64,000 bases of DNA from Clostridia bacterium UC5.1-1C12 (GTDB taxonomy: Bacteria > Bacillota_I > Bacilli_A > Erysipelotrichales > Erysipelotrichaceae): positions 1-64,000 of the forward strand of contig BBZX01000006.1 in assembly GCA_001305055.1 (NCBI GenBank), in the 5' to 3' direction. The notes under the pieces are model-generated. The model searched no databases. It worked only from the letters and a program-made list of their open reading frames with translations, and was not told where the DNA came from. The position numbers and the translations under genes were made by a program. Of the stretch, positions 1-64,000 are shown one piece after another; position 1 is the first letter of the stretch; each line of letters begins with the position of its first letter.

Positions 1-172
1 CCTTTTTATGAGAGGGATAAAACGCTTATATTATAAGTTATATGATATTAAAGTTATCAATTATTAGTCATATATCCATATATTAATCATCACATTTCTG
101 CATATGAATTTATCAAACCGCTGACATAGCTGAAAGCTAATATTTATATAAAAACCAAATATATTCGAAACA

Positions 173-231
173 AATAGCCGAATAAAATTATTCCAAATAA
201 CCGAAATAAAATAATCGTAATTAACCGAATT
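173..231 (+). repeat. Short direct repeats upstream of ATPase gene
   Basis: Three copies of an AATARCCGAA-like unit (starting near 173, 196 and 219) lie about 50-110 bp before the ATPase start at 283. A different set of direct repeats lies before the related ATPase at 31885, so an operator role is possible. This is inference from position only. Confidence 0.45.
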
Positions 232-282
232 TGTTTGAATAATAGGCAGAATCCTGATAAACTATAATTAGGAGTTGATACT

Positions 283-1549
283 ATGAATAATTATAAATAC
301 AGGATTACTGACGAACTTATTGAAAAAAAGCTAAAAAGGAAAAGGGGCAGTTCTTATTGAAGGACCTAAGTGGTGTGGTAAAACAACATCAGCTGAACAA
401 TTAGCAAAGAGTATTTTGTATTTAGCAAAACCTGATGAAGTCAAACAAAACTTACTTCTTGCTGATTTAAACCCCAGTCTGTTATTGGAAGGAGAAACTC
501 CAAGACTAATCGATGAATGGCAAGTTGCACCTAAATTATGGGATGCTATACGTTTTGAAGTAGATCACAGAAATATGGAAGGACAATTTATTTTAACTGG
601 TTCTGCTGTTCCTGCTAATCAAGAGGAAATATTACACACTGGGACAGGCAGATTTGCTTGGATATTAATGCGGCCAATGAGTTTGTTTGAATCTGGAGAA
701 TCAAACGGCTCTGTAAGTTTGAAATCTTTACTTGACCATCCTCAGCAGATTGTAGGAATGAATTTGTTGGACATAAATAAAATTGCCTTTCTAGTATGCA
801 GAGGTGGCTGGCCACGAGCTACGTTCCTTGAAGACGAGATAGCTCTTGAGCAAGCATATGATTATTATGATGCCATTGTCAAGTCAGATATCTCAAGAGT
901 TGATGGTGTTAAAAGAGATTCCGAACGTGTTAAACATCTAATGAGAGCATATGCCAGGAATCAAGGTCAATCTGTCTCTTATGAAAAACTAAAACAGGAT
1001 ATGATAGCAAATGATAATGATAGCTTAGATAGTGACACAATTCTATCCTATGTCAGAGCTTTAAAAAAAATATTTGTTATTGATGAAACACCTGCTTGGA
1101 ATCCCAACCTACGTTCAAAGGCTGCTATAAGGATGTCTGATATTCGCTACTTTATTGACCCTTCTATAGGTGTTGCAGCTTTAGGAGTAGGCCCTAATGA
1201 TTTAATTAAAGATCTAAATACATTTGGCTTTCTATTTGAATCGTTGTGCATGCGTGACTTAAAAGTATATGCTCAGTCTTTGAATGGGAATGTTTATCAT
1301 TATCGAGATAATACTGGACTAGAATGTGATGCGGTAATTCATTTAAGAAATGGATCCTATGGATTAATCGAAATAAAACTTGGTGGAGATAGTTTGATTG
1401 AGGAAGGGGTTGCTTCGTTAATCAAACTAAGAAATAATATTGATTCAACCAAAATGAATAAACCATCATTTATGATGGTTTTGATAGGAATTGGCAAATA
1501 TGCTTACCAACGTGAAGATGGTGTATATGTGGTCCAATTGGATGTTTAA
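283..1549 (+). CDS. AAA ATPase with DUF4143-type C-terminal domain (frameshifted), ATPase-1
   Basis: About 420 residues once one frame break is repaired. ATG at 283 follows GGAG with 8-nt spacing. The N-terminus runs into a stop after about 26 codons because of one extra base in the A4G4 run at 340-348. The next frame continues with Walker A (GPKWCGKT, around 365-388), then ETPRLIDEWQ (Walker B region) and a C-terminal ECDAVIH...IEIK pattern typical of the PD-(D/E)XK-like DUF4143 domain. It is clearly related to the ATPase at 31885 along its whole length, and more distantly to the one at 6005. The family is widespread and poorly understood; no substrate can be named. The gene sits at the left edge of the surface-protein array and is read toward it. 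The break is probably a sequencing error, since the reading frame is otherwise open. Confidence 0.85.
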
Positions 1550-1625
1550 GAAATTAGTGAAGGATAGTAATTTGGATGATGTCTTAGTTTAGTCAAAGAT
1601 AATCAAGGTATAAACGCTTTTTAAG

Positions 1626-1648
1626 AAGGTTCATAACGAACCTTTTAA
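1626..1648 (+). terminator. Rho-independent terminator after ATPase-1
   Basis: AAGGTTC (1626-1632) and GAACCTT (1638-1644) form a 7-bp stem with a 5-nt loop, followed by T residues, 77 bp after the ATPase stop. Confidence 0.7.
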
Positions 1649-1667
1649 TGAAACAACAAAACTACTT

Positions 1668-1697
1668 AAAGGAGATTCACAGAGGGCCTCCTTTTTT
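1668..1697 (+). terminator. Array-type terminator hairpin
   Basis: AAAGGAG (1668-1674) pairs with CTCCTTT (1688-1694), with a T run after it. Its left part, ACTTAAAGGAGATTC, matches the terminator directly after surface gene S1 (3724-3752). It may therefore be a relic of a lost type A surface gene or a transferred 3' end. Confidence 0.6.
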
Positions 1698-1778
1698 CAT
1701 GTATCAGAGTGATTAAGCATAATAAACAATCATTGAAAATTATCCGGCTGATGACACATAGTAAAGGAAATAACAAGA

Positions 1779-1790
1779 GGTATATGCCTA
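1779..1790 (+). promoter_or_regulatory. Upstream element GGTATATGCCTA of S1
   Basis: Near-palindromic element ending 148 bp before the S1 start codon. The same element lies at 147-148 bp in front of S3, S5, S6, S7, S8 and S9 and at 137 bp in front of S2. A -10-like TAGATA follows immediately. Confidence 0.6.
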
Positions 1791-1857
1791 GATAAAGAAT
1801 CTATGCCTGCAATTTCTCCCCTCATATAAAGAAAAATGAATATCCCATTGTAAGGAT

Positions 1858-1937
1858 GCACAAACAATAGACATAAAAGTGTCCTAAAATAAGTTAATTC
1901 CAATAGGGAAAGAGAAAGAGAGAGGAGATTTATTTAT
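1858..1937 (+). repeat. 80-bp conserved 5' block of S1
   Basis: The block begins GCACAAACAATAG and ends at the start codon; all ten array genes carry it at exactly 80 bp. It contains the dyad TAGACA-N6-TGTCCTA (offset 11-29), a purine-rich stretch (offset 47-70) and the Shine-Dalgarno GAGAGGAG 10 nt before ATG. The dyad spacer here is the AAAAGTG variant. Confidence 0.9.
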
Positions 1938-3701
1938 ATGAATAAATATTCAAGTAAGGCCGTTAAGACTGCTGCTACTGTTGGCATGTCTTTGGCTATG
2001 GTTTTGAGTAATGCTGCTCCTGTATTAGCTGTAGATTCAGCTAAAGGTGTAGTTGAAACTGTTATCGATCAAAAAGATAAAGTAGAAGATTTATTGGATT
2101 TATTAGGTGATGCTAAAAACATCGCTGCTGATGACGAAGTTGGCGGTGCAAAAGAATTATTCGGAGTTGCTGATGAAGTAGAATTCAAGGATATTTTCAC
2201 TCAAACAATTGATACAGTTGATGTTAAAACAATATTAGAAAATGCGTATAAATATGCGTCAGTTGCAGGTTATACTGATGAACAAAAAGACATTCTAGAA
2301 TACTTGGTTGGTACTAAGATTGATGGAACTGTTAAAACAGCGGTTGAACATGCAGCTGATTTATTAACAACTTTAACTGATTTAGAAGCATATACTGCAC
2401 CAGTTGATACTGATGATGTTAAATTATACAATAAAGTGAAAGATTTATTAGACTTTAAAGGAAATATTGCACTAAAAGGTGACGCTAATAAAGATAATGC
2501 AGATAATTTAGAAAAAATCGAAGATTTATTTGCTGATTTGAAATCTGATGTTGAAGACTATAAAGAAGATACAGTAGAAAGCGATGCTAAAAAGTTTGCA
2601 AAAGCATTAGCTGCAGAAAATGTAGCTGGTAAGACTGTTGAGGCTTTAGTCGATGACGAAGTGGCAATTCCTTATACTAGCCTTTCTACACTTAAAGCAT
2701 TCATCACAAAAGTTACTAAGGATTCTTATAAATTAGTAGATATTAAATATGGTGATGTTAAAAATGAAGGTGTAGTTGCTGATTACATCGAAGGATTAGA
2801 AACAATCGCTTCTGAGATGCAAGATGTGAAAGATCTTCTGAATGATACTAAGTCAGAAAAGAAGGAATTTGACAAGTTGGATGAAAAACTTAGCGATTTA
2901 GCTGATGTTATTAAAACAGATGCAAAAGATAGTGAATTAGATGCTATTGATGATGCTATTGCAGCTTTCCGTGCTAGTGACGTAAAAGCATTAAAAGAAT
3001 ATGTTGAAACAGTTGTGAATGAATTCTGGACAGTGACTACAGAGCAACGTACAAGCGGAAGTTATAGAGTTAAAGAAGTTGACGCTGGATTAGGTCGATA
3101 CTATGCATTTAAAACAGTTGCTGAAAATGATTTATACAAGTTAATGACAACTTTAGTTGATTCTGATGAAGAAGATACTTATTATGATCTTTTAGTAGCT
3201 GATGCAGCTTCAACTGATGAATTATTAAAAGCTGTTACTACAGATATTGAAGGAATCACTTTAAATTCCACAATGACTAACAAGCAGGCTGCTAAGATTG
3301 TTGCTGCTAAAAAAGCTTTATCAAAATTAGATGCAAATGGAAAAGCAATCTATAATTCTTTAAAGAGAAGTGAAAAAGCTGATGTAGATGCTAATCGTGA
3401 CTTGATTGAAGCATTATACATTAAAATGATTCTGAATGGTGATATTACTCAATCTGGCTGGGTAGACAAAGGCAACGGCGAATGGGATTACATCGCTGAA
3501 GACGGTTCTAGACCAACTAAATGGGTAGCTTCTGGTGCTAATTGGTACTATGTAAAGAACGGTACAATGTTACGTAACTCTTGGATCGCTTCTGATGCTC
3601 AGGGTACTAGATGGTACTATGTAGACGGTAACGGTGTGATGGTTTCTAATACTACTGTTAACGGTTATACATTCAACTCTTACGGAGTTTGGGTTAAATA
3701 G
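1938..3701 (+). CDS. Surface protein S1, type A tail, intact
   Basis: 587 residues, one of only two intact members of the ten-gene family. Residues 1-32 are a Sec signal peptide (MNKYSSKAVKTAATVGMS..., cleavage after VLA). The middle is acidic, Lys/Asp/Glu-rich and helical-looking, with no cysteine, and contains the type A signature SGSYRVKEV...GRYY. Residues about 507-587 hold three aromatic cell-wall-binding repeats of the choline-binding-like kind (WVASGANWYYVKNG, TRWYYVDGNG), ending in NSYGVWVK. The protein should be exported and held on the wall non-covalently; no LPXTG motif is present. It is closest to S9 and pairs tail to tail with S2. The ligand or host target is unknown. Confidence 0.88.
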   Translation: MNKYSSKAVKTAATVGMSLAMVLSNAAPVLAVDSAKGVVETVIDQKDKVEDLLDLLGDAKNIAADDEVGGAKELFGVADEVEFKDIFTQTIDTVDVKTILENAYKYASVAGYTDEQKDILEYLVGTKIDGTVKTAVEHAADLLTTLTDLEAYTAPVDTDDVKLYNKVKDLLDFKGNIALKGDANKDNADNLEKIEDLFADLKSDVEDYKEDTVESDAKKFAKALAAENVAGKTVEALVDDEVAIPYTSLSTLKAFITKVTKDSYKLVDIKYGDVKNEGVVADYIEGLETIASEMQDVKDLLNDTKSEKKEFDKLDEKLSDLADVIKTDAKDSELDAIDDAIAAFRASDVKALKEYVETVVNEFWTVTTEQRTSGSYRVKEVDAGLGRYYAFKTVAENDLYKLMTTLVDSDEEDTYYDLLVADAASTDELLKAVTTDIEGITLNSTMTNKQAAKIVAAKKALSKLDANGKAIYNSLKRSEKADVDANRDLIEALYIKMILNGDITQSGWVDKGNGEWDYIAEDGSRPTKWVASGANWYYVKNGTMLRNSWIASDAQGTRWYYVDGNGVMVSNTTVNGYTFNSYGVWVK

Positions 3702-3723
3702 TTAACTAAAACAAATAACACTT

Positions 3724-3788
3724 AAAGGAGATTCTTGATGGATCTCCTTTTTACATGTAAAAAAGAGATGCACATCTCTGTACATCTC
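3724..3788. terminator. Bidirectional terminator between S1 and S2
   Basis: GGAGAT...ATCTCC plus a T run ends S1. On the other strand GAGATG...CATCTC plus a T run ends S2. The two T runs meet in the perfect 16-bp palindrome TTTTTACATGTAAAAA (3748-3763). Confidence 0.8.
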
Positions 3789-3814
3789 AATTAAGTTATT
3801 AGATTGATTTACAA

Positions 3815-5698
3815 TTAACCGTTGTAAGAAGGGCTCATGTAAACGCCGTAAGAATTGATCCAGCAGCCATCTACAGATTGGTTAGTAACCATCTTACCAG
3901 CATTGTCTAAGTAGTACCAACGACCGCCGTCAGTAGCTAACCAAGTATTTCTCAGCATCTTACCGTCTTTGATCATATACCAGTCAGAACCAGAAGCAAC
4001 CCATTTGTAAGCAGCAGGAGTACCATCTTCATTATTGTAACCCCAGTTACCATTACCCATTGAATACCAACCAGCAACATTTGTTACGCCTAAGTTGTCA
4101 AATGCTTCACGTAAGTTAGTAATTTTAGTTTCAATTCTTCTTAAGTCTTTCTTTTGTTCTTTAGTTAAATTAGCTGCGTACTTTCCGTCTTTCATTTCAT
4201 AATACGCATCTTCTGCAGCTTCTAAAGTTTTCTTGTCAGTTGTTTTAATATTTGCAGGTGTGATTTTTTCTATATCTGTAGTTACAGCATCCCAAGCTTC
4301 AACAAAATCAGCTAAATGATTCAGAACAACATCGATACCAAATGTACCTTCTTTTGTATCAACTAATTTTAATAAATAGTCATCAGTAGCACCAAAGTCT
4401 AAACCTACAGTTGAAGACCCTGTGAAACCATCAACCCAACCAGATTTATCTACATAATAATTTCCGACTTTTTTAGTTTCAAAATTTAAATACTTCGTCT
4501 AATACATCTTCTTTTAGTGCTTTTAATACATCATACTGATCAGCAGTTAATGTTTTAGCTAATTCTGTAGCTTTTTTCTTATCTGTATCAGACTTTGCAT
4601 CTGGTGTAAATCCCTTAAATGTTGTTCTTAAAGTTTCCTTTTCACCATCATTAGCTCTTTCGACTTTGGTTGAAGTAAATGCTTTGTAAGAGTCAGACTT
4701 TAATACATCTTTCAAATCAGTAATATTACCTAATAAGTCATTATATTGATCAATGATATCTTGTACAGATGATTCATTTTTTACACGATAGTAATTTGGG
4801 GCATCCTTGATTGCCTCGATACGGGCTTTTATTGCAGTTTTATTTGCTCTATCAACTACAAATAATTTCTCTGCAGCTAAACCTAACTCAGCTTTAAATT
4901 TTGTTTCATCAGCTGTGGAGAATTTTAAAGCATCTCCTTTATCACCAGTTAAGTCTTGCTCTAAAACAGTAGTCCAAGCTGCCACAAAGACATCTGTTAC
5001 TTTTCATCAGATACAACGTAATCAGCTGTTCTATCTTCTAAAGCGTTATACACTTTATCAAATCGATTTGTCAAAACATCATCTAAACGATCATAATCAC
5101 CGTCTTCAATCCATTTTTGCATCTTTTCAAATGCTTTAACTGCGTCAGAAGCTACAGCAGGTTTATCTTTTAAATTAGCTTTAGACCAACTTGTATCACC
5201 ACTTGCATCAAGCTGTTTCATGTAGTAATTAATCAAGCCACCAGTCTCTGCCAGTGTTTTCATTTCATCAGCATCACCTGTTTTAGTAAAGTAGTCAGTT
5301 GAGAACATACCTTTAGAATCTTCAGTTTCTAATTGATCAGCAGCAATTTTATTAGTTACAGTTATCCATTTTCTGAAAGTAGTATAATCGGATCCAGTTA
5401 AGTATCTTTCAAGACCTTCCTTGTTTAAAATGATTGCAGAAATAATTTTAGTATTTTTTACGGAATCAATTGTTGCTTCACTCTCAACATTTAACGCATC
5501 CAAACCAATTTCATTGATCGCTTCAGATAAATCAAAAAAGATTGTTTTACATTTTGCATCTGTATTTGCTTGATCTGTACAAACAGCTGTTAAATCTGAA
5601 CCTGCAGCTAACACAGGAGCAACATTGCTCAAAACCATAGCCAAAGACATACCAACGGTAGCAGCAGTCTTAACAGCCTTACTTGAATATTTATTCAT
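3815..5698 (-). CDS. Surface protein S2, type B tail (two frameshifts)
   Basis: About 627 residues when repaired. It has the shared signal peptide (cleavage after VLA). A Cys pair follows soon after (VCTDQANTDAKC), then a helical body with the type B signature ETKKVGNYYVDKS. The tail GWYSMGNGNWGYNN...GCWINSYGVYMSPSYNG is wall-binding. Frame breaks: one base missing in the A run at 5001-5004 (within SDE-VTDVFVAAW) and one extra at 4481-4484. Both are homopolymer changes and the frame between them is open. The body is very like that of S5, which lies on the opposite strand in another pair. It is read convergently with S1. Confidence 0.82.
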
Positions 5699-5778
5699 AT
5701 AAATAAATCTCCTCTCTCTTTCTCTTTCCCTATTGGAATTAACTTATTTTAGGACACTCTTATGTCTATTGTTTGTGC
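5699..5778 (-). repeat. 80-bp conserved 5' block of S2
   Basis: Same 80-bp block as at the other nine genes, in inverted orientation relative to the S1 block. The dyad spacer variant is AAGAGTG. Confidence 0.9.
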
Positions 5779-5834
5779 ATCCTTCAAATGCATTTCAAAT
5801 AAGTAACTGTTCATAGACTTTTCATATTTGTTTC

Positions 5835-5846
5835 TAGGCATATAAC
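5835..5846 (-). promoter_or_regulatory. Upstream element GTTATATGCCTA of S2
   Basis: On the minus strand the element reads GTTATATGCCTA. It lies 137 bp from the start codon, 10 bp less than at the other genes, which is close to one helical turn. A -10-like TAGAAA follows. Confidence 0.55.
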
Positions 5847-5951
5847 TTTATATAATCATTACTTTTGATGGTCATAAAATAATATAATGGTGTACTTAAT
5901 GATGATTTTATATATTATTCGTGATTAATAATATTATTTTATTCATATTAA

Positions 5952-5982
5952 TTGCATTAATATCTATTAAATGTGGTATAAT
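5952..5982 (+). promoter_or_regulatory. Candidate promoter of ATPase-2
   Basis: TTGCAT (5952-5957) and TATAAT (5977-5982) with a long 19-bp spacer. GAGGTGG (5992-5998) is the ribosome binding site for ATG 6005. Confidence 0.5.
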
Positions 5983-6004
5983 GTATTTAAAGAGGTGGTG
6001 TATT

Positions 6005-7300
6005 ATGTATAGAAAAATCATGGATGAACTGATCGTATGGAAAAATAGTCCTTATCGTAAACCATTAATCCTGCAAGGTGCTCGGCAAACTGGTAAAACT
6101 TATACCATGTTAGAATTAGGCAGAGAACATTATGAAAATGTTGCGTATTTCAATTTTGAAAGTGATTCTTCATTAAACAATACGTTTGATGAAAATATCA
6201 AACCGGATTACTTGATACCTATCCTTTCACGAATAAGTAAGCAAACAATCATTAAAGAAAAAACATTGATTATCTTTGATGAGATTCAATTATGTGAAAG
6301 AGCTTTAACCTCTCTAAAATATTTCTATGAAGAAGCATCAGAATATCATATTATAGCTGCTGGCAGCCTTCTCGGTGTAGCTGTCAATAGATCTCAGTTC
6401 TCATTTCCTGTAGGTAAAGTAGATATCAAGACGATGCATCCTTTGGATTACAAAGAGTTTTTGTTAGCATTAGAAGAAATAGATCTTGTGAAGCAGATTC
6501 AGAACTGCTTTGACTCTGATACTCCGATGCCTGATGTACTTCATAAAGAAGCAATGAATCTGTATAGAAAATATCTGGTCGTAGGAGGTATGCCTGAAAT
6601 TGTGAACAAATTCATAGAAACAAATGATTACTTGTTAGTACGGCATTTACAATCTATGATATTAGCAAGTTATCTAAATGATATGAGTAAATATAATACA
6701 AACAATGAAATTAAGAAAACACGTCAAGTATACGATAACATCACAGTGCAATTATCAAGAACGAATACTCGTTTTCAATATAAGCTTTTAAAAAAAGGCG
6801 GACGAGCTTCTGAATTTGAAAATGCGATCGAATGGCTTAATCTGTCTGGTATTGTCAACAGGATCTATAGAGCAGATAAAATTATGAAACCTTTAGAAAA
6901 CTATAAAGACATAGATGCATTCAAAATATATGTATCAGATGTTGGATTACTCTGTGCAAAAAAGGATATCTTGGCTGAAGATATTTTATATATGAATGAT
7001 GAGCTAAACAATTTTAAAGGAGGAATGACCGAAAATTATGTATGCAATCAATTAACATTTAATAGTTATACAAGTTATTATTGGGAATCAGAAAGAAGCG
7101 CAGAAATAGATTTTATCATTCAGCGAGAAGGAGAGATAATCCCTATAGAAGTAAAAGCAGCGGAAAACGCAAAGGCAAAGAGTTTAAAGGTATATATGAA
7201 TATGTATAAACCTTCATATGCAATAAAAATCACAGGGAAGAATTTTGGCTTTGAAAATAATCAAAAAACGATACCTTTATATGCAACATTTTGTATTTAA
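6005..7300 (+). CDS. AAA ATPase with DUF4143-type C-terminal domain, ATPase-2
   Basis: 431 residues and intact. The start at 6005 is chosen over an upstream in-frame ATG because GAGGTGG lies 6 nt before it and the upstream stretch would be an unlikely hydrophobic leader. Walker A is GARQTGKT (residues about 24-31) and Walker B is LIIFDEIQ. The C-terminus has AEIDFIIQREGEIIPIEVKA, the D...ExK pattern of the DUF4143 nuclease-like domain. It is only distantly related to ATPase-1 and ATPase-3. It fills the gap between surface pairs 1 and 2. The family is common in host-associated bacteria; its role is unknown. Confidence 0.88.
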   Translation: MYRKIMDELIVWKNSPYRKPLILQGARQTGKTYTMLELGREHYENVAYFNFESDSSLNNTFDENIKPDYLIPILSRISKQTIIKEKTLIIFDEIQLCERALTSLKYFYEEASEYHIIAAGSLLGVAVNRSQFSFPVGKVDIKTMHPLDYKEFLLALEEIDLVKQIQNCFDSDTPMPDVLHKEAMNLYRKYLVVGGMPEIVNKFIETNDYLLVRHLQSMILASYLNDMSKYNTNNEIKKTRQVYDNITVQLSRTNTRFQYKLLKKGGRASEFENAIEWLNLSGIVNRIYRADKIMKPLENYKDIDAFKIYVSDVGLLCAKKDILAEDILYMNDELNNFKGGMTENYVCNQLTFNSYTSYYWESERSAEIDFIIQREGEIIPIEVKAAENAKAKSLKVYMNMYKPSYAIKITGKNFGFENNQKTIPLYATFCI

Positions 7301-7340
7301 TATCAATAGATCAATTAAAAAATATCAGTAAAGAATAAGT

Positions 7341-7373
7341 AAAAAAGGAGGTTCTAATATGGATCTCCTTTTT
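7341..7373 (+). terminator. Terminator after ATPase-2, array-like
   Basis: AAAAAGGAG (7342-7350) pairs perfectly with CTCCTTTTT (7365-7373). The loop ends in TATGGAT and the whole resembles the S1 terminator, so cargo and surface genes seem to have exchanged 3' ends. Confidence 0.75.
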
Positions 7374-7439
7374 GATTATAACAGTAAAAATAGAATAAAA
7401 TATGAAACTTGTAACAAATCTAGGAACTTAATAAATATA

Positions 7440-7451
7440 GGTATATGCCTA
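7440..7451 (+). promoter_or_regulatory. Upstream element GGTATATGCCTA of S3
   Basis: Ends 147 bp before the S3 start and is identical to the S1 and S5 copies. It is followed by AATAGG. Confidence 0.6.
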
Positions 7452-7517
7452 AATAGGAAGCCATTAAATCTCATATCTCTCCAGATCAAAGGCTCAGCAT
7501 TAAATCATTGTAAGGAT

Positions 7518-7597
7518 GCACAAACAATAGACATAAAAGTGTCCTAAAATAAGTTAATTCCAATAGGGAAAGAGAAAGAGAGAGGAGATTTATTTAT
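7518..7597 (+). repeat. 80-bp conserved 5' block of S3
   Basis: Same block as at S1, including the preceding TTGTAAGGAT that only S1 and S3 share. The dyad spacer variant is AAAAGTG. Confidence 0.9.
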
Positions 7598-9996
7598 ATG
7601 AATAAATATTCAAGTAAGGCCGTTAAGACTGCTGCTACCGTTGGTATGTCTTTGGCTATGGTTTTGAGTGCTGTACCTGCTGTTGGCAATGTTACTATTG
7701 CTCAAGCAGCTGTGGTTTGTACTACTAAAAAAGTTATACAAATGGTACAATTTATGCTTCTAAAACAATTGAAGGAGCAAAAACTATTGCAGAGGTAAAA
7801 GCAGAAGTAAAAAACACACTAGCTTTACTGCCTAATACAAAAGAGGTTCAAGTAGGTTCTAGTACGGTAGAATATTATCTTGGTTATCATTATGATGGAA
7901 ATGCAACTATTTACAAAGTATCAGAAGGAACAACGAATGTAGATAGTGCCACAGGCAAAGTAACTTATGGTTATTATGCAAGTGATTCCGCAAATATTGT
8001 AGGTTATCCAGCAATTGTCAAAGATGCTCCGTTAGCAGGATCTGAAAAAACTATAGAATCACGTGATAAAACTAAAATTGGTGCCGATATTAATGCCTAT
8101 GTAGTAAGTATTATTGGTGGCAGTGGCTGGTCTGGTGATGCTGCGGTAACTGGCACTGTAAATATTACTACGCAAAATGGAGCTGCTGATACTGGAGATG
8201 TAGAAGCTGCATACAGTATTGATGGAGCTGCCGACGTTAAATCAAAAAATCCTGTAGGTGATACAAATCTTGACAGTGCGGAAAATGTAGTTGTAAAAAT
8301 CATAGCTACTGCATCATTTGATGATTATTCAAATTGTGCTGAACAGGGTACAGGTTTAGGAATCACAGACAGATACACAGCAAAGAACGTATACAACGAA
8401 ATCGTATCTGCATTTGATAAAGCTTCTTTGACTTTCGAAAATGTTAAGCCGGGCGATGAAGTTGAATTCACTAAGACAAATACTGCTGCTTTAGGTAAAA
8501 TGGCGATCTTATCTTCAGATAAAAAATTAAATGCTGATTTTAAAGCAGTTCTTAAAGAATTAGCTCGCTACTTAGACAATACTACAGATGAAGGTAAAGC
8601 CGTTGAACGTCTATTGGATATGGATACTGCTATGAACGACATGTTCAAAGCTGACGGAAACTTAGCTAAAGCTGAAAAGTATGATGAGGATACTGAATTC
8701 AAAACAACTTCTGCTTATGCAACTGCAGCCGATCTGTTAGAAGACTTCAATGATTTCGATACTTATTTAACGAACCTGAAGGATGCTGACTATGACAGAG
8801 TTACTGAAGCTAAATCTGTATTAGAAGACTTAGTGAATAATTATGTTGCTGAAAACGATGGAGACTTATTAGATACTTATCTGACTAACCTGGATAAATT
8901 CTATGAAGCTTTCGTTGATAAGAATGGTGATGCCGGTATCACTAAAGCTCAGGTCGATACTGCAATCAAGAACATCAAAAACGGTACTACTTTTAAAGAT
9001 GTAAAGGGGAAAGATGTAACGATCGAAAAATCTGATTATACTACATTCAAAGAAAATTCTGGTGTAGAAGAATACATGACCAAGTTTGAAGATATGTATG
9101 ATGCTATCGAAGAAGTGAAAGATGCAGTAGCTAAATCAAATGAAGCATATAAAGACTTGATCAAAGGAGATACTTCAGTTAAGGATTTCCTGACTAACAA
9201 AGACAGTGATAGAAAATTGACAGCTGGCAAAGAATTCAGTTCTATCAAATCTAATTTGACTGTTGAAGAATATAAGATCTTAAAAGCATACAAAGAAGAA
9301 GTCTTAGATGCTGTATTGACGCTTGAAACAAAACAAGTAGGCAACAGCTATGTCAACAAATCAGAAAAATCAATCTATGCAACAACAGCACAATTGAATA
9401 CTGTATTAAACAATATCGGAAATGGTACTGATTTAGACAAAGGTGTATTCACTAAGTTAGATAAAGAAAAAGGTGAATTCAACTGGGATAAATTAGTAGC
9501 TCACATGGAAAAAGTAGAAGCTAGCTTAGAAGCAGTAACTACTGCCATCGAGAAATTAGATTCAATCTCATTAACAGCCAATGATCGTGCCGCAATCTTG
9601 GCAGCAGATGATGCAGTATACTTCCTGACAGATGATGGTGCAGATAACTTAACTTCAGCTCAAGCAAGAACTGTAAAAAACGCAGATCGTAAAGTAGCTG
9701 AATTGATGGAAGCATACCGTATGAAGTTTGGTTCAATCAATGCAGAAGTAAATGGCTGGGTAAACAAAGGCAACGGTGACTGGGCATACTATGAAAATGG
9801 TAACGCAGTAACTAAATGGGTAGCTTCAGGTTCTGACTGGTATTATGTAAGAGGAGGCGTTATGTTACGTAACTCTTGGATTGCCTCAGATTCACAAGGA
9901 ACTAAGTGGTACTATGTAGATGATGCAGGTAAAATGGTATCAAATACAACAGTTAACGGTTATACATTCAACTCATATGGAGTATGGGTTAAATAA
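7598..9996 (+). CDS. Surface protein S3, mosaic with type A tail (one frameshift)
   Basis: The longest family member, about 800 residues when repaired. The signal peptide has the longer ending AVPAVGN...AQA shared with S6. One base is missing in the A6 run at 7727-7732; after it the frame is open to the end. Residues about 45-270 are a Gly/Thr/Val-rich stretch with two Cys and no counterpart in the other nine proteins. The following body resembles type B proteins (EEYKILKAYKEEVLDAV...ETKQVGNSYVNKS). The last 80 residues are a type A tail (GYTFNSYGVWVK) with its own variant GNGDWAYYENGN. It therefore looks like a chimera. It pairs tail to tail with S4. Confidence 0.82.
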
Positions 9997-10042
9997 TCGA
10001 AAAAGAATAGAATAATAAAGAATTTAATTACCAATCCCCAGA

Positions 10043-10116
10043 AGAGGTGTTACGGAAAGTAGCACCTCTTTTAAATGTACGTACATGAAAAAGAGATGCA
10101 CATCTCTGTACATCTC
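10043..10116. terminator. Bidirectional terminator between S3 and S4
   Basis: AGAGGTG (10043-10049) and CACCTCT (10063-10069) with a T run end S3; this hairpin differs from those of other type A genes. GAGATG...CATCTC (10093-10116) ends S4 on the other strand. The centre is the palindrome ATGTACGTACAT (10075-10086). Confidence 0.8.
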
Positions 10117-10142
10117 AATTAAGTAATTAGATTGATTTACAA

Positions 10143-12002
10143 TTAACCGTTGTAAGAAGGGCTCATGTAAACGCCGTAAGAATTGATCCAGCAGCCATCG
10201 ACTGATTGGTTAGAAACCATCTTACCAGCATTGTCTAAGTAGTACCAACGACCGCCGTCAGTAGCCAACCAAGTATTTCTCAGCATCTTACCGTCTTTGA
10301 TCATATACCAATCAGAACCAGAAGCAACCCATTTGTAAGCAGCTGGAGTACCGTCTTCATTGTTGTAACCCCAATCACCGTTACCCATTGAATACCAACC
10401 AGCAACATTCGTTACACCTAAGTTATCGAATGCTTCACGTAAATTTGTGATCTTAGTATCAGCTTGGCGAGCAGTTCTCTTTTGTGCAGAAGTTAAGTTG
10501 TCAGCATAATCACCATCAACTAATTCATAGATTGCATCTTCAGCAGCTTCTAAAGCAGATTTATCTGATGCTTTGATATTAGCAGGTGTTAATTTAGCAA
10601 TATCAGTTGTAACAGCATCTAAAGCTTTAACTACCTTATCCATATGTTCTGCAACTAAATCATATCCGAATAATCCTTCTTCATTGTCAACTAGTGTGAA
10701 TAGATATTCTGGGAATGCATTTTTGAATGTATTTCTCTGTGAAGTTGTTGAAGTTGAAGTGTAATCAGACTTATCTACATAATAATTGCCAACTTTTCTA
10801 GTTTCCATTGTGTAGATAGAATCCATTACTTCTTCTTTAGCGGCTTTTAAGATTTCCCATTGTTCAGAATTCAAGATATTAGCTAACGCTTCAGCCTTTT
10901 CTTTAGCTGTTCCAGTAGTGATTGCTTTTACGAAATCTCTTACTGTTACTTTGTTATCTTTTTTAACATTTGAAATCTTTGTTTTAATATATTCGTTATA
11001 TTCATCAGATTTTAATACATCAGAATTAGCTCCGATATTATCAATCAGCTCTTGATAAGCATCTAAGATAGCGATTACTGCATCTTCATCTTCGAAACGA
11101 TCATAATCATCATGATCAGTAATCAGTTTCATACGATTTTTAAGTTGTGTTTTGTTATTTAATGCGATCGCGTCCAATTTATTATCTGAACTGCCAATGA
11201 TTTCTTTGATTGTTTTTGCGCCAGCATCTTTAGAAACTGTTTTTGTCAAATCTGTTTTCTTTTTCTTTCAAGTCATTTTGTAAAATAGCATCATATGCTA
11301 ATACAATTTGATAAGTCAGCATCTGCAGTTACACCAAGATAATCATTGATGTTTGATTTTAAAGTGTTATAAGTATCTGCTACAGCACCAGCTAAATCAT
11401 TTGTATAATCATCACCGCTGATACCTAAGTACTTACCATAATCATCTTTATAGTCTTTCAGAGTTTCCAATGCATCTTTTGCATCGCTGTAGTTATCCTT
11501 TGTAACTGTAGAAAAATCTTCATCTGCACCCTCTTCGCCATTTACATTTGCTACTAATTTAGCTAAATCACTGCCATCTTTAACATCTTTTGCAGCAACA
11601 GCACCAGCACCAGCATAAGCTTCGATACCTTCAACTACATTAGTCCATGTTGTGATATTAGCTTTTTCTGTATAACCAGCATCTCCACCTTTAGCAAATG
11701 CGTCTAATTCAGCTTTGTAATCAGCAATTACTTCTAAGATATTAACTTTCTTTCCAGCTTTATTCAAAGCCTTCATATCATTATCTAAAGTAACAGTAGT
11801 AAATTTAGCACCATCTAATTGGCTTAAAAATTTCTAAATATACTTTTGCACCACAATCAGCTAAACTTGCTTCATCTACACCTTTGCAGATACCTGTTGT
11901 GATATCATCAGCGAATACAGGAGCGGCATTGCTCAAAACCATAGCCAAAGACATGCCAACAGTAGCAGCAGTCTTAACGGCCTTACTTGAATATTTATTC
12001 AT
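10143..12002 (-). CDS. Surface protein S4, type B tail (three frameshifts)
   Basis: About 620 residues when repaired. It has the shared signal peptide (NAAPVFA), then a Cys pair (GICKGVDEASLADC), an acidic helical body with ETRKVGNYYVDKS, and a type B wall-binding tail ending in MSPSYNG. Three single-base insertions are inferred, at 11826-11830, about 11305 and about 11254-11265. Repairing each restores family-like sequence (LEILSQLDGAKF, DLSNVLAYDAILQ and KETDLTKT). The C-terminal half is very close to S10. It is convergent with S3, and its 5' end faces the polysaccharide operon. Confidence 0.82.
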
Positions 12003-12082
12003 ATAAATAAATCTCCTCTCTCTTTCTCTTTCCCTATTGGAATTAACTTATTTTAGGACACTCTTATGTCTATTGTTTGTGC
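12003..12082 (-). repeat. 80-bp conserved 5' block of S4
   Basis: Same 80-bp block, preceded on the minus strand by GAAAGCAT, a junction shared with S5, S6 and S7. The dyad spacer variant is AAGAGTG. Only a degenerate upstream element (ATATGCCAT near 12182-12190) is seen, at a different distance. Confidence 0.9.
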
Positions 12083-12200
12083 ATGCTTTCAATAAAGAGA
12101 AAGAACCCTCCTATTTATCATTCTAATGATAAACATACCGAAAGAATAAAGGCACATGCACTTAAAAGAAAATACATACCAATGGCATATTTTTACTGAA

Positions 12201-12235
12201 AAGAAAAAAAGACACGAGCAGAAATTGCACGTGTC
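12201..12235 (-). terminator. Terminator of the polysaccharide operon
   Basis: On the minus strand GACACG...CGTGTC (12211-12216 with 12230-12235) is followed by seven T. It lies just after the last operon gene. Confidence 0.85.
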
Positions 12236-12241
12236 CATTAT

Positions 12242-13320
12242 TCAAGCATTAATTAATGTCATCCACTGATTCAAGATATAATCAAGACCAAATTCTCTAA
12301 CTGATAAATTGCAATTATCACTGAATTTAACTCTTAGCTTTTCATCTTTAATCAGTTGTGATATTTTGTTAGCATAACCACATTCATCATAACAAGGTAT
12401 CAAAAATCCATTTTCGCAATCTCTGATAATTTCTGATGGACCACAATCGCAATCAAAACTTATCATAGGGAGATGATGAGCATATGCTTCAAGTAATACA
12501 AGGGGCATTCCTTCATATCGTGAAGTTAACGCGAAAATAGAATAATTAGAATAGACTTCATCGATTGCTTTACATTTTCCCTTTAAATTGATGAAACTAT
12601 TTAACCTTTCCTTAATGATTCTTTCTTTAAGTTTTTCTATTTCAAGACCATCTCCATATATGTCCCATGACCAATCTTCACATTTACTTGCGATTAATTT
12701 AGCAATATTAATCAGTTTATCATATCCTTTTTGGTATTCAATACGTCCTATTGTCAGTATTTTCTTTTGCTGTATATCAGAATAAACATCATTTGCAATT
12801 AATAAAGGATTATATATCTGTGTTATCTTACTTTTACAATCATACTTTCGGATATAATTTGACTGATCACGTTTTGTTAAAACCACTAAGTTGTCAACAT
12901 ATTTCAAATAATATCTACGACCCAGATCTGACAATGGTGAAAAAGGATGTGTGCAATTAAAATGCTCCCATAATATTAATTTGAATTTGTCTTGATTGTT
13001 TTTTTTATTTTGGCTAAGTATGTTCTTAAATCACCACTAACTACAACCTGATAATGATTCGATAATATTTCTTTTTCAAGAGTATCAATTATATATTTGG
13101 CATGCATTCTAACATTAATCGATTTATTAAATAAATATTTAATTCTAATATTTGATTTTTCTGATAGTTTAAAAAATTCATTTCCTATATTACCAAATAA
13201 AGAAAGTAATGTAATATCATATTCTTGATGTTTAGCTAATTCATTAACTAATATAGAATTTACCTTTTCCATTCCCCCTGAATGATTAAAGTTGAATACT
13301 ATAAAACATAATTTTTTCAT
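12242..13320 (-). CDS. Glycosyltransferase family 4 (one frameshift)
   Basis: About 360 residues when repaired. The N-terminus (MKKLCFIVFNFNHSGGMEKV) is the typical nucleotide-sugar transferase start with the GGxE-type motif. The C-terminal half has RIEYQKGYDKLI and FALTSRYEGMPLVLLEA, the GT-B donor-binding region. The frame breaks at the T8 run 12999-13006 (A8 on the coding strand); after it DKFKLILWEHFN continues the family sequence. It is the last gene of the polysaccharide operon, presumably adding a sugar to the lipid-linked repeat unit on the cytoplasmic face. Donor and acceptor cannot be told. Confidence 0.85.
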
Positions 13321-13322
13321 TG

Positions 13323-14846
13323 TTAAGCTCCTTTATATCTGCCAATTTGCGCTTTTATAATCTTGACAAGAACTAACATTTGAGCATTTTTTCTATAAAA
13401 TACTAATTCTAAAAGTAAAAATGAAGTAATAACCATACACATATTCAACATGAACGATACTATACCATTTTGTAATGCTAAAATCTGATTTAATAGGCAG
13501 ATTGCGACAATCTGTAAGAATGAAATAATAATGTATTTTGCCTCTTTGAAAATGTAATCAGATAATTTTAAATTTAAACCCGATTTCACAACCATATACA
13601 CAATAAGAAAATATGAAATTAAGTTACTAACTGCTGTTCCGACAAAAACACCAAGCAATCCATAATTGGCAGTTAAACCTACTGAAACAACTAAATTAAT
13701 CACTACCTGCAATAAACGAATCGGCAATTCTTGTTTAAACAAGCCTTTTGTCACAATAATATTTGATAGCGGTGCTGTTACTAATCCATAATAATTATTA
13801 AAAATGACTACTAATACAACAGTAAAATTCATCACATAGTTTTCACCAATCCACATATGAATAAAGGCTGAATCAAGCAGATGGTCGCCACCGCATAAAA
13901 TGTGCTGACCTGAACAGAAATAAAATTATAAAGGTTAAAAATCTGATGTATCTTTGTACTATCATTTTCAGCAAATAAATCACCCAGTGAAGCAACAACA
14001 CCATTCAGTAAACTCCAGAGCAACGCCGAAGCCGATGACAAAATTAAAAAATAATTACTATAAACACCCAGTGCCGCAGTGCCTACAAATTTAGAAATGA
14101 TTATGCTGTCAGTTCCATTAATACCAACATTAGCAATTTTTGATAAACTTAGAAATTTTATGTCATTAAAAATAGTCTGCCGCTCGGTCTCTTTTAATTT
14201 CGACGGATATGTATAAAACTCAGAATATTCTTTATGCGCTTTTTTCATTAATCTAAAATTAAAGAATAATGTGATTATAATCTCAATTCCTAAGTACCAA
14301 AGATAACTAGGATGGATTAAAAGAATGAACACTTGCAGCGTCTTGGTAAAAATTTTAGCCAAAAAGTCAAACATTAAGACTTTATAATTTTGTTGGTGTG
14401 CATAGTAAACAGTTCGAACATCGGTGAAAAAATAGCTGGAAAATGTAAGAAAAGCATAAAATACAAATACTTTTTGCATATAAGGTATACTGTTAACACT
14501 GCCTTTGACAAACAACCCGATAAAAGGTGTAATACAAAATGCAAGTATAAATAAAAAGAACTCCAAGCTGGCAAAAAATTTTCTTAAAATATTGAAGAAT
14601 AGCTGCCACTTTTTGGCTTTCATTATTTCTTATTGGTGCATATAGCGAGAAGTTTAAAGCAGTACCCAATCCCAAATCTACAATTGATAAAATACTTAAG
14701 ATGTTTGTAAATAAAGCATCAAACCCTAAATATTCAGAACCTAATATTCTTATGAATACCGTTCTTGTAATGAATGCAAATATTAAGATAATGAATTGTG
14801 AAACAACTGCGAAGCCAGAATTCAGTAATGAATTAATTGTTCTCAT
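13323..14846 (-). CDS. Polysaccharide flippase, Wzx/MATE-like (two frameshifts)
   Basis: About 508 residues when repaired, the usual size for Wzx. It begins MRTINSLLNSGFAVVSQF, with RTVFIRILGSEYLGFDALFTNILSILSIVDLGLG typical of the oligosaccharide translocase family, and has about 12-14 hydrophobic segments. Breaks lie near 14540 (a short T run) and near 13850 (before MWIGENYVM). ATG overlaps the stop of the upstream gene (ATGA). It should move the lipid-linked repeat unit across the membrane to the polymerase encoded by the first gene of the operon. Confidence 0.85.
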
Positions 14847-16704
14847 AATGTTACCTTATCATCAATACAAATTAATTTGAACAATAATTTTTTCAATTCA
14901 TCATTGTCATCATTCAAATGCTTTTGTAAAATATCTAATTTAGTATTAATTTCATCTGTACTTATATTGATCGGTTTGTTAACAAAAATTAAGTTATTTT
15001 TTGTTTTACTTACTTCTTCACTATCAGAATGTAACTCTTCAAACATCTTTTCGCCTGCTCTAAGTCCAATTTCAACTATATCAATATCTTTATATGGTTC
15101 ATAACCAGCAAGTCTAATCATACGCTCAGCAAGCTCAAGAATGCGTTCTGGCTGTCCCATATCCAAAATGAAGGTTTCTCCCTTGTTTGCATAATAACCA
15201 GCCTGTAACACCAGCTGTGCTGCCTCAGGGATAGTCATAAAGTATCGGCAAATGTTCTTATCTGTTATTGTTACCGGTCCACCGTGTTTGATCTGCTCTT
15301 TAAAGATAGGAATCACAGATCCACTAGAACCTAAAACATTTCCAAAACGCACAGCAGCCAATTTTGTAATCCCATTATTCCTGTTAGCTTCAAGCATTAA
15401 CTCTGTCATACGTTTTGTTGCACCCATAACATTAGTTGGATTGACTGCTTTATCAGTGGATATTAGAATAAAACGTTCTACTTCATATTTAATACAAGCT
15501 GTAAGTACATTATTAGTACCGAATACATTATTCTTAATTGCTTCCTTAGGACTATTTTCCATTAAGGGTACATGCTTGTGAGCTGCTGCATGAAATACAG
15601 TTGATGGCCGATAGATGCGAATTATTTCACTAACGGCTTTTAGATCTCTAATCGATGCTATTAATGATAGAATTACAATTTCTGAAGATAATTCATTTGA
15701 AATCTTTAAATGATTGAACTCTTGTTCTAACATATATAAACCATTTTCATTTATATCCACAAGCAATAGCATCTTTGGCTGATATTTTACGATCTGCCGG
15801 CATAATTCTGATCCGATAGAACCTCCAGCTCCAGTAACCATGATTATCTGTCCTGTAATATAAGAAGTAATCTCATCCTGTTCCAACTGAATTTCACCAC
15901 GGCCTAATAGATTTTCAATGGATATATCCTGTATTGGAAGATGTCTGTTAGCTAGTTCACTTTCCTTTAATGTTGTTGTACTCATATTAACCATCTTAAT
16001 CTTAATATTTAAAGGTTCTATGATTTCAAATACACGCATTTTCAATTCTTTGGAAGCATTTGGCATAGCAAAGTAGAACAGCTGTATCTGATATTGTTTT
16101 ACTATTTCTGCTATATCATTGATTGTACCTAGAACTTTTTACCTGAAATAATCACACCATTTTTATAATCATCAACAAAACCCACAATGTCAATTTTATC
16201 GTTTTCGTACTGTTCAAGCTCTTTCAGCAAAATATAACCAGCATCTCCCGCACCAATTATTAAGACTCTAGTTTTCTTATCATTCTCAAGTGCTGATCTT
16301 TTGAATAATTTATAACCAGCTCTTAAACTGAACATTGCCAGAATGGTGAGCATTCCTGAAACTAAAATTATATTGATCAGCATTGTCTTAAAAATTGAAT
16401 AAAAATGTATAAAGCAACAAGATGCCAGTAGCACTTCCTACTGCAAAAACAATACTTTTGGTTTCCTCAATACCCATGTATTTCCATAAACTTTATATAT
16501 TTTAAATTTACAAAAACAAATTAGATATACGATTAATACTCCTATCCCTTTATATAAATTCATCTGAAAACCATAAACCAATAACTGATGAATACTGAAA
16601 TCAAATCTTCCCCAAGTGGTAATCAAAAAGGATAATGTTACAATTGAAAGATCAATACTCAAAATTATTAGTTCTCTATATTTTGCTGATTTATTTAAAT
16701 TCAT
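14843..16704 (-). CDS. CapD/FlaA1-like nucleotide-sugar dehydratase (three frameshifts)
   Basis: About 620 residues when repaired. The N-terminal membrane segments lead into a CoA-binding-like Rossmann region (RVLIIGAGDAGYILLKEL). The C-terminal SDR domain has TGAGGSIGSELCRQI, FHAAAHKHVPLMENSP, STDKAVNPTNVMGATKR and NVLGSSGSVIPIF. Members such as CapD, PglF and WbpM act on UDP-GlcNAc as 4,6-dehydratases at the start of rare amino-sugar synthesis. Breaks lie near 16470, near 16400 and at the A5 run near 16132 (GKK-VLGTIND). The catalytic domain from 16066 down is uninterrupted. Confidence 0.87.
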
Positions 16705-16732
16705 CTTTATTCTCCAATCGAATCACTCGGAC

Positions 16733-17747
16733 TCAAATATAAATAATAAAAAGCAAATTAAATATGAAAAAATAAGCTCTAACAGGTAGCCATAAACGAA
16801 TTAATTCAGTGAAGAATTTCCTTAATTTAATTTTAAATAATATCGGATTGTCATTTATGCGCATCCGTTTCCATTGTATCGGATATGGATAGACACCTAA
16901 TTTTTTTAAAATATGGAAATATATTCGCTGCTGCTTACAAAATGGTTTTAATTTACCTAAATTGATTAACATAACGGCATATAAATTATATTCATAATAA
17001 TTAATTAATTCCAGCTGCTCGTGACTAGCATTTTGAGTGAAGATTCCTTTATTATCTAAATAATGTCTGATACGCCATAAAGTATTCTCAAGCTTGATTT
17101 GATTTATACTATTACTGTGTATATGTGTGATTGATTTCCTTCTTTGTCGATAGAAATATATTGTTTTTTGATACTCTCTTATCGGCCATTCTTTTAAAAC
17201 AAGTGAAAATATGAACTCATCATCCTCACCATATAGCAAATGTTCATTAAAAGTTTTATTTTATAAAATTTCTCCTAAATATTTTTTGCCATACAGATGA
17301 AACATATGTATTTGCTGTTTTAACATATCCATTCTGATTTGAGCAGGGCAGCATGTCATGATTATAAGAAAATTGTTCAGAAACAGTTATATACTGAAAA
17401 CTTAATATCTTTAAATCATCTTTACATAGTGTTTCATATAATTCTTTTATACAATTTGGAGCAATCATATCATCACCGTCAATGAACCATATAAATTCAC
17501 CACTTGCTGCAGCAATACCTTGATTTCTTGCAGAACTTACACCTTTATTTTGTTGGCTGATTAATATTATATTCGAATATTGGACTTGATATTTCTTTAT
17601 GATGTTTGTTGAATTATCTAACGATCCGTCATCAATACAGATCACCTCATATTCATTGACTGGAAGATCTTGTTCACATACTGAATTTAAGCAATCTTCT
17701 AAATAATTATCAATATTGTATACTGTTATTATTAAAGAAAATTTCAT
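16733..17747 (-). CDS. Glycosyltransferase family 2 (one frameshift)
   Basis: About 338 residues when repaired. MKFSLIITVYNIDNYLEDCLNSV and EVICIDDGSLDNS are the GT-A nucleotide-binding start, with IDGDDMI as the DxD metal site. One base is missing in the T4 run at 17259-17262 (A run on the coding strand), after which NKTFNEHLLYGEDDEFIF continues with the family's ED motif. It belongs to the polysaccharide operon. Confidence 0.87.
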
Positions 17748-17764
17748 CCAGCCACCTCCAATCG

Positions 17765-18858
17765 CTATTTTAAGCCATATATATTTTTCATTTCAGATAT
17801 TATATTATGAATATCTAATTCCATGATTTTATCAGTTCTTGGCTTGATTTTAATATTTTGGATTTGATTCAATAATTGCGTTAATTCTTCAGGCTTATTT
17901 TCATCAAAGTAATAGATATTAGAACCATATACGTTTAAGTCAATATTTCCTCTTATTTCAGATAGAAAGCATATTTTATTACATGCTATAGCTTGCATAG
18001 CCGCCACTGATAGACCTTCTCGATGAGAAGGGAAAACAAATACATCAGCAATTTTTAATAATTCAATAATATCAGTACGATAACCAAGCATAAAAACTTG
18101 ATTTTGAAGTTTTAAGTCATGAATTAATCGCTGCAATTTAGTTTCATACTTACCTTTACCACATATCAATAGTTTTAGGTTTGGATTGTTACTCCTGTGC
18201 ATTGCTTTAAGAATTATTTCCTGGTTTTTGTTTTTATTTTAATTCACCTACTGTTATCAATACAACATCATTTAAAGAAAGCCTTAATGCAGCACGCACT
18301 GACACAGGATTAACTACTATTTTATCAATAGCATTGATATCAATTCCTACACCATTAATTTTATAAACTTTGCCATTATTATGCAAATGAAACTGCTGTG
18401 CATTTGTGTAATCTTCTTCATTGATTGTTAGTAACACATCGGTATATTTTGCAAGATATTTTTCAATTGGATAATAAAGCAGCCAGTTGAGATTAGAAGA
18501 CTTATTATAAAAATGAAAACCATGAGCTGTATAAAAAATTTTAGCGATCTCCTTATTTTTTGAATGAGCCCATGCTGATCTGCCTAAAACTCCGCCAACC
18601 GGCGTATGACAATGTATGATGTCAAATTCAGTTTCATTTAATAGTTTTCTTAATTCATGAAAAGCTTTAATATTATTTATATTTAATGGTGAACGCTCAA
18701 AACATATATTATGTTGAATATTGCAATAGGGAATAATTTCTTTGCCATTAGTGGCTACATGTGTTTCATATCCATTGTCCTGAAAAATTTTTAAAAAAGG
18801 GTAAATGAAAATGTAAAATATGACTCTCTACATGGGCGATAAATAATACACGCTTCAT
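17765..18858 (-). CDS. Glycosyltransferase family 4, EpsD-like (two frameshifts)
   Basis: About 364 residues when repaired. ATG 18858 overlaps the upstream stop as ATGA. It begins MKRVLFIAHVESHILHFH and contains IHCHTPVGGVLGR, characteristic of EpsD-type N-terminal domains. It continues with VLITVGELNKNKN and VFVFPSHREGLSVAAMQAIA (GT-B donor site). Indels lie between 18784 and 18798 and at 18237-18240; repairing them joins a continuous family sequence. Confidence 0.85.
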
Positions 18859-19734
18859 TTCTTCATCTCCTTATACTGAATTATTTCACTATATATGCCA
18901 AGCTCAAAGCTTCTAGGCTGAAAGCCGAAATCACGAGTTGCTGCTTGATGATCATGAGAGCGGTCTTCTCCCATTCGTTGTACTTTTTCAATAATATCAA
19001 TTTTCCCAAGCGAGATAAACTTTAAACATCTTGCGCTGAATATAGCTAACCATAAAGGTACACGAATAAATAAGTTATGACTATTAAGCTGCGTTTTTAT
19101 TATTTTCAAGCATTTAATTTAATTCGATAGGCTTTTCACCTGAGAGAATATATTCTTTTCCTTCTGTATTGGAATTATTTAATACTTGGTAATAAGCAAG
19201 ACCTAAATCCGCGGCATGAACAGGCTGAATTGGGCAATGACCGCCAGCAATATTAGGATACAATTTGAGTTTATCAATCATTTTAATAAATTTACTCATA
19301 TTATGATCACATAGATCCCCATAAATCATTGTAGGCCTTAAAATAGTAATTTTTATTTGAGTTTGATAAAGGGAAAGTTCTTGATCAATTTTTATATATT
19401 CAGACGCAGCTTCTTTATATTTTGAATAACTTCCGGTTGTATGTACAACAATCAATCTTTTACATTTATTTATTATAGCTGCTTTTACAACATTAAGCGA
19501 ATATTGAATTCCTGCTATATGGATAATCGTGTCTATATTTGATAAAGCCTTTTTTAAAGAGTCATCTTGATTTAAATCGACTTTAATGATATGGAAATTA
19601 GATTGATTCGCAATAAAGGAAGTATCCGAGCTTTCTCTAACTAAAAAACATATTTCTTCTTTATATTTATGTTTTATAAGTTCTTGATAAAAATAACGGC
19701 CACTATGACCTGTTATACCAGTTATAGCTATCAT
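18855..19734 (-). CDS. NAD-dependent epimerase/dehydratase (one frameshift)
   Basis: About 293 residues. The start MIAITGITGHSGRYFY has the glycine-rich Rossmann motif. Later come IDTIIHIAGIQYS, HTTGSYSKYKEAA (S-Y-K catalytic area) and LRPTMIYGD. One extra base in the T run at 19118-19120 splits off the last 85 residues. Its start codon touches the stop of the sugar-phosphate transferase gene. It is probably an extended SDR acting on a nucleotide sugar or lipid-linked sugar; the substrate is unknown. Confidence 0.83.
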
Positions 19735-19735
19735 A

Positions 19736-20323
19736 TTACTGCTTCCCCTCTTTAACTCCACTATGCGTTAATACAATGAAAACGGTATTGAATATGATTT
19801 TAAGATCCTTTAAGAATGTTATATGTTCTGCATAGATACCATCATAATTAGCTTTTTGATCAATTGGCAGTTCATCACGTCCATTGATTTGTGCTAGACC
19901 TGTTAAGCCTGGCCGAACAGCGAAAGATCCATTGTTATTTCTCAGCAGAATTAAATCGGCTTGATTCACTAGACTGGGTCTTGGCCCTACTATACTCATA
20001 TCACCTTTTAAAATGTTTATTAGCTGCGGCAGTTCATCTAAGCTAGTACCACGCATGAACTTACCGGGTTTTGTGATAAAGGCTTCTGGTTTTTCAAATA
20101 AATGTGTTGGGCAATCTGTTGGAGCATTTAATGCCATTGTTCGAAACTTATACATCTGAAAGACCTGACCATTTCTGCCAATTCTAGCTTGCTTAAATAC
20201 AGCAGGGCCAACGGAATTAAATTTAATTATAATAAAAATGCATAAAAACAGAGGGCTTAAAATAATCAATGCTATTAAAGCAAATATAAAATCGAAGTAT
20301 CGTTTTAAATATTTTCTGTACAT
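19736..20323 (-). CDS. Initiating sugar-phosphate transferase (bacterial sugar transferase family)
   Basis: 195 residues and intact. One N-terminal hydrophobic segment (FDFIFALIALIILSPLFLCI) is followed by the family motifs MYKFRTM, SLDELPQLINILKGDMSIVGPRPS and RPGLTGLAQINGRD. Its length matches the PglC-like short form. It should transfer a sugar 1-phosphate to undecaprenyl phosphate, the first step of repeat-unit assembly. Confidence 0.92.
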   Translation of the reverse strand: MYRKYLKRYFDFIFALIALIILSPLFLCIFIIIKFNSVGPAVFKQARIGRNGQVFQMYKFRTMALNAPTDCPTHLFEKPEAFITKPGKFMRGTSLDELPQLINILKGDMSIVGPRPSLVNQADLILLRNNNGSFAVRPGLTGLAQINGRDELPIDQKANYDGIYAEHITFLKDLKIIFNTVFIVLTHSGVKEGKQ

Positions 20324-20367
20324 GATTACCCTCCTCTAAAAATAAATGGGAACTGCGTCCCCATGTT

Positions 20368-21721
20368 TTAAACGAATCTGCTGGATTTATTCCATGCCCA
20401 GCCTGACAATAAACCTAATATCATCCAAAAAAATGGTGCAACATCGATTACACTTATATTAAATATTGCCTGAAATAGATAACCTATAACAGCAATAAAT
20501 AAGCCGATATATAAATAATCGAATTTTAAATCTTTTTTCAAATACATTTTTTAAACTCATTAATACTTTTCTTAATAGTGTAAAAATAGAGCGTTAAATA
20601 GCATAGCAAATCCGGTATGCCTTGAGTGATAAGTATTTGAATATACTCATTATGAGCCTTGTTAAAAAATTCATCACGTACAGGAAATACAGCATGATAG
20701 GCTTCACCAAATGTATCAGGGCCGCTTCCGGATAGCCAGTATGTAGGTACTAAAGTCAATGACTCTTTCCAAACCAAGAACCTTCTTGCACCAGATTCTA
20801 CTGTAATTTCACCGCCTGTCAGTAAATTTTTTAAATCTTCAAACATCCCTATAATTTGTTCAATGTAATTGTTATCTGTAAGTAAAAGTAAAGAGGATAT
20901 ACCGAATATTCCAATAACCATAGCTATTAACAGAAGTTTAAATGAGCTTAATGTATCACTATAATTTGTATATTGTTTTCTTGTCAAAACCAAATATACA
21001 AAGAAAATAATAATCATTATACAGGTTCCAAACAATGCACTCATGGCATCAGTCAATATCATTGTTAGTAAAAATAAAAATTAAACATATTAAATAAATA
21101 ATTCTTTCTTTAATTGTTTTGGAAAAATAGAAGAAGGCACTGGCTAAGCCACATAGTAAAACTGTATATGTTCCCATAAAATTAGGATTACCAGCCACAC
21201 CACTTATAGCATGATAACTGGCGTAACGGTCAATGACTATATTTTCAAATAAATCAAATCGCTGACAGAGCCCATATAATGAATGAATCACACCAATAAA
21301 TAAGAACATTCTTATTAGATTCAAGCGCAGCTTATCATCATTTAAAATAGCTGAGCTTAAAAATATCGTATAATAAGACAGTAACATGAATAAGCCTTCA
21401 AAGCGGCCATTTGTACCCCAGATTGAGGTGGTCGGATTTATGGATCTTATCGTTGAGAGAATTGCTAGTACAGTCATTAGACAAATTAGTACAGGTATAA
21501 ATTTAGCATTGAATTTTAACCCGCCTAATACTATTCCCAATATCATCGTTATGAATAAGAGCAAGCTTATTACGTATATACTGTTTTGTATTGCATTATA
21601 GTAATTACCTGCTGCAAGTATCAGATAGTGTGAAGCAGGTATAAATAACATTAAACCAATTAATAAGAATAAAAATGAAATGCTGACAAATATTCGAAAT
21701 GTATCTTTGTAAATCGCTCAT
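20368..21721 (-). CDS. O-antigen polymerase/ligase, Wzy-like (three frameshifts)
   Basis: About 450 residues when repaired; first gene of the operon. ATG 21721 has GGAG 7 nt upstream. There are many membrane segments, GNPNFMGTY in the middle, and SGSGPDTFGEAYHAVFPVRDEFFNKAHNEYIQ, the large loop typical of the Wzy_C/O-antigen ligase family. Indels are inferred near 21700, near 21055 and near 20541. After the last, a further 57 residues with two membrane segments follow, ending SGWAWNKSSRFV. It probably polymerises or transfers the repeat units outside the membrane. Confidence 0.83.
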
Positions 21722-21745
21722 GATCAATCTCCATTTCTAATACTA

Positions 21746-21774
21746 ATTTTATCACATTATAATTATTGACTCAA
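21746..21774 (-). promoter_or_regulatory. Promoter of the polysaccharide operon
   Basis: On the minus strand TTGAGT (21769-21774) and TAAAAT (21746-21751) are separated by 17 bp, about 18 nt upstream of GGAG and the start at 21721. Confidence 0.7.
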
Positions 21775-21905
21775 TGTAATTCCCTAATCAGCAAATGATA
21801 CTTTTTAATTGTGTTGAAATATATGTTATTAATTTAGTCTTTTATTATCAAGAGAAAGGTTCTTTTTTTATAACTTTAATGCCTTTGTTAACAGAAATAT
21901 AATTG

Positions 21906-21917
21906 GGTATATGCCTA
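21906..21917 (+). promoter_or_regulatory. Upstream element GGTATATGCCTA of S5
   Basis: Ends 147 bp before the S5 start; identical to the S1 and S3 copies even though S5 has a type B body. AATAAG follows. Confidence 0.6.
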
Positions 21918-21983
21918 AATAAGAAAATTGAATACTTATATTATCCTTAATATAAAGCAAATTTATTGTTCTATGGAAAGCAT

Positions 21984-22063
21984 GCACAAACAATAGACAT
22001 AAAAGTGTCCTAAAATAAGTTAATTCCAATAGGGAAAGAGAAAGAGAGAGGAGATTTATTTAT
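21984..22063 (+). repeat. 80-bp conserved 5' block of S5
   Basis: Same block with upstream junction GAAAGCAT. The dyad spacer variant is AAAAGTG. Confidence 0.9.
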
Positions 22064-23909
22064 ATGAATAAATATTCAAGTAAGGCCGTTAAGACTGCTG
22101 CTACCGTTGGTATGTCTTTGGCTATGGTTTTGAGCAATGTTGCTCCTGTGTTTGCGGCTGCACCTGCAGTACCGACATTAACATGTACAGACGCAGATAC
22201 TAAAGATTGCAAAGACATTTTTTATGATTTATCTAAAGCTATTGAAAAAATTGGCTTAGATGAACTCACAATGGATAGCGAAGGAACAATTAATGGTTCA
22301 GAAAAACAAAATATCATTGCTACAATTCTTAAATACAGAGCAGGTTTAGCCAAATATGCTGAAGGTTCCGATTATACTACATTAAGAAAATGGACAGATA
22401 TTATTGACAAACTAATCGATGCAAGTGGGAATGTTGCTGGTGCTGATAATACTGGAATGTTTGATGAAACAAAATTTTTAGCAGGAACTGCACAAGTAAA
22501 TGATGATAAAGGTTTGGTAAACTACTATAGCAAAATGTTAGCTGATGCGACAGATACTGGATGGAAAGATTTAACTACTGGTTCTGCTGCTACTAAACAA
22601 AAAGCTGCAGTTAAAGCATTTGAAAAAATGGAAAAATGGGTTGAAGAAGGTTATGCAGATCGTTTGAATGATGATTTAGCAGATCGTTTCGATGCTGTTT
22701 ACAATGATTTAGAAGAAGTAACTTCTGAATATAGAAGCTCTGATGAAGATGTAACTAATCTTTTCGTAGCAGCTTGGTCTACAGTTTTAGAACAAGATTT
22801 AAATGGTGATAAAACTTTAGATTTTGGTAAGAATAAAGCAAAATTTGAAGCAGAAACAGGATTAACTGAAGGATCGGCTACTATCAATCTTTCAAGTAAA
22901 ACTGAAATTAAAGATCGTATCCAAGCTATCAAAGATGCGCCTAATTATTACCGTGTAAAGAATGAAGATGCAGTACAAGATATCATTGATCAATATAATG
23001 ATTTATTAGGTACTATTACAGATCTTAAAGACTTGTTAAAAGAAGATGCATATAAAGCTTATTTAACTACTAAAACAGATGATGCGGAAGCTACTGTTAA
23101 ATCAGTAATTTCAGGATTCACTTATACTAAAACAACTGAAAAGGATAAAGCTAAAGAATTAGCTAAAACATTAGATGTTGAACAATATGAAATCTTAAAA
23201 GCTATGGTTGAAGATGTATTAAATAACGCATACAATTTCGAAACTAAAAAAGTAGGTAACTATTATGTTGATAAATCAGGATGGGTTGATGGCTTCACAG
23301 GTTCTTCTACTATTACTAGAGATTTAGGAAAATCTGATTTCTTGTTAAATTTAGTAGATACTAAAGAAGGAACATTTGGTATGGATGTAGTAATGAATCA
23401 CTTAGCTGATTTCGTTGATGCTTGGGATGCAGTTACGACAGACATTGCTAAATTAACACCTGCTAATATCAAAGCTTCAAATAAAGTCGCCTTAGAAGCT
23501 GCTGAAGATGCATATTATGAAATGAGTGCTACTGATGGTAAGTATGCAAACAACTTAACTAAAGATCAAAAGAAAGAATTAAGAAAAATTAAAACAAAAA
23601 GTTGAAAATTTACGTGAAGCATTCGACAACTTAGGTGTAACAAATGCTGCCGGATGGTATGACATGGGTAACGGTAACTGGGGTTACAACAATGAAGACG
23701 GTACTCCAGCTGCTTACAAATGGGTTGCTTCTGGTTCTGATTGGTATATGATCAAAGACGGTAAGATGCTGAGAAATACTTGGTTGGCTACTGACGGCGG
23801 TCGTTGGTACTACTTAGACAATGCTGGTAAGATGGTTACGAATCAATCTGTAGATGGCTGCTGGATCAATTCTTACGGCGTTTACATGAGCCCTTCTTAC
23901 AACGGTTAA
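22064..23909 (+). CDS. Surface protein S5, type B tail (one frameshift)
   Basis: About 615 residues when repaired. Signal peptide ending APVFA, Cys pair TCTDADTKDC, acidic helical body with ETKKVGNYYVDKSGWVDGFTGSS, and a type B tail ending MSPSYNG. The break is one extra A in the run 23596-23600; afterwards VENLREAFDNLGVTNAAGWYDMG follows. The body is the closest match to S2, which lies on the minus strand, so the same body type occupies opposite positions within two pairs. The tail is nearly identical to S7 and S10. Convergent with S6. Confidence 0.85.
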
Positions 23910-23931
23910 TCTAAACACTAACTATCAAACT

Positions 23932-23992
23932 GAGATGTACAGAAATGTGCATCTCTTTGCATGCAAAAGAGAGACTCGATTAAGAATCTCCC
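23932..23992. terminator. Bidirectional terminator between S5 and S6
   Basis: GAGATG (23932-23937) with CATCTC (23950-23955) ends S5, and GAGATTC...GAGTCTC ends S6 on the minus strand. The centre is TTTGCATGCAAA (23956-23967). Confidence 0.8.
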
Positions 23993-24016
23993 TTAAGTGT
24001 TAGTAAGTTGTGTTAA

Positions 24017-25973
24017 CTATTTAACCCAAACGCCGTAAGAGTTGAATGTATAGCCGTTAACAGTTGTGTTAGAAACCATCACACCGTTATCATCAACATA
24101 ATACCATCTAGTACCCTGAGCATCAGAAGCGATCCAAGAGTTACGTAACATTGTACCATTCTTTACATAATACCAATTAGCACCAGAAGCGATCCATTTA
24201 GTTGGTCTAGAACCATCTTCAGCGATGTAATCCCAATCGCCGTTGCCTTTGTCTACCCAGCCAGATTGAGTGACTGTACCGTTAAGGATTAGTTTTAAGT
24301 ATAAAGTTTCAATTAATTCTTGATTAGCTAATACGGCTTTTTTTTCTTTTGAAGTTAAAGCATTAGCATATTCAGATTCGATTTTACCGTTTTTATCAAC
24401 TAAATGATTCAATGCTTTTTTAGCCTTAATAATTTTGTTGGCTTGTGCTGATGTTAAAGTAGAATTTAATGTTAATCCTTCGATATCATCAGTTACAGCT
24501 TTTAGTAATTCTTCAACTGTAGTTACAGCATTAATTACTGTATCGTAGTAAGTTTCTTCACTTTCTTCGTTGTCAATAACCGTAGTTAATAAGTATTCTA
24601 ATCCTTTATCTGTTGCTTTTTCAAATAAACCGAATACATCTTTAGTTTCAACATAACGGCCATAATCAGCATTTTCTAAACGTACAACATATTTACCACT
24701 GTTTAACTGTTTTGGAGTTAATGTATAGAATTCTCCGATGAAATCTTCAACAAAGTTCTTTAAAGCAGTTGCATCAGCTTCTCTGAATGCATTTAATGCA
24801 GCATTAAGAGTAGTTTCTTTTTCTTCTGTTTTTTCAGTATCTTTGCCATCATCTGTTAAATAAGCGTTAGCAGCATCAGCTAGTTTATTAACTTTGGAAG
24901 CAAGATCTTTTTTGTATGATTTAACATCATCATTTGTCGATTTAAGAAGAGCTTTTACTTCTTTTCATTTCAGAAACAATAGTTTCTAAACCTTCGATAT
25001 AGTTAGCTACTTCTTCGGAATCTTTTACATCATCGTAATCAGCAATATCAGCTAATTTAGTAACATCGTCATTTTTGATGTTCTTTAATACTTTTTCTAC
25101 TGTTGCTAGCTTAGTATATGAAATAGCAGCTCCCTTTTCAACAGCATCATAAACTGTTACATCTCCAACAAGTGGTGTGTCTTCTAATTCTTTAACATAT
25201 TCCTTGTTGTATACATCTTCATTTTCGCCTTTGTAATCTTCTACTTCTGCTCTAAAATCATTTATTAAATCTTTATCAGCATCAGTTTCTACAACAGCGT
25301 TTAGATATTTTTCATTATCTTTGATGATTTTATATGCTTCTTGTGCATCATCTTTATTAGTATCTTTAGTGTATCCATTTTTAGCTATAGATTTAATAAT
25401 ATCTTCTCCAGTTTTAGTAAAAGTACCAGCAGCAAAATATTTGCCTAATTTTGTAGCCCCAGTAGCTGTAGCATAACCTTTAATAAATTTGGCAAATGCA
25501 ATGACATCTTCATCAATATCAGCATCATCCATTGCATAAGAATTTGCAACTAAATACTGAGCTAATTCTTCTAAAGTAGTAGCATTAGCAATTCCATCTT
25601 TACCACCGGCTAATGGATTTGTCCCATCAGATGTTACAGAAACAGTGACACCAGTTAATCCAGATAACATTGTTCCATCAGTAATATTTACAAAAATTTC
25701 TTCACCAGTAGTTTTTGAAATTTCAATTTTAACAGCTTCTCCATCCGCTAATTTACTTTCACCATATAAATCAGCATAGTCTGTGAATTCACCTAAAACA
25801 GCTGCTAACATCTTATGTGCTTGAGTCGCAGTAGTTCTAGCACTTACAGGTGTTGTGATTGCAGCTTGTGCAACAACTGCATTACCTACAGCAGGTACAG
25901 CACTCAAAACCATAGCCAAAGACATACCAACGGTAGCAGCAGTCTTAACGGCCTTACTTGAATATTTATTCAT
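24017..25973 (-). CDS. Surface protein S6, type A tail (one frameshift)
   Basis: About 652 residues when repaired. The signal peptide has the long AVPAVGN...AQA ending shared with S3. Residues about 35-130 form a Gly/Thr-rich stretch with no cysteine (KIEISKTTGEEIFVNI), then an acidic helical body, and the tail GWVDKGNGDWDYIAEDG...NSYGVWVK. The break is one extra base in the T4 run at 24962-24965 (A4 on the coding strand); the frame is then open to the end. In this pair the type A gene lies on the minus strand, the reverse of pairs 1, 2 and 5. Confidence 0.85.
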
Positions 25974-26053
25974 ATAAATAAATCTCCTCTCTCTTTCTCT
26001 TTCCCTATTGGAATTAACTTATTTTAGGACACTTTTATGTCTATTGTTTGTGC
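25974..26053 (-). repeat. 80-bp conserved 5' block of S6
   Basis: Inverted copy relative to the S5 block. Junction GAAAGCAT; dyad spacer variant AAAAGTG. Confidence 0.9.
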
Positions 26054-26119
26054 ATGCTTTCAAAAGAGGATTTAATGCTTCCTTTTCATCAACTATTTTG
26101 AAATTTTAATGGATTATAG

Positions 26120-26131
26120 ATGGCATATAAC
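26120..26131 (-). promoter_or_regulatory. Upstream element GTTATATGCCAT of S6
   Basis: On the minus strand it reads GTTATATGCCAT, followed one base later by a perfect TATAAT. It lies 147 bp from the start codon. Confidence 0.55.
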
Positions 26132-26220
26132 AACAAATAAGATATTATAAGATTGCATACTTTATAATCAGCTTATAGTATAATTTGTAATTATTTTAAG
26201 TAAGTTCAAATTCAAACATG

Positions 26221-26250
26221 AAAAGGCACTCACCTTTAAGATGAATGCCT
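26221..26250 (-). terminator. Terminator of the Fic gene
   Basis: On the minus strand AGGCATTCA (26250-26242) pairs with TGAGTGCCT (26232-26224), followed by TTTT, about 70 bp after the Fic stop. Confidence 0.7.
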
Positions 26251-26321
26251 CCTGTTATAAACCTTGTATCCTTTTAAATATGAATTATATTTAAGGGATT
26301 AGTATAGAGATTAAGCGTATT

Positions 26322-27370
26322 TTATTTCAAACGTACATAGTAAGTTGCTTTTCCAGAGCCATTTCTCACTAACTCTCCTGATTCAACCAGTTTCCGTAAA
26401 GAACCTTCTATTGAACTAATACTCAATGATGGGCATAATTCCCATATATCCTGTTTAGTGAATTTACCTAATTTATTTTGTGTAGCCTTTTTTACAATTT
26501 CTACAGCAGGTAATTTAGTTTCTATTATGAAAAATCTATCTTCAAAATCTTTATAGACAGATAAAATAATCCCTAAAAGATACTTAATGAAAGGAATTAT
26601 ATCCTCAATACCATCATGCCAACCATTTTGTGAACGATTCAATGCATCATAATATAAATCCTTATTCTGAGCTATTTTGGCTTCTAAAGAAATATATTTA
26701 CCTACATAAAAGCCATTTTTGTATAACAATAAGGTTGTGAGCAAACGACTGATTCGTCCGTTTCCATCGTTAAAAGGATGAATGCAAAGGAAGTCATGAA
26801 TAAATATAGGAATGGCAATCAAAGGTTCTACTTCAAAGTTTCCAATAACTCGATTATACTCTTCACAAATTTTATCCAACGCTTCAGCAGTTTCAAATGG
26901 AGCAAGCGGAGTAAATAGCGTTTTTGTATGCCCATCAAGATATTTGACACTGATATAATTTTGAACATTTTTTATTTTGCCTGCCATTGGGTTATTCATA
27001 TGTTTATACATGATTTTATGCAATTGTAAGATATAGTTTCTAGTAACAGAAATAGTATCAAAGCTATCATGGATAATATTAAGAACATCACGGTACCCGG
27101 CAATTTCTTGTTCATCCCTATTTCTTGGAGTAGTTTTTTCTTCGACTAACTGTTTGATGCGAGTATTGGTTGTGACAATACCTTCGATAGCATTTGAGGC
27201 CTCCGTACTTTTGTATCTTTGCAATTTCAACAAGTTTTTCAAGTTCGGCTGATCGTTGCTTTTAGATATTGCTCCTGTTTCCCCATTTCTTTATAGATTG
27301 CAGCAATATAAGCCAGAATGTCAGAATCCCATTTTTGATCTCTGATTTTTGAATAATTAAAATCTCTCAT
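26322..27370 (-). CDS. Fic domain protein (two frameshifts)
   Basis: About 350 residues when repaired. It starts MRDFNYSKIRDQKWDSD, the usual start of this Fic subfamily. The inhibitory-helix-type segment STEASNAIEG follows, then the Fic core with the complete active-site motif HPFNDGNGRISR (AMP transfer from ATP onto a protein hydroxyl). A C-terminal winged-helix-like region (FTKQDIWELCPSLSISSIEGSLRKLVESGEL) closes it. Two indels (about 27231-27240 and the T4 run 27209-27212) compensate around ELEKLVEIAKIQ. Start 27370 is chosen from the family start and the promoter position; an upstream GTG at 27382 is possible. It fills the gap between pairs 3 and 4. The (S/T)xxxE(G/N) helix at the N-terminus suggests self-inhibition. 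Confidence 0.85.
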
Positions 27371-27387
27371 TCCCTTATGCACCACCA

Positions 27388-27426
27388 TTTCCCTTAAATT
27401 ATACACAAAATTAAGGGAATAGTCAA
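27388..27426 (-). promoter_or_regulatory. Promoter and operator-like dyad of the Fic gene
   Basis: On the minus strand TTGACT (27426-27421), 17 bp, TATAAT (27403-27398). The arms ATTCCCTTAA (27411-27420) and TTAAGGGAAAT (27388-27397) flank the -10 box on both sides, a typical repressor site. The Fic protein's own winged-helix end is a candidate binder. Confidence 0.7.
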
Positions 27427-27490
27427 AATCATAATCATAATAATAATAGATTTCAATAAAGATCTGTTCATATGTGTGATATTTATTATT

Positions 27491-27504
27491 AAGGTATATA
27501 CCTT
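27491..27504 (+). promoter_or_regulatory. Upstream element AAGGTATATACCTT of S7
   Basis: A perfect 14-bp palindrome ending 147 bp before the S7 start. Confidence 0.6.
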
Positions 27505-27570
27505 GAATTATGCAAGCGAATACCAACAAACATGATAAACAGGCATATAAAAGAAACCTTTAGAAAGCAT

Positions 27571-27650
27571 GCACAAACAATAGACATAAGAGTGTCCTAA
27601 AATAAGTTAATTCCAATAGGGAAAGAGAAAGAGAGAGGAGATTTATTTAT
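27571..27650 (+). repeat. 80-bp conserved 5' block of S7
   Basis: Same block. Junction GAAAGCAT; dyad spacer variant AAGAGTG. Confidence 0.9.
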
Positions 27651-29532
27651 ATGAATAAATATTCAAGTAAGGCCGTTAAGACTGCTGCTACCGTTGGTAT
27701 GTCTTTGGCTATGGTTTTGAGCAATGTTGCTCCTGTATTTGCGGCTGTTAATACGCCTGATCCAGCAACTGCTACATGTGATGCTTCAGCACAAACAAAT
27801 TGTTTCGATGCATATTATGAAATTAATAAAGCATTGGGTACTAATTCATTCTCAGAAGTAAGCATGGACTCAATTGCTGATGCAGATTTAGTAAAATTAG
27901 GTTCTGCAAAATTCAACATTATGAGAGCTGCAGTTTATTATACTGGTGGTTTTGAGCTAGAAGCAAAAAAGCAGGCTAATCAAGGAACATATGCTGATAA
28001 ATTAAATGAATGGATGAAAGTAACATCACCTATTGTTGAAATGTTTGGTAAAGCTTATATAACTTCTACTAACTTTGTAGATGGTAATAACGCTGATGTT
28101 ACGGATGTAAAAATCGCTGATTTAACAGATGGGAATTTAAGCACTTGGAATGCAAACTTAACTACAGGTGATTGGACAGCAGCAAATCTGGCAACTCCTG
28201 CTAATCAGAAAACTGCAATCAAAGCATTAACAGATATGGATAAATTCGAAGATTCTACTTCTTATGAAGTTTTATCAGAGGATATGATGAGTGTATTCGA
28301 TACAATAAAATCTACTTTAAAAACCGCTGTTAAGCCATATACACAGTCTGACGACAAAGTGACTGCTGAATTTGTTGAAGCTTGGAATAAAGTATTAGAT
28401 TATGACTTAGGTCAAAAAACAGGTGATGCTTTATCAGCTGAGGAAGTAATAGCTGCAGGATTATCAGCTAATATTACAAAAGCTGTTGATTTATCTAAAA
28501 AGCAATCAATCCAAAACAGAATCAATCAAATTAAAGATGCTGATAATTATTCTAGAGTTAAAAATGATTCTGCTGTCATTGAAATTATCGATGCTTATCA
28601 AGAATTAATCGACAATCTTGGTGATACAAAAGATCTCTTAAAGTCTGATTCATATACTGATTATGTGGACACAAAGACAGAAGATGAAGATGTAACAGTT
28701 AAAGATTTCTTATTCGGCAACAATTTTGGTTCAGATGGTAAATCAGCAAATACAAATACTGGTACTTTAGATGAAGCAAAAGAAGTAGCTAAAGTATTAG
28801 ATACTGAACAATTAGAAATCTTAAAGGCATTAAAAGAAGATGTATTAGATATTGCTTATAACTTTGAAACTAAAAAAGTTGGTAATTACTATTTAGATAA
28901 GGGAGATTTTAATGCAGTAATTACTACTACACAAGAAAAAGAATTAACAAACAATCTACCGGCATTTGTTTATAAAGTAGTTGATACCAAAAAAGGCACT
29001 TTTGGAATTGATTATGTGATTGATCATGTAGAAGCAGCTAAAGCTTCTCTAGAAGCTGCTACAACTGACATTGCTAAGCTTACACCAGCTAATATCAAAC
29101 TACTGACAAAGCATTGTTAGAAGCAGCAGAAGATGCTATTTATGAATTAACTGCAGCAAAGGGAAAATATGTAGGAAACTTAACAAGTGACCAAGCAAAA
29201 GAAGTACGTAAAGCTGAAACTAAGATTACAAATTTACGTGAAGCATTTGACAACTTAGGTGTTACTAATGTAGCTGGATGGTATGACATGGGTAATGGTA
29301 ACTGGGGTTACAACAATGAAGACGGAACTCCAGCTGCTTATAAATGGGTTGCTTCTGGTTCTGACTGGTATATGATCAAAGACGGTAAGATGCTGAGAAA
29401 TACTTGGTTAGCTACTGACGGCGGTCGTTGGTACTACTTAGACAATGCTGGTAAGATGGTTACTAACCAATCTGTAGATGGCTGCTGGATCAATTCTTAC
29501 GGCGTTACATGAGCCCTTCTTACAACGGTTAA
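27651..29532 (+). CDS. Surface protein S7, type B tail (two frameshifts)
   Basis: About 627 residues when repaired. Signal peptide ending APVFA, Cys pair ATCDASAQTNC, helical body with ETKKVGNYYLDKGDF, type B tail. One A is missing at 29097-29099 (NIK-TTDKALLEAAEDA). One T is missing at 29505-29506 in the last ten codons, so the true end is the TAA at 29530-29532 after MSPSYNG rather than the early TGA. Convergent with S8. Confidence 0.84.
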
Positions 29533-29558
29533 TTGTAAATCAATCTAATAACTTAATT

Positions 29559-29622
29559 GAGATGTACAGAAATGTGCATCTCTTTTTGCACATAAAAAGA
29601 GAGACTCAATTAAGAATCTCCC
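29559..29622. terminator. Bidirectional terminator between S7 and S8
   Basis: GAGATG (29559-29564) with CATCTC (29577-29582) ends S7. GAGATTC...GAGTCTC (29622-29599) ends S8. The T runs meet around TTTTTGCACATAAAAA, an imperfect palindrome. Confidence 0.8.
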
Positions 29623-29646
29623 TTAAGTGTTAGTAAGTTGTGTTAA

Positions 29647-31505
29647 CTATTTAACCCAAACTCCGTAAGAGTTGAATGTATAGCCGTTAACAGTTGTGTT
29701 AGAAACCATAACACCAGCATCATCTACATAGTACCATCTAGTACCCTGAGCATCAGAAGCGATCCAAGAGTTACGTAACATTGTACCGTTCTTTACATAG
29801 TACCAGTTAGCACCTGAAGCGATCCATTTAGTTGGTCTAGAACCGTCTTCAGCGATGTAATCCCATTCGCCGTTGCCTTTGTCTACCCAACCGGTTGATG
29901 TAACATCACCAGCCCAAATTAATTTCTTATAAAGCATATCTACTAATTCTTCATTTTCTTTAACTGTGCGTTTTTCTTTAGCAGTTAATGAATAAGGATT
30001 AGTACCATTGTAATCTAATTCAGTGTATGCTTTTTTTGCTTTGATAATTTTAGCAGCTTGAGCATCAGTTAAGTTAGTGCCTAATGTAATACCTTCGATA
30101 TCAGTTGTAACAGCTTTAATTAATGAATCTTTTGTTGAAGCTTCATTAGCCAATAATTGATCATAATAACTTCTTCTTCATCTTTAACTACTGTAGTCAG
30201 CATCAGATAAGTTAAATTTTCATCAAACTCAGCATCAATATCACTAACATAACGTCCGTAAGTAGAATTTTCAAATGTTAATGAGTAATTACCGCTTGAA
30301 AGTTTTCTAGATTTAACAGTTACGAATTCATTCATAACATCTTCAACATAGTTTTGCACTGCTTCCAAATTTGCAGCTGTAAATTTATTGATAGCTTTTT
30401 CAATAGCTGTTTCCTTATCATCAATATCGGCTTGTGTAGCACTTGAAGGTAAAGCTTTGCGTGCCTTAACAGCATCAGCTAAATCTTCAACCTTACTAGC
30501 AACCTTATCATAAGCTTTTTTATCAGCATTAGTACTCTTCAATAAATCTGCTGTTTCCTTCATTTCATCTACGATATCTTGAAGACCATTCATGTAATCA
30601 GCTACTTCATCAGCATCTTTTACATTATCATATTCATCCGCCTTAATAGTAGAAATTTTATCAGCTTTTACATTCTTAATAAAGTTTTCAACAGTCTTCA
30701 CATATTTATAGCCTAAATCTGCCTCTTTATTCACTAAATCACGAACAGTTTTACTATTAGCTACTACAGCTTCTTCTAATTGTTTTACATATTCATTCAA
30801 GAATTTGCTTTCGTTTGATTCCTTATAGTCTGCTACTGCATCTTTAAAATCAGCAAAATAATCATCATATGCTGCTTTAGCATCTGCATAATTAGTTTCT
30901 TTTTTTGCATTGTCTAAATAGTCTTTCAAGATGTTTAATTTATCTAATAGGTCTTTAGCATCATCATAATCCGTTTCATTTTTAATAGTTGGGATGTATT
31001 TTGCATGGTCTGTAGCAAGTTGTTTAAATTCCGTAATTGCATTAGCTACTAAGTCATTAAAAGTAGTCCATGCCCCATCATATTTCCTAACTAAATGTTT
31101 TGCTGTTTCTAAAGCAAACTCATCAGCATCATCGTCGCATAATACTAGTTGAGCTAAAGCATCAGCTACAGTTACATTAGTAAGTCCTTTTACATCCATG
31201 TCTAAAATCGCATCTAATGTAGCTTTATCTGTTACTTCTACTTCTAACAATTTGTTTAATTCTGTTAAATCAGCTTTAACGATTTCGGCTCCTTTTTCAA
31301 CATCATAAACATCTTTTCCCATCTTTGCTAAAGCATCAATTATTGCATTTGCTAATTTCACACCTGCTTTAGAAACAGTAGTATCACAATATGTTACTGA
31401 TGGTGCTGTTGCAGCAAGTACCGGAGCGACATTGCTCAAAACCATAGCCAAAGACATGCCAACAGTAGCAGCAGTCTTAACGGCCTTACTTGAATATTTA
31501 TTCAT
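29647..31505 (-). CDS. Surface protein S8, type A tail (one frameshift)
   Basis: About 620 residues when repaired. Signal peptide ending APVLA. Two isolated Cys (VTYCDTTV and LVLCDDDAD), unlike the other type A proteins. Acidic helical body with SGNYSLTFENSTYGRYV, then a type A tail ending NSYGVWVK. One base is missing at 30168-30169 (EEEVYYDQLLANEAS). In this pair, too, type A is on the minus strand. Confidence 0.85.
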
Positions 31506-31585
31506 ATAAATAAATCTCCTCTCTCTTTCTCTTTCCCTATTGGAATTAACTTATTTTAGGACACTCTTATGTCTATTGTTTGTGC
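31506..31585 (-). repeat. 80-bp conserved 5' block of S8
   Basis: Inverted copy relative to S7. Junction AAAAGCAT; dyad spacer variant AAGAGTG. Confidence 0.9.
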
Positions 31586-31652
31586 ATGCTTTTAAAGGAG
31601 CAGTCAATTACTTCCTGTTCATCATGATTGTAATCATTTTAAACATTATTAT

Positions 31653-31666
31653 AAGGTATATAACTT
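31653..31666 (-). promoter_or_regulatory. Upstream element AAGTTATATACCTT of S8
   Basis: On the minus strand the element overlaps a perfect TATAAT at its 3' end. It lies 148 bp from the start codon. Confidence 0.55.
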
Positions 31667-31741
31667 ACATTCAATGTTTACATTTATGCATAGACTATCA
31701 AAAAATACTAGAACTATTTTAACAATTGTTTCTCTTACTTA

Positions 31742-31829
31742 CCAATTTAGGAAGTAAATCAGAGCCATTTATAGAAATAAAATATAGCCAAATCAGGAAG
31801 TAAAACTCAGCCAAATCAGGAAGTCTCGA
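31742..31829 (+). repeat. Direct repeats upstream of ATPase-3
   Basis: Copies of CCAAATCAGGAAGT start at 31788 and 31811, with a diverged copy CCAATTTAGGAAGT at 31742. The last ends right at the -35 box of the ATPase-3 promoter, which suggests operators. Confidence 0.65.
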
Positions 31830-31858
31830 TTGATATTTTGTAAAATTCAGGATATAAT
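31830..31858 (+). promoter_or_regulatory. Promoter of ATPase-3
   Basis: TTGATA (31830-31835), 17-bp spacer, TATAAT (31853-31858). AAAGGAAA then precedes ATG 31885. Confidence 0.8.
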
Positions 31859-31884
31859 AAGCATATAAAGAAAGGAAATGGCTT

Positions 31885-33159
31885 ATGCAAAGACCCTATT
31901 TGAAACGCATTGCTGATAATATTTTAAAAGAAAGACTTCAAACAAGTGGAGCAGTTTTAATTGAAGGTCCTAAATGGTGTGGTAAAACCAGCACAGCTTC
32001 CAAAGCTTCGAAAAGCCAGCTTTTCATGCAAGACCCAGATAGAGGAATCTCTTATCTGAAAGCAGCCGATACTAAACCCTCATTATTATTACAAGGAGAA
32101 ACACCCAGATTATTAGATGAATGGCAAACCGCTCCCGTTTTATGGGATGCTGTTCGTTTTACTGTAGATCAACGAGGACAGTCTGGCCAATTTATTTTGA
32201 CAGGTTCAGCCGTTCCAAGAGATAATGTAGTTCAACATACCGGAACTGGTAGAATCTCAAGATTGTTCATGCGTCCTATGAGTTTATACGAATCTTTAGA
32301 ATCAAATGGCTCTGTTTCGCTTGCTGAGTTATTCAATGGTAAGAGTGATATTGAAGCCTATTCTGAATTAACGATTGAAAAAATCGCTCACGCAATCGTA
32401 AGAGGTGGGTGGCCTGCTTCAATTGGTGAAAGCAGTAATGTTTCATTAAGACATGCAATAGATTATGTCGAGGCAATAATTAATGCGGATATATCACGCG
32501 TCGATGGTGTTGAGAAAAATCCTGCACGTGTTCGAGCTATCATGCGTTCTTTGGCAAGAAACATATCCACAATAGCATCAAACAAGACCATTCAGAATGA
32601 TATTGAAATGGGAGATGGATCAAGTGGTGTTTCCGATAAAACTATCAGTCAATATTTAAATGCATTAAATCGAATTTTTGTAACAGAGAACATTCCTGCA
32701 TGGAATCCATCACTACGTTCTAAAACAGCGATTAGAACATCACCAAAGAGGCAGTTTGTAGATCCTTCAATAGCAACAGCAGTTATGCGATTAACGCCTG
32801 AACGTCTTTTAGATGATTTTTAATTATTTCGGTTTTTTATTTGAATCTTTTATGTGAACGCGATTTAAAAATTTACTCTGAAGCGATTGATGGACAAGTA
32901 TTCCATTATCGTGACAAGAACGGGCTTGAAGCAGATGCTGTGGTGTGCTTGAATGATGGTAGATGGGGAGCAATTGAAATAAAAATGGGATCGAAAGAAA
33001 TTGAAGAAGCTTCTGTTCATTTAACAGAGTTAAAAAATAAAAATAAATACGAATAAAATGCGTGAGCCATCCTTTCTAATGATACTTACAGGAACTGAAC
33101 TAGCATACAGACGTGATGATGGAGTATTCGTTGTTCCGATTGGTTGCTTAAAAGATTAG
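31885..33159 (+). CDS. AAA ATPase with DUF4143-type C-terminal domain (three frameshifts), ATPase-3
   Basis: About 424 residues when repaired; a close relative of ATPase-1. Walker A GPKWCGKT at residues about 29-36, then LQGETPRLLDEWQ and the nuclease-like pattern LEADAVVCL...AIEIK. Breaks: one extra T in 32817-32821, one extra T in 32848-32851, one extra A near 33040-33050. Repair gives FNYFGFLFESLCERDL and NKMREPSFLMILTGTELAYRRDDG, matching ATPase-1 position by position. Located between pairs 4 and 5. Confidence 0.84.
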
Positions 33160-33212
33160 TTATCATTGACCGCTATTGCAATAATTAGAAATTAAAATCA
33201 TACTAATTACAG

Positions 33213-33245
33213 TTGAGGTGTGCAGAGATGCGCATCTTTTTTATA
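33213..33245 (+). terminator. Type B-like terminator after ATPase-3
   Basis: Just after the stop, GAGGTGTGCAGAGATGCGCATCTTTTTT keeps the spacing and much of the sequence of the type B surface-gene terminator, although the stem is degraded. It may be a relic of a lost type B gene. The rest of 33160-33300 is AT-rich with no gene seen. Confidence 0.5.
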
Positions 33246-33302
33246 CTCAAAATCACGAAATGATGCTCAGTTAATGACTTACATCAAACTATTACTTATT
33301 GA

Positions 33303-33314
33303 GGTATATGACTG
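33303..33314 (+). promoter_or_regulatory. Upstream element GGTATATGACTG of S9
   Basis: Ends 147 bp before the S9 start and is followed by TATATT. Confidence 0.55.
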
Positions 33315-33380
33315 TATATTATATGGCTATAATAAATATCTCCTCTATTCAAAGGAAATACAATTCTATTTAGGAAGCAT

Positions 33381-33460
33381 GCACAAACAATAGACATAAG
33401 AATGTCCTAAAATAAGTTAATTCCAATAGGGAAAGAGAAAGAGAGAGGAGATTTATTTAT
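33381..33460 (+). repeat. 80-bp conserved 5' block of S9
   Basis: Same block, with the unique dyad spacer variant AAGAATG. Confidence 0.9.
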
Positions 33461-35274
33461 ATGAATAAATATTCAAGTAAGGCCGTTAAGACTGCTGCTA
33501 CCGTTGGTATGTCTTTGGCTATGGTTTTAAGTGCTGCTCCGGTAATGCCTATCATGGCAAGTGATGATGCAGTGGTTGTAGCTGTTGATTTAAAACTGGA
33601 AGATGCAATTGAGAAAAAGGATGACGTTGAAGAACTACTTAATTTATTAGGTGATGCGAAGAACATACATGTTTCTGATACAGTTGGTGGTTCTGGTGAA
33701 TACTTCGTGACTGATCAAAAAAAAGATATATTATTTGACAATTTATTCACTCAAGAAAAAGATGGTGTAACTGCTGAAGATTTACTGAAAAATGCTTATA
33801 AATATGCATCAGTTGCAGGCTATACAACTGAACAAACTGAAATCTTAAAATATTTAGTAGGAACTAAAATCGATGGTGTTAATGGTGGAAAGGCTCAAAA
33901 TGCGGTTGCACATGCTTATGCGTTAGCTAATGATGTCTTAAATGATTTAGAAGCTTATAATGGCACTGTAACTCCAGCTGATGTTGTTTTATACAATAAA
34001 GTAAAAGCATTATTAGCATTTAAAGGTAATGTTGACGTATCGGACAAATTAGACAAAATCGAAGATTTGTTTGCTGATTTAGCGGCAGATGTTGAAGATT
34101 ACAAAGAAGATAATGTTGGTAGTGATGCTAAAAAGTTTGCTAAAGCATTAGCAGGAGAAAAAGTAGCCGGTAAAAGTGTAGCTGAATTAGTTGATGATGA
34201 AGCAGCTCTTGCTTATACGAATCTTTCAACAATTAATGCTTTCATCGCTAAAATCACTAAAGATTCTTATAAATTAGATGAAATCAAATACGGTGATGTA
34301 AAAAATGAAGATGTAGTTGCTGATTACATTGAAGGATTAGAAACTATCGCATCTGAAATGCAGGATGTGAAAGATTTAATCAACGATACTAAAACTGAAA
34401 AGAAAGCTTTCGATAAATTAAATGGTACTGGTGGTAAGTTAGATGTTCTAGTGACAGCTATCAATGCAACAGTAGGAGAAGGTAAGGATTACGTAACTGA
34501 AGATTTAAAACAAGATGCTATTGATGATGCAGTTGCTGCTTTCCGTACAGCTGATATTACTGCATTGAAAGACTATGTTGATGCATTTGTTAATGAATTC
34601 TGGACAGTGACTACTGAACAACGTACTAGTGGCAGCTACAGAGTGAAAGAAGTAAATGCAGGTTTAGGTCGCTATTATACTTTTGATCAAGCTGCCGGTG
34701 CTAAATTACACACATTAATGACTACATTAGTAGATTCTGATGAAGAAGAAACATATTATGATTTATTAATTGCTGATGCTGCTTCAGTTGACGAATTATT
34801 AAAAGCAGTAACTACTGATATTGAAGGCATCACGATGAATTCAACATTAACTGACAAACAAGCCGCAAAGATCATTGCTGCTAAAAAGCTTTATCAAAAT
34901 TAGATGCAAATGGAAAAGCAATCTATACTTCTTTAAAGAGAAGTGAAAAAGCTGATGTTGATGCAAACCGCGAATTAATCGAAGCACTTTATTTCAAATT
35001 AATTCTAAATGGTAATGTAACAGCTTCAGGTTGGGTAGACAAAGGCAACGGCGATTGGGATTACATCGCTGAAGATGGTTCTAGACCAACTAAATGGATC
35101 GCTTCTGGTGCTAATTGGTATTATGTAAAGAACGGTACAATGTTACGTAACTCTTGGATCGCTTCTGATGCTCAGGGTACTAGATGGTACTATGTTGATG
35201 ATAACGGCGTAATGGTTTCTAACACAACAGTTAACGGTTATACATTCAATTCTTACGGAGTTTGGGTTAAATAG
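33461..35274 (+). CDS. Surface protein S9, type A tail (one frameshift)
   Basis: About 604 residues when repaired; the closest relative of S1 along the body (EELLNLLGDAKNI, KNAYKYASVAGYTTEQTEIL, SGSYRVKEVNAGLGRYY). Signal peptide ends PVMPIMA; no cysteine follows. The type A tail ends NSYGVWVK. One A is missing in the run 34883-34887 (AAKK-ALSKLDANGKAIY). Convergent with S10. Confidence 0.86.
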
Positions 35275-35298
35275 TTAACACAACTTATTAACACTTAA

Positions 35299-35360
35299 GG
35301 GAGATTCTTAATCGAATCTCTCTTTTGCATGCAAAAGAGATGCACATCTCTGTACATCTC
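35299..35360. terminator. Bidirectional terminator between S9 and S10
   Basis: GAGATTC (35301-35307) with GAATCTC (35314-35320) ends S9. GAGATG...CATCTC (35337-35360) ends S10 on the minus strand. The centre (35319-35340) is a perfect 22-bp palindrome around TTTTGCATGCAAAA. Confidence 0.85.
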
Positions 35361-35382
35361 AGTTTCATACATAGTGTTTAGA

Positions 35383-37179
35383 TTAACCGTTGTAAGAAGG
35401 GCTCATGTAAACGCCGTAAGAATTGATCCAGCAGCCGTCTACTGATTGGTTAGAAACCATCTTACCAGCATTGTCTAAGTAGTACCAGCGACCACCGTCA
35501 GTAGCCAACCAAGTATTTCTCAGCATCTTACCGTCTTTGATCATATACCAATCAGAACCAGAAGCAACCCATTTGTAAGCAGCAGGAGTACCGTCTTCAT
35601 TGTTGTAACCCCAGTTACCGTTACCCATGTCATACCATCCGGCAACATTAGTAGTACCTAAATTATCGAATGCTTCACGCAGGTTAGTAACTTTAGTTTC
35701 TGCTTTACGAACTTCTTTAGCTTGTTTAGAAGTTAAATTCTTAACATATTTCCCGCCTTCAGTTAATTCATAGATAGCATCTTCAGCAGCTTCTAATGTA
35801 GCTTTATCTGAAGCTTTGATATTTGCAGGAGTAAGTTTTTCGATATCTTTAGTAACTGCATCTAAAGCATCAGCAACTTTTTCCATGTGAGCTTCTAAAT
35901 AATCATAACCAAATTCACCAGTTTCAGTGTCAACTACTTTTAATAAGAATCCCGGAATATTGTTCATAACAACATTCTTTTGTGTTCCTGAAACATAAGA
36001 GTTAAACTCTGACTTATCTCTATAATAGTTACCGATCTTTGTAGTTTCAAATTTCCAAACTGAATCAAGAACTTCTTCTTTTAAGTCTTTTAAGATAATC
36101 CATTGTTCACTATCTAATACTTTTGCTACCGCTTTGGCTTCTTCAGTTGCTGTAGTTGAACCGTCTTTTACGAAATCACCATCAACATTTACTTTACCTT
36201 TAGCTAATGCTGAAATGAATGATTTAACTGTCTTATCTTCATCATCAGTTTTAGTTTTGTTATATGTTTTGTAAGAGTCAGTTGTAGTAATGTCAGAGAT
36301 ATTTCCAATGCTATCAATGATTTCCTGATAAGCATCGATTAATGAAATAACTAAATCTTCATCCTTGAACTGATCATAGTCATCAGCGTCTTTAATCTTA
36401 TTGATTCTTGCTTTTACTGCAGATTTACTTGATAAATTTACTTTAGCTACATCCTCGGCATAACCTGTGATTGTTTGTTCAGCAGCTGTTAATTTAGTAG
36501 CCTTGCCATCTAAATCGTTTTCTAATACTTTATTGAAAGCATCATAAAAGTTAGCTAGTTTTTCATCAAAATCCTCTTCATCAATATTAAGAGCATCTTC
36601 TAATTTGTATTGTGCTTGGTTCACTAATGTTAAGAAGTCACTGCCAATAACTTCGCCAGCATCTTTCTTTGCATCTTTAACTTTAGTTAAATTAGCTTTT
36701 GTTAAATTTGTACCATCAGTATCCTCTAATACTGTTTTAACTATACCTGCACCGAATTCAGTATCACTAACTGCAGTAGTAGCATAATCAGCGCCAAATA
36801 ATACAACCATTGCATCATGGAATTTTACCATTGCTGTAATAGTTTTGTATTCATCTGAAGAATAAGACAATGTGTTTTTGAAAGCTTTTAGAGAATCTAT
36901 ATTCTCAGCGATTGCTTCGTAAATTGATACTTTACTTCCATCATTATTTTTTACTTCTAAACCGTTATCCATATTTGATTCGGCAAATGGAGTACCATCT
37001 AATTTTTCTAATACAGCATTCAATACTGTTCTACCACATGTTGTATCTTCGATACTAGTACCACACATATCAGTAGTTACACTAGCAGCCATAACTGGAG
37101 CAGCAGCACTCAAAACCATAGCCAAAGACATACCAACGGTAGCAGCAGTCTTAACGGCCTTACTTGAATATTTATTCAT
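35383..37179 (-). CDS. Surface protein S10, type B tail, intact
   Basis: 598 residues and uninterrupted. Signal peptide ends AAPVMA. A Cys pair follows (DMCGTSIEDTTC), then an acidic helical body with EQWIILKDLKEEVLDSVWKFETTKIGNYYRDKS, and from residue about 514 the type B wall-binding repeats ending MSPSYNG. It is the rightmost array gene and one of two intact ones. Unlike the others it has a consensus-like promoter 100-130 bp upstream instead of the GGTATATGCC element. Confidence 0.88.
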   Translation of the reverse strand: MNKYSSKAVKTAATVGMSLAMVLSAAAPVMAASVTTDMCGTSIEDTTCGRTVLNAVLEKLDGTPFAESNMDNGLEVKNNDGSKVSIYEAIAENIDSLKAFKNTLSYSSDEYKTITAMVKFHDAMVVLFGADYATTAVSDTEFGAGIVKTVLEDTDGTNLTKANLTKVKDAKKDAGEVIGSDFLTLVNQAQYKLEDALNIDEEDFDEKLANFYDAFNKVLENDLDGKATKLTAAEQTITGYAEDVAKVNLSSKSAVKARINKIKDADDYDQFKDEDLVISLIDAYQEIIDSIGNISDITTTDSYKTYNKTKTDDEDKTVKSFISALAKGKVNVDGDFVKDGSTTATEEAKAVAKVLDSEQWIILKDLKEEVLDSVWKFETTKIGNYYRDKSEFNSYVSGTQKNVVMNNIPGFLLKVVDTETGEFGYDYLEAHMEKVADALDAVTKDIEKLTPANIKASDKATLEAAEDAIYELTEGGKYVKNLTSKQAKEVRKAETKVTNLREAFDNLGTTNVAGWYDMGNGNWGYNNEDGTPAAYKWVASGSDWYMIKDGKMLRNTWLATDGGRWYYLDNAGKMVSNQSVDGCWINSYGVYMSPSYNG

Positions 37180-37259
37180 ATAAATAAATCTCCTCTCTCT
37201 TTCTCTTTCCCTATTGGAATTAACTTATTTTAGGACACTTTTATGTCTATTGTTTGTGC
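37180..37259 (-). repeat. 80-bp conserved 5' block of S10
   Basis: Last copy of the block and right end of the array. The sequence beyond it (ATAATCG) is unlike the other copies. Dyad spacer variant AAAAGTG. Confidence 0.9.
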
Positions 37260-37279
37260 ATAATCGTATCCTTGCTACT

Positions 37280-37307
37280 ATTATATCATTCATGAACCAG
37301 AAATCAA
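37280..37307 (-). promoter_or_regulatory. Consensus-like promoter upstream of S10
   Basis: On the minus strand TTGATT (37307-37302), 16 bp, TATAAT (37285-37280). Transcription would start about 94 nt before the S10 start codon, making the whole 80-bp block an untranslated leader. Confidence 0.6.
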
Positions 37308-37636
37308 CCTAAAATTGAAAGTTTTCGAAAAAGCACCCCGAAAACAGTGTATTTATCCGAATATTTAACGAAAAAGTGGGAAAGCTAATCCATTAAAGTA
37401 TCCAAATAAACGCAATGATTGAAAATGCTTTCCCTTTATATCACCAAACAGTAATATAAACATCTTAGCCTTTTCTGGTAAATCAATGATTACATTGTAT
37501 CCAGGCTTAGCCTTGTCACAACTTTGGACCAGCATAAGCCAACAATTCCAATACATTGATATTATAGCATAAACTTTTAAAAAGTGAACAAAATGCATAA
37601 TTTTTTACATCTTTTTTACATCACCATCATTCAAAT
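37308..37636. other. Gap between array and helicase gene
   Basis: AT-rich. A 77-codon minus-strand frame (37365-37598) exists but has no clear ribosome site and no recognisable motif; I do not count it as a gene. Confidence 0.4.
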
Positions 37637-37668
37637 AAAAAACAGACGTCCTCAACACTTCCGCCTGC
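37637..37668 (-). terminator. Terminator of the helicase gene
   Basis: On the minus strand CAGGCG (37667-37662) pairs with CGTCTG (37648-37643), followed by TTTTTTATTT. Confidence 0.75.
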
Positions 37669-37724
37669 CTTTTATTTAGTATCAAAAGATAAGTCAAATA
37701 ACCTTCTATAATTTCTCCAACCGC

Positions 37725-39146
37725 TTATCTTTTCTTTTCCACCGCAATTTGCTTATTCTTTATACTCTTTCCCCGCAGCCCCCGCAGCACCAATTCCCCC
37801 TTGCCATTAAGAATCTCCGCATAACTGGCAGCTTCCAAAATCTCAATAATCCCTATATCATTAAATTCAACACCTGGCACATCCATAATTGCACCGACCA
37901 GATCTTTAGCTCTCAGCTTCTTATTCCGCCCGCCTTTAAAATAAAGCTTGCATTTATCCTCATCAATCGCTTCCTCTTTCTGTCTGATCTCTTCAGATCG
38001 ACTCAGAATTGAAGCATATACCGCACCTTCAAACGCTTGCTCATCGATGCATTTCAACTCCGTTTCCAGTTCTTCCTGCACCATATTCAGATACTTCATC
38101 TGCGTCGGCAGCACCAGCGAAATAGCTATTCCTTTCTTATCAACACGGCCGCACCGGCCGATCCGATGAATAAAATCCTCGGTAGTAGTTGGAAACTCAT
38201 AATTGATAACATGGGTAACATTCGCAACATCAATGCCTCTGCCTGCTACATCAGTCGCCACCAAAACACGATACTTTCCTTTTTTAAAATCCCGCATATT
38301 GGCCAGCCGTTCTTCCTGCATTAAACCTCCGTGTATCATCAGACAGCTGATTCGCTTTTCACACAGCAAATCAAACACCTGCTCCACACTCTCCCTGAAA
38401 TTACAAAAGATCATTGCCTGCTGCGGCAATTCTTTATATAACACTTTAAGCAATTGCTCCTCTTTACATTCCTTATTCGCCTTCACATAAAACAAATCTA
38501 CATTCGTATTGTACTTTTTAACCTCACCGACTTTAATCACTTCCGCATCATGCAAATATGTTTCCGCAATCTCCTTGATTGAATCATTGATTGTCGCAGA
38601 AAACATAGCCATCGTACACTTAGCCGGAAGATAACTTAATATTTTAGTTACCTCCTCTATAAAACCAAGATTCAGCATTTCATCCGCTTCATCCAAAATA
38701 CACGTATGGACATGATCCAGATTCAGCGTACCCCGCTCTAAATGATCAAGCACCCGGCCCGCCGTACCAACTACCACATGCACCTTTTGCTTTAAATCCA
38801 TGATTTGACTTTTAAATGGTTGCTTGCCAAATAATGTAACCGCATTGATCCTTTTATATGCTCCTAAAGATTTAAAATCAACCTGCACCTGTCTCGCCAG
38901 CTCTCGGGTCGGCGTCAGCACCAGCACCTGCGGTTCATTTCCCAGCCAGTCAATCTTTTCAATTTCAGGAATCGCATAGCTTGCTGTTTTCCCACTCCCG
39001 GTCTTTGACTGCACTAAAACATCTCTGTCCGCCAGCAAGGCAGGAATCACTTTTTCCTGCACCGGCAAAGCCTCTTCATATCCCAAAAGCGCTGCCGCTT
39101 TTAGTAATTCATCACTTAAATTAAAATTTTTAAATAACATTTTCAT
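37725..39146 (-). CDS. dbpA: DEAD-box RNA helicase, DbpA-like
   Basis: 473 residues and intact. Helicase motifs in order: Q motif region LPVQEKVIP, motif I SKTGSGKT, PTRELA, TAGRVLD, motif II DEAD, motif III SAT, then RGIDVANV and HRIGRCGR. The C-terminal 80 residues (KLYFKGGRNKKLRAKDLVGAI...GVEFNDIGIIEILEAASYAEI) are the DbpA-type RNA-binding domain, which targets 23S rRNA hairpin 92 in ribosome assembly. Within the group it could also be the B. subtilis YxiN type, a DbpA orthologue. It marks the return from the island to core chromosome. Confidence 0.9.
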   Translation of the reverse strand: MKMLFKNFNLSDELLKAAALLGYEEALPVQEKVIPALLADRDVLVQSKTGSGKTASYAIPEIEKIDWLGNEPQVLVLTPTRELARQVQVDFKSLGAYKRINAVTLFGKQPFKSQIMDLKQKVHVVVGTAGRVLDHLERGTLNLDHVHTCILDEADEMLNLGFIEEVTKILSYLPAKCTMAMFSATINDSIKEIAETYLHDAEVIKVGEVKKYNTNVDLFYVKANKECKEEQLLKVLYKELPQQAMIFCNFRESVEQVFDLLCEKRISCLMIHGGLMQEERLANMRDFKKGKYRVLVATDVAGRGIDVANVTHVINYEFPTTTEDFIHRIGRCGRVDKKGIAISLVLPTQMKYLNMVQEELETELKCIDEQAFEGAVYASILSRSEEIRQKEEAIDEDKCKLYFKGGRNKKLRAKDLVGAIMDVPGVEFNDIGIIEILEAASYAEILNGKGELVLRGLRGKSIKNKQIAVEKKR

Positions 39147-39302
39147 CTACCTCACCCTGATATTTTAAGCTGAAACTGACATTTTCACAAGAAAATAATC
39201 AACAGTTTGAGAATTTTTCTAAATAAAATATCGAAGTTCTTTAAACTTTACTATATAATAGTAGAAGAGATGGCTCTGCCATCGATTGAAGGAGGTAACT
39301 AT

Positions 39303-39638
39303 ATGACTAGAGATATTGGTACGATTTTAAAAAATGCAATGGAAGTGCAAGGCCTTAAACAGAAAGAAGTGGCTGCGGCTACTCATTTATCTCAAAATAC
39401 AATAAGCAATTACATCAACGGTAAACGCCGTCCAGATTCAGAAACATTGCTGATGCTTTGCGATATTTTAAAGCTTGACTTCCGCGCAGTTGTTCAAGGC
39501 GGTATGGAAGAGGATACGATTTATACCCTCACTAAACAAGAAAGCCAGCTGCTGAGCGGTTACCGTGAAATTACGGCTGAAGAACAAAACAATATTTTAT
39601 CTTATGTCAACTTTTTAAAAGATCATCAGGCTAAATAG
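39303..39638 (+). CDS. XRE-family DNA-binding regulator
   Basis: 111 residues. ATG 39303 is preceded by GAAGGAGG; a longer in-frame start at 39207 lacks one. The Cro/C1-type helix-turn-helix spans residues about 8-62 (LKQKEVAAATHLSQNTISNYINGKRRPDSETLLMLCDIL). The C-terminal 45 residues are helical (LSGYREITAEEQNNILSYVNFL). Targets are unknown. Confidence 0.88.
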   Translation: MTRDIGTILKNAMEVQGLKQKEVAAATHLSQNTISNYINGKRRPDSETLLMLCDILKLDFRAVVQGGMEEDTIYTLTKQESQLLSGYREITAEEQNNILSYVNFLKDHQAK

Positions 39639-39684
39639 ACGCTTTATTTATTATTTTGTGTTAATATAGACATGAGGTGATTTG

Positions 39685-40053
39685 ATGCAGTTTATTGAGT
39701 ATCCTAAATGCAGCACTTGCATCAAAGCAAGAAAATATCTTGAAGCCAAGAATGTAACATTCATCGATCGGCATATTCATGTTGATACGCCTACCGCTGA
39801 TGAATTAAAACGATGGATACCGCTCAGCGGTCTTACCGTCGAACAATTTTTCAATACCAGCGGCAAGGTTTATCGCGATAACAATTATAAGGAAAAGCTT
39901 AAAATCATGAGTTATGATGAGAAAATCAAAGCTCTGTCTGAGAATGGCATGCTGATTAAACGTCCGCTGCTAGTCAGTGATACAAAAGTATTAGTTGGTT
40001 TTAAAGAATCCGCATATGAAGAAATAGCGAGGGAAATGAACCATGAATCATAG
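39685..40053 (+). CDS. ArsC/Spx-family thioredoxin-fold protein
   Basis: 122 residues. The start MQFIEYPKCSTCIKARKYLE carries a CxxC at the thioredoxin-fold active site; RHIHVDTPTADELKRWI and LIKRPLLVSDTKVLVGF are typical of the ArsC/YffB/Spx family. Spx regulators and arsenate reductases both share this fold; the RP(L/I)L segment is common to all. No arsenic genes are nearby, so a YffB/Spx-like role is at least as likely. It overlaps the next start by 11 bp. Confidence 0.82.
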   Translation: MQFIEYPKCSTCIKARKYLEAKNVTFIDRHIHVDTPTADELKRWIPLSGLTVEQFFNTSGKVYRDNNYKEKLKIMSYDEKIKALSENGMLIKRPLLVSDTKVLVGFKESAYEEIAREMNHES

Positions 40054-40416
40054 TGATCGATTAGGTGAAAGTGCTGAAATGTATCTTGAAACAATACTTT
40101 TACTGGAGAAAAACGGTAAAGTCCGTTCTGTGGATATAGCCAAAAGTTTAAATGTATCAAAACCAAGCGTTAATAAAGCGATGAATGTTTTAAAAGAAAT
40201 GGGTTTTGTAACACAGGAAACTTATGGTGAAGTACATTTGACAGAAGCCGGACGGCAAAAGGCCAGTGATGTCTATAACCGGCATGAAATATTATGTGAT
40301 TTTTAGAAGGTGTTCTGCATGTTTCAAGAGAGAACGCAGAGAATGATGCTTGTAAGATTGAGCATGTTGTCTGTGACGAAACAATTAGTAAAATCAAAGA
40401 ATTTATGAAAAAGTGA
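40043..40416 (+). CDS. DtxR/MntR-family metal-dependent regulator (one frameshift)
   Basis: About 124 residues when repaired. The winged helix (ESAEMYLETILLLEKNGKVRSVDIAKSLNVSKPSVNKAMNVLKEMGFV) is classic DtxR/MntR. After one missing T at 40300-40304 the dimerisation part DFLEGVLHVSRENAENDACKIEHVV brings the C/E/H metal ligands. It probably represses metal uptake genes in the presence of Mn or Fe; none lie adjacent. Confidence 0.85.
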
Positions 40417-40439
40417 TGATCCCTTTCATCACTTTTTTA
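40407..40439 (+). terminator. Terminator after the DtxR-family gene
   Basis: GTGATGA and TCATCAC form the stem, flanked by A and T runs. The stem starts inside the last codons. Confidence 0.8.
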
Positions 40440-40468
40440 TTGTAAATGCTAAGAAAACTGACTATAAT
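40440..40468 (+). promoter_or_regulatory. Promoter of lrgAB
   Basis: TTGTAA (40440-40445), 17-bp spacer, TATAAT (40463-40468), 31 bp before ATG 40500. Confidence 0.75.
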
Positions 40469-40499
40469 AAAAATCGTTATATCAAAATGAGGGAATCTT

Positions 40500-40856
40500 A
40501 TGAAACTTCTGGAACAATGCGCTTTATTATTTGCCGTTTGCCTTGGATCGATTGCAATTGCGGAGAGTCTGCCGTTTAATTTTCCTGTCAGCATTATCAG
40601 CATGGCGATCCTTTTTATATTATTATGCACTAAAATAATCAAGGAACATCAAATTGCTGATATTGGTGATTATCTATTAAAAAACATGGCTTTTCTTTTC
40701 ATTCCTGCCGGTGTTGGCATCATGGAATATTTTGAATTATTAAAAAGTCAGGCGCTTATTTTATTGCTGATTTGTCTGCTAACTACCTTGCTTACTTTTT
40801 TTGCCACTGTTTTGACAGTGCAGGGAATACAGAAATTGATAAGGAGGATAAATTAG
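40500..40856 (+). CDS. lrgA: LrgA/CidA-family membrane protein
   Basis: 118 residues with four membrane segments; FNFPVSIISMAILFILL and LFIPAGVGIMEYFELL are family signatures. LrgA/CidA proteins are holin-like and work with LrgB; in several Bacillota the pair carries pyruvate or affects autolysis. One base separates it from lrgB. Confidence 0.88.
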   Translation: MKLLEQCALLFAVCLGSIAIAESLPFNFPVSIISMAILFILLCTKIIKEHQIADIGDYLLKNMAFLFIPAGVGIMEYFELLKSQALILLLICLLTTLLTFFATVLTVQGIQKLIRRIN

Positions 40857-40857
40857 T

Positions 40858-41547
40858 ATGAATGAAATTATTGCTTCTCCTTTATTTTCTATATTTCTAT
40901 GTATCATTGCCTATAAGATTGGATTGCTGATTCAACAGAAAACAAAGCTGGCGGTTGCTAACCCATTGTTGATTGCAATTCTGATTGTGATTGTTTTTCT
41001 GAATGCTGCCGGCATATCCCTTGATCACTTTAATCAGGGTGCCTCTTTTATCTCAATGTTTCTCACACCTGCTACCTGCATGTTAGCTTTATCTATTTAC
41101 CGTCAGGCTGATAAACTTAAAAAGAATCTAATCCCCATTCTAGCTGGTACTTTAGTTGGGTCCATCGTATCCATGTCTTCTGTCATGCTGCTTTGCAATG
41201 TATTTCAGCTTGATGAAGCTATGGCTTATTCCCTGATTCCCAAATCGGTAACCACCCCCATCGCCATGGACGTCAGTGCTTCTTTAGGCGGCATCGTTCC
41301 GATTACTATTGCCGCCGTGATTATAACCGGCATAATCGGGGCAGTTTTAGCGCCAACCTTAATTAAAGTATTTAAAATTAAAGATCCTGTTGTTCGCGGC
41401 ATTGCAATCGGTACCTCTTCGCATGCGCTCGGCACATCTAAAGCATTGGAAATCGGTGAGGTTGAAGGTGCGATGAGCGGAATTGCTTTAGGTCTTTGTG
41501 GAATTATCACCGTGATACTTTCACTTGTATTGGCTCAGTTTCTATAA
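40858..41547 (+). CDS. lrgB: LrgB-family membrane protein
   Basis: 229 residues with about seven membrane segments. The motif PKSVTTPIAMDVSASLGGI and GTSSHALGTSKALEIGEVEGAMSGIALGLCG are the LrgB hallmarks. Co-transcribed with lrgA. Confidence 0.9.
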   Translation: MNEIIASPLFSIFLCIIAYKIGLLIQQKTKLAVANPLLIAILIVIVFLNAAGISLDHFNQGASFISMFLTPATCMLALSIYRQADKLKKNLIPILAGTLVGSIVSMSSVMLLCNVFQLDEAMAYSLIPKSVTTPIAMDVSASLGGIVPITIAAVIITGIIGAVLAPTLIKVFKIKDPVVRGIAIGTSSHALGTSKALEIGEVEGAMSGIALGLCGIITVILSLVLAQFL

Positions 41548-41584
41548 TCATACATACTTTCATAAGACATCAGTCTTGATTAAT

Positions 41585-41639
41585 AAAAATGCATTATTAT
41601 AACTATCCTCTATATGGACAGCTGAATAATGCATTTTTT
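41585..41639. terminator. Bidirectional terminator between lrgB and the 102-residue protein
   Basis: AAAAATGCATTATT (41585-41598) pairs with AATAATGCATTTTT (41625-41638). Both strands end in T runs. Confidence 0.85.
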
Positions 41640-41946
41640 ATTTATGAATAATGACCCGCGTTCTTTTTCTGATTGTTGATAAACGTTTTGCCGCTGATCT
41701 TTTCAAACGATCATCATGAATTTCTACCCGTCTTAAAAGTTCATTCATGTGACGAATTTGCGCAGGTTTAGGTCTTGCGATCACAACCTTTTCAATTGGT
41801 ACAGAAACGATTGGCTCTGCAGCTGATGTTTCAGCCTTGTTTTTCTTTTCCTGACTTATTTTCACGATTTTGGACACTGCACTGATTGCCACACCAGCCA
41901 TTCCTATACCAATAAATACAGTACCAATTGTCTTAAGCATGCTCAT
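41638..41946 (-). CDS. Small membrane-anchored protein of unknown function
   Basis: 102 residues. Residues 5-27 form one membrane segment (IGTVFIGIGMAGVAISAVSKIV). The rest is basic and charged (RIRxMNELLRRVEIHDDRLKRSAAKRLSTIRKR-like) and probably cytoplasmic. I do not recognise the family. It lies directly after the HAD phosphatase gene. Confidence 0.6.
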   Translation of the reverse strand: MSMLKTIGTVFIGIGMAGVAISAVSKIVKISQEKKNKAETSAAEPIVSVPIEKVVIARPKPAQIRHMNELLRRVEIHDDRLKRSAAKRLSTIRKRTRVIIHK

Positions 41947-41950
41947 GGAA

Positions 41951-42601
41951 TCACTCCTTATTTATTTTCTTAATAATATCTAACACTTCATCTACCGTAT
42001 CAATCAGTATATCCGCTTGATCTTGAAGAAAACCATACTTATCAGCCCGTATGGCAGCTACTAATAAACCGCTGCCTTTTGCTGCCGAAATACCAGTATC
42101 TGAATCTTCAATGACTAGATATTCATCTGCTTTATACCCAAGCACATCTCTGGCTGCATTATAAACAGCTGGATCCGGCTTTGATTTGGGATAATCTTCA
42201 CCGCTGACTATCAGATCAAACATAGTTTCTAAATTGCAGGTACTGATCATTTCATTAATGCTTTTTTTAGGAGAAGTAGAGACGATCGCAGTTTTAATAT
42301 GCTGCTGCTTTAACGCCCGCAACGTTTCTTTTACCCCTGCGTTCAAGATTTCAGCGTAGGGAAAGGGGTAAGTTTCTGAAAATTGTTTATAAATATCAAT
42401 AATTCTTTCCAACTCAGCGCCGGGCTTCTCAGGAAACAGCTTCTGCATGATTACATCCAGATCGAGTCCAGCAAATGAATTCATTCTTTCTTTTGTGAAA
42501 TGACAGCCATATTGGCTGAAAAAATCAATTTTACGCTGACTGTAAACCGGCTCTGAATCAATTAAAACACCGTCCATATCAAATAACACCGCTTTAATCA
42601 T
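41951..42601 (-). CDS. HAD-family sugar-phosphate phosphatase/phosphoglucomutase-like
   Basis: 216 residues. Start 42601 (MIKAVLFDMDGVLIDSEPVY) has GAAGG upstream. Motif I is DMDGV, motif II AIVSTSP, then KSKPDPAVY and VIEDSDTGISAA (motifs III/IV). The cap domain is of the beta-phosphoglucomutase type. Substrate unknown. Confidence 0.88.
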   Translation of the reverse strand: MIKAVLFDMDGVLIDSEPVYSQRKIDFFSQYGCHFTKERMNSFAGLDLDVIMQKLFPEKPGAELERIIDIYKQFSETYPFPYAEILNAGVKETLRALKQQHIKTAIVSTSPKKSINEMISTCNLETMFDLIVSGEDYPKSKPDPAVYNAARDVLGYKADEYLVIEDSDTGISAAKGSGLLVAAIRADKYGFLQDQADILIDTVDEVLDIIKKINKE

Positions 42602-42704
42602 AGGCACCTTCCAGACTTTTGAAATTATAAGCTTGCATCGTTCTCTCTCCTATATGCTTCATCATATACTTCTTACACATGAATGTCAATTACACCTGAC
42701 TTTA

Positions 42705-44566
42705 CTAATTCTGACGCTTGCGCTGTTCAAGATGAATAGCTAAAACAGCTATGTCCGCAGGGTTGACTCCGGATATTCGAGAAGCCTGGCCTACGCTTGC
42801 CGGCTGAATCGCCTTTAGCTTCTGACGGCCTTCAAGAGATAAATTTTCTACCTCATCATAATTAATCCCAGTCAGTTTCAGATTTTCCATCGCCTTTAGT
42901 TTATCCGCTTCTTTACGAGCCTTGCGAATGTAACCTTCATATTTAACCTCAATTTCAATCTGACGGGCTGCTTCTGCAGAAATCTCCAGATGCGTATACG
43001 GTTTTAATTCAGCGATTGTCACACCCGGACGTTTCAGCAGTTCTAATGCACTGATTCCTTCAGTCAGCGGGTCAAAGCCAAGTTTTTCAAGATAGGCAGC
43101 TACCTCTGATCTAGAGGTGAAGCGAATCGCTGAAAGTGCCTTTGCACCTGCTTCTATATCACTTATCTTCTTTTTAAAACGATCATAACGATCCTGCGAG
43201 ATCAAGCCGATTTCATAGCCTTTTTCAGTCAGCCGCATATCAGCGTTGTCATGGCGCAAAAGCAATCGATATTCAGCTCTTGATGTCAAGAGCCGATAAG
43301 GCTCCTGTGTGCCTTTCGTAACCAGATCGTCAATCATTACACCGATGTAAGCTTCATCTCGATGCAGGATCAAGCCTTCTTTGCCATCAAGCTTTAAACT
43401 GGCATTGATTCCTGCCATCAATCCCTGTGCCGCCGCTTCCTCATAGCCGCTGGTACCGTTGATCTGACCAGCTGTAAACAGATTTTCAACAGCAATTAAT
43501 TCCAGTGTAGGCTTTAATTGCAGCGGATCAATAGCATCATATTCTATTGCATAGGCATATTTCTTAATCCGGCAGTTTTCAAGCCCCGGCAGTGAATGCA
43601 GCATTTGATCCTGAATATGATGCGGCATCGATGTAGAGAACCCCTGAACATAAGTAGTGTCCAATGATTCCGATTCAGGCTCTAAAAATATCTGATGTCT
43701 TTCCTTATCAGCAAAGCGTACCAATTTATCTTCGATTGAAGGGCAGTATCTAGGTCCAACACCCTTAACCAAGCCTGAATACATGGCCGATTCTTTCAAG
43801 TTATCATTAATAATTTTATGTGTTTGCAAAGCCGTATATGTTAGATAGCAGACATGCTGCTTCTCAAAAGGACGCACATCCTCACGTTTAGTATCGGCCG
43901 AAAAGCAGACAAATTCATCAGTTCCCGGCTGCAGCTCTGTCTTTGAAAAGTCAATGCTGTCAGTATAAACTCTGGCCGGTGTCCCTGTTTTTAAACGGAA
44001 TGTTCTTAAACCAGCCATTCTTAAACTCTCCGAAAGCTTTTCTGTCGTTGGTTCATCATCCGGTCCGCTTGGTGTTGCCGTATGCCCAACCATAACTAAG
44101 GAGCTCATAAATGTACCGCTGGTAATGATCAGTGCCCTGCAAAGAACAGTTTCACCGCTGTTTAATCTTACGCCGACTGCTTTGCCGTCTTGAATTAATA
44201 CTTCCTCAATAATAGCTTCCCGCACCTGCAGATTTTTAGTATTCAAAACCACATTCTGCATATATTTTTTATAAGCGATTTTATCACTTTGTACCCGCAG
44301 ACACTGAACGCCGGGGCCCTTTGTAGTATTCAGCATTTTAAACTGCAGCGCGGTAGCATCAGCAGCTCTGCCCATTTCACCGCCTAAGGCATCAATTTCA
44401 CGTACAACAATACCTTTTGCCGGACCGCCGACACTTGGATTGCACGGCATAGCGGCAATCATATCGATATGCATAGTGAATAAGATTGTTTCTTTATTTA
44501 AACGGCTGCCGCCAACGCCGCTTCAACCCCAGCATGACCGCCGCCCAGTACGATTACATCAACCAT
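42705..44566 (-). CDS. mnmG: tRNA uridine-5-carboxymethylaminomethyl modification enzyme MnmG (one frameshift)
   Basis: About 621 residues, the usual length. It starts [21 protein letters not shown] (FAD-binding), then one base is missing at the C/G run 44514-44515; repair gives [32 protein letters not shown]. Later motifs are [17 protein letters not shown] and [17 protein letters not shown], with the C-terminal helical domain. With MnmE it modifies the wobble uridine of several tRNAs. A break in an essential-like gene points to sequence error. Confidence 0.94.
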
Positions 44567-44640
44567 TTTACCAACTCCTCAACTTCCTACTATTATAGTA
44601 CAATTTGTATTGATTTTACCATGGTTTCAACTAAAAAATA

Positions 44641-44677
44641 ACAGCTCACTTTCAGATTTCACACCTAAAGGAGCTGT
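44641..44677 (-). terminator. Terminator of the glycosyltransferase gene
   Basis: On the minus strand ACAGCTC (44677-44671) pairs with GAGCTGT (44647-44641), followed by TATTTTTTAG. Confidence 0.75.
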
Positions 44678-44685
44678 CGCATTGA

Positions 44686-45669
44686 TTAAGCGAACCATTT
44701 AAAATAGATTGCGCGTATAATTCTGTCAGTTAGAAACAGTTTATGTTTAAGCAGCCAATATTCAATGCGTGTCTTATGATTCGCATAAGGCAACATGCTT
44801 TCCATATCCTTCATCGCGTCCGAAATTAATGCGGATGCCGCCTTTCGATCAACCTTAAAAAACGAATTGCTGCGATCAAGATAGCATAGAATATTCACTA
44901 AAAAATTATGATAGCAACGTGCTTTTAAAACTTCAGGGATTTGGGGATTAGCATTCAAATACTCAATAACAGTTTGATTATTTGCAAGCGTCCCCTTTAA
45001 AAAGTTCTGTCGATTATCCTTAGACAATGAATTTTGATCACAATCAATGTAATGGTAGTAAGGCTTATTGATTAACATAACTCGATCTATATGCTGATAA
45101 TAATGTAAATTGAATATAAAATCTTCCGTATAATGGATACTTTCATCAAAAAATAAGCCATTCTTTATAATTTTCTCTTTAATATATAATTTATTACAGA
45201 CAGAATAAAACAATCGCCGGCGATCCATTTCAAAGTAATATTCTGAATCATAATAGCTTACCGGTGTTTGACCATAGACATAATCTTTGGCTTTGCCATG
45301 TTGATCGATGCACCGCATTCCACAGATACAAAGTGTATTTTCAGCCGCGTATTCCATCATGGCGGCTATTGTATCCGCTTCATATTCATCATCTGAATCA
45401 AGAAACATAATATATTCACCTGCTGCTTCCTTGATGCCTCTGTTTCTGGCCGATGACACCCCGCTATTTGTCTGCTTTATAACTTTAATTCGTGAATCTT
45501 TCGCAGCCAGTGCCATGCATGTTTCAGCCGATTGATCCTGACTGCCATCATCAACAACAATGATTTCTAATTGCTTATAGGTTTGAGCCTGCAGAGACTG
45601 CAGACATCGGGCGATAATTTTTTCACGGTTATATACCGGTACAATGATACTTACTGTATTTTCTTTCAT
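44686..45669 (-). CDS. Glycosyltransferase family 2
   Basis: About 327 residues from MKENTVSIIVPVYNREKIIARCLQS. GT-A fold motifs are VVDDGSQDQSAE and FLDSDDEYE (DxD); YTEDFIFNLHYY is the ED motif. It lies outside the polysaccharide operon, next to a phosphatase gene, and could act on wall polymers or teichoic-acid-like chains. Acceptor unknown. Confidence 0.87.
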   Translation of the reverse strand: MKENTVSIIVPVYNREKIIARCLQSLQAQTYKQLEIIVVDDGSQDQSAETCMALAAKDSRIKVIKQTNSGVSSARNRGIKEAAGEYIMFLDSDDEYEADTIAAMMEYAAENTLCICGMRCIDQHGKAKDYVYGQTPVSYYDSEYYFEMDRRRLFYSVCNKLYIKEKIIKNGLFFDESIHYTEDFIFNLHYYQHIDRVMLINKPYYHYIDCDQNSLSKDNRQNFLKGTLANNQTVIEYLNANPQIPEVLKARCYHNFLVNILCYLDRSNSFFKVDRKAASALISDAMKDMESMLPYANHKTRIEYWLLKHKLFLTDRIIRAIYFKWFA

Positions 45670-45677
45670 CTTTAACC

Positions 45678-46382
45678 TTAATGATTGATTCTCTTGGGTG
45701 CTATATAGAATTCCGCCATATCCTCCAGCCGCATACACCCCAGCTGCCCGCCCATATCCAGCATTGCACATCCGCAGTCAATATCGCTCACATTCTTGCC
45801 ATGCCAAATCCTGCAGGGTTTATCCGGCTGATAAGCTGCCGTTGGTGTATGTCCGATAATTACATGCGGGCCCTCAAAAGTTTCATCAGCACCGATACGC
45901 GTCCATACAAAAACGTCACGCCATGAATGACCTAAATGCTTAGCCGGATCATAATCCTCTTGATTTTCATAACATGGAGCCCCATGCACTAAACAGAACA
46001 TTTTACCATTTACGTCGAGAATCAGCTGCAGCGGTGCCTGTTTAAGAAAATAAATCACGGCTTCCCTTTCCTTATCGTTTAATGCCTCATAGCCCCTCAT
46101 CGTTGGTTCACAGCCATTACGCAGCCATCGTTTTAAAGCAGTTTCATGATCCACATCTGTATCTGTATAATGATCCAGAAGCATCTTTTCATGATTACCT
46201 AAAATAAAAGTGCAATTCTTCATTCCCATAACCTTTTTCAACAATAAAATTCCGTCCGGGCCGCGATCCACAGCATCCCCAAGCATATATAAATGGTCCG
46301 TTTCTTTAAAATCTATTTTATCCAGCATCTGATTAAACAGCTCCAGCTGACCATGCAGATCACTGATTACATACGTACTCAT
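45678..46382 (-). CDS. Calcineurin-like metallophosphatase
   Basis: 234 residues from MSTYVISDLHGQLELF. Metal-binding motifs SDLHG, GDAVDRGP, GNHEK and late GHTPTA are all present, as in bacterial PPP-type protein phosphatases. A longer in-frame upstream start lies inside the MFS gene and is not used. Confidence 0.88.
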   Translation of the reverse strand: MSTYVISDLHGQLELFNQMLDKIDFKETDHLYMLGDAVDRGPDGILLLKKVMGMKNCTFILGNHEKMLLDHYTDTDVDHETALKRWLRNGCEPTMRGYEALNDKEREAVIYFLKQAPLQLILDVNGKMFCLVHGAPCYENQEDYDPAKHLGHSWRDVFVWTRIGADETFEGPHVIIGHTPTAAYQPDKPCRIWHGKNVSDIDCGCAMLDMGGQLGCMRLEDMAEFYIAPKRINH

Positions 46383-46387
46383 TCCTA

Positions 46388-47593
46388 TCACCTCTGATTG
46401 TTTTCTATATTGTACCCTCTCATAAGTAAATAAACAAGAATGAGGATGCAGCAATTAAACATTCCCATGATAAAACCGCCGGAGCTGTTCTCGCTTAACT
46501 GCCCGGCCAGAAAAATCCCCAGCGGAATCAGGCATGAAGATGTAAAGCTTTGCAGAGCAAAGAATCGGCTTTGTATAGTCACATCCACTTCATTTTGAAA
46601 ATAAGAAATCAAAGGGATGTTAATCATTGATGTCAGTGAACCGCTGAAAATCATCACTATCATAAAGATCATAAAATAAATTGCTGAGTTGATACCGATC
46701 AGTGAGCTGAAGCCAAGGCATCCAAGCAGCGTACTATTCAGCAGCAAATTTGTCTTCAGACTGAACAAGCCTTTATTGGATCGATAAATAATAAATGATG
46801 TCAGCAGCATACCTGCCACAAAAAGCAGATTGGCTAATCCATACACCGTCTCTGAATAGTGATAATTTTTAATCAGCACTGCCGGATAAAAGATTTCCTC
46901 ATGCGGAGCAAAAAACAGATTCAAACAGCCGGTTATTAAAAATAAACGAAGAACAAGAGGCTTTTTCTTGAAAAAGGGGATTAATTCCCGATAATCTTTA
47001 TCCCGCTGATGAATGTCAGCCGGCTTTTGTTCTAATTTGATGAAACATTCCATTAACCCTGACAAACCAAAACTAACGATATTCAGCAGCACAATAGCCT
47101 CAAAGCCTAAACCTGTGTAGACAAGCGTTCCGAATAATGGTGCCGCCAAAGCCACACCATTATCAACAATCCCCTTTAACCCATTCATCTGCTGCCGGTT
47201 TGCTTCATTACTTAATTCGCTCAGCAGCACACTGGTACTGATATTAAAGGCTTGTGACAAAACCGCACTGACCGCCAGCAGGGATGCCATCAGCCATAGT
47301 TCAGCATGATTCAGCACGAGAATTAAAAGTAAACCATGCAGTCCTGCCTGTGCTATGTCAAGAGCTACCATGCAATACTTTTTATTTAAACTTTCAAGCT
47401 TCAGACCAAGCCAGGGAGCAAGCAGAACAGCCGGGCATTGCATGAACGCAAACAGTGTGCCGCTCACCGACAGTGAATCCGTCAGTTTCAGAAACATCAA
47501 TGGCAGCGCGATACTCTGCATGCCATTCCCCAGCATTGACACTGCCCGCCCAAGCAGCGTCCGCTTTAAATCACTTCCAATATCGGCAGCCAT
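46388..47593 (-). CDS. MFS transporter
   Basis: 401 residues with 10-12 membrane segments. The start ADIGSDLKRTLLGRAVSMLGNGMQSIALPLMF resembles the MFS_3/enterobactin-exporter-like group. It overlaps the end of the small DUF2087 gene upstream by 23 bp, so it is translated from the same message and probably controlled with it. Substrate unknown; drug or metabolite export is likely. Confidence 0.85.
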   Translation of the reverse strand: MAADIGSDLKRTLLGRAVSMLGNGMQSIALPLMFLKLTDSLSVSGTLFAFMQCPAVLLAPWLGLKLESLNKKYCMVALDIAQAGLHGLLLILVLNHAELWLMASLLAVSAVLSQAFNISTSVLLSELSNEANRQQMNGLKGIVDNGVALAAPLFGTLVYTGLGFEAIVLLNIVSFGLSGLMECFIKLEQKPADIHQRDKDYRELIPFFKKKPLVLRLFLITGCLNLFFAPHEEIFYPAVLIKNYHYSETVYGLANLLFVAGMLLTSFIIYRSNKGLFSLKTNLLLNSTLLGCLGFSSLIGINSAIYFMIFMIVMIFSGSLTSMINIPLISYFQNEVDVTIQSRFFALQSFTSSCLIPLGIFLAGQLSENSSGGFIMGMFNCCILILVYLLMRGYNIENNQR

Positions 47594-47828
47594 CTGCTGT
47601 CCTCTTCAAATATTGATGTTCCACCAGCTCCCTGCGAAGATAAACATAATCCTCATAAACACCCATTAGGATTTCATTAACCTCCTGCTCTGTATATTCC
47701 CTCGATGCCGTAAAACATTCAGCAATTCTTTGCAGAGTAATTTGACGCAGCTCTTTCTTTTTAGGCAGTGCAGTCAATTTTAGAGGCATTAAGCTTTTAA
47801 ACATCCGCAATTCATCGTTTTCTTTCAT
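47571..47828 (-). CDS. DUF2087 small protein
   Basis: 85 residues with the DUF2087 pattern YTEQEVNEIL...DYVYLRRELVEHQYLKRTADGCRYW. The larger regulator encoded just upstream ends in the same domain, so this may be a stand-alone domain that modulates it. First gene of the MFS transcript. Confidence 0.8.
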   Translation of the reverse strand: MKENDELRMFKSLMPLKLTALPKKKELRQITLQRIAECFTASREYTEQEVNEILMGVYEDYVYLRRELVEHQYLKRTADGCRYWK

Positions 47829-47847
47829 AATCAGTCTCCTTATTTAT

Positions 47848-47891
47848 TTATAACATAAACATATTCTAATATTGTTTATGTTATAAGTCAA
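47848..47891 (-). promoter_or_regulatory. Promoter with 14-bp-arm operator for DUF2087-MFS genes
   Basis: On the minus strand TTGACT (47891-47886), 17 bp, TAGAAT (47868-47863). TTATAACATAAACA (47848-47861) and TGTTTATGTTATAA (47873-47886) are perfect inverted arms around the -10 region. They share TAAACA/TGTTTA with the promoter of the regulator gene at 48660. Confidence 0.8.
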
Positions 47892-47894
47892 CAT

Positions 47895-47922
47895 AAAATA
47901 AAAAGTGTGGAATAACCACACT
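47895..47922 (-). terminator. Terminator of the HTH-DUF2087 regulator gene
   Basis: On the minus strand AGTGTGG (47922-47916) pairs with CCACACT (47910-47904), followed by TTTTATTTTATG. Confidence 0.8.
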
Positions 47923-47925
47923 CGT

Positions 47926-48660
47926 TTACGTTCGCCAGTATTTACTGCAGTCCTCACTGCGTGCCATAAACCCATATTCAATCAATGCCCGGCGCAAACT
48001 TGCGATATCATCAAATATATTTCTTAAAACAGCATTGACTTCTTTTTCTGTATACTCATGATTTCTCTCAAAGCATTCACAGATCTTTCGCAAAGCAATA
48101 ATTTTCTTCTTATCCTTTGCCGGCCACTGCTTCAGCTTTAAAGGTTCCATTGAAACAAAAAGACTTGCCATGGCCTTTGCTTCCTCATCTTCAGTGACAC
48201 AATAACGTTCATCAACCATTCTGGCACCCTCATGAATCTTTACATAAGGATCATTTTCATCAGGTTCAAATACAGATTCAGCAACAGCCAGATAGCTTTT
48301 AGCCTGTCTGGCCTTTTTCTTTTAAAATAAACCGCTGATGCCGAATGGTAGCCGCCGCCACACCGGTAAGCCTTGCAATCTCATTATCCTTATACCCCTG
48401 CTTCATATACTTTAGGATTTCAATTTGCCGCTCTGTACAGCCATGGCACGTATGCGCCAGCAATAAATCAAAATAGTCAGGATGAACTTGTTTCAGATGC
48501 ACCATTACTGCCTTATTTGCCTTATAAAAATGGTTATCACATGGATAAATTTCATCTTTTGAAAACCTTTGCTGACAGCATAGACATACGAATCCTTCTT
48601 CATCCTCAGCATATCCGCGTTTTATTTCATATACTGCGTAATCATATATTTTTCAAACAT
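47926..48660 (-). CDS. Regulator with zinc-ribbon, LuxR-type HTH and DUF2087 (two frameshifts)
   Basis: About 245 residues when repaired. The N-terminus has CLCCQQRF...CDNHF and CHGC, a likely metal-binding region. LuxR-like HTH follows (TERQIEILKYMKQGYKDNEIARLTGVAAATIRHQRFIL), then a C-terminal DUF2087 domain (YTEKEVNAVLRNIFDDIASLRRALIEYGFMARSEDCSKYW). Indels: one base missing near 48635 and one extra in the C pair 48312-48313. It probably controls the adjacent DUF2087-MFS transcript and itself through the shared TAAACA/TGTTTA sites. Confidence 0.82.
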
Positions 48661-48674
48661 TGTATCACTTCCTA

Positions 48675-48710
48675 TAAACATAGTTTAAACATGTTTACTC
48701 TAGTTTGCAA
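48675..48710 (-). promoter_or_regulatory. Promoter and operator-like palindrome of the HTH-DUF2087 gene
   Basis: On the minus strand TTGCAA (48710-48705), 17 bp, TAAACT (48687-48682). The 12-bp palindrome TAAACATGTTTA (48686-48697) overlaps the -10 edge, and a second TAAACA lies at 48675-48680. Confidence 0.7.
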
Positions 48711-48713
48711 CTT

Positions 48714-49490
48714 CTATTTCTTGCCGACGTATAAAAAATGCTGACTGGTACCATAAACCTTAGTATCCTGACTCAGTGCATAGGCGATATCAATCCATTT
48801 AGCATACTGCAGACTTGCCATGATTTCACTTTCCTTGCTGCCAAGAATATTTTCGATGCCCGCAAAAGCTAGCTCTTCTAAACCAAAACTATTCATCAGT
48901 GCCTTAGCTTCTTCAACCCCTGTAAAATAAGCCGTAGTAAAGCCCTGTTCAGCTTTATTTAATCCATTTTCCAAATAAGCAAGTAATTCCTTAGTGTCAA
49001 AATCAGCATTGCAATACAATAATGCATCTTGAATCGGCGCATAATTTGATATAAAAGCAGCAATCAGCAAACCGCCTTTTTTCAACAGACGCAATGCATT
49101 CTCTATCGACTTGCGGCGGTCTGCTTCATGAATCAAATGATACAGCGGTCCCATCAATAAAACAACATCATACGCTTCACTTTCAAATTCACTTAAATCC
49201 AAGGCATTGCCTTTAACCGCACCCTCAAGTTCAACACCAGCTTCTTTCGCCTTGATTTTAGCTATTTCAACGTTTTTGCCAGACAGATCAAGCAGTGTTA
49301 CCTGATGACCTTTTTCCGCCAGATAGATAGAATATCTTCCCGGACCGCCGCCAATATCAAAAATTCTTAACTTATCCCCTTTAAGGTAATGATCAAGATA
49401 ACGTTTTGTAATATCAAACTCAACACGATGCTGATCAAGCCGCGTCCATTCATCGTAAACTTCATCATACCATTTTTCTATTTCATTCAT
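48714..49490 (-). CDS. SAM-dependent methyltransferase
   Basis: 258 residues, class I fold. Motif I is IFDIGGGPGRYSIYLAEKG, motif II LLDLS, then DVVLLMGPLYHL and LLKKGGLLIAAFIS. A UbiE/SmtA-like protein; substrate not identifiable. Confidence 0.87.
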   Translation of the reverse strand: MNEIEKWYDEVYDEWTRLDQHRVEFDITKRYLDHYLKGDKLRIFDIGGGPGRYSIYLAEKGHQVTLLDLSGKNVEIAKIKAKEAGVELEGAVKGNALDLSEFESEAYDVVLLMGPLYHLIHEADRRKSIENALRLLKKGGLLIAAFISNYAPIQDALLYCNADFDTKELLAYLENGLNKAEQGFTTAYFTGVEEAKALMNSFGLEELAFAGIENILGSKESEIMASLQYAKWIDIAYALSQDTKVYGTSQHFLYVGKK

Positions 49491-49566
49491 ATTCTTACCT
49501 CCACATTCAATGTATTTTTGTATATATTAGCACAAGCATTGACTGCCTACAAGCAGCGTTAGCTGC

Positions 49567-50244
49567 TTAAAGGAAAGCATTGATAACACTGCTGATAATC
49601 GCTGATATGATAAAGATGATCCACCCTGGATGCCACAATCCCATAAAGAAACCCATCAGCAAATAAACCAAAACGGTTAACTGCCATAATATACCGTTAA
49701 TGATTCCCTTCATTTTTTTATTTTTCATCGGCGCTTCCTGAAAGGCTTCCATCCCATTCAGACTGCCGCAGCCTTTCTCAAAGCGGTCTTTTTCCATTCC
49801 CCAGTAGATAAATAAAATCACACCGATACATACAAATACACTGAACCATGCGATCTGCATCGCTTCTACCAAATAGTTATAATAAAAAATTTCATAAATA
49901 ACAGCCGTACCAAATACCCCAATGATACAACAGACAACACCCGCAATGATGCCATTTCTGAATTTACGCTGAAAATAGGATATCATCGGACTATCCTCAT
50001 CGATTGGCAAATTGCTTTCATTATATAAGATTTCATCAAGGTTTAGCTCACGGCGAATATCTTCAATGCTGCCAAACTCTGAAGCGACAATACCAAACGC
50101 TGAATCCTCGTCTTTCCCCTGTTTAATTAACTCAAGATAATGTTCCTCCATATTACTTAGAATATCTCTTTTCATGTCGATTACTTCTTTTGTTTTAGGC
50201 AAACCGGAAAATACATTATCCACAAATACTCTAATTTTTTCCAT
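49567..50244 (-). CDS. Membrane protein with HAAS/DUF1700-like N-terminus
   Basis: 225 residues from MEKIRVFVDNVFSGLPKTKEVIDMKRDILSNMEEHY. This helical N-terminal domain is typical of partners of PadR regulators and is followed by four membrane segments. Its start overlaps the stop of the padR gene, indicating coupled translation. Probably a PadR-linked envelope protein of unknown output. Confidence 0.8.
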   Translation of the reverse strand: MEKIRVFVDNVFSGLPKTKEVIDMKRDILSNMEEHYLELIKQGKDEDSAFGIVASEFGSIEDIRRELNLDEILYNESNLPIDEDSPMISYFQRKFRNGIIAGVVCCIIGVFGTAVIYEIFYYNYLVEAMQIAWFSVFVCIGVILFIYWGMEKDRFEKGCGSLNGMEAFQEAPMKNKKMKGIINGILWQLTVLVYLLMGFFMGLWHPGWIIFIISAIISSVINAFL

Positions 50245-50245
50245 A

Positions 50246-50584
50246 TTATTTCTCCTCGATCGTTTCTCTGACAAATGCGTCAATCAGTTCTTGAGTTTCC
50301 TTCCATTCCTGGCATTTACTGCAATAATATTCATACCCCTTTGGTGTTATATGATAATAAGTCCGCCGTTTTCCCAATGATTCATTACCAAAATAGGAGG
50401 TAATAAAGCCATGCTTTTCTAATCGGTTAAACACTGAATACAGTGTGGTTTCTTTAATATGATAGTACCCTCTTGATTGATCTCTGATCTGCTTATTGAT
50501 TTCATAGCCGTATGAATCTTTATCAAGCAGACAAGCCAACACAATTGTATCATTATAACCACGCAATACATCACTGCTGATCAT
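50246..50584 (-). CDS. PadR-family transcriptional regulator
   Basis: 112 residues. The winged helix DSYGYEINKQIRDQSRGYYHIKETTLYSVFNRLEKHGFI and KRRTYYHITPKGYEYY are PadR signatures. ATG 50584 is preceded by GGAGG. It is likely to repress its own two-gene operon. Confidence 0.9.
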   Translation of the reverse strand: MISSDVLRGYNDTIVLACLLDKDSYGYEINKQIRDQSRGYYHIKETTLYSVFNRLEKHGFITSYFGNESLGKRRTYYHITPKGYEYYCSKCQEWKETQELIDAFVRETIEEK

Positions 50585-50621
50585 AGCGCCTCCTAACTAC
50601 TCCACCTGATGAAGTACCTTT

Positions 50622-50659
50622 AGTATAGCACAACTACTACGACAGACAAAGTAGTTTGT
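50622..50659 (-). promoter_or_regulatory. padR promoter with dyad
   Basis: On the minus strand TTGTCT (50649-50644), 16 bp, TATACT (50627-50622). ACAACTAC (50630-50637) and GTAGTTTGT (50651-50659) form an imperfect inverted repeat across the promoter, fitting PadR autoregulation. Confidence 0.6.
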
Positions 50660-50670
50660 CATAATTTATA

Positions 50671-50700
50671 AAAAAACGGAAACAGTAAAACCATTTCCGT
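50671..50700 (-). terminator. Terminator of the metG operon
   Basis: On the minus strand ACGGAAA (50700-50694) pairs with TTTCCGT (50682-50676), followed by TTTTTTAT, right after the GNAT gene. Confidence 0.85.
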
Positions 50701-50707
50701 CCTATAT

Positions 50708-51148
50708 CTATAATAGTTTACGCATTTCACGATGAATGATGCCAACCTCTTTAAACTCATCACTGCTATATTCATAACCCAACCGCTGATAAAATGACCA
50801 TGCATTGCTTCTTGCATGCAGCATGATTTCCCGATAACCAGTTTGGCGTATTTCCTGTTCTGCATATTTCATGAGCGAAGAACCAATATGTCTTTTCTGA
50901 TAAGAGTGATGCACACATACTTGCTTGATCTGGACACATGTTTCACTAACATTACGCCAGATCAGACAGCCGACTAGATGGCCCTGAATAAAAGCACCGG
51001 CATGAGTAAACAAATGATCGAAACGCAGATCCTCATGTGACAGGATCATTCCCAGCGGTTTTCTCAGCATATCCTCACGCAGCTGTTTTTCAACCAGGTA
51101 ATCCTTTGAGTTTAAATCAATGAGTCTGAATTCAATCAGCTCACTCAT
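50708..51148 (-). CDS. GNAT-family N-acetyltransferase
   Basis: 146 residues. The acetyl-CoA site is CVQIKQVCVHHSYQKRHIGSSLMKYAEQEI (QxxGxG/A-like) and the end is ARSNAWSFYQRLGYEYSSDEF. Its ATG overlaps the metG stop by one base, so it is co-transcribed with metG under T-box control. Substrate unknown. Confidence 0.88.
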   Translation of the reverse strand: MSELIEFRLIDLNSKDYLVEKQLREDMLRKPLGMILSHEDLRFDHLFTHAGAFIQGHLVGCLIWRNVSETCVQIKQVCVHHSYQKRHIGSSLMKYAEQEIRQTGYREIMLHARSNAWSFYQRLGYEYSSDEFKEVGIIHREMRKLL

Positions 51149-53094
51149 TAACGTACGATTGAGCCATTCGGCAAATCACAGGCAGCTAATGCCAACTGTT
51201 CATCATTCTCTGTTTCACCGACCAAGATCATGCCTTGACTTTCAATACCGCGCAGCTTAGCAGGTTTAAGATTTGTTACTACGATCACTTGTCTGCCTAC
51301 CATTTCTTCAGGCGTAAAATGGGTCGCAATACCGCTGACAATCTGACGCACATCACCATTGCCTACGTCGATTTGGGAAACTAAAAGCTTATCCGCCTTA
51401 GGATGTTTTTCACATTTCAAAACTGTGCCTGTTTTTAATTCTAATTTAGAGAAATCATCAAAAGTAATTTCCGGTTTCTTTTCCACTTCTTTAACAGCTT
51501 CTTTTACTGGTTCAGCCGCTTTTTCATGATCCTTTTCGATAGTATCCAGCATTTCCTTTGCATCGATGCGGGCAAATAGAATCTCTGGTTTAGCGATGAC
51601 TTTTTTACCGCATTCCAAATGACCGAAGCTTTCGCAAGTATCTAAATCAGTTACTTCTGTATTCAACTGTGCGAAAATCTTTTTCGCCGTTTCCGGCAGG
51701 AATGGTTCAAGCAGAATAGCCGCAATGCGGATACCTTCAAGCAAATTATACAGCACTATCGCCAGACGATCATTTTTGCCTTCTTTCGCCAATGTCCAAG
51801 GTGTTGTCTCATCAATGTATTTGTTGCAACGTTTAAGCAGAACGAAAATTTCCGCAATCGCATCGCCAACGCGCAGCTCATCCATCTTCTTCTCAACACC
51901 CTTAACCGCGTTCATCGCCGCCTGTTTCAGTTCTTCATCCAGCGGTTCATTAACCTCAGGATTACTAATCACACCCTCAAAATATTTATTGGTCATTGAA
52001 ATGGTACGATTCACCAGGTTGCCGAGTACATTCGCCAAATCAGAATTGATTCTTTCAATCATCAGTTCCCATGTAATTGTGCCATCCTGAGCATAAGGCA
52101 TTTCACTTAGGCAGAAATAACGAACGGCATCGACACCGAAATACTTCACCAGCTCATCCGCATAGATGGCATTGCCTTTGGATTTACTCATTTTACCATC
52201 ACCGACTAAAAGCCAAGGATGACCAAATACCTGTTTAGGCAGTGGCTGTCCTAATGCCATCAGCATAATCGGCCAATAGATCGTATGAAATCTCAGAATA
52301 TCCTTACCGATGACATGAACATCTGCCGGCCAGTATTTCTTATAGTTTTCACCATGGCTGCCATCCGCATCAAATCCTAAGCTTGTAATATAGTTTGATA
52401 ACGCATCAATCCATACATAAACCACATGCTTATCATCAAAATCAACCGGAATACCCCATTTAAAAGAAGTTCTGGAAACGCAAAGATCCTGTAGTCCCGG
52501 TTTGATGAAATTATTCAGCATTTCATTTTTTCTTGATTCAGGCTGAATAAATTCAGGATGAGATTCAATATGATCAATCAAGCGCTGAGCATATTTCTGA
52601 AGATTGAAGAAATATGCTTCCTCCGTTGCTTTCTGAACTGGCCGGCCGCAGTCAGGGCATTTCCCATCGACAAGCTGACTTTCAGTCCAGAAGGACTCAC
52701 ATGGCGTACAATACAGTCCTTCATATTTACCTTTGTAAATATCGCCCTGTTCATAAAGCTTTTTAAATATTTTCTGTACCTGCTTTACATGATAATCATC
52801 GGTTGTTCTCACAAAATAATCGTAAGAAATATTCATCAGTTTATAATTCTCGCGAATCACATCTGCCACACCATCGACATATGCCTGTGGTGTAACTCCG
52901 GCAGCTACTGCCTTTTCTTCAATTTTCTGTCCATGTTCATCAGTTCCTGTCTGAAAGAATACATCATATCCCTGTGAGCGGCGATAACGGGCAATCGCAT
53001 CTGAAAGTATAATTTCGTACGTATTGCCGATATGCGGTTTCCCTGACGTATAGGCAATCGCCGTCGTCAAATAATATTTACCTTTATTTTTCAT
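51148..53094 (-). CDS. metG: Methionyl-tRNA synthetase
   Basis: 648 residues. Class I motifs are KPHIGNTYE and KMSKSKGN. Zinc-binding CTPC and CPDC sit near residue 130. The C-terminal tRNA-binding (EMAP-II/Trbp111-like) domain begins FDDFSKLELKTGTVLKCEKHPKADKLL. Start MKNKGKYYLTTAIAYTSG at 53094 is used rather than an upstream in-frame ATG inside the leader. Confidence 0.96.
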   Translation of the reverse strand: MKNKGKYYLTTAIAYTSGKPHIGNTYEIILSDAIARYRRSQGYDVFFQTGTDEHGQKIEEKAVAAGVTPQAYVDGVADVIRENYKLMNISYDYFVRTTDDYHVKQVQKIFKKLYEQGDIYKGKYEGLYCTPCESFWTESQLVDGKCPDCGRPVQKATEEAYFFNLQKYAQRLIDHIESHPEFIQPESRKNEMLNNFIKPGLQDLCVSRTSFKWGIPVDFDDKHVVYVWIDALSNYITSLGFDADGSHGENYKKYWPADVHVIGKDILRFHTIYWPIMLMALGQPLPKQVFGHPWLLVGDGKMSKSKGNAIYADELVKYFGVDAVRYFCLSEMPYAQDGTITWELMIERINSDLANVLGNLVNRTISMTNKYFEGVISNPEVNEPLDEELKQAAMNAVKGVEKKMDELRVGDAIAEIFVLLKRCNKYIDETTPWTLAKEGKNDRLAIVLYNLLEGIRIAAILLEPFLPETAKKIFAQLNTEVTDLDTCESFGHLECGKKVIAKPEILFARIDAKEMLDTIEKDHEKAAEPVKEAVKEVEKKPEITFDDFSKLELKTGTVLKCEKHPKADKLLVSQIDVGNGDVRQIVSGIATHFTPEEMVGRQVIVVTNLKPAKLRGIESQGMILVGETENDEQLALAACDLPNGSIVR

Positions 53095-53109
53095 GTCGCA
53101 TCCTCCTGC

Positions 53110-53330
53110 TTTAATAAAAAAAGATTCCGCCAAAGGACGAAATCTCGTGGTACCACCTTAATTTGTGTACATCGTACACCTCATCTGCTTAACGCGCAGT
53201 TACGTTTTTTCCTAACGATTCAGAAAAACAGTTCAGGAGCCATCTTCATACCCTTATCCCTGCGGATTTCCACCAGCCATCCGCTCTCTGTCAGTTCATT
53301 GGGTACTACTCTTTCCGTCTTAACCTTTAC
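53110..53330 (-). ncRNA. T-box leader of metG
   Basis: The minus strand carries the T-box core AAGGTGGTACCACG (about 53146-53159), followed by ATTTCGTCC...GGCGGAAT and TTTTTTT (the terminator/antiterminator switch). The AGAGAGCGGATGGCTGGTGG region is the stem I apex. An ATG followed by A at 53249-53247 is the likely methionine specifier. Uncharged tRNA-Met should stabilise the antiterminator and switch on metG and the GNAT gene. Confidence 0.92.
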
Positions 53331-53336
53331 TTGATT

Positions 53337-53365
53337 ATTATATGCAATTATTTTTCTTTAATCAA
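53337..53365 (-). promoter_or_regulatory. Promoter of the metG T-box transcript
   Basis: On the minus strand TTGATT (53365-53360), 17 bp, TATAAT (53342-53337), just upstream of the T-box. Confidence 0.8.
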
Positions 53366-53416
53366 GTAAAAGTCAATGATTCCTTAATTAAACCATGACT
53401 AAACAATCAAAAAGTA

Positions 53417-53800
53417 TTATTTTATCTTCATTGAGGGCAGTTTATCTTCCATAAAAATAAGATAGCGATCACTGAAATAATGCAGACCAATTATAAAGAA
53501 TAACGAAAGCTCCATCCCCACAAAGCCGAAGGACTGAATGAGAAGCCATGGTATCAGTCCCTGCATCACATAGATACCGCAGCCATATGGATGACAGTCA
53601 AATAGCGCCTCACCATTGGTTGCCTTACAAAATCTTAATATCGTAAGAAGCGTTAACAATGGCATAAATCTTACATATGTATGATAAAATTCAAGACTGA
53701 CGGCATTGCTGAGCAGAAACACAAAACAAATGGCCCAGAGTACATAGGGCGAAAATTGGATCAGCAAATCTACCATGATGCAATTCAGACGGTCAAACAT
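53417..53800 (-). CDS. Integral membrane protein of unknown function
   Basis: 127 residues with three to four hydrophobic segments and a Cys/His patch (RFCKATNGEALFDCHPYGCG). Not recognised. It stands alone between the metG leader and the phospho-beta-glucosidase. Confidence 0.6.
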   Translation of the reverse strand: MFDRLNCIMVDLLIQFSPYVLWAICFVFLLSNAVSLEFYHTYVRFMPLLTLLTILRFCKATNGEALFDCHPYGCGIYVMQGLIPWLLIQSFGFVGMELSLFFIIGLHYFSDRYLIFMEDKLPSMKIK

Positions 53801-53919
53801 TCAATCACCTCATGGCATTCTATGCTTAAGACCACTTATAAATGCACAAATCACTCAGCTAAAATAAGCAAAAGCAGGATCTCCTCATGAAAGATACTGC
53901 TTTATATAATATCATTTAA

Positions 53920-55379
<1,460 letters not shown>

Positions 55380-55388
55380 ATTCCACCT

Positions 55389-57238
55389 CTATTGTTCTTT
55401 CTTAGTAATCGCATATGAAATCGCAAATGATGCTCCCCATGCTACTGCCATCGTAATCAGCAGCATCAGGAAATTGCTTCCATTGTCTACATATGTTGCG
55501 ATACTTGTAATACCGGGCATTGAGAATGCATAGGTCACAACACCTAAGAGCATCGCCACAGCTCCGGCAATCGCACCGCCCAGCATCGCCGCATATAGAG
55601 GCTTCTTTCCGGCAGTGCATAACCATACAAGGCAGGTTCAGTAATGCCTAAAATACATACTAAGCCGGTAGAGATTGCTGCTGATCGGTTATCACTTGGT
55701 TTTTGCTTTAACGAATAAGCGAGGATTGCACCGGATACAGCTAAATTTGAATAGAAGAAATTAGGCAGCATATAATCATAACCTAAGGTTGATAAATTCT
55801 GCAGTTCAATGGCTGACCAGCCTTTAATACCAAAGATAATTGTTAAAGGAATGATGCCGCAGAACAACGCGCCGGCAAACGGACCTGCATTCGTAAATAA
55901 CCATGCGAACGTACCGGTCATAAGCTTAGCAATCTCATTGCCGATTGGAGCAGCAAAGGCTAGAAACAAAGGAGCAGCTATCAAGAATGACAACGCGCCT
56001 GAGAAGACAATGCGTAAATTCTTGGGCATTTTTTTATCAATGAAATGGAAGATCACCGAGAAGATCCACACTGACAATATTACCGGAAATATTGATGCTT
56101 TATAATTATAAGCCGGTATTGTCAGAAAACCAAAAGCGTAGCTGGTGATTCCTTCTGCCGGTGCTGCAAACGTAGAATACATCAAAATACCGGCTGTCAT
56201 GATACCAAATACTTCTTTTACTTTAAAAACGTTTAGCGGCATTAAAGCCGACGGTAAACGGCATGAAATAAAAGGGGGCGTCACCGACAGCATTTAATAC
56301 GGTAATGATTTGTGATGAAGCGTCCACTAAGCCTAAAGCGGTTATTAAAGCAACAATTCCCTTTATCATACCGCCGGCAACAATAGCGTATAATCCCGGG
56401 CTGACACAGGATGCCAGGGTATTGAGACCGCGGGTAATCAAGTTAGGCTTCTTTTCTTTAATATTACCGGTACTTGTGGATTCGGCAGTTACACCTGAAA
56501 TTTCAATAAATTCATTGAATACTTCAGGTACCGTAGTACCAATTACACATTGAATTTGTCCGCTTGATTCAACAACCTTTAAAATACCTTTCACATTTTT
56601 CAGCTTTTCAACATCAACCAAATCACGGTTAACCGGCACAATTCTCAATCGAGTAATACAGTGGAATACATTAGCGATATTTTCTTTGCCGCCGATAATT
56701 TCTAATATTTCTGAGCACATGGCGCCATATTCATACTTACTTAAATCTTTTTTCATCACATTCGCTTCCTTCCTGTAGGATTGGGCTACTCTTGTATCCA
56801 ATACCAATTGAACTGCTTCATAATTTTCAATCGTATACTTGCTGTCATTCGTATAAATCACAATTACTATTGGATCTAAGCCAGCTTCTTTAATCGCATC
56901 TATATCAAACTTAATCACCGGTTCATTTGCATGCACAGTGTCACCGGTTTTTTCAGCACTTCAAACCCCTTGCCGTTCAGGTTCACTGTATCAATACCGA
57001 TATGAACTAGAATTTCTAAACCATTTTCAGCAGTGAAACCCATCGCATGACCAGTAGGAAATAACATTGAGACAGTTCCGTTTACTGGTGCATAAATTAC
57101 ACCCTTTACCGGAATAATGCCAAAGCCGCTCCCCATTACACCGCTGCTGAATGTCTCGTCCTTGACTTCACACAAAGGAACATACTGTCCAACCGCAGGC
57201 GATAATACATCTATTTTAAGCTTTTTATTCATATCCAT
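55389..57238 (-). CDS. PTS beta-glucoside-type enzyme II with A-B-C domain order (three frameshifts)
   Basis: About 617 residues when repaired. IIA comes first (MGSGFGIIPVKGVIYAPVNG, active His in ILVHIGIDTV). IIB follows (YGAMCSEILEIIGGKENIANVFHCITRLRI, with the phosphorylated Cys in CITRLR), then the multi-span IIC domain. Indels: 56948-56953 (A run on coding strand), 56225-56229 and 55616-55618; each repair gives continuous family sequence (KKTGDTVHANEPV, NAAKRFKVKEVFG, ALPEKKPLYAAMLGG). The usual BglP order is B-C-A, so IIA at the N-terminus is notable. Ten bases separate it from the GH1 gene. Confidence 0.88.
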
Positions 57239-57330
57239 CGCTTATCCTTTCTTTTTTACTTGTCAGAACTGTTCTTACACTATTATGATATCTGTTAATG
57301 AATCCGTTTACAATTTCCGAATGAAACGCA

Positions 57331-57359
57331 TTGACTTACCAAACTTAATATTTTAAACT
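57331..57359 (+). promoter_or_regulatory. Candidate promoter of the AraC regulator
   Basis: TTGACT (57331-57336), 17 bp, TAAACT (57354-57359). AGGTGA precedes ATG 57376. The 137-bp gap is divergent with the PTS gene, so regulator sites probably lie here. Confidence 0.55.
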
Positions 57360-57375
57360 TAAGCCAGGTGATCCT

Positions 57376-58369
57376 ATGAACATAAAAAAACTAGAAGCTT
57401 CTTTATTTCAATTAACAAAATCTGAACAATATCATCAAGGCCATGATCCTTTAACACTGTCTGAGCGCTATAAAAATATCCAAAAGATTAACTATCAAGA
57501 CCACTCAATGTATTTATTTACTTTTAATTCACTCTTTGAAAATAAATATGTTATCGTAAATAAAGAATCACGTTTCACTTTTATTCCTGAGCATATTCAT
57601 ACAGTGATTGAATTTATTTATGTTTATTCAGGAAAATGTACACAGACAATCGATGGTAAGAAAGTTTTCATGGAACAAGGGGATATATGTATGTTAGATA
57701 CAAATGTACCGCATTCCATCGCCTATCTAAATGAAGAAGATATCATCATTCAATTGAAATTCGCAAGGAATATTTAACACAGGGTTTTTAAATCGTTTAG
57801 GGGATAATGGCATCATCAATAGTTTTTTACTTAATTCACTTTCTTCTAATGCTAAACATGACCAGTATCTATTATTTAAAAAACAAGAAGAGAATCAAAT
57901 TCACACAATTATTCAAAATATTTTATGTGAGCATTATGAACCGATATTTTGCAGTGACAAGGTCATTGACGCATATATGATTTTATTATTCTGTGAAATA
58001 TTGAGAAAATATAAAAATCAGCAGATGGATGAGAAGAATAACAAAAATCATTTAATGTCTATCTTAAACTACATCGAAGATCATTGCTTTACTACTTCGC
58101 TTCAAGACACCGCCGATGTTTTTGGTTTCACTCCTCAATATTTAAGTGCTTATATAAAAAAAGGCACTGGCAAATCATTTAAAGAATTGATCATTCTGCA
58201 AAGAATGTGTCAGGCATGTTTCTATTTATCAAATACCAAGATGCCGATTTATGAAATTGCCAATAAAGTAGGTTATGATAATTTAGGCTTTTTCTATAAG
58301 AAATTTGAAGCAATTTATAAAATGACACCGCAAAAATACCGTGAATTAAAAAATGATCCGATGCTTTAA
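57376..58369 (+). CDS. AraC-family transcriptional regulator (two frameshifts)
   Basis: About 331 residues when repaired. An N-terminal cupin-like sensor (ESRFTFIPEHIHTVIEFIYVYSGK, then EQGDICMLDTNVPHSI) and a C-terminal AraC HTH (TTSLQDTADVFGFTPQYLSAYIKKGTGKSFKEL ... IYEIANKVGYDNLGFFYKKFEAIYKMTPQKYR). One base is missing at 57757-57759 and one at 57785-57789. Divergent from the beta-glucoside PTS operon, it is the likely activator of that operon. Confidence 0.87.
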
Positions 58370-58375
58370 AATGTA

Positions 58376-58400
58376 AAAAAGGAATCCGAAGATCCCTTAT
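58376..58400. terminator. Terminator between the AraC and PHP genes
   Basis: AAGGAATC and GATCCCTT form an 8-bp stem with one mismatch and a CGAA loop; A/T runs flank it. Confidence 0.5.
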
Positions 58401-59349
58401 GCATCAATAAATTTCTTGGTAAAGATGGAAATTAGTTTATCATATTTAGGTTCAGCTCCGCTGACACCCATTTTAATACTTGGCTTTGTCTTGCCATGGA
58501 AATCACTTCCGCATGTTACTAAGCATGATGTCTCTTTGACGATCTGCAGATAACAGGCAATTTCCTCAGGACTATGATAACTGCTGAAGACTTCCAGTCC
58601 GCGTACACCGCAGTCAAGAATAGCTTTTAATGTTTCACTGTCACAGCCAAATGGTTTCTTTGGATGGGCAAGGATCGAAATACCGCCGGTATCCTTAATC
58701 AGCTCAACCATATCCTGCATCGTAGGGTAGGCTATATCAACATAGGCTGGTTTCCCTTGGGCAAAAAGTCCCAATAGAAATTTACATATGGGTTATCATT
58801 GCGTTCACCGCCGACACGATATGGCTTTAATAATTCTTCATCCGCATAAGCAGGATTGTTCAGAAGCTGTTCGCCAATCATTTCCCCGGTAATAATACCG
58901 GCATTGTTCATTGACAGAAGTAAATCCACATCAAGCTTCAAGCCGGTGACTGCTTCAAATTTATCCACTCGTTCGATGGAAGCCTTGCGCTCCTGTTTCA
59001 AATGGTAGTTGCTGAGCTGAATATAACGTTCATCTTTATAATCAATGCCATAACCTAACAGATGCAGATTCGTGCCATGGAAGGAACAATCCATTTCAAT
59101 GCCCGAGATATAATTAATTTGATAACGGCCGGCCAATATCGCCGCTTCAAAATTAGCCTTAATGCTGTTGTGATCAGCAATGGAAATTGTCTGAATACCA
59201 TTGCGCTTTGCCTGCGCGAACAGTTCCTCAACACTGAAATCACCGTCATCACTATAACGGGAGTGCATGTGCAGATCAACCTTATAAACACCGTCTCGCA
59301 CTTCCTGTACTGCTGGTGCAGGAACCACTGCAGGCTGTGGTTTTACCAT
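58397..59349 (-). CDS. PHP-domain phosphoesterase (one frameshift), possibly fused to the RDD protein
   Basis: About 318 residues. PHP metal motifs are VDLHMHSRYSDDGDFS, SIADHNS, GIEMDCSF, ILAHPKKP and CGSDFHGK, as in RNase AM/YciV-like 3'-5' phosphoesterases. One base is missing at 58763-58767 (WDFFAQGKPAYVD). No good ribosome site precedes ATG 59349. The frame upstream, read through a possible one-base deletion in the T7 run 59372-59378, joins the RDD protein through a Lys/Glu/Pro linker, so a two-domain membrane protein is possible. Confidence 0.85.
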
Positions 59350-59354
59350 TTCTT

Positions 59355-59870
59355 TTACTTCTTCAACTTCGTTTTTTTAGCAATTTTCTTCTTCACCGGC
59401 GCGCCTGCATCATATGCCGAAATCGTTCTTGTGTGTGTAATATAATCAACAATTGAACGGCCATATGGATCAATCAAAATAACCAGCAGATTGACAAGCA
59501 GATAAGCGATGATACCGATATAATTAAACAGCCAGTACAAAATGAAAAAAGGCAGACTGAAACCGATCAGTTCACGAAGCATGCATTGCAGTCTTGATGC
59601 CTTCTTCTTACTTAAGTCTACAACCCGGATATCAAAGGATACCGCGCCAAATGTCTGACCGTATGAAACCGCGATAAAGACATTGGTCAGCAGTAATGAT
59701 ACGATCATGAGAATTTCCACAAATGGATCGACCACATCAAGCATTCCTGCCGGCAGTATGCCCGCCAATACAAACAATACAATAATGTCCCATACCAGAA
59801 TAGGTAGAAGAATAATAACGATATTGCATAGGAATGCAAGACATTTACTTGTTAGCAGTTTATTTTTCAT
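59355..59870 (-). CDS. RDD-family membrane protein, possibly N-terminal part of an RDD-PHP fusion
   Basis: 171 residues from MKNKLLTSKCLAFLCNIVI to a Lys-rich end. Three to four membrane segments; SYGQTFGAVSFDIRVVDL and LIDPYGRSIVDYITHTRTI are typical of the RDD family. It overlaps the upstream gene's stop by 11 bp. The Lys-rich end becomes KKIAKKNEVEEVKEMVKP and runs into the PHP domain if one A is restored. Confidence 0.82.
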   Translation of the reverse strand: MKNKLLTSKCLAFLCNIVIILLPILVWDIIVLFVLAGILPAGMLDVVDPFVEILMIVSLLLTNVFIAVSYGQTFGAVSFDIRVVDLSKKKASRLQCMLRELIGFSLPFFILYWLFNYIGIIAYLLVNLLVILIDPYGRSIVDYITHTRTISAYDAGAPVKKKIAKKTKLKK

Positions 59871-60189
59871 GATAAGAGTCACCTTTCCCGCTTTCATATT
59901 GATAATAGCCATATTTCAGGAATAATCGATTTACGATTAGTGTTCCCCCGCCGCTGAAGCATAATACAAAAATCACTTTCAGCATTGGCTGGCTGCTGTC
60001 AATAAAACGATAGCTGATAAATAGGGCAAGCAGACAGAGTGCGATCGGCAGCATACTATGCCGCTTTATACTTGCCGGCTCCAGCTGATAACGCATTCCG
60101 CACTTGGGACAGCGCAGATGTGTGATACCGCTGAATAATCTGGAATCGATCCATGCATCACACAGATCACATCGAATTACTTTTTTCAT
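59860..60189 (-). CDS. Zinc-ribbon membrane protein
   Basis: 109 residues. An N-terminal CDLCDAW...CPKCGMRY zinc ribbon is followed by two membrane segments. Unknown function; it sits tightly between parB and the RDD gene. Confidence 0.7.
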   Translation of the reverse strand: MKKVIRCDLCDAWIDSRLFSGITHLRCPKCGMRYQLEPASIKRHSMLPIALCLLALFISYRFIDSSQPMLKVIFVLCFSGGGTLIVNRLFLKYGYYQYESGKGDSYHEK

Positions 60190-60190
60190 A

Positions 60191-61074
60191 CTAATCTTCT
60201 GCGTCTAAACAGTCAAGAATCTCCAATATACGATTCAGATCATCATATCCATGATAATGAATCACTAATTGCTTATTGTCAAGTGAAACCTTAGTCTGAA
60301 ATTTATCCTGAAGCCGGCCCTGCAGATCTGCAAGATGGGCATCCGGTTTCTTTTCAATCGTTGGTTTCTTTGGTTCATGAAGTTTTTCACTAAACCTTCA
60401 ACGGCTCTTACACTCAACTTTTCATTAATCGCCTGTTTCGCAATCAGTTCCATTGTTTCATGATCTTCTACATTAGCCATCGCACGCACATGCCCCATTG
60501 AAAGTTTACCGTCAATGACATAATTCTGAATTGACTTCGGCAGTTTCAGCAATCTCAGCATATTGGTCACATGCTCACGGGATTTGCCGACCCGCTTAGC
60601 CAACTGTTCCTGAGTATAACCAAGGCGTTCAATAATTTTTTGATAGCCGGCCGCTTCCTCAATGGCATTTAAATCTTCACGCTGAATATTTTCAAGCAGT
60701 GCGATTTCCATCATCTGCTGATCATCAAATTCCACCAAAATACCCGGAATTGTCTTTAATCCTGCCAGCTTAGCCGCACGCAGACGGCGCTCACCGGCAA
60801 CTAACTCGTAACCGGAAATTCCCTGCTTAACAAGAATCGGCGTGAAGACACCATGACTTGCGATGCTTTCTGAGAGTTCCTGCAGTTTCTTTTCATCAAA
60901 CTGTTTCCTCGGCTGATACGGATTCGGTTTGATCTCATCAATGGGCAGTTCCATTTTAGGACTGCTGCCCTCTGCATTGCCATGCTGAATATCTTCCAGC
61001 AGACTGCCGATGTCATCACCAAAGATCGCGTTCAGTCCCTGGCCCATACGCGGCTCTTCTTTTTTCTTTGCCAT
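60191..61074 (-). CDS. parB: Chromosome partitioning protein ParB/Spo0J (one frameshift)
   Basis: About 294 residues when repaired. The CTPase box region is PNPYQPRKQFDEKKLQELSESI with VAGERRLRA, then LLENIQREDLNAIEEA and the HTH SREHVTNMLRLL. One base is missing in the T5 run 60383-60387; repair restores the C-terminal dimerisation end KLVIHYHGYDDLNRILEIL-like sequence to TAG 60191. Abuts parA. Confidence 0.94.
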
Positions 61075-61853
61075 TATGCCGCCTCCTCACTGTTTTGTTT
61101 AACTACTTCGCTGGCTAAGCCCGCATAAGCCTTGGCTCCGTCACAGCGAATATCATATTCAAAAATTGACTGGCCATGGGAAGGCGCTTCCGACAATTTA
61201 ATGTTACGCGGAATATAGTTCTTATAAACCCGCTCTTTAAAATGCTTGCGCACTTCCTGCTGAACCTCAACGCTTAATTTAGTACGAGCATCAAACATCG
61301 TCAGCAGTACACCCTCAATAATCAGATTCTTATTAAATAGCTGCTGCACAAGGCGGATCGTCAGCAAAAGCTGAGTAACACCCTCTAATGCGTAATATTC
61401 ACACTGAATAGGAATCATGACTGCATCAGCTGCTGTCAAAGCGTTCGTATTCAGCAGACCCAATGACGGCGGGCAGTCAATGATAATGAAATCATATTCA
61501 TCCTTTACCTCATCCAGTTTATTCTTCAGCAGCATTTCTTTGCCTACTTCGAATTTAATCATCTGCAAATCAGCGCCAGCCAGTGAAATATTGGAAGGCA
61601 CTACATCAATCGGCGGTGTTGATAAAGTTTTGCGGATATCCTTCACATGATAATCTTCCATGATCAGATTATATACGCTGAGCTGATTTCCCTTTAAGGA
61701 TGCGCCGACACCCTGAGAAGCATTGCCCTGCGGATCAAAATCAACCAATAGTACCTTTTTGCCCAGATAACCTAAACCTGCAGCCAGATTAATACTCGTC
61801 GTTGTTTTGCCAACGCCGCCCTTCTGATTTGAAACTGCAATAATTTTACCCAT
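61074..61853 (-). CDS. parA: Chromosome partitioning ATPase ParA/Soj
   Basis: 259 residues and intact. Deviant Walker A KGGVGKTTTSINLA near the N-terminus, then LLVDFDPQGNAS and IIDCPPSLG. Its stop shares a base with the parB start. It acts with ParB on origin segregation and replication control. Confidence 0.95.
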   Translation of the reverse strand: MGKIIAVSNQKGGVGKTTTSINLAAGLGYLGKKVLLVDFDPQGNASQGVGASLKGNQLSVYNLIMEDYHVKDIRKTLSTPPIDVVPSNISLAGADLQMIKFEVGKEMLLKNKLDEVKDEYDFIIIDCPPSLGLLNTNALTAADAVMIPIQCEYYALEGVTQLLLTIRLVQQLFNKNLIIEGVLLTMFDARTKLSVEVQQEVRKHFKERVYKNYIPRNIKLSEAPSHGQSIFEYDIRCDGAKAYAGLASEVVKQNSEEAA

Positions 61854-61868
61854 ATGTACACTTCCTTC

Positions 61869-62627
61869 TTAACTCTTGGGGAAACGAATGATCATTTGAT
61901 AATCATCGTCCGTTTCAACTTCATTTAATTCGGCATTGATACCGGTTTTCAAGATCATAGAGAACGCCTGTTTCACCGTATTCACCGCAACTCGGATATC
62001 ACGGGCGAAGCCTTTAACACGCGTTTTCTTCTCATGATTCATCGATTCCTGAACTAATTTCTCTGTCTGAGCAACGTTCAGACCCTTTTTAACGATCTTT
62101 TCAAGAAATTCCTGCTGTTTCTCATTTTCCACACCGATCAGTGCCCGTGCGTGACGCTCCGTAATAATTTTACTGGAAACAGCATTTTGAATATTATCAT
62201 CAAGATTCAACAGACGAATTTTGTTCGCAATTGAGCTTTGTGATTTACCCATCTTCATTGCCAGCTGACTTTGTGTGCAGCCGGTTATTTTCATGATTTG
62301 AAGATAAGCCTTCGCTTCCTCAATCGCACTTAAATTCTCACGCTGTACATTTTCCACAAGCGCTAGTTCAGCCATCTGCATCTCATCAGCATCCATCACA
62401 TAAGCGCTGACCTCTGTCATACCCAGCAGCTGCATGGCTCTGAAACGGCGCTCACCGGCTACAATTTCAAAATGTCCCTTTGCCTCACGAACTGAAATTG
62501 GCTGAATCAGACCATTCTCCCGGATCGACTGAGCCAGATCAAACAGCGATTCTTCATTAAATTCCAACCGCGGCTGATAAGGATTGGGCACGATCCGCTC
62601 AATCGGTATAATCTTCGTTTCTTTCAT
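61869..62627 (-). CDS. noc: Nucleoid occlusion protein Noc (ParB paralogue)
   Basis: 252 residues and intact. Same ParB fold (NPYQPRLEFNEESLFDLAQSI, VAGERRFRA, LVENVQRENLSAIEEA) with a distinct HTH. Its position between rsmG and parA is the conserved place of noc in Bacillota. Noc coats DNA and keeps division off the nucleoid. Confidence 0.92.
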   Translation of the reverse strand: MKETKIIPIERIVPNPYQPRLEFNEESLFDLAQSIRENGLIQPISVREAKGHFEIVAGERRFRAMQLLGMTEVSAYVMDADEMQMAELALVENVQRENLSAIEEAKAYLQIMKITGCTQSQLAMKMGKSQSSIANKIRLLNLDDNIQNAVSSKIITERHARALIGVENEKQQEFLEKIVKKGLNVAQTEKLVQESMNHEKKTRVKGFARDIRVAVNTVKQAFSMILKTGINAELNEVETDDDYQMIIRFPKS

Positions 62628-62630
62628 CTT

Positions 62631-63351
62631 CTATTCTCCTCTTAACGGATTCTTCTTAATCTTAGCAAACGCCCTCGGATATTGCTTCGGCGTTGATTTA
62701 ACCTTCACAAATTCAACATTTACCCTTAAAGATCCGTCACTCAAATTCACATCACTGCTGTTTCTCAGCTCACAGCCTAAAACCGAATTGCTTTCTTGGC
62801 TGCCTCCACCTCTTCGTGACCGCCGGCGCCCTTCATGCGATAAAACTGCCGCCGACCCGAATAAAAGGAATACATAATTCAGAAAGCATCGGCAAATTTG
62901 CCACTGCTCTAGCTGTTACATGATCAAAACTCTCCCTGAAATCCGCACATGCCTCTTCCGCACGCGCATGCAGGCATTGAACATCCTCCAGTGCCAGTGC
63001 TTTAACTAATTCATTTAAGAACGTAACTCTTTTCCCCAAAGTTTCTATAATCGTGACCGATAACTGCGGATATACGATTTTCAGAGGAATTGATGGGAAA
63101 CCGGCTCCTGCGCCAACATCACACAAAGAACCGCTGATATCAAAAACAAAGCTTGGTAAAATGGAATCAAGAAAATGCTTTTCATAAATTTCATCAATCT
63201 GCGTAATCGCCGTTAAATTCATTTTTTCATTCCATTCCACAAGCATCTTTGCATAAACATCAAACTGCTGCTTCTGCTTATCGCTTAACTCGATGCCATG
63301 ACACCTGAGCGTCTCATAAAATGTGTCCTGTGTAAAATTTGCTGTCATCAA
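62631..63351 (-). CDS. rsmG: 16S rRNA (guanine-N7) methyltransferase RsmG (two frameshifts)
   Basis: About 240 residues when repaired. Motif I is CDVGAGAGFPSIPLKI, then VTIIETLGKRVTFLNEL and VTARAVANLPMLSELC. One base is missing near 62835-62838 (GGSFIA-MKGAGGHEEV) and one at 62779-62782. It methylates G527 of 16S rRNA; loss gives low-level streptomycin resistance. As in parB and mnmG, the breaks look like sequence errors. Confidence 0.93.
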
Positions 63352-63451
63352 TATTCCTCCAGTAAGTCATATTATATCAAAAAAACCGCTAAAGCTGAAT
63401 AACTATCCACTGGAAAGTGAGCTTTTTTAATAAAACCATAAAATCAAAGAA

Positions 63452-63475
63452 AGGAGAAACCTTGCGATTTCTCCT
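63452..63475 (-). terminator. Terminator of the right-edge gene
   Basis: On the minus strand AGGAGAAA (63475-63468) pairs with TTTCTCCT (63459-63452), followed by TTCTTTG. Confidence 0.75.
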
Positions 63476-63481
63476 GAGTCT

Positions 63482-64000
63482 TTAACGATTTGCAATTTCA
63501 ACAAGCAATGGATAATAAACATAACGTTTATCAACAACAGCAAATGCCCGGTTAGCAATCCATTTAGCCTTATCTAAATTAATATCAACATAGGCATGCG
63601 CATAACGATAATAGATATAATCCTTGATTTCATTTTCTCTCAGCAAATATTCAAACGTTGAATCACCCTTGCTGTAAAAGCCATGAGCAATCTGAATATC
63701 AGCCAGATCGATCTGGAAGCGGAATTCTAATTCAGCACACAAATCCGTAAACTGCGTGCATACCTCACTCATAAAATCCTCATAAATATCCACATCTTTA
63801 TCTGCCCATTCAGGCAATACCTTTAAAGCCATATCCATGTAGAAATTATAGTATTGAACCATATCTACACCGATCCATGCCTTTAATTTATCAGTTGTTG
63901 ATAATTTGAAACGTTCACCGTATTCCAACAGCTTGCCGGCAAAATAGAAAGCATCGTGGTATAGCTGTGAATCTTCCTCAAAGCTAGTTGTCTTGCGGTT
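63482..64000 (-). CDS. Hypothetical protein, 5' end beyond the window
   Basis: At least 172 residues; the start lies beyond the right edge. Helical, acidic and aromatic-rich, with no membrane segment (YHDAFYFAGKLLEYGERFK, YYNFYMDMALKVLPEWADKD). Not recognised. Confidence 0.7.
   Translation of the reverse strand, partial: NRKTTSFEEDSQLYHDAFYFAGKLLEYGERFKLSTTDKLKAWIGVDMVQYYNFYMDMALKVLPEWADKDVDIYEDFMSEVCTQFTDLCAELEFRFQIDLADIQIAHGFYSKGDSTFEYLLRENEIKDYIYYRYAHAYVDINLDKAKWIANRAFAVVDKRYVYYPLLVEIANR

Follow-up and report, generated by a model that had tools for sequence, protein, structure and literature searches.

Why should a bacterium carry ten surface-protein genes that all begin alike, and which of them can be expressed? 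The window, by which we mean the whole stretch of 64,000 nt analysed, holds these genes as five convergent (tail-to-tail) pairs (Table 1), and a recognisable promoter stands before one gene of the ten. We take this promoter to be the decisive feature of the locus, one that the initial annotation overlooked. From the sequence we consider it probable that the locus consists of one expression site and nine silent genes, with inversion switching the secreted, wall-bound surface protein.

Ten genes behind one 5' block

Gene starts were searched on both strands of the window by the signal-peptide start, allowing at most six substitutions per 40 nt, which returned 10 copies. Every pair (5/5) joins one gene with a type A tail, ending ...SYGVYMSPSYNG, to one with a type B tail, ending ...SYGVWVK, just as first described; the orientation is B(+)A(-) in pairs 1, 2 and 5 and A(+)B(-) in pairs 3 and 4. 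The A/B rule in these five pairs alone is not striking, given that five A and five B tails dealt randomly yield five mixed pairs with a chance of 0.13 (32/252, hand calculation), or about 0.03 when the four mixed pairs out of four in the type strain are included. A hairpin similar to the one between the genes of pair 5 lies between those of pairs 1, 2 and 4, and none is listed for pair 3.

The block common to all ten genes starts 81 nt upstream of the ATG and extends about 57 nt into the gene, so that it would comprise an mRNA leader and signal-peptide codons. Over these 138 nt the mean pairwise identity is 98.6% (range 97.1-100, 45 pairs), in agreement with the initial annotation, which had also placed inverted repeats of roughly 175 bp around each pair. 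Block-to-block inverted repeats measure 178-213 nt at 88-97% identity, and the ends of pairs 1, 3 and 4 appear among the longest 25 of 48 repeats (182-195 nt, 94-97%). The outer block edges, at 1857 and 37260, differ by one base from the array bounds first given (1858 and 37259). Within the block, every one of the four possible combinations is seen when site -61 is compared with sites +41 and +47. A 39-nt block pattern had no exact copy in viral contigs.

Table 1. Features of the array and its surroundings, in window positions; the ATG of a gene is at the first coordinate on the plus strand and at the second on the minus strand.
Feature	Position	Strand	Remarks
1p	1938..3701	+	type B, 587 aa, intact; proposed silent
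1m	3815..5698	-	type A tail, broken frame; proposed silent
2p	7598..9996	+	type B tail, second subtype, broken frame; proposed silent
2m	10143..12002	-	type A tail, broken frame; proposed silent
3p	22064..23909	+	type A tail, broken frame; proposed silent
3m	24017..25973	-	type B tail, broken frame; proposed silent
4p	27651..29532	+	type A tail, broken frame; proposed silent
4m	29647..31505	-	type B tail, broken frame; proposed silent
5p	33461..35274	+	type B tail, broken frame; proposed silent
5m	35383..37179	-	type A, 598 aa, intact; at proposed expression site
Hairpin and T run	35337..35360	-	between convergent genes of pair 5
5' block, 81-nt leader of 5m	37180..37260	-	proposed expression site
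Promoter P2 (predicted)	37280..37307	-	TTGATT-16-TATAAT, TG before -10; 19 nt from block
Promoter-like P1	37561..37588	-	TTCACT-16-TATAAT with TG
DEAD-box helicase with DbpA domain	37725..39146	-	upstream neighbour of expression site
Near-palindrome GGTATATGCC(T)	1779..1789	+	159 nt upstream of 1p ATG
Same palindrome, (-) genes	1m 5846-5836; 3m 26131-26121; 4m 31664-31654	-
Same palindrome, (+) genes	2p 7440; 3p 21906; 4p 27493; 5p 33303 with one mismatch	+
Polysaccharide gene island	12242..21651	-	between pairs 2 and 3; glycosyltransferases, Polysacc_synt_2, Bac_transf, Wzy_C

The proteins begin with a common signal-peptide-like sequence and end in predicted choline-binding-type wall repeats. 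A profile of A proteins matched choline-binding-type tails in the PDB (best E 2e-10), and the B tail matched NCBIfam choline-binding surface proteins, at scores far under the whole-protein cut-offs of those models. In Pfam, Choline_bind_2 scored 22.8 bits in 5m, below its cut-off of 27; choline-binding matches exceeded the cut-off in both scanned genes of G113, a genome of another genus in the same family, and none was reported for three further genes or gene pieces of the window. Across the Pfam (two whole and two part genes) and NCBIfam scans (two window genes and five relatives), choline- or glucan-binding repeats were confined to the tails, and the bodies matched no family, one weak stray hit apart. 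Body models are mostly helical and confident (mean pLDDT 79.2 and 78.6), with no solved-fold match at E 0.001; their best weak matches were again choline-binding tails. We infer a role as a major coat protein.

Frames are broken in eight of the ten genes, only 1p and 5m being whole. One-base gaps stand at 18 to 4, window versus type strain, over 26.7 kb outside the array, and since the window is thus gap-rich, most of these breaks are probably assembly errors; if they were real decay, they would reduce the usable gene store. The same richness in deletions, together with the length of the repeats, could suggest that the array itself was mis-assembled. We regard this as very improbable, because an independent draft, that of the type strain, also shows A/B pairs, four in number, and is interrupted at this same block, and G113 follows the same block logic.

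A single recognisable promoter

An in silico scan for sigma-70-type sites predicts a promoter at the block edge of 5m only, the other nine window genes lying at background. The score was 11 of 13 for 5m and for the matching gene of G113, and at most 8 in the remaining 18 block-bearing genes (nine in the window, nine in G113); 2 of 2000 random window stretches reached 11. P2 recurs at the matching place in G113, with 30 nt identical, and the surroundings of P1 are alike there as well. Alignment of the flanks of 5m and the matching G113 gene scored 97, whereas the remaining 99 combinations of a window flank with a G113 flank ranged from 14 to 30; part of this likeness is expected, however, because the two genera have orthologous regions on the helicase side. 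The helicase adjoins the expression site in the window, in the type strain and in G113. In the type strain the region from helicase to promoter is 96% alike, and its contig C8 starts at the block edge. Terminator-like hairpins at most 300 nt upstream, found at 6/9 promoterless window copies and 7/9 in G113 (random stretches, 114/400 and 122/400, respectively), were dropped as a mark of silent or active genes, as both expression sites carry one too.

Eight of the nine promoterless genes are preceded by a palindrome with the consensus GGTATATRCC, 158-159 nt from the ATG at seven and 148 nt at the eighth, with no good match upstream of 2m or 5m. The window holds 17 matches (some sites counted on both strands) where 3.9 are expected. 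At so nearly fixed a distance the palindrome could belong to another promoter type, and it then bears on the possibility that all ten genes have promoters of their own, with A and B proteins acting together (for example, in a two-protein layer) and the array being a duplicated convergent pair. Marks of an unrecognised promoter before 8/9 promoterless genes would suit this possibility, as would the conserved tails, the similar intergenic hairpin in 4/5 pairs and the A+B composition of all nine recovered pairs of the species. Nevertheless, we think it unlikely, given that nine of ten flanks lack a sigma-70-type promoter above background, that the G113 genes are unpaired, two in the A clade of the tree and eight in the B clade, and that partners seem to vary between strains. 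Alternatively, a site-specific recombinase might act at the palindrome or at the block edge and shuffle the pairs in the manner of a shufflon or of vsa, without RecA. This proposal, which has inversion in common with our main explanation, draws on the regular placing and excess of the palindrome and on the presence of a phage-type integrase some 5 kb away from the G113 array. It too has little probability in our view, since the expression site, which would have to take part in a crossover, lacks a good palindrome, as does 2m, and since neither of its two main forms occurs near the ten G113 genes (at most one mismatch, one strand scanned). Nor did a scan of 40 window proteins, including the products of four surface genes, reveal a recombinase (the window has 76 open reading frames of at least 100 aa), though one could be encoded elsewhere.

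As for other features of the window, Rfam at gathering scores gave a single match, a T-box at 53130-53330, and no tRNA was found.

Relatives and the proposed route of switching

The window DNA is from Dielma fastidiosa or a very close relative, and DNA flanking the array is 94-96% alike to that of the type strain. Four gene pairs were recovered from the type-strain draft, all of them A/B, so that the pairing noted in the window extends to 9/9 recovered pairs of the species. The bodies appear to turn over fast relative to the flanking DNA: only one of eight type-strain bodies has a window counterpart of at least 85% over most of its length. This is the counterpart of 2m (C17, 89% DNA identity over the body), and its B neighbour is unlike 2p, which speaks against the pair being inherited as a fixed unit; the two could also have been joined in the draft by chimaeric assembly across the near-identical tails. 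The polysaccharide island corresponds to one 9896-nt type-strain contig with both ends at the block edge. In the type strain, neither the left flank nor the DNA separating pairs 3 and 4 found a match, and the DNA separating pairs 1 and 2 gave short matches only.

In G113, ten block-sharing genes lie unpaired on one strand, and exactly one of them, beside the same helicase, has the promoter. The gene at the expression site is type A in the window and B-clade in G113, and the A/B split predates the genera. The G113 arrangement is also at odds with an A+B pair as a needed functional unit. Thus, of the original proposal, the inverted common 5' ends have held up as a pointer to rearrangement, and the pair as a unit of function or inheritance has not. 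Mean block identity is 98.6% in the window, 92.6% within G113 and 54.5% between the two; near-identity within a species as against about 55% between genera indicates that the copies have been homogenised by recombination. The leader pattern occurs 10 times in G113 and is absent from the remaining 271 genomes of the family, although an empty draft means little, as the type-strain draft itself, with its repeats missing, scores zero. Protein searches found relatives in 2/145 and 2/266 family genomes, G001 and G113 each time.

Inversion between the shared blocks would most likely be the main switching route. Homologous (RecA-type) recombination between inverted blocks would flip the intervening DNA and place a different gene behind the promoter, which would stay put while the genes move. 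A (+) copy would reach the promoter in one inversion, and a (-) copy in two, its own pair flipping first; computed reach gives the same numbers. Every switch would be lossless, with the DNA retained throughout. Both pair orientations occur within the array; an attempt to show by left and right flank classes that pairs 3 and 4 are flipped was dropped, the similarities being near noise. A formula fitted to computed counts for two, three and four pairs, n!(n-1)!2^(2n-1), extrapolates to about 1.5 million arrangements for five.

Gene conversion between copies would probably diversify the bodies too, and one-way conversion from silent genes into the expression site, between block and tails and similar to pilE/pilS, might even be the principal route, with the inverted layout of minor importance. 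We hold this to be a real possibility, somewhat short of an even chance; it overlaps with inversion, both may act, and the probabilities of the two do not sum to one. It would suit G113, where the same single promoter serves copies all facing one way and conversion would be the likelier route, as well as T16_B, a type-strain gene with a B tail that falls in the A clade by whole sequence, and the type-strain pair of a 2m-like A gene with a B gene unlike 2p. However, it leaves unaccounted for both the strictly convergent pairs in two orientations and the ending of the block at the leader and signal peptide, short of the body. Given the single promoter without inverted copies in G113, inversion is neither the sole nor the ancestral route. 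Returning to inversion, its fullest form is a lossless whole-gene shufflon, in which ten full-length coat genes, alternately oriented in A/B pairs, would be served by one fixed promoter near a chromosome-origin gene cluster. Homologous recombination at the leader would need no deletion and at most two inversions to bring each gene to the promoter, the surface would switch between two ancient protein classes, and the paired layout would have arisen here from an unpaired, conversion-driven, G113-like ancestor. To us this whole stands at an even chance.

Known systems and meaning of the locus

In Lactobacillus acidophilus, the S-layer genes slpA and slpB face each other and have a common 5' end in inverted orientation. 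As the cited passages describe it, they lie on one 6-kb segment and are interchanged by inversion; two promoters serve the expression site that slpA occupies, while slpB has none (PMC6015585, PMC6176008). This segment answers the earlier statement that no described system built from convergent two-type pairs was known. As there, convergent surface genes share a 5' end as inverted repeats, and the predicted sigma-70-type promoter lies outside the array, at one end only; in contrast, the slp segment is one pair, whereas the present array has five pairs and two tail types. Lactobacillar S-layer domains were not among the Pfam and NCBIfam matches of the genes scanned, the tails being of choline-binding type, and the proteins show no sign of kinship.

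The sap genes of Campylobacter fetus depend on a single promoter, are conserved at their 5' ends and undergo inversion, the invertible segment holding the promoter and secretion genes; we know of no strict convergent A/B pairs among them. Several homologs with a near-identical 5' region and one promoter are the likeness to our array, in which, by contrast, the promoter lies outside and the proteins carry signal peptides, and the 40 window proteins scanned included none of the type I secretion genes sapCDEF. The cited part of one account describes eight sapA copies in the two complete genomes, two types, sapA and sapB, along with recombinant forms, and a glycosylation region adjoining the locus (PMC4943207).

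Published descriptions of Mycoplasma vpma and Ureaplasma mba present variable surface families that change by DNA rearrangement, mba by inversion and Vpma with the Xer1 recombinase, whereas the proteins scanned here included no recombinase. Mycoplasma vsa is another such family, and the vpma, mba and vsa products are lipoproteins of wall-less cells. Neisseria pilE/pilS combines one expression locus with many silent copies that have common ends and act by gene conversion; the copies here differ in being complete genes, each with its leader and signal peptide, arranged as inverted pairs. Pneumococcal PspA and PspC likewise have C-terminal choline-binding repeats (here from NCBIfam for the B tail and a PDB profile for the A tail), but the present bodies have no family match.

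If our explanation is correct, a little-studied gut bacterium would possess the kind of reservoir for antigenic variation that is familiar chiefly from pathogens, and its surface switch would have kept the same promoter across two genera. It would also explain why the draft genome breaks at these genes, leaving the state of the locus invisible in that draft. With its nested inverted layout, the array lends itself naturally to testing whether evolution shapes gene order towards reversible switching.

The shared 5' block and the promoter of 5m

The initial annotation had described ten genes in five convergent A/B pairs with a common 5' block; this description is correct, and the copies and tails were recovered in the window. 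All ten genes open with the same signal-peptide codons and are preceded by an 81-nt block of identical type, with a mean identity of 98.6% across this block and the adjoining 57 coding nt and a sharp loss of similarity at either side of this region. Each of the five pairs combines one A tail (...SYGVYMSPSYNG) with one B tail (...SYGVWVK). The proteins begin with what resembles a signal peptide, continue in a body of ~470 mainly helical residues and carry repeats of choline-binding type in their tails; neither of two structure models matched a solved fold at E 0.001, and S-layer formation is one candidate role. Reading frames are broken in eight of the ten genes. We take most of these breaks to be assembly error, because alignment with contig C8 of the D. 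fastidiosa type-strain draft (G001) gives 18 one-base gaps in the window and 4 in C8, because at least one gene outside the array, for PTS EIIC, is also split (two ORFs at 55547-56936), and because premature stops are absent from all eight type-strain genes.

When the 70 nt upstream of the block plus 6 nt were scored for sigma-70 hexamers (maximum 13), the minus-strand A gene of pair 5 (5m) reached 11 with TTGATT-16-TATAAT and an extended -10, and the remaining nine genes scored 6 to 8. Of 2000 stretches drawn at random from the window, two scored 11, and 7 was the most frequent score. A further promoter-like site lies upstream, at 37588-37561. Given that the 5m promoter sits 19 nt before the block, the block would be a transcribed leader, beginning about a dozen bases past the expected start point.

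Under the proposed scheme of one expression site and nine silent genes, access to the promoter would take one or two steps because the copies alternate in direction: a plus-strand copy would be connected by a single inversion with the 5m block, and a minus-strand copy by flipping of its own pair followed by inversion to the promoter. A computed search over arrangements gave one step for plus copies and two for minus copies. Exchange between same-direction copies, which we infer may occur, would delete DNA. Near-identity of about 140 to 200 nt should suffice for RecA recombination; no recombinase was found among the 40 window proteins scanned, four of them surface genes (the window holds 76 ORFs of at least 100 aa).

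Flanking motif, neighbouring genes and known systems

The chief point against reading the promoterless copies as silent is a near-palindrome, GKTATATRCC (form GGTATATRCC), found 158-159 nt before the ATG in seven of these nine copies (a single mismatch in one of them); in an eighth the distance is 148 nt, and there is no good match before the minus-strand gene of pair 2 (2m) or before 5m. The whole window holds 17 matches against 3.9 expected; since some are counted on both strands, they represent 12 places, eight of which flank promoterless copies. The motif may be a repressor site, a recombination site or a piece of another promoter kind.

Selfish or toxin-like kinds are common among the intervening genes of both genera (AAA_14-DUF4143, ATPase_2-DUF234, Fic, HipA, Schlafen-AlbA). 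A T-box leader lies upstream of a methionyl-tRNA synthetase gene. The array is probably near the chromosome origin, because two ParB-like genes and mnmG are close by (60268-62627 and 42705-44474). A polysaccharide gene island inside the array could invert as well, since inverted blocks bound it on both sides.

Features of the array and its surroundings
Feature	Position	Arrangement	Location
Pair 1	1938-5698	Tail-to-tail, B on plus strand	Window
Pair 2	7598-12002	Tail-to-tail, B on plus strand	Window
Pair 3	22064-25973	Tail-to-tail, A on plus strand	Window
Pair 4	27651-31505	Tail-to-tail, A on plus strand	Window
Pair 5	33461-37179	Tail-to-tail, B on plus strand	Window
Near-palindrome	1779, 5846, 7440, 21906, 26131, 27493, 31664, 33303		Window
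AAA_14/DUF4143	416-1549, 5921-7300, 31885-32823	Between or beside copies	Window
Fic	26322-27242	Between copies	Window
Polysaccharide island	12242-21651	Inside array	Window
T-box leader	53130-53330	Minus strand	Window
L080, L081, L082, L083		Between or beside block-sharing genes	G113

Of known systems, slpA/slpB and sap are closest in logic to the Dielma array; no sign of kinship is seen between the array proteins and theirs. The C. fetus sap locus has a glycosylation region beside it (PMC4943207), comparable with the polysaccharide island here. Searches for Dielma with inversion, S-layer or phase variation found no paper on this locus, which a 2023 survey of programmed inversions may list, and none concerned it among the matches listed for literature that joins any two of the subjects DNA inversion, S-layer, antigenic variation and Erysipelotrich. 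The one paper matching Dielma and S-layer dealt with medicine residues.

The helicase-side gene in a second genus

When the proteins of 145 family genomes were searched, relatives turned up in G001 and G113 only; the genus search returned G001 alone, and G113 is therefore another genus. It carries ten genes with a common 5' block on two contigs; they all share one strand, and no convergent pair occurs. Six of them are bracketed by mnmG and a DbpA helicase gene; in the window both neighbours are on one side of the array, the helicase nearer. Gene order differs between the two, yet the helicase adjoins the putative expression site in both. The helicase-adjoining G113 gene carries a 5m-type promoter, TTCATGAATGATATAATAGTAGCAAGGATA being identical in window and G113, and the other nine score 4 to 8. 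Flank alignment of ten window by ten G113 genes gave 97 for 5m with this gene and 14 to 30 for the other 99 pairs, some likeness being expected as the helicase-side regions are orthologs. In our reading, the weight is carried by the promoter motif being kept and being absent from every other copy in both species. The core of the case is ten copies, a single predicted promoter and the same neighbour gene in two genera.

Predicted proteins P0046, P0053 and P0098 have a different signal peptide and tail, with the leader read through in frame (...ILIPIGKEKEREEIYF, then MNKYS); this points to a further lineage with this leader.

Type-strain pairs, exchange and the age of the A and B classes

The intact 5m has relatives at 95-97%, part of them labelled Dielma fastidiosa, and in a one-genome-per-species collection the sole loci were four short contigs of its type strain JC13. 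To the right of the array, 26.7 kb of the window match C8 at 93.8%. The four short contigs, C15-C18, each start just past one signal peptide and end just past another, and all four carry a tail-to-tail A and B gene; N runs split two A genes, whose tails pick up again beyond. C8 starts at window position 37262, where the block of 5m has its edge. C13 (9896 nt) corresponds to the polysaccharide island that separates pair 2 from pair 3, and both of its ends fall at a block edge. As the contigs break at the block, the repeat is missing from this draft.

Block identity is 98.6% within the window, 92.6% within G113 and 54.5% between them, which means that each species homogenises its own copies. Of the five block sites that differ among window copies, -61 occurs in all four combinations with +41 and with +47, so that exchange or repeated mutation is needed. 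Gene bodies are strongly divergent: one of eight type-strain bodies (T17_A, 2m-like) has a window counterpart that matches it at 85% or more along most of the body. Because the B partner of T17_A is unlike that of 2m (2p), pair partners appear to have changed between strains; chimaeric draft assembly across near-identical tails is a possible alternative. An A query gave 106 matches (five the window's own), 48 with an A tail, 42 with a B tail and 16 with neither, so the pool is large.

A tree of 20 proteins (two of the ten window genes, eight type-strain genes, two of them cut short, and ten G113 genes) resolved two groups with full support, the program giving a long-branch warning that leaves finer joins and the placement of one G113 gene unsure. 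One group holds the Dielma A genes, two G113 genes and T16_B, a type-strain gene with a B tail; the other unites eight G113 genes with the Dielma B genes apart from T16_B. The gene at the putative expression site is B-clade in G113 and A in the window. A-like as well as B-like bodies occur, with nearly one common tail, in some database proteins assigned by eye to a third lineage. The A/B split is old. It follows that strict A+B pairing characterises this species and not the family.
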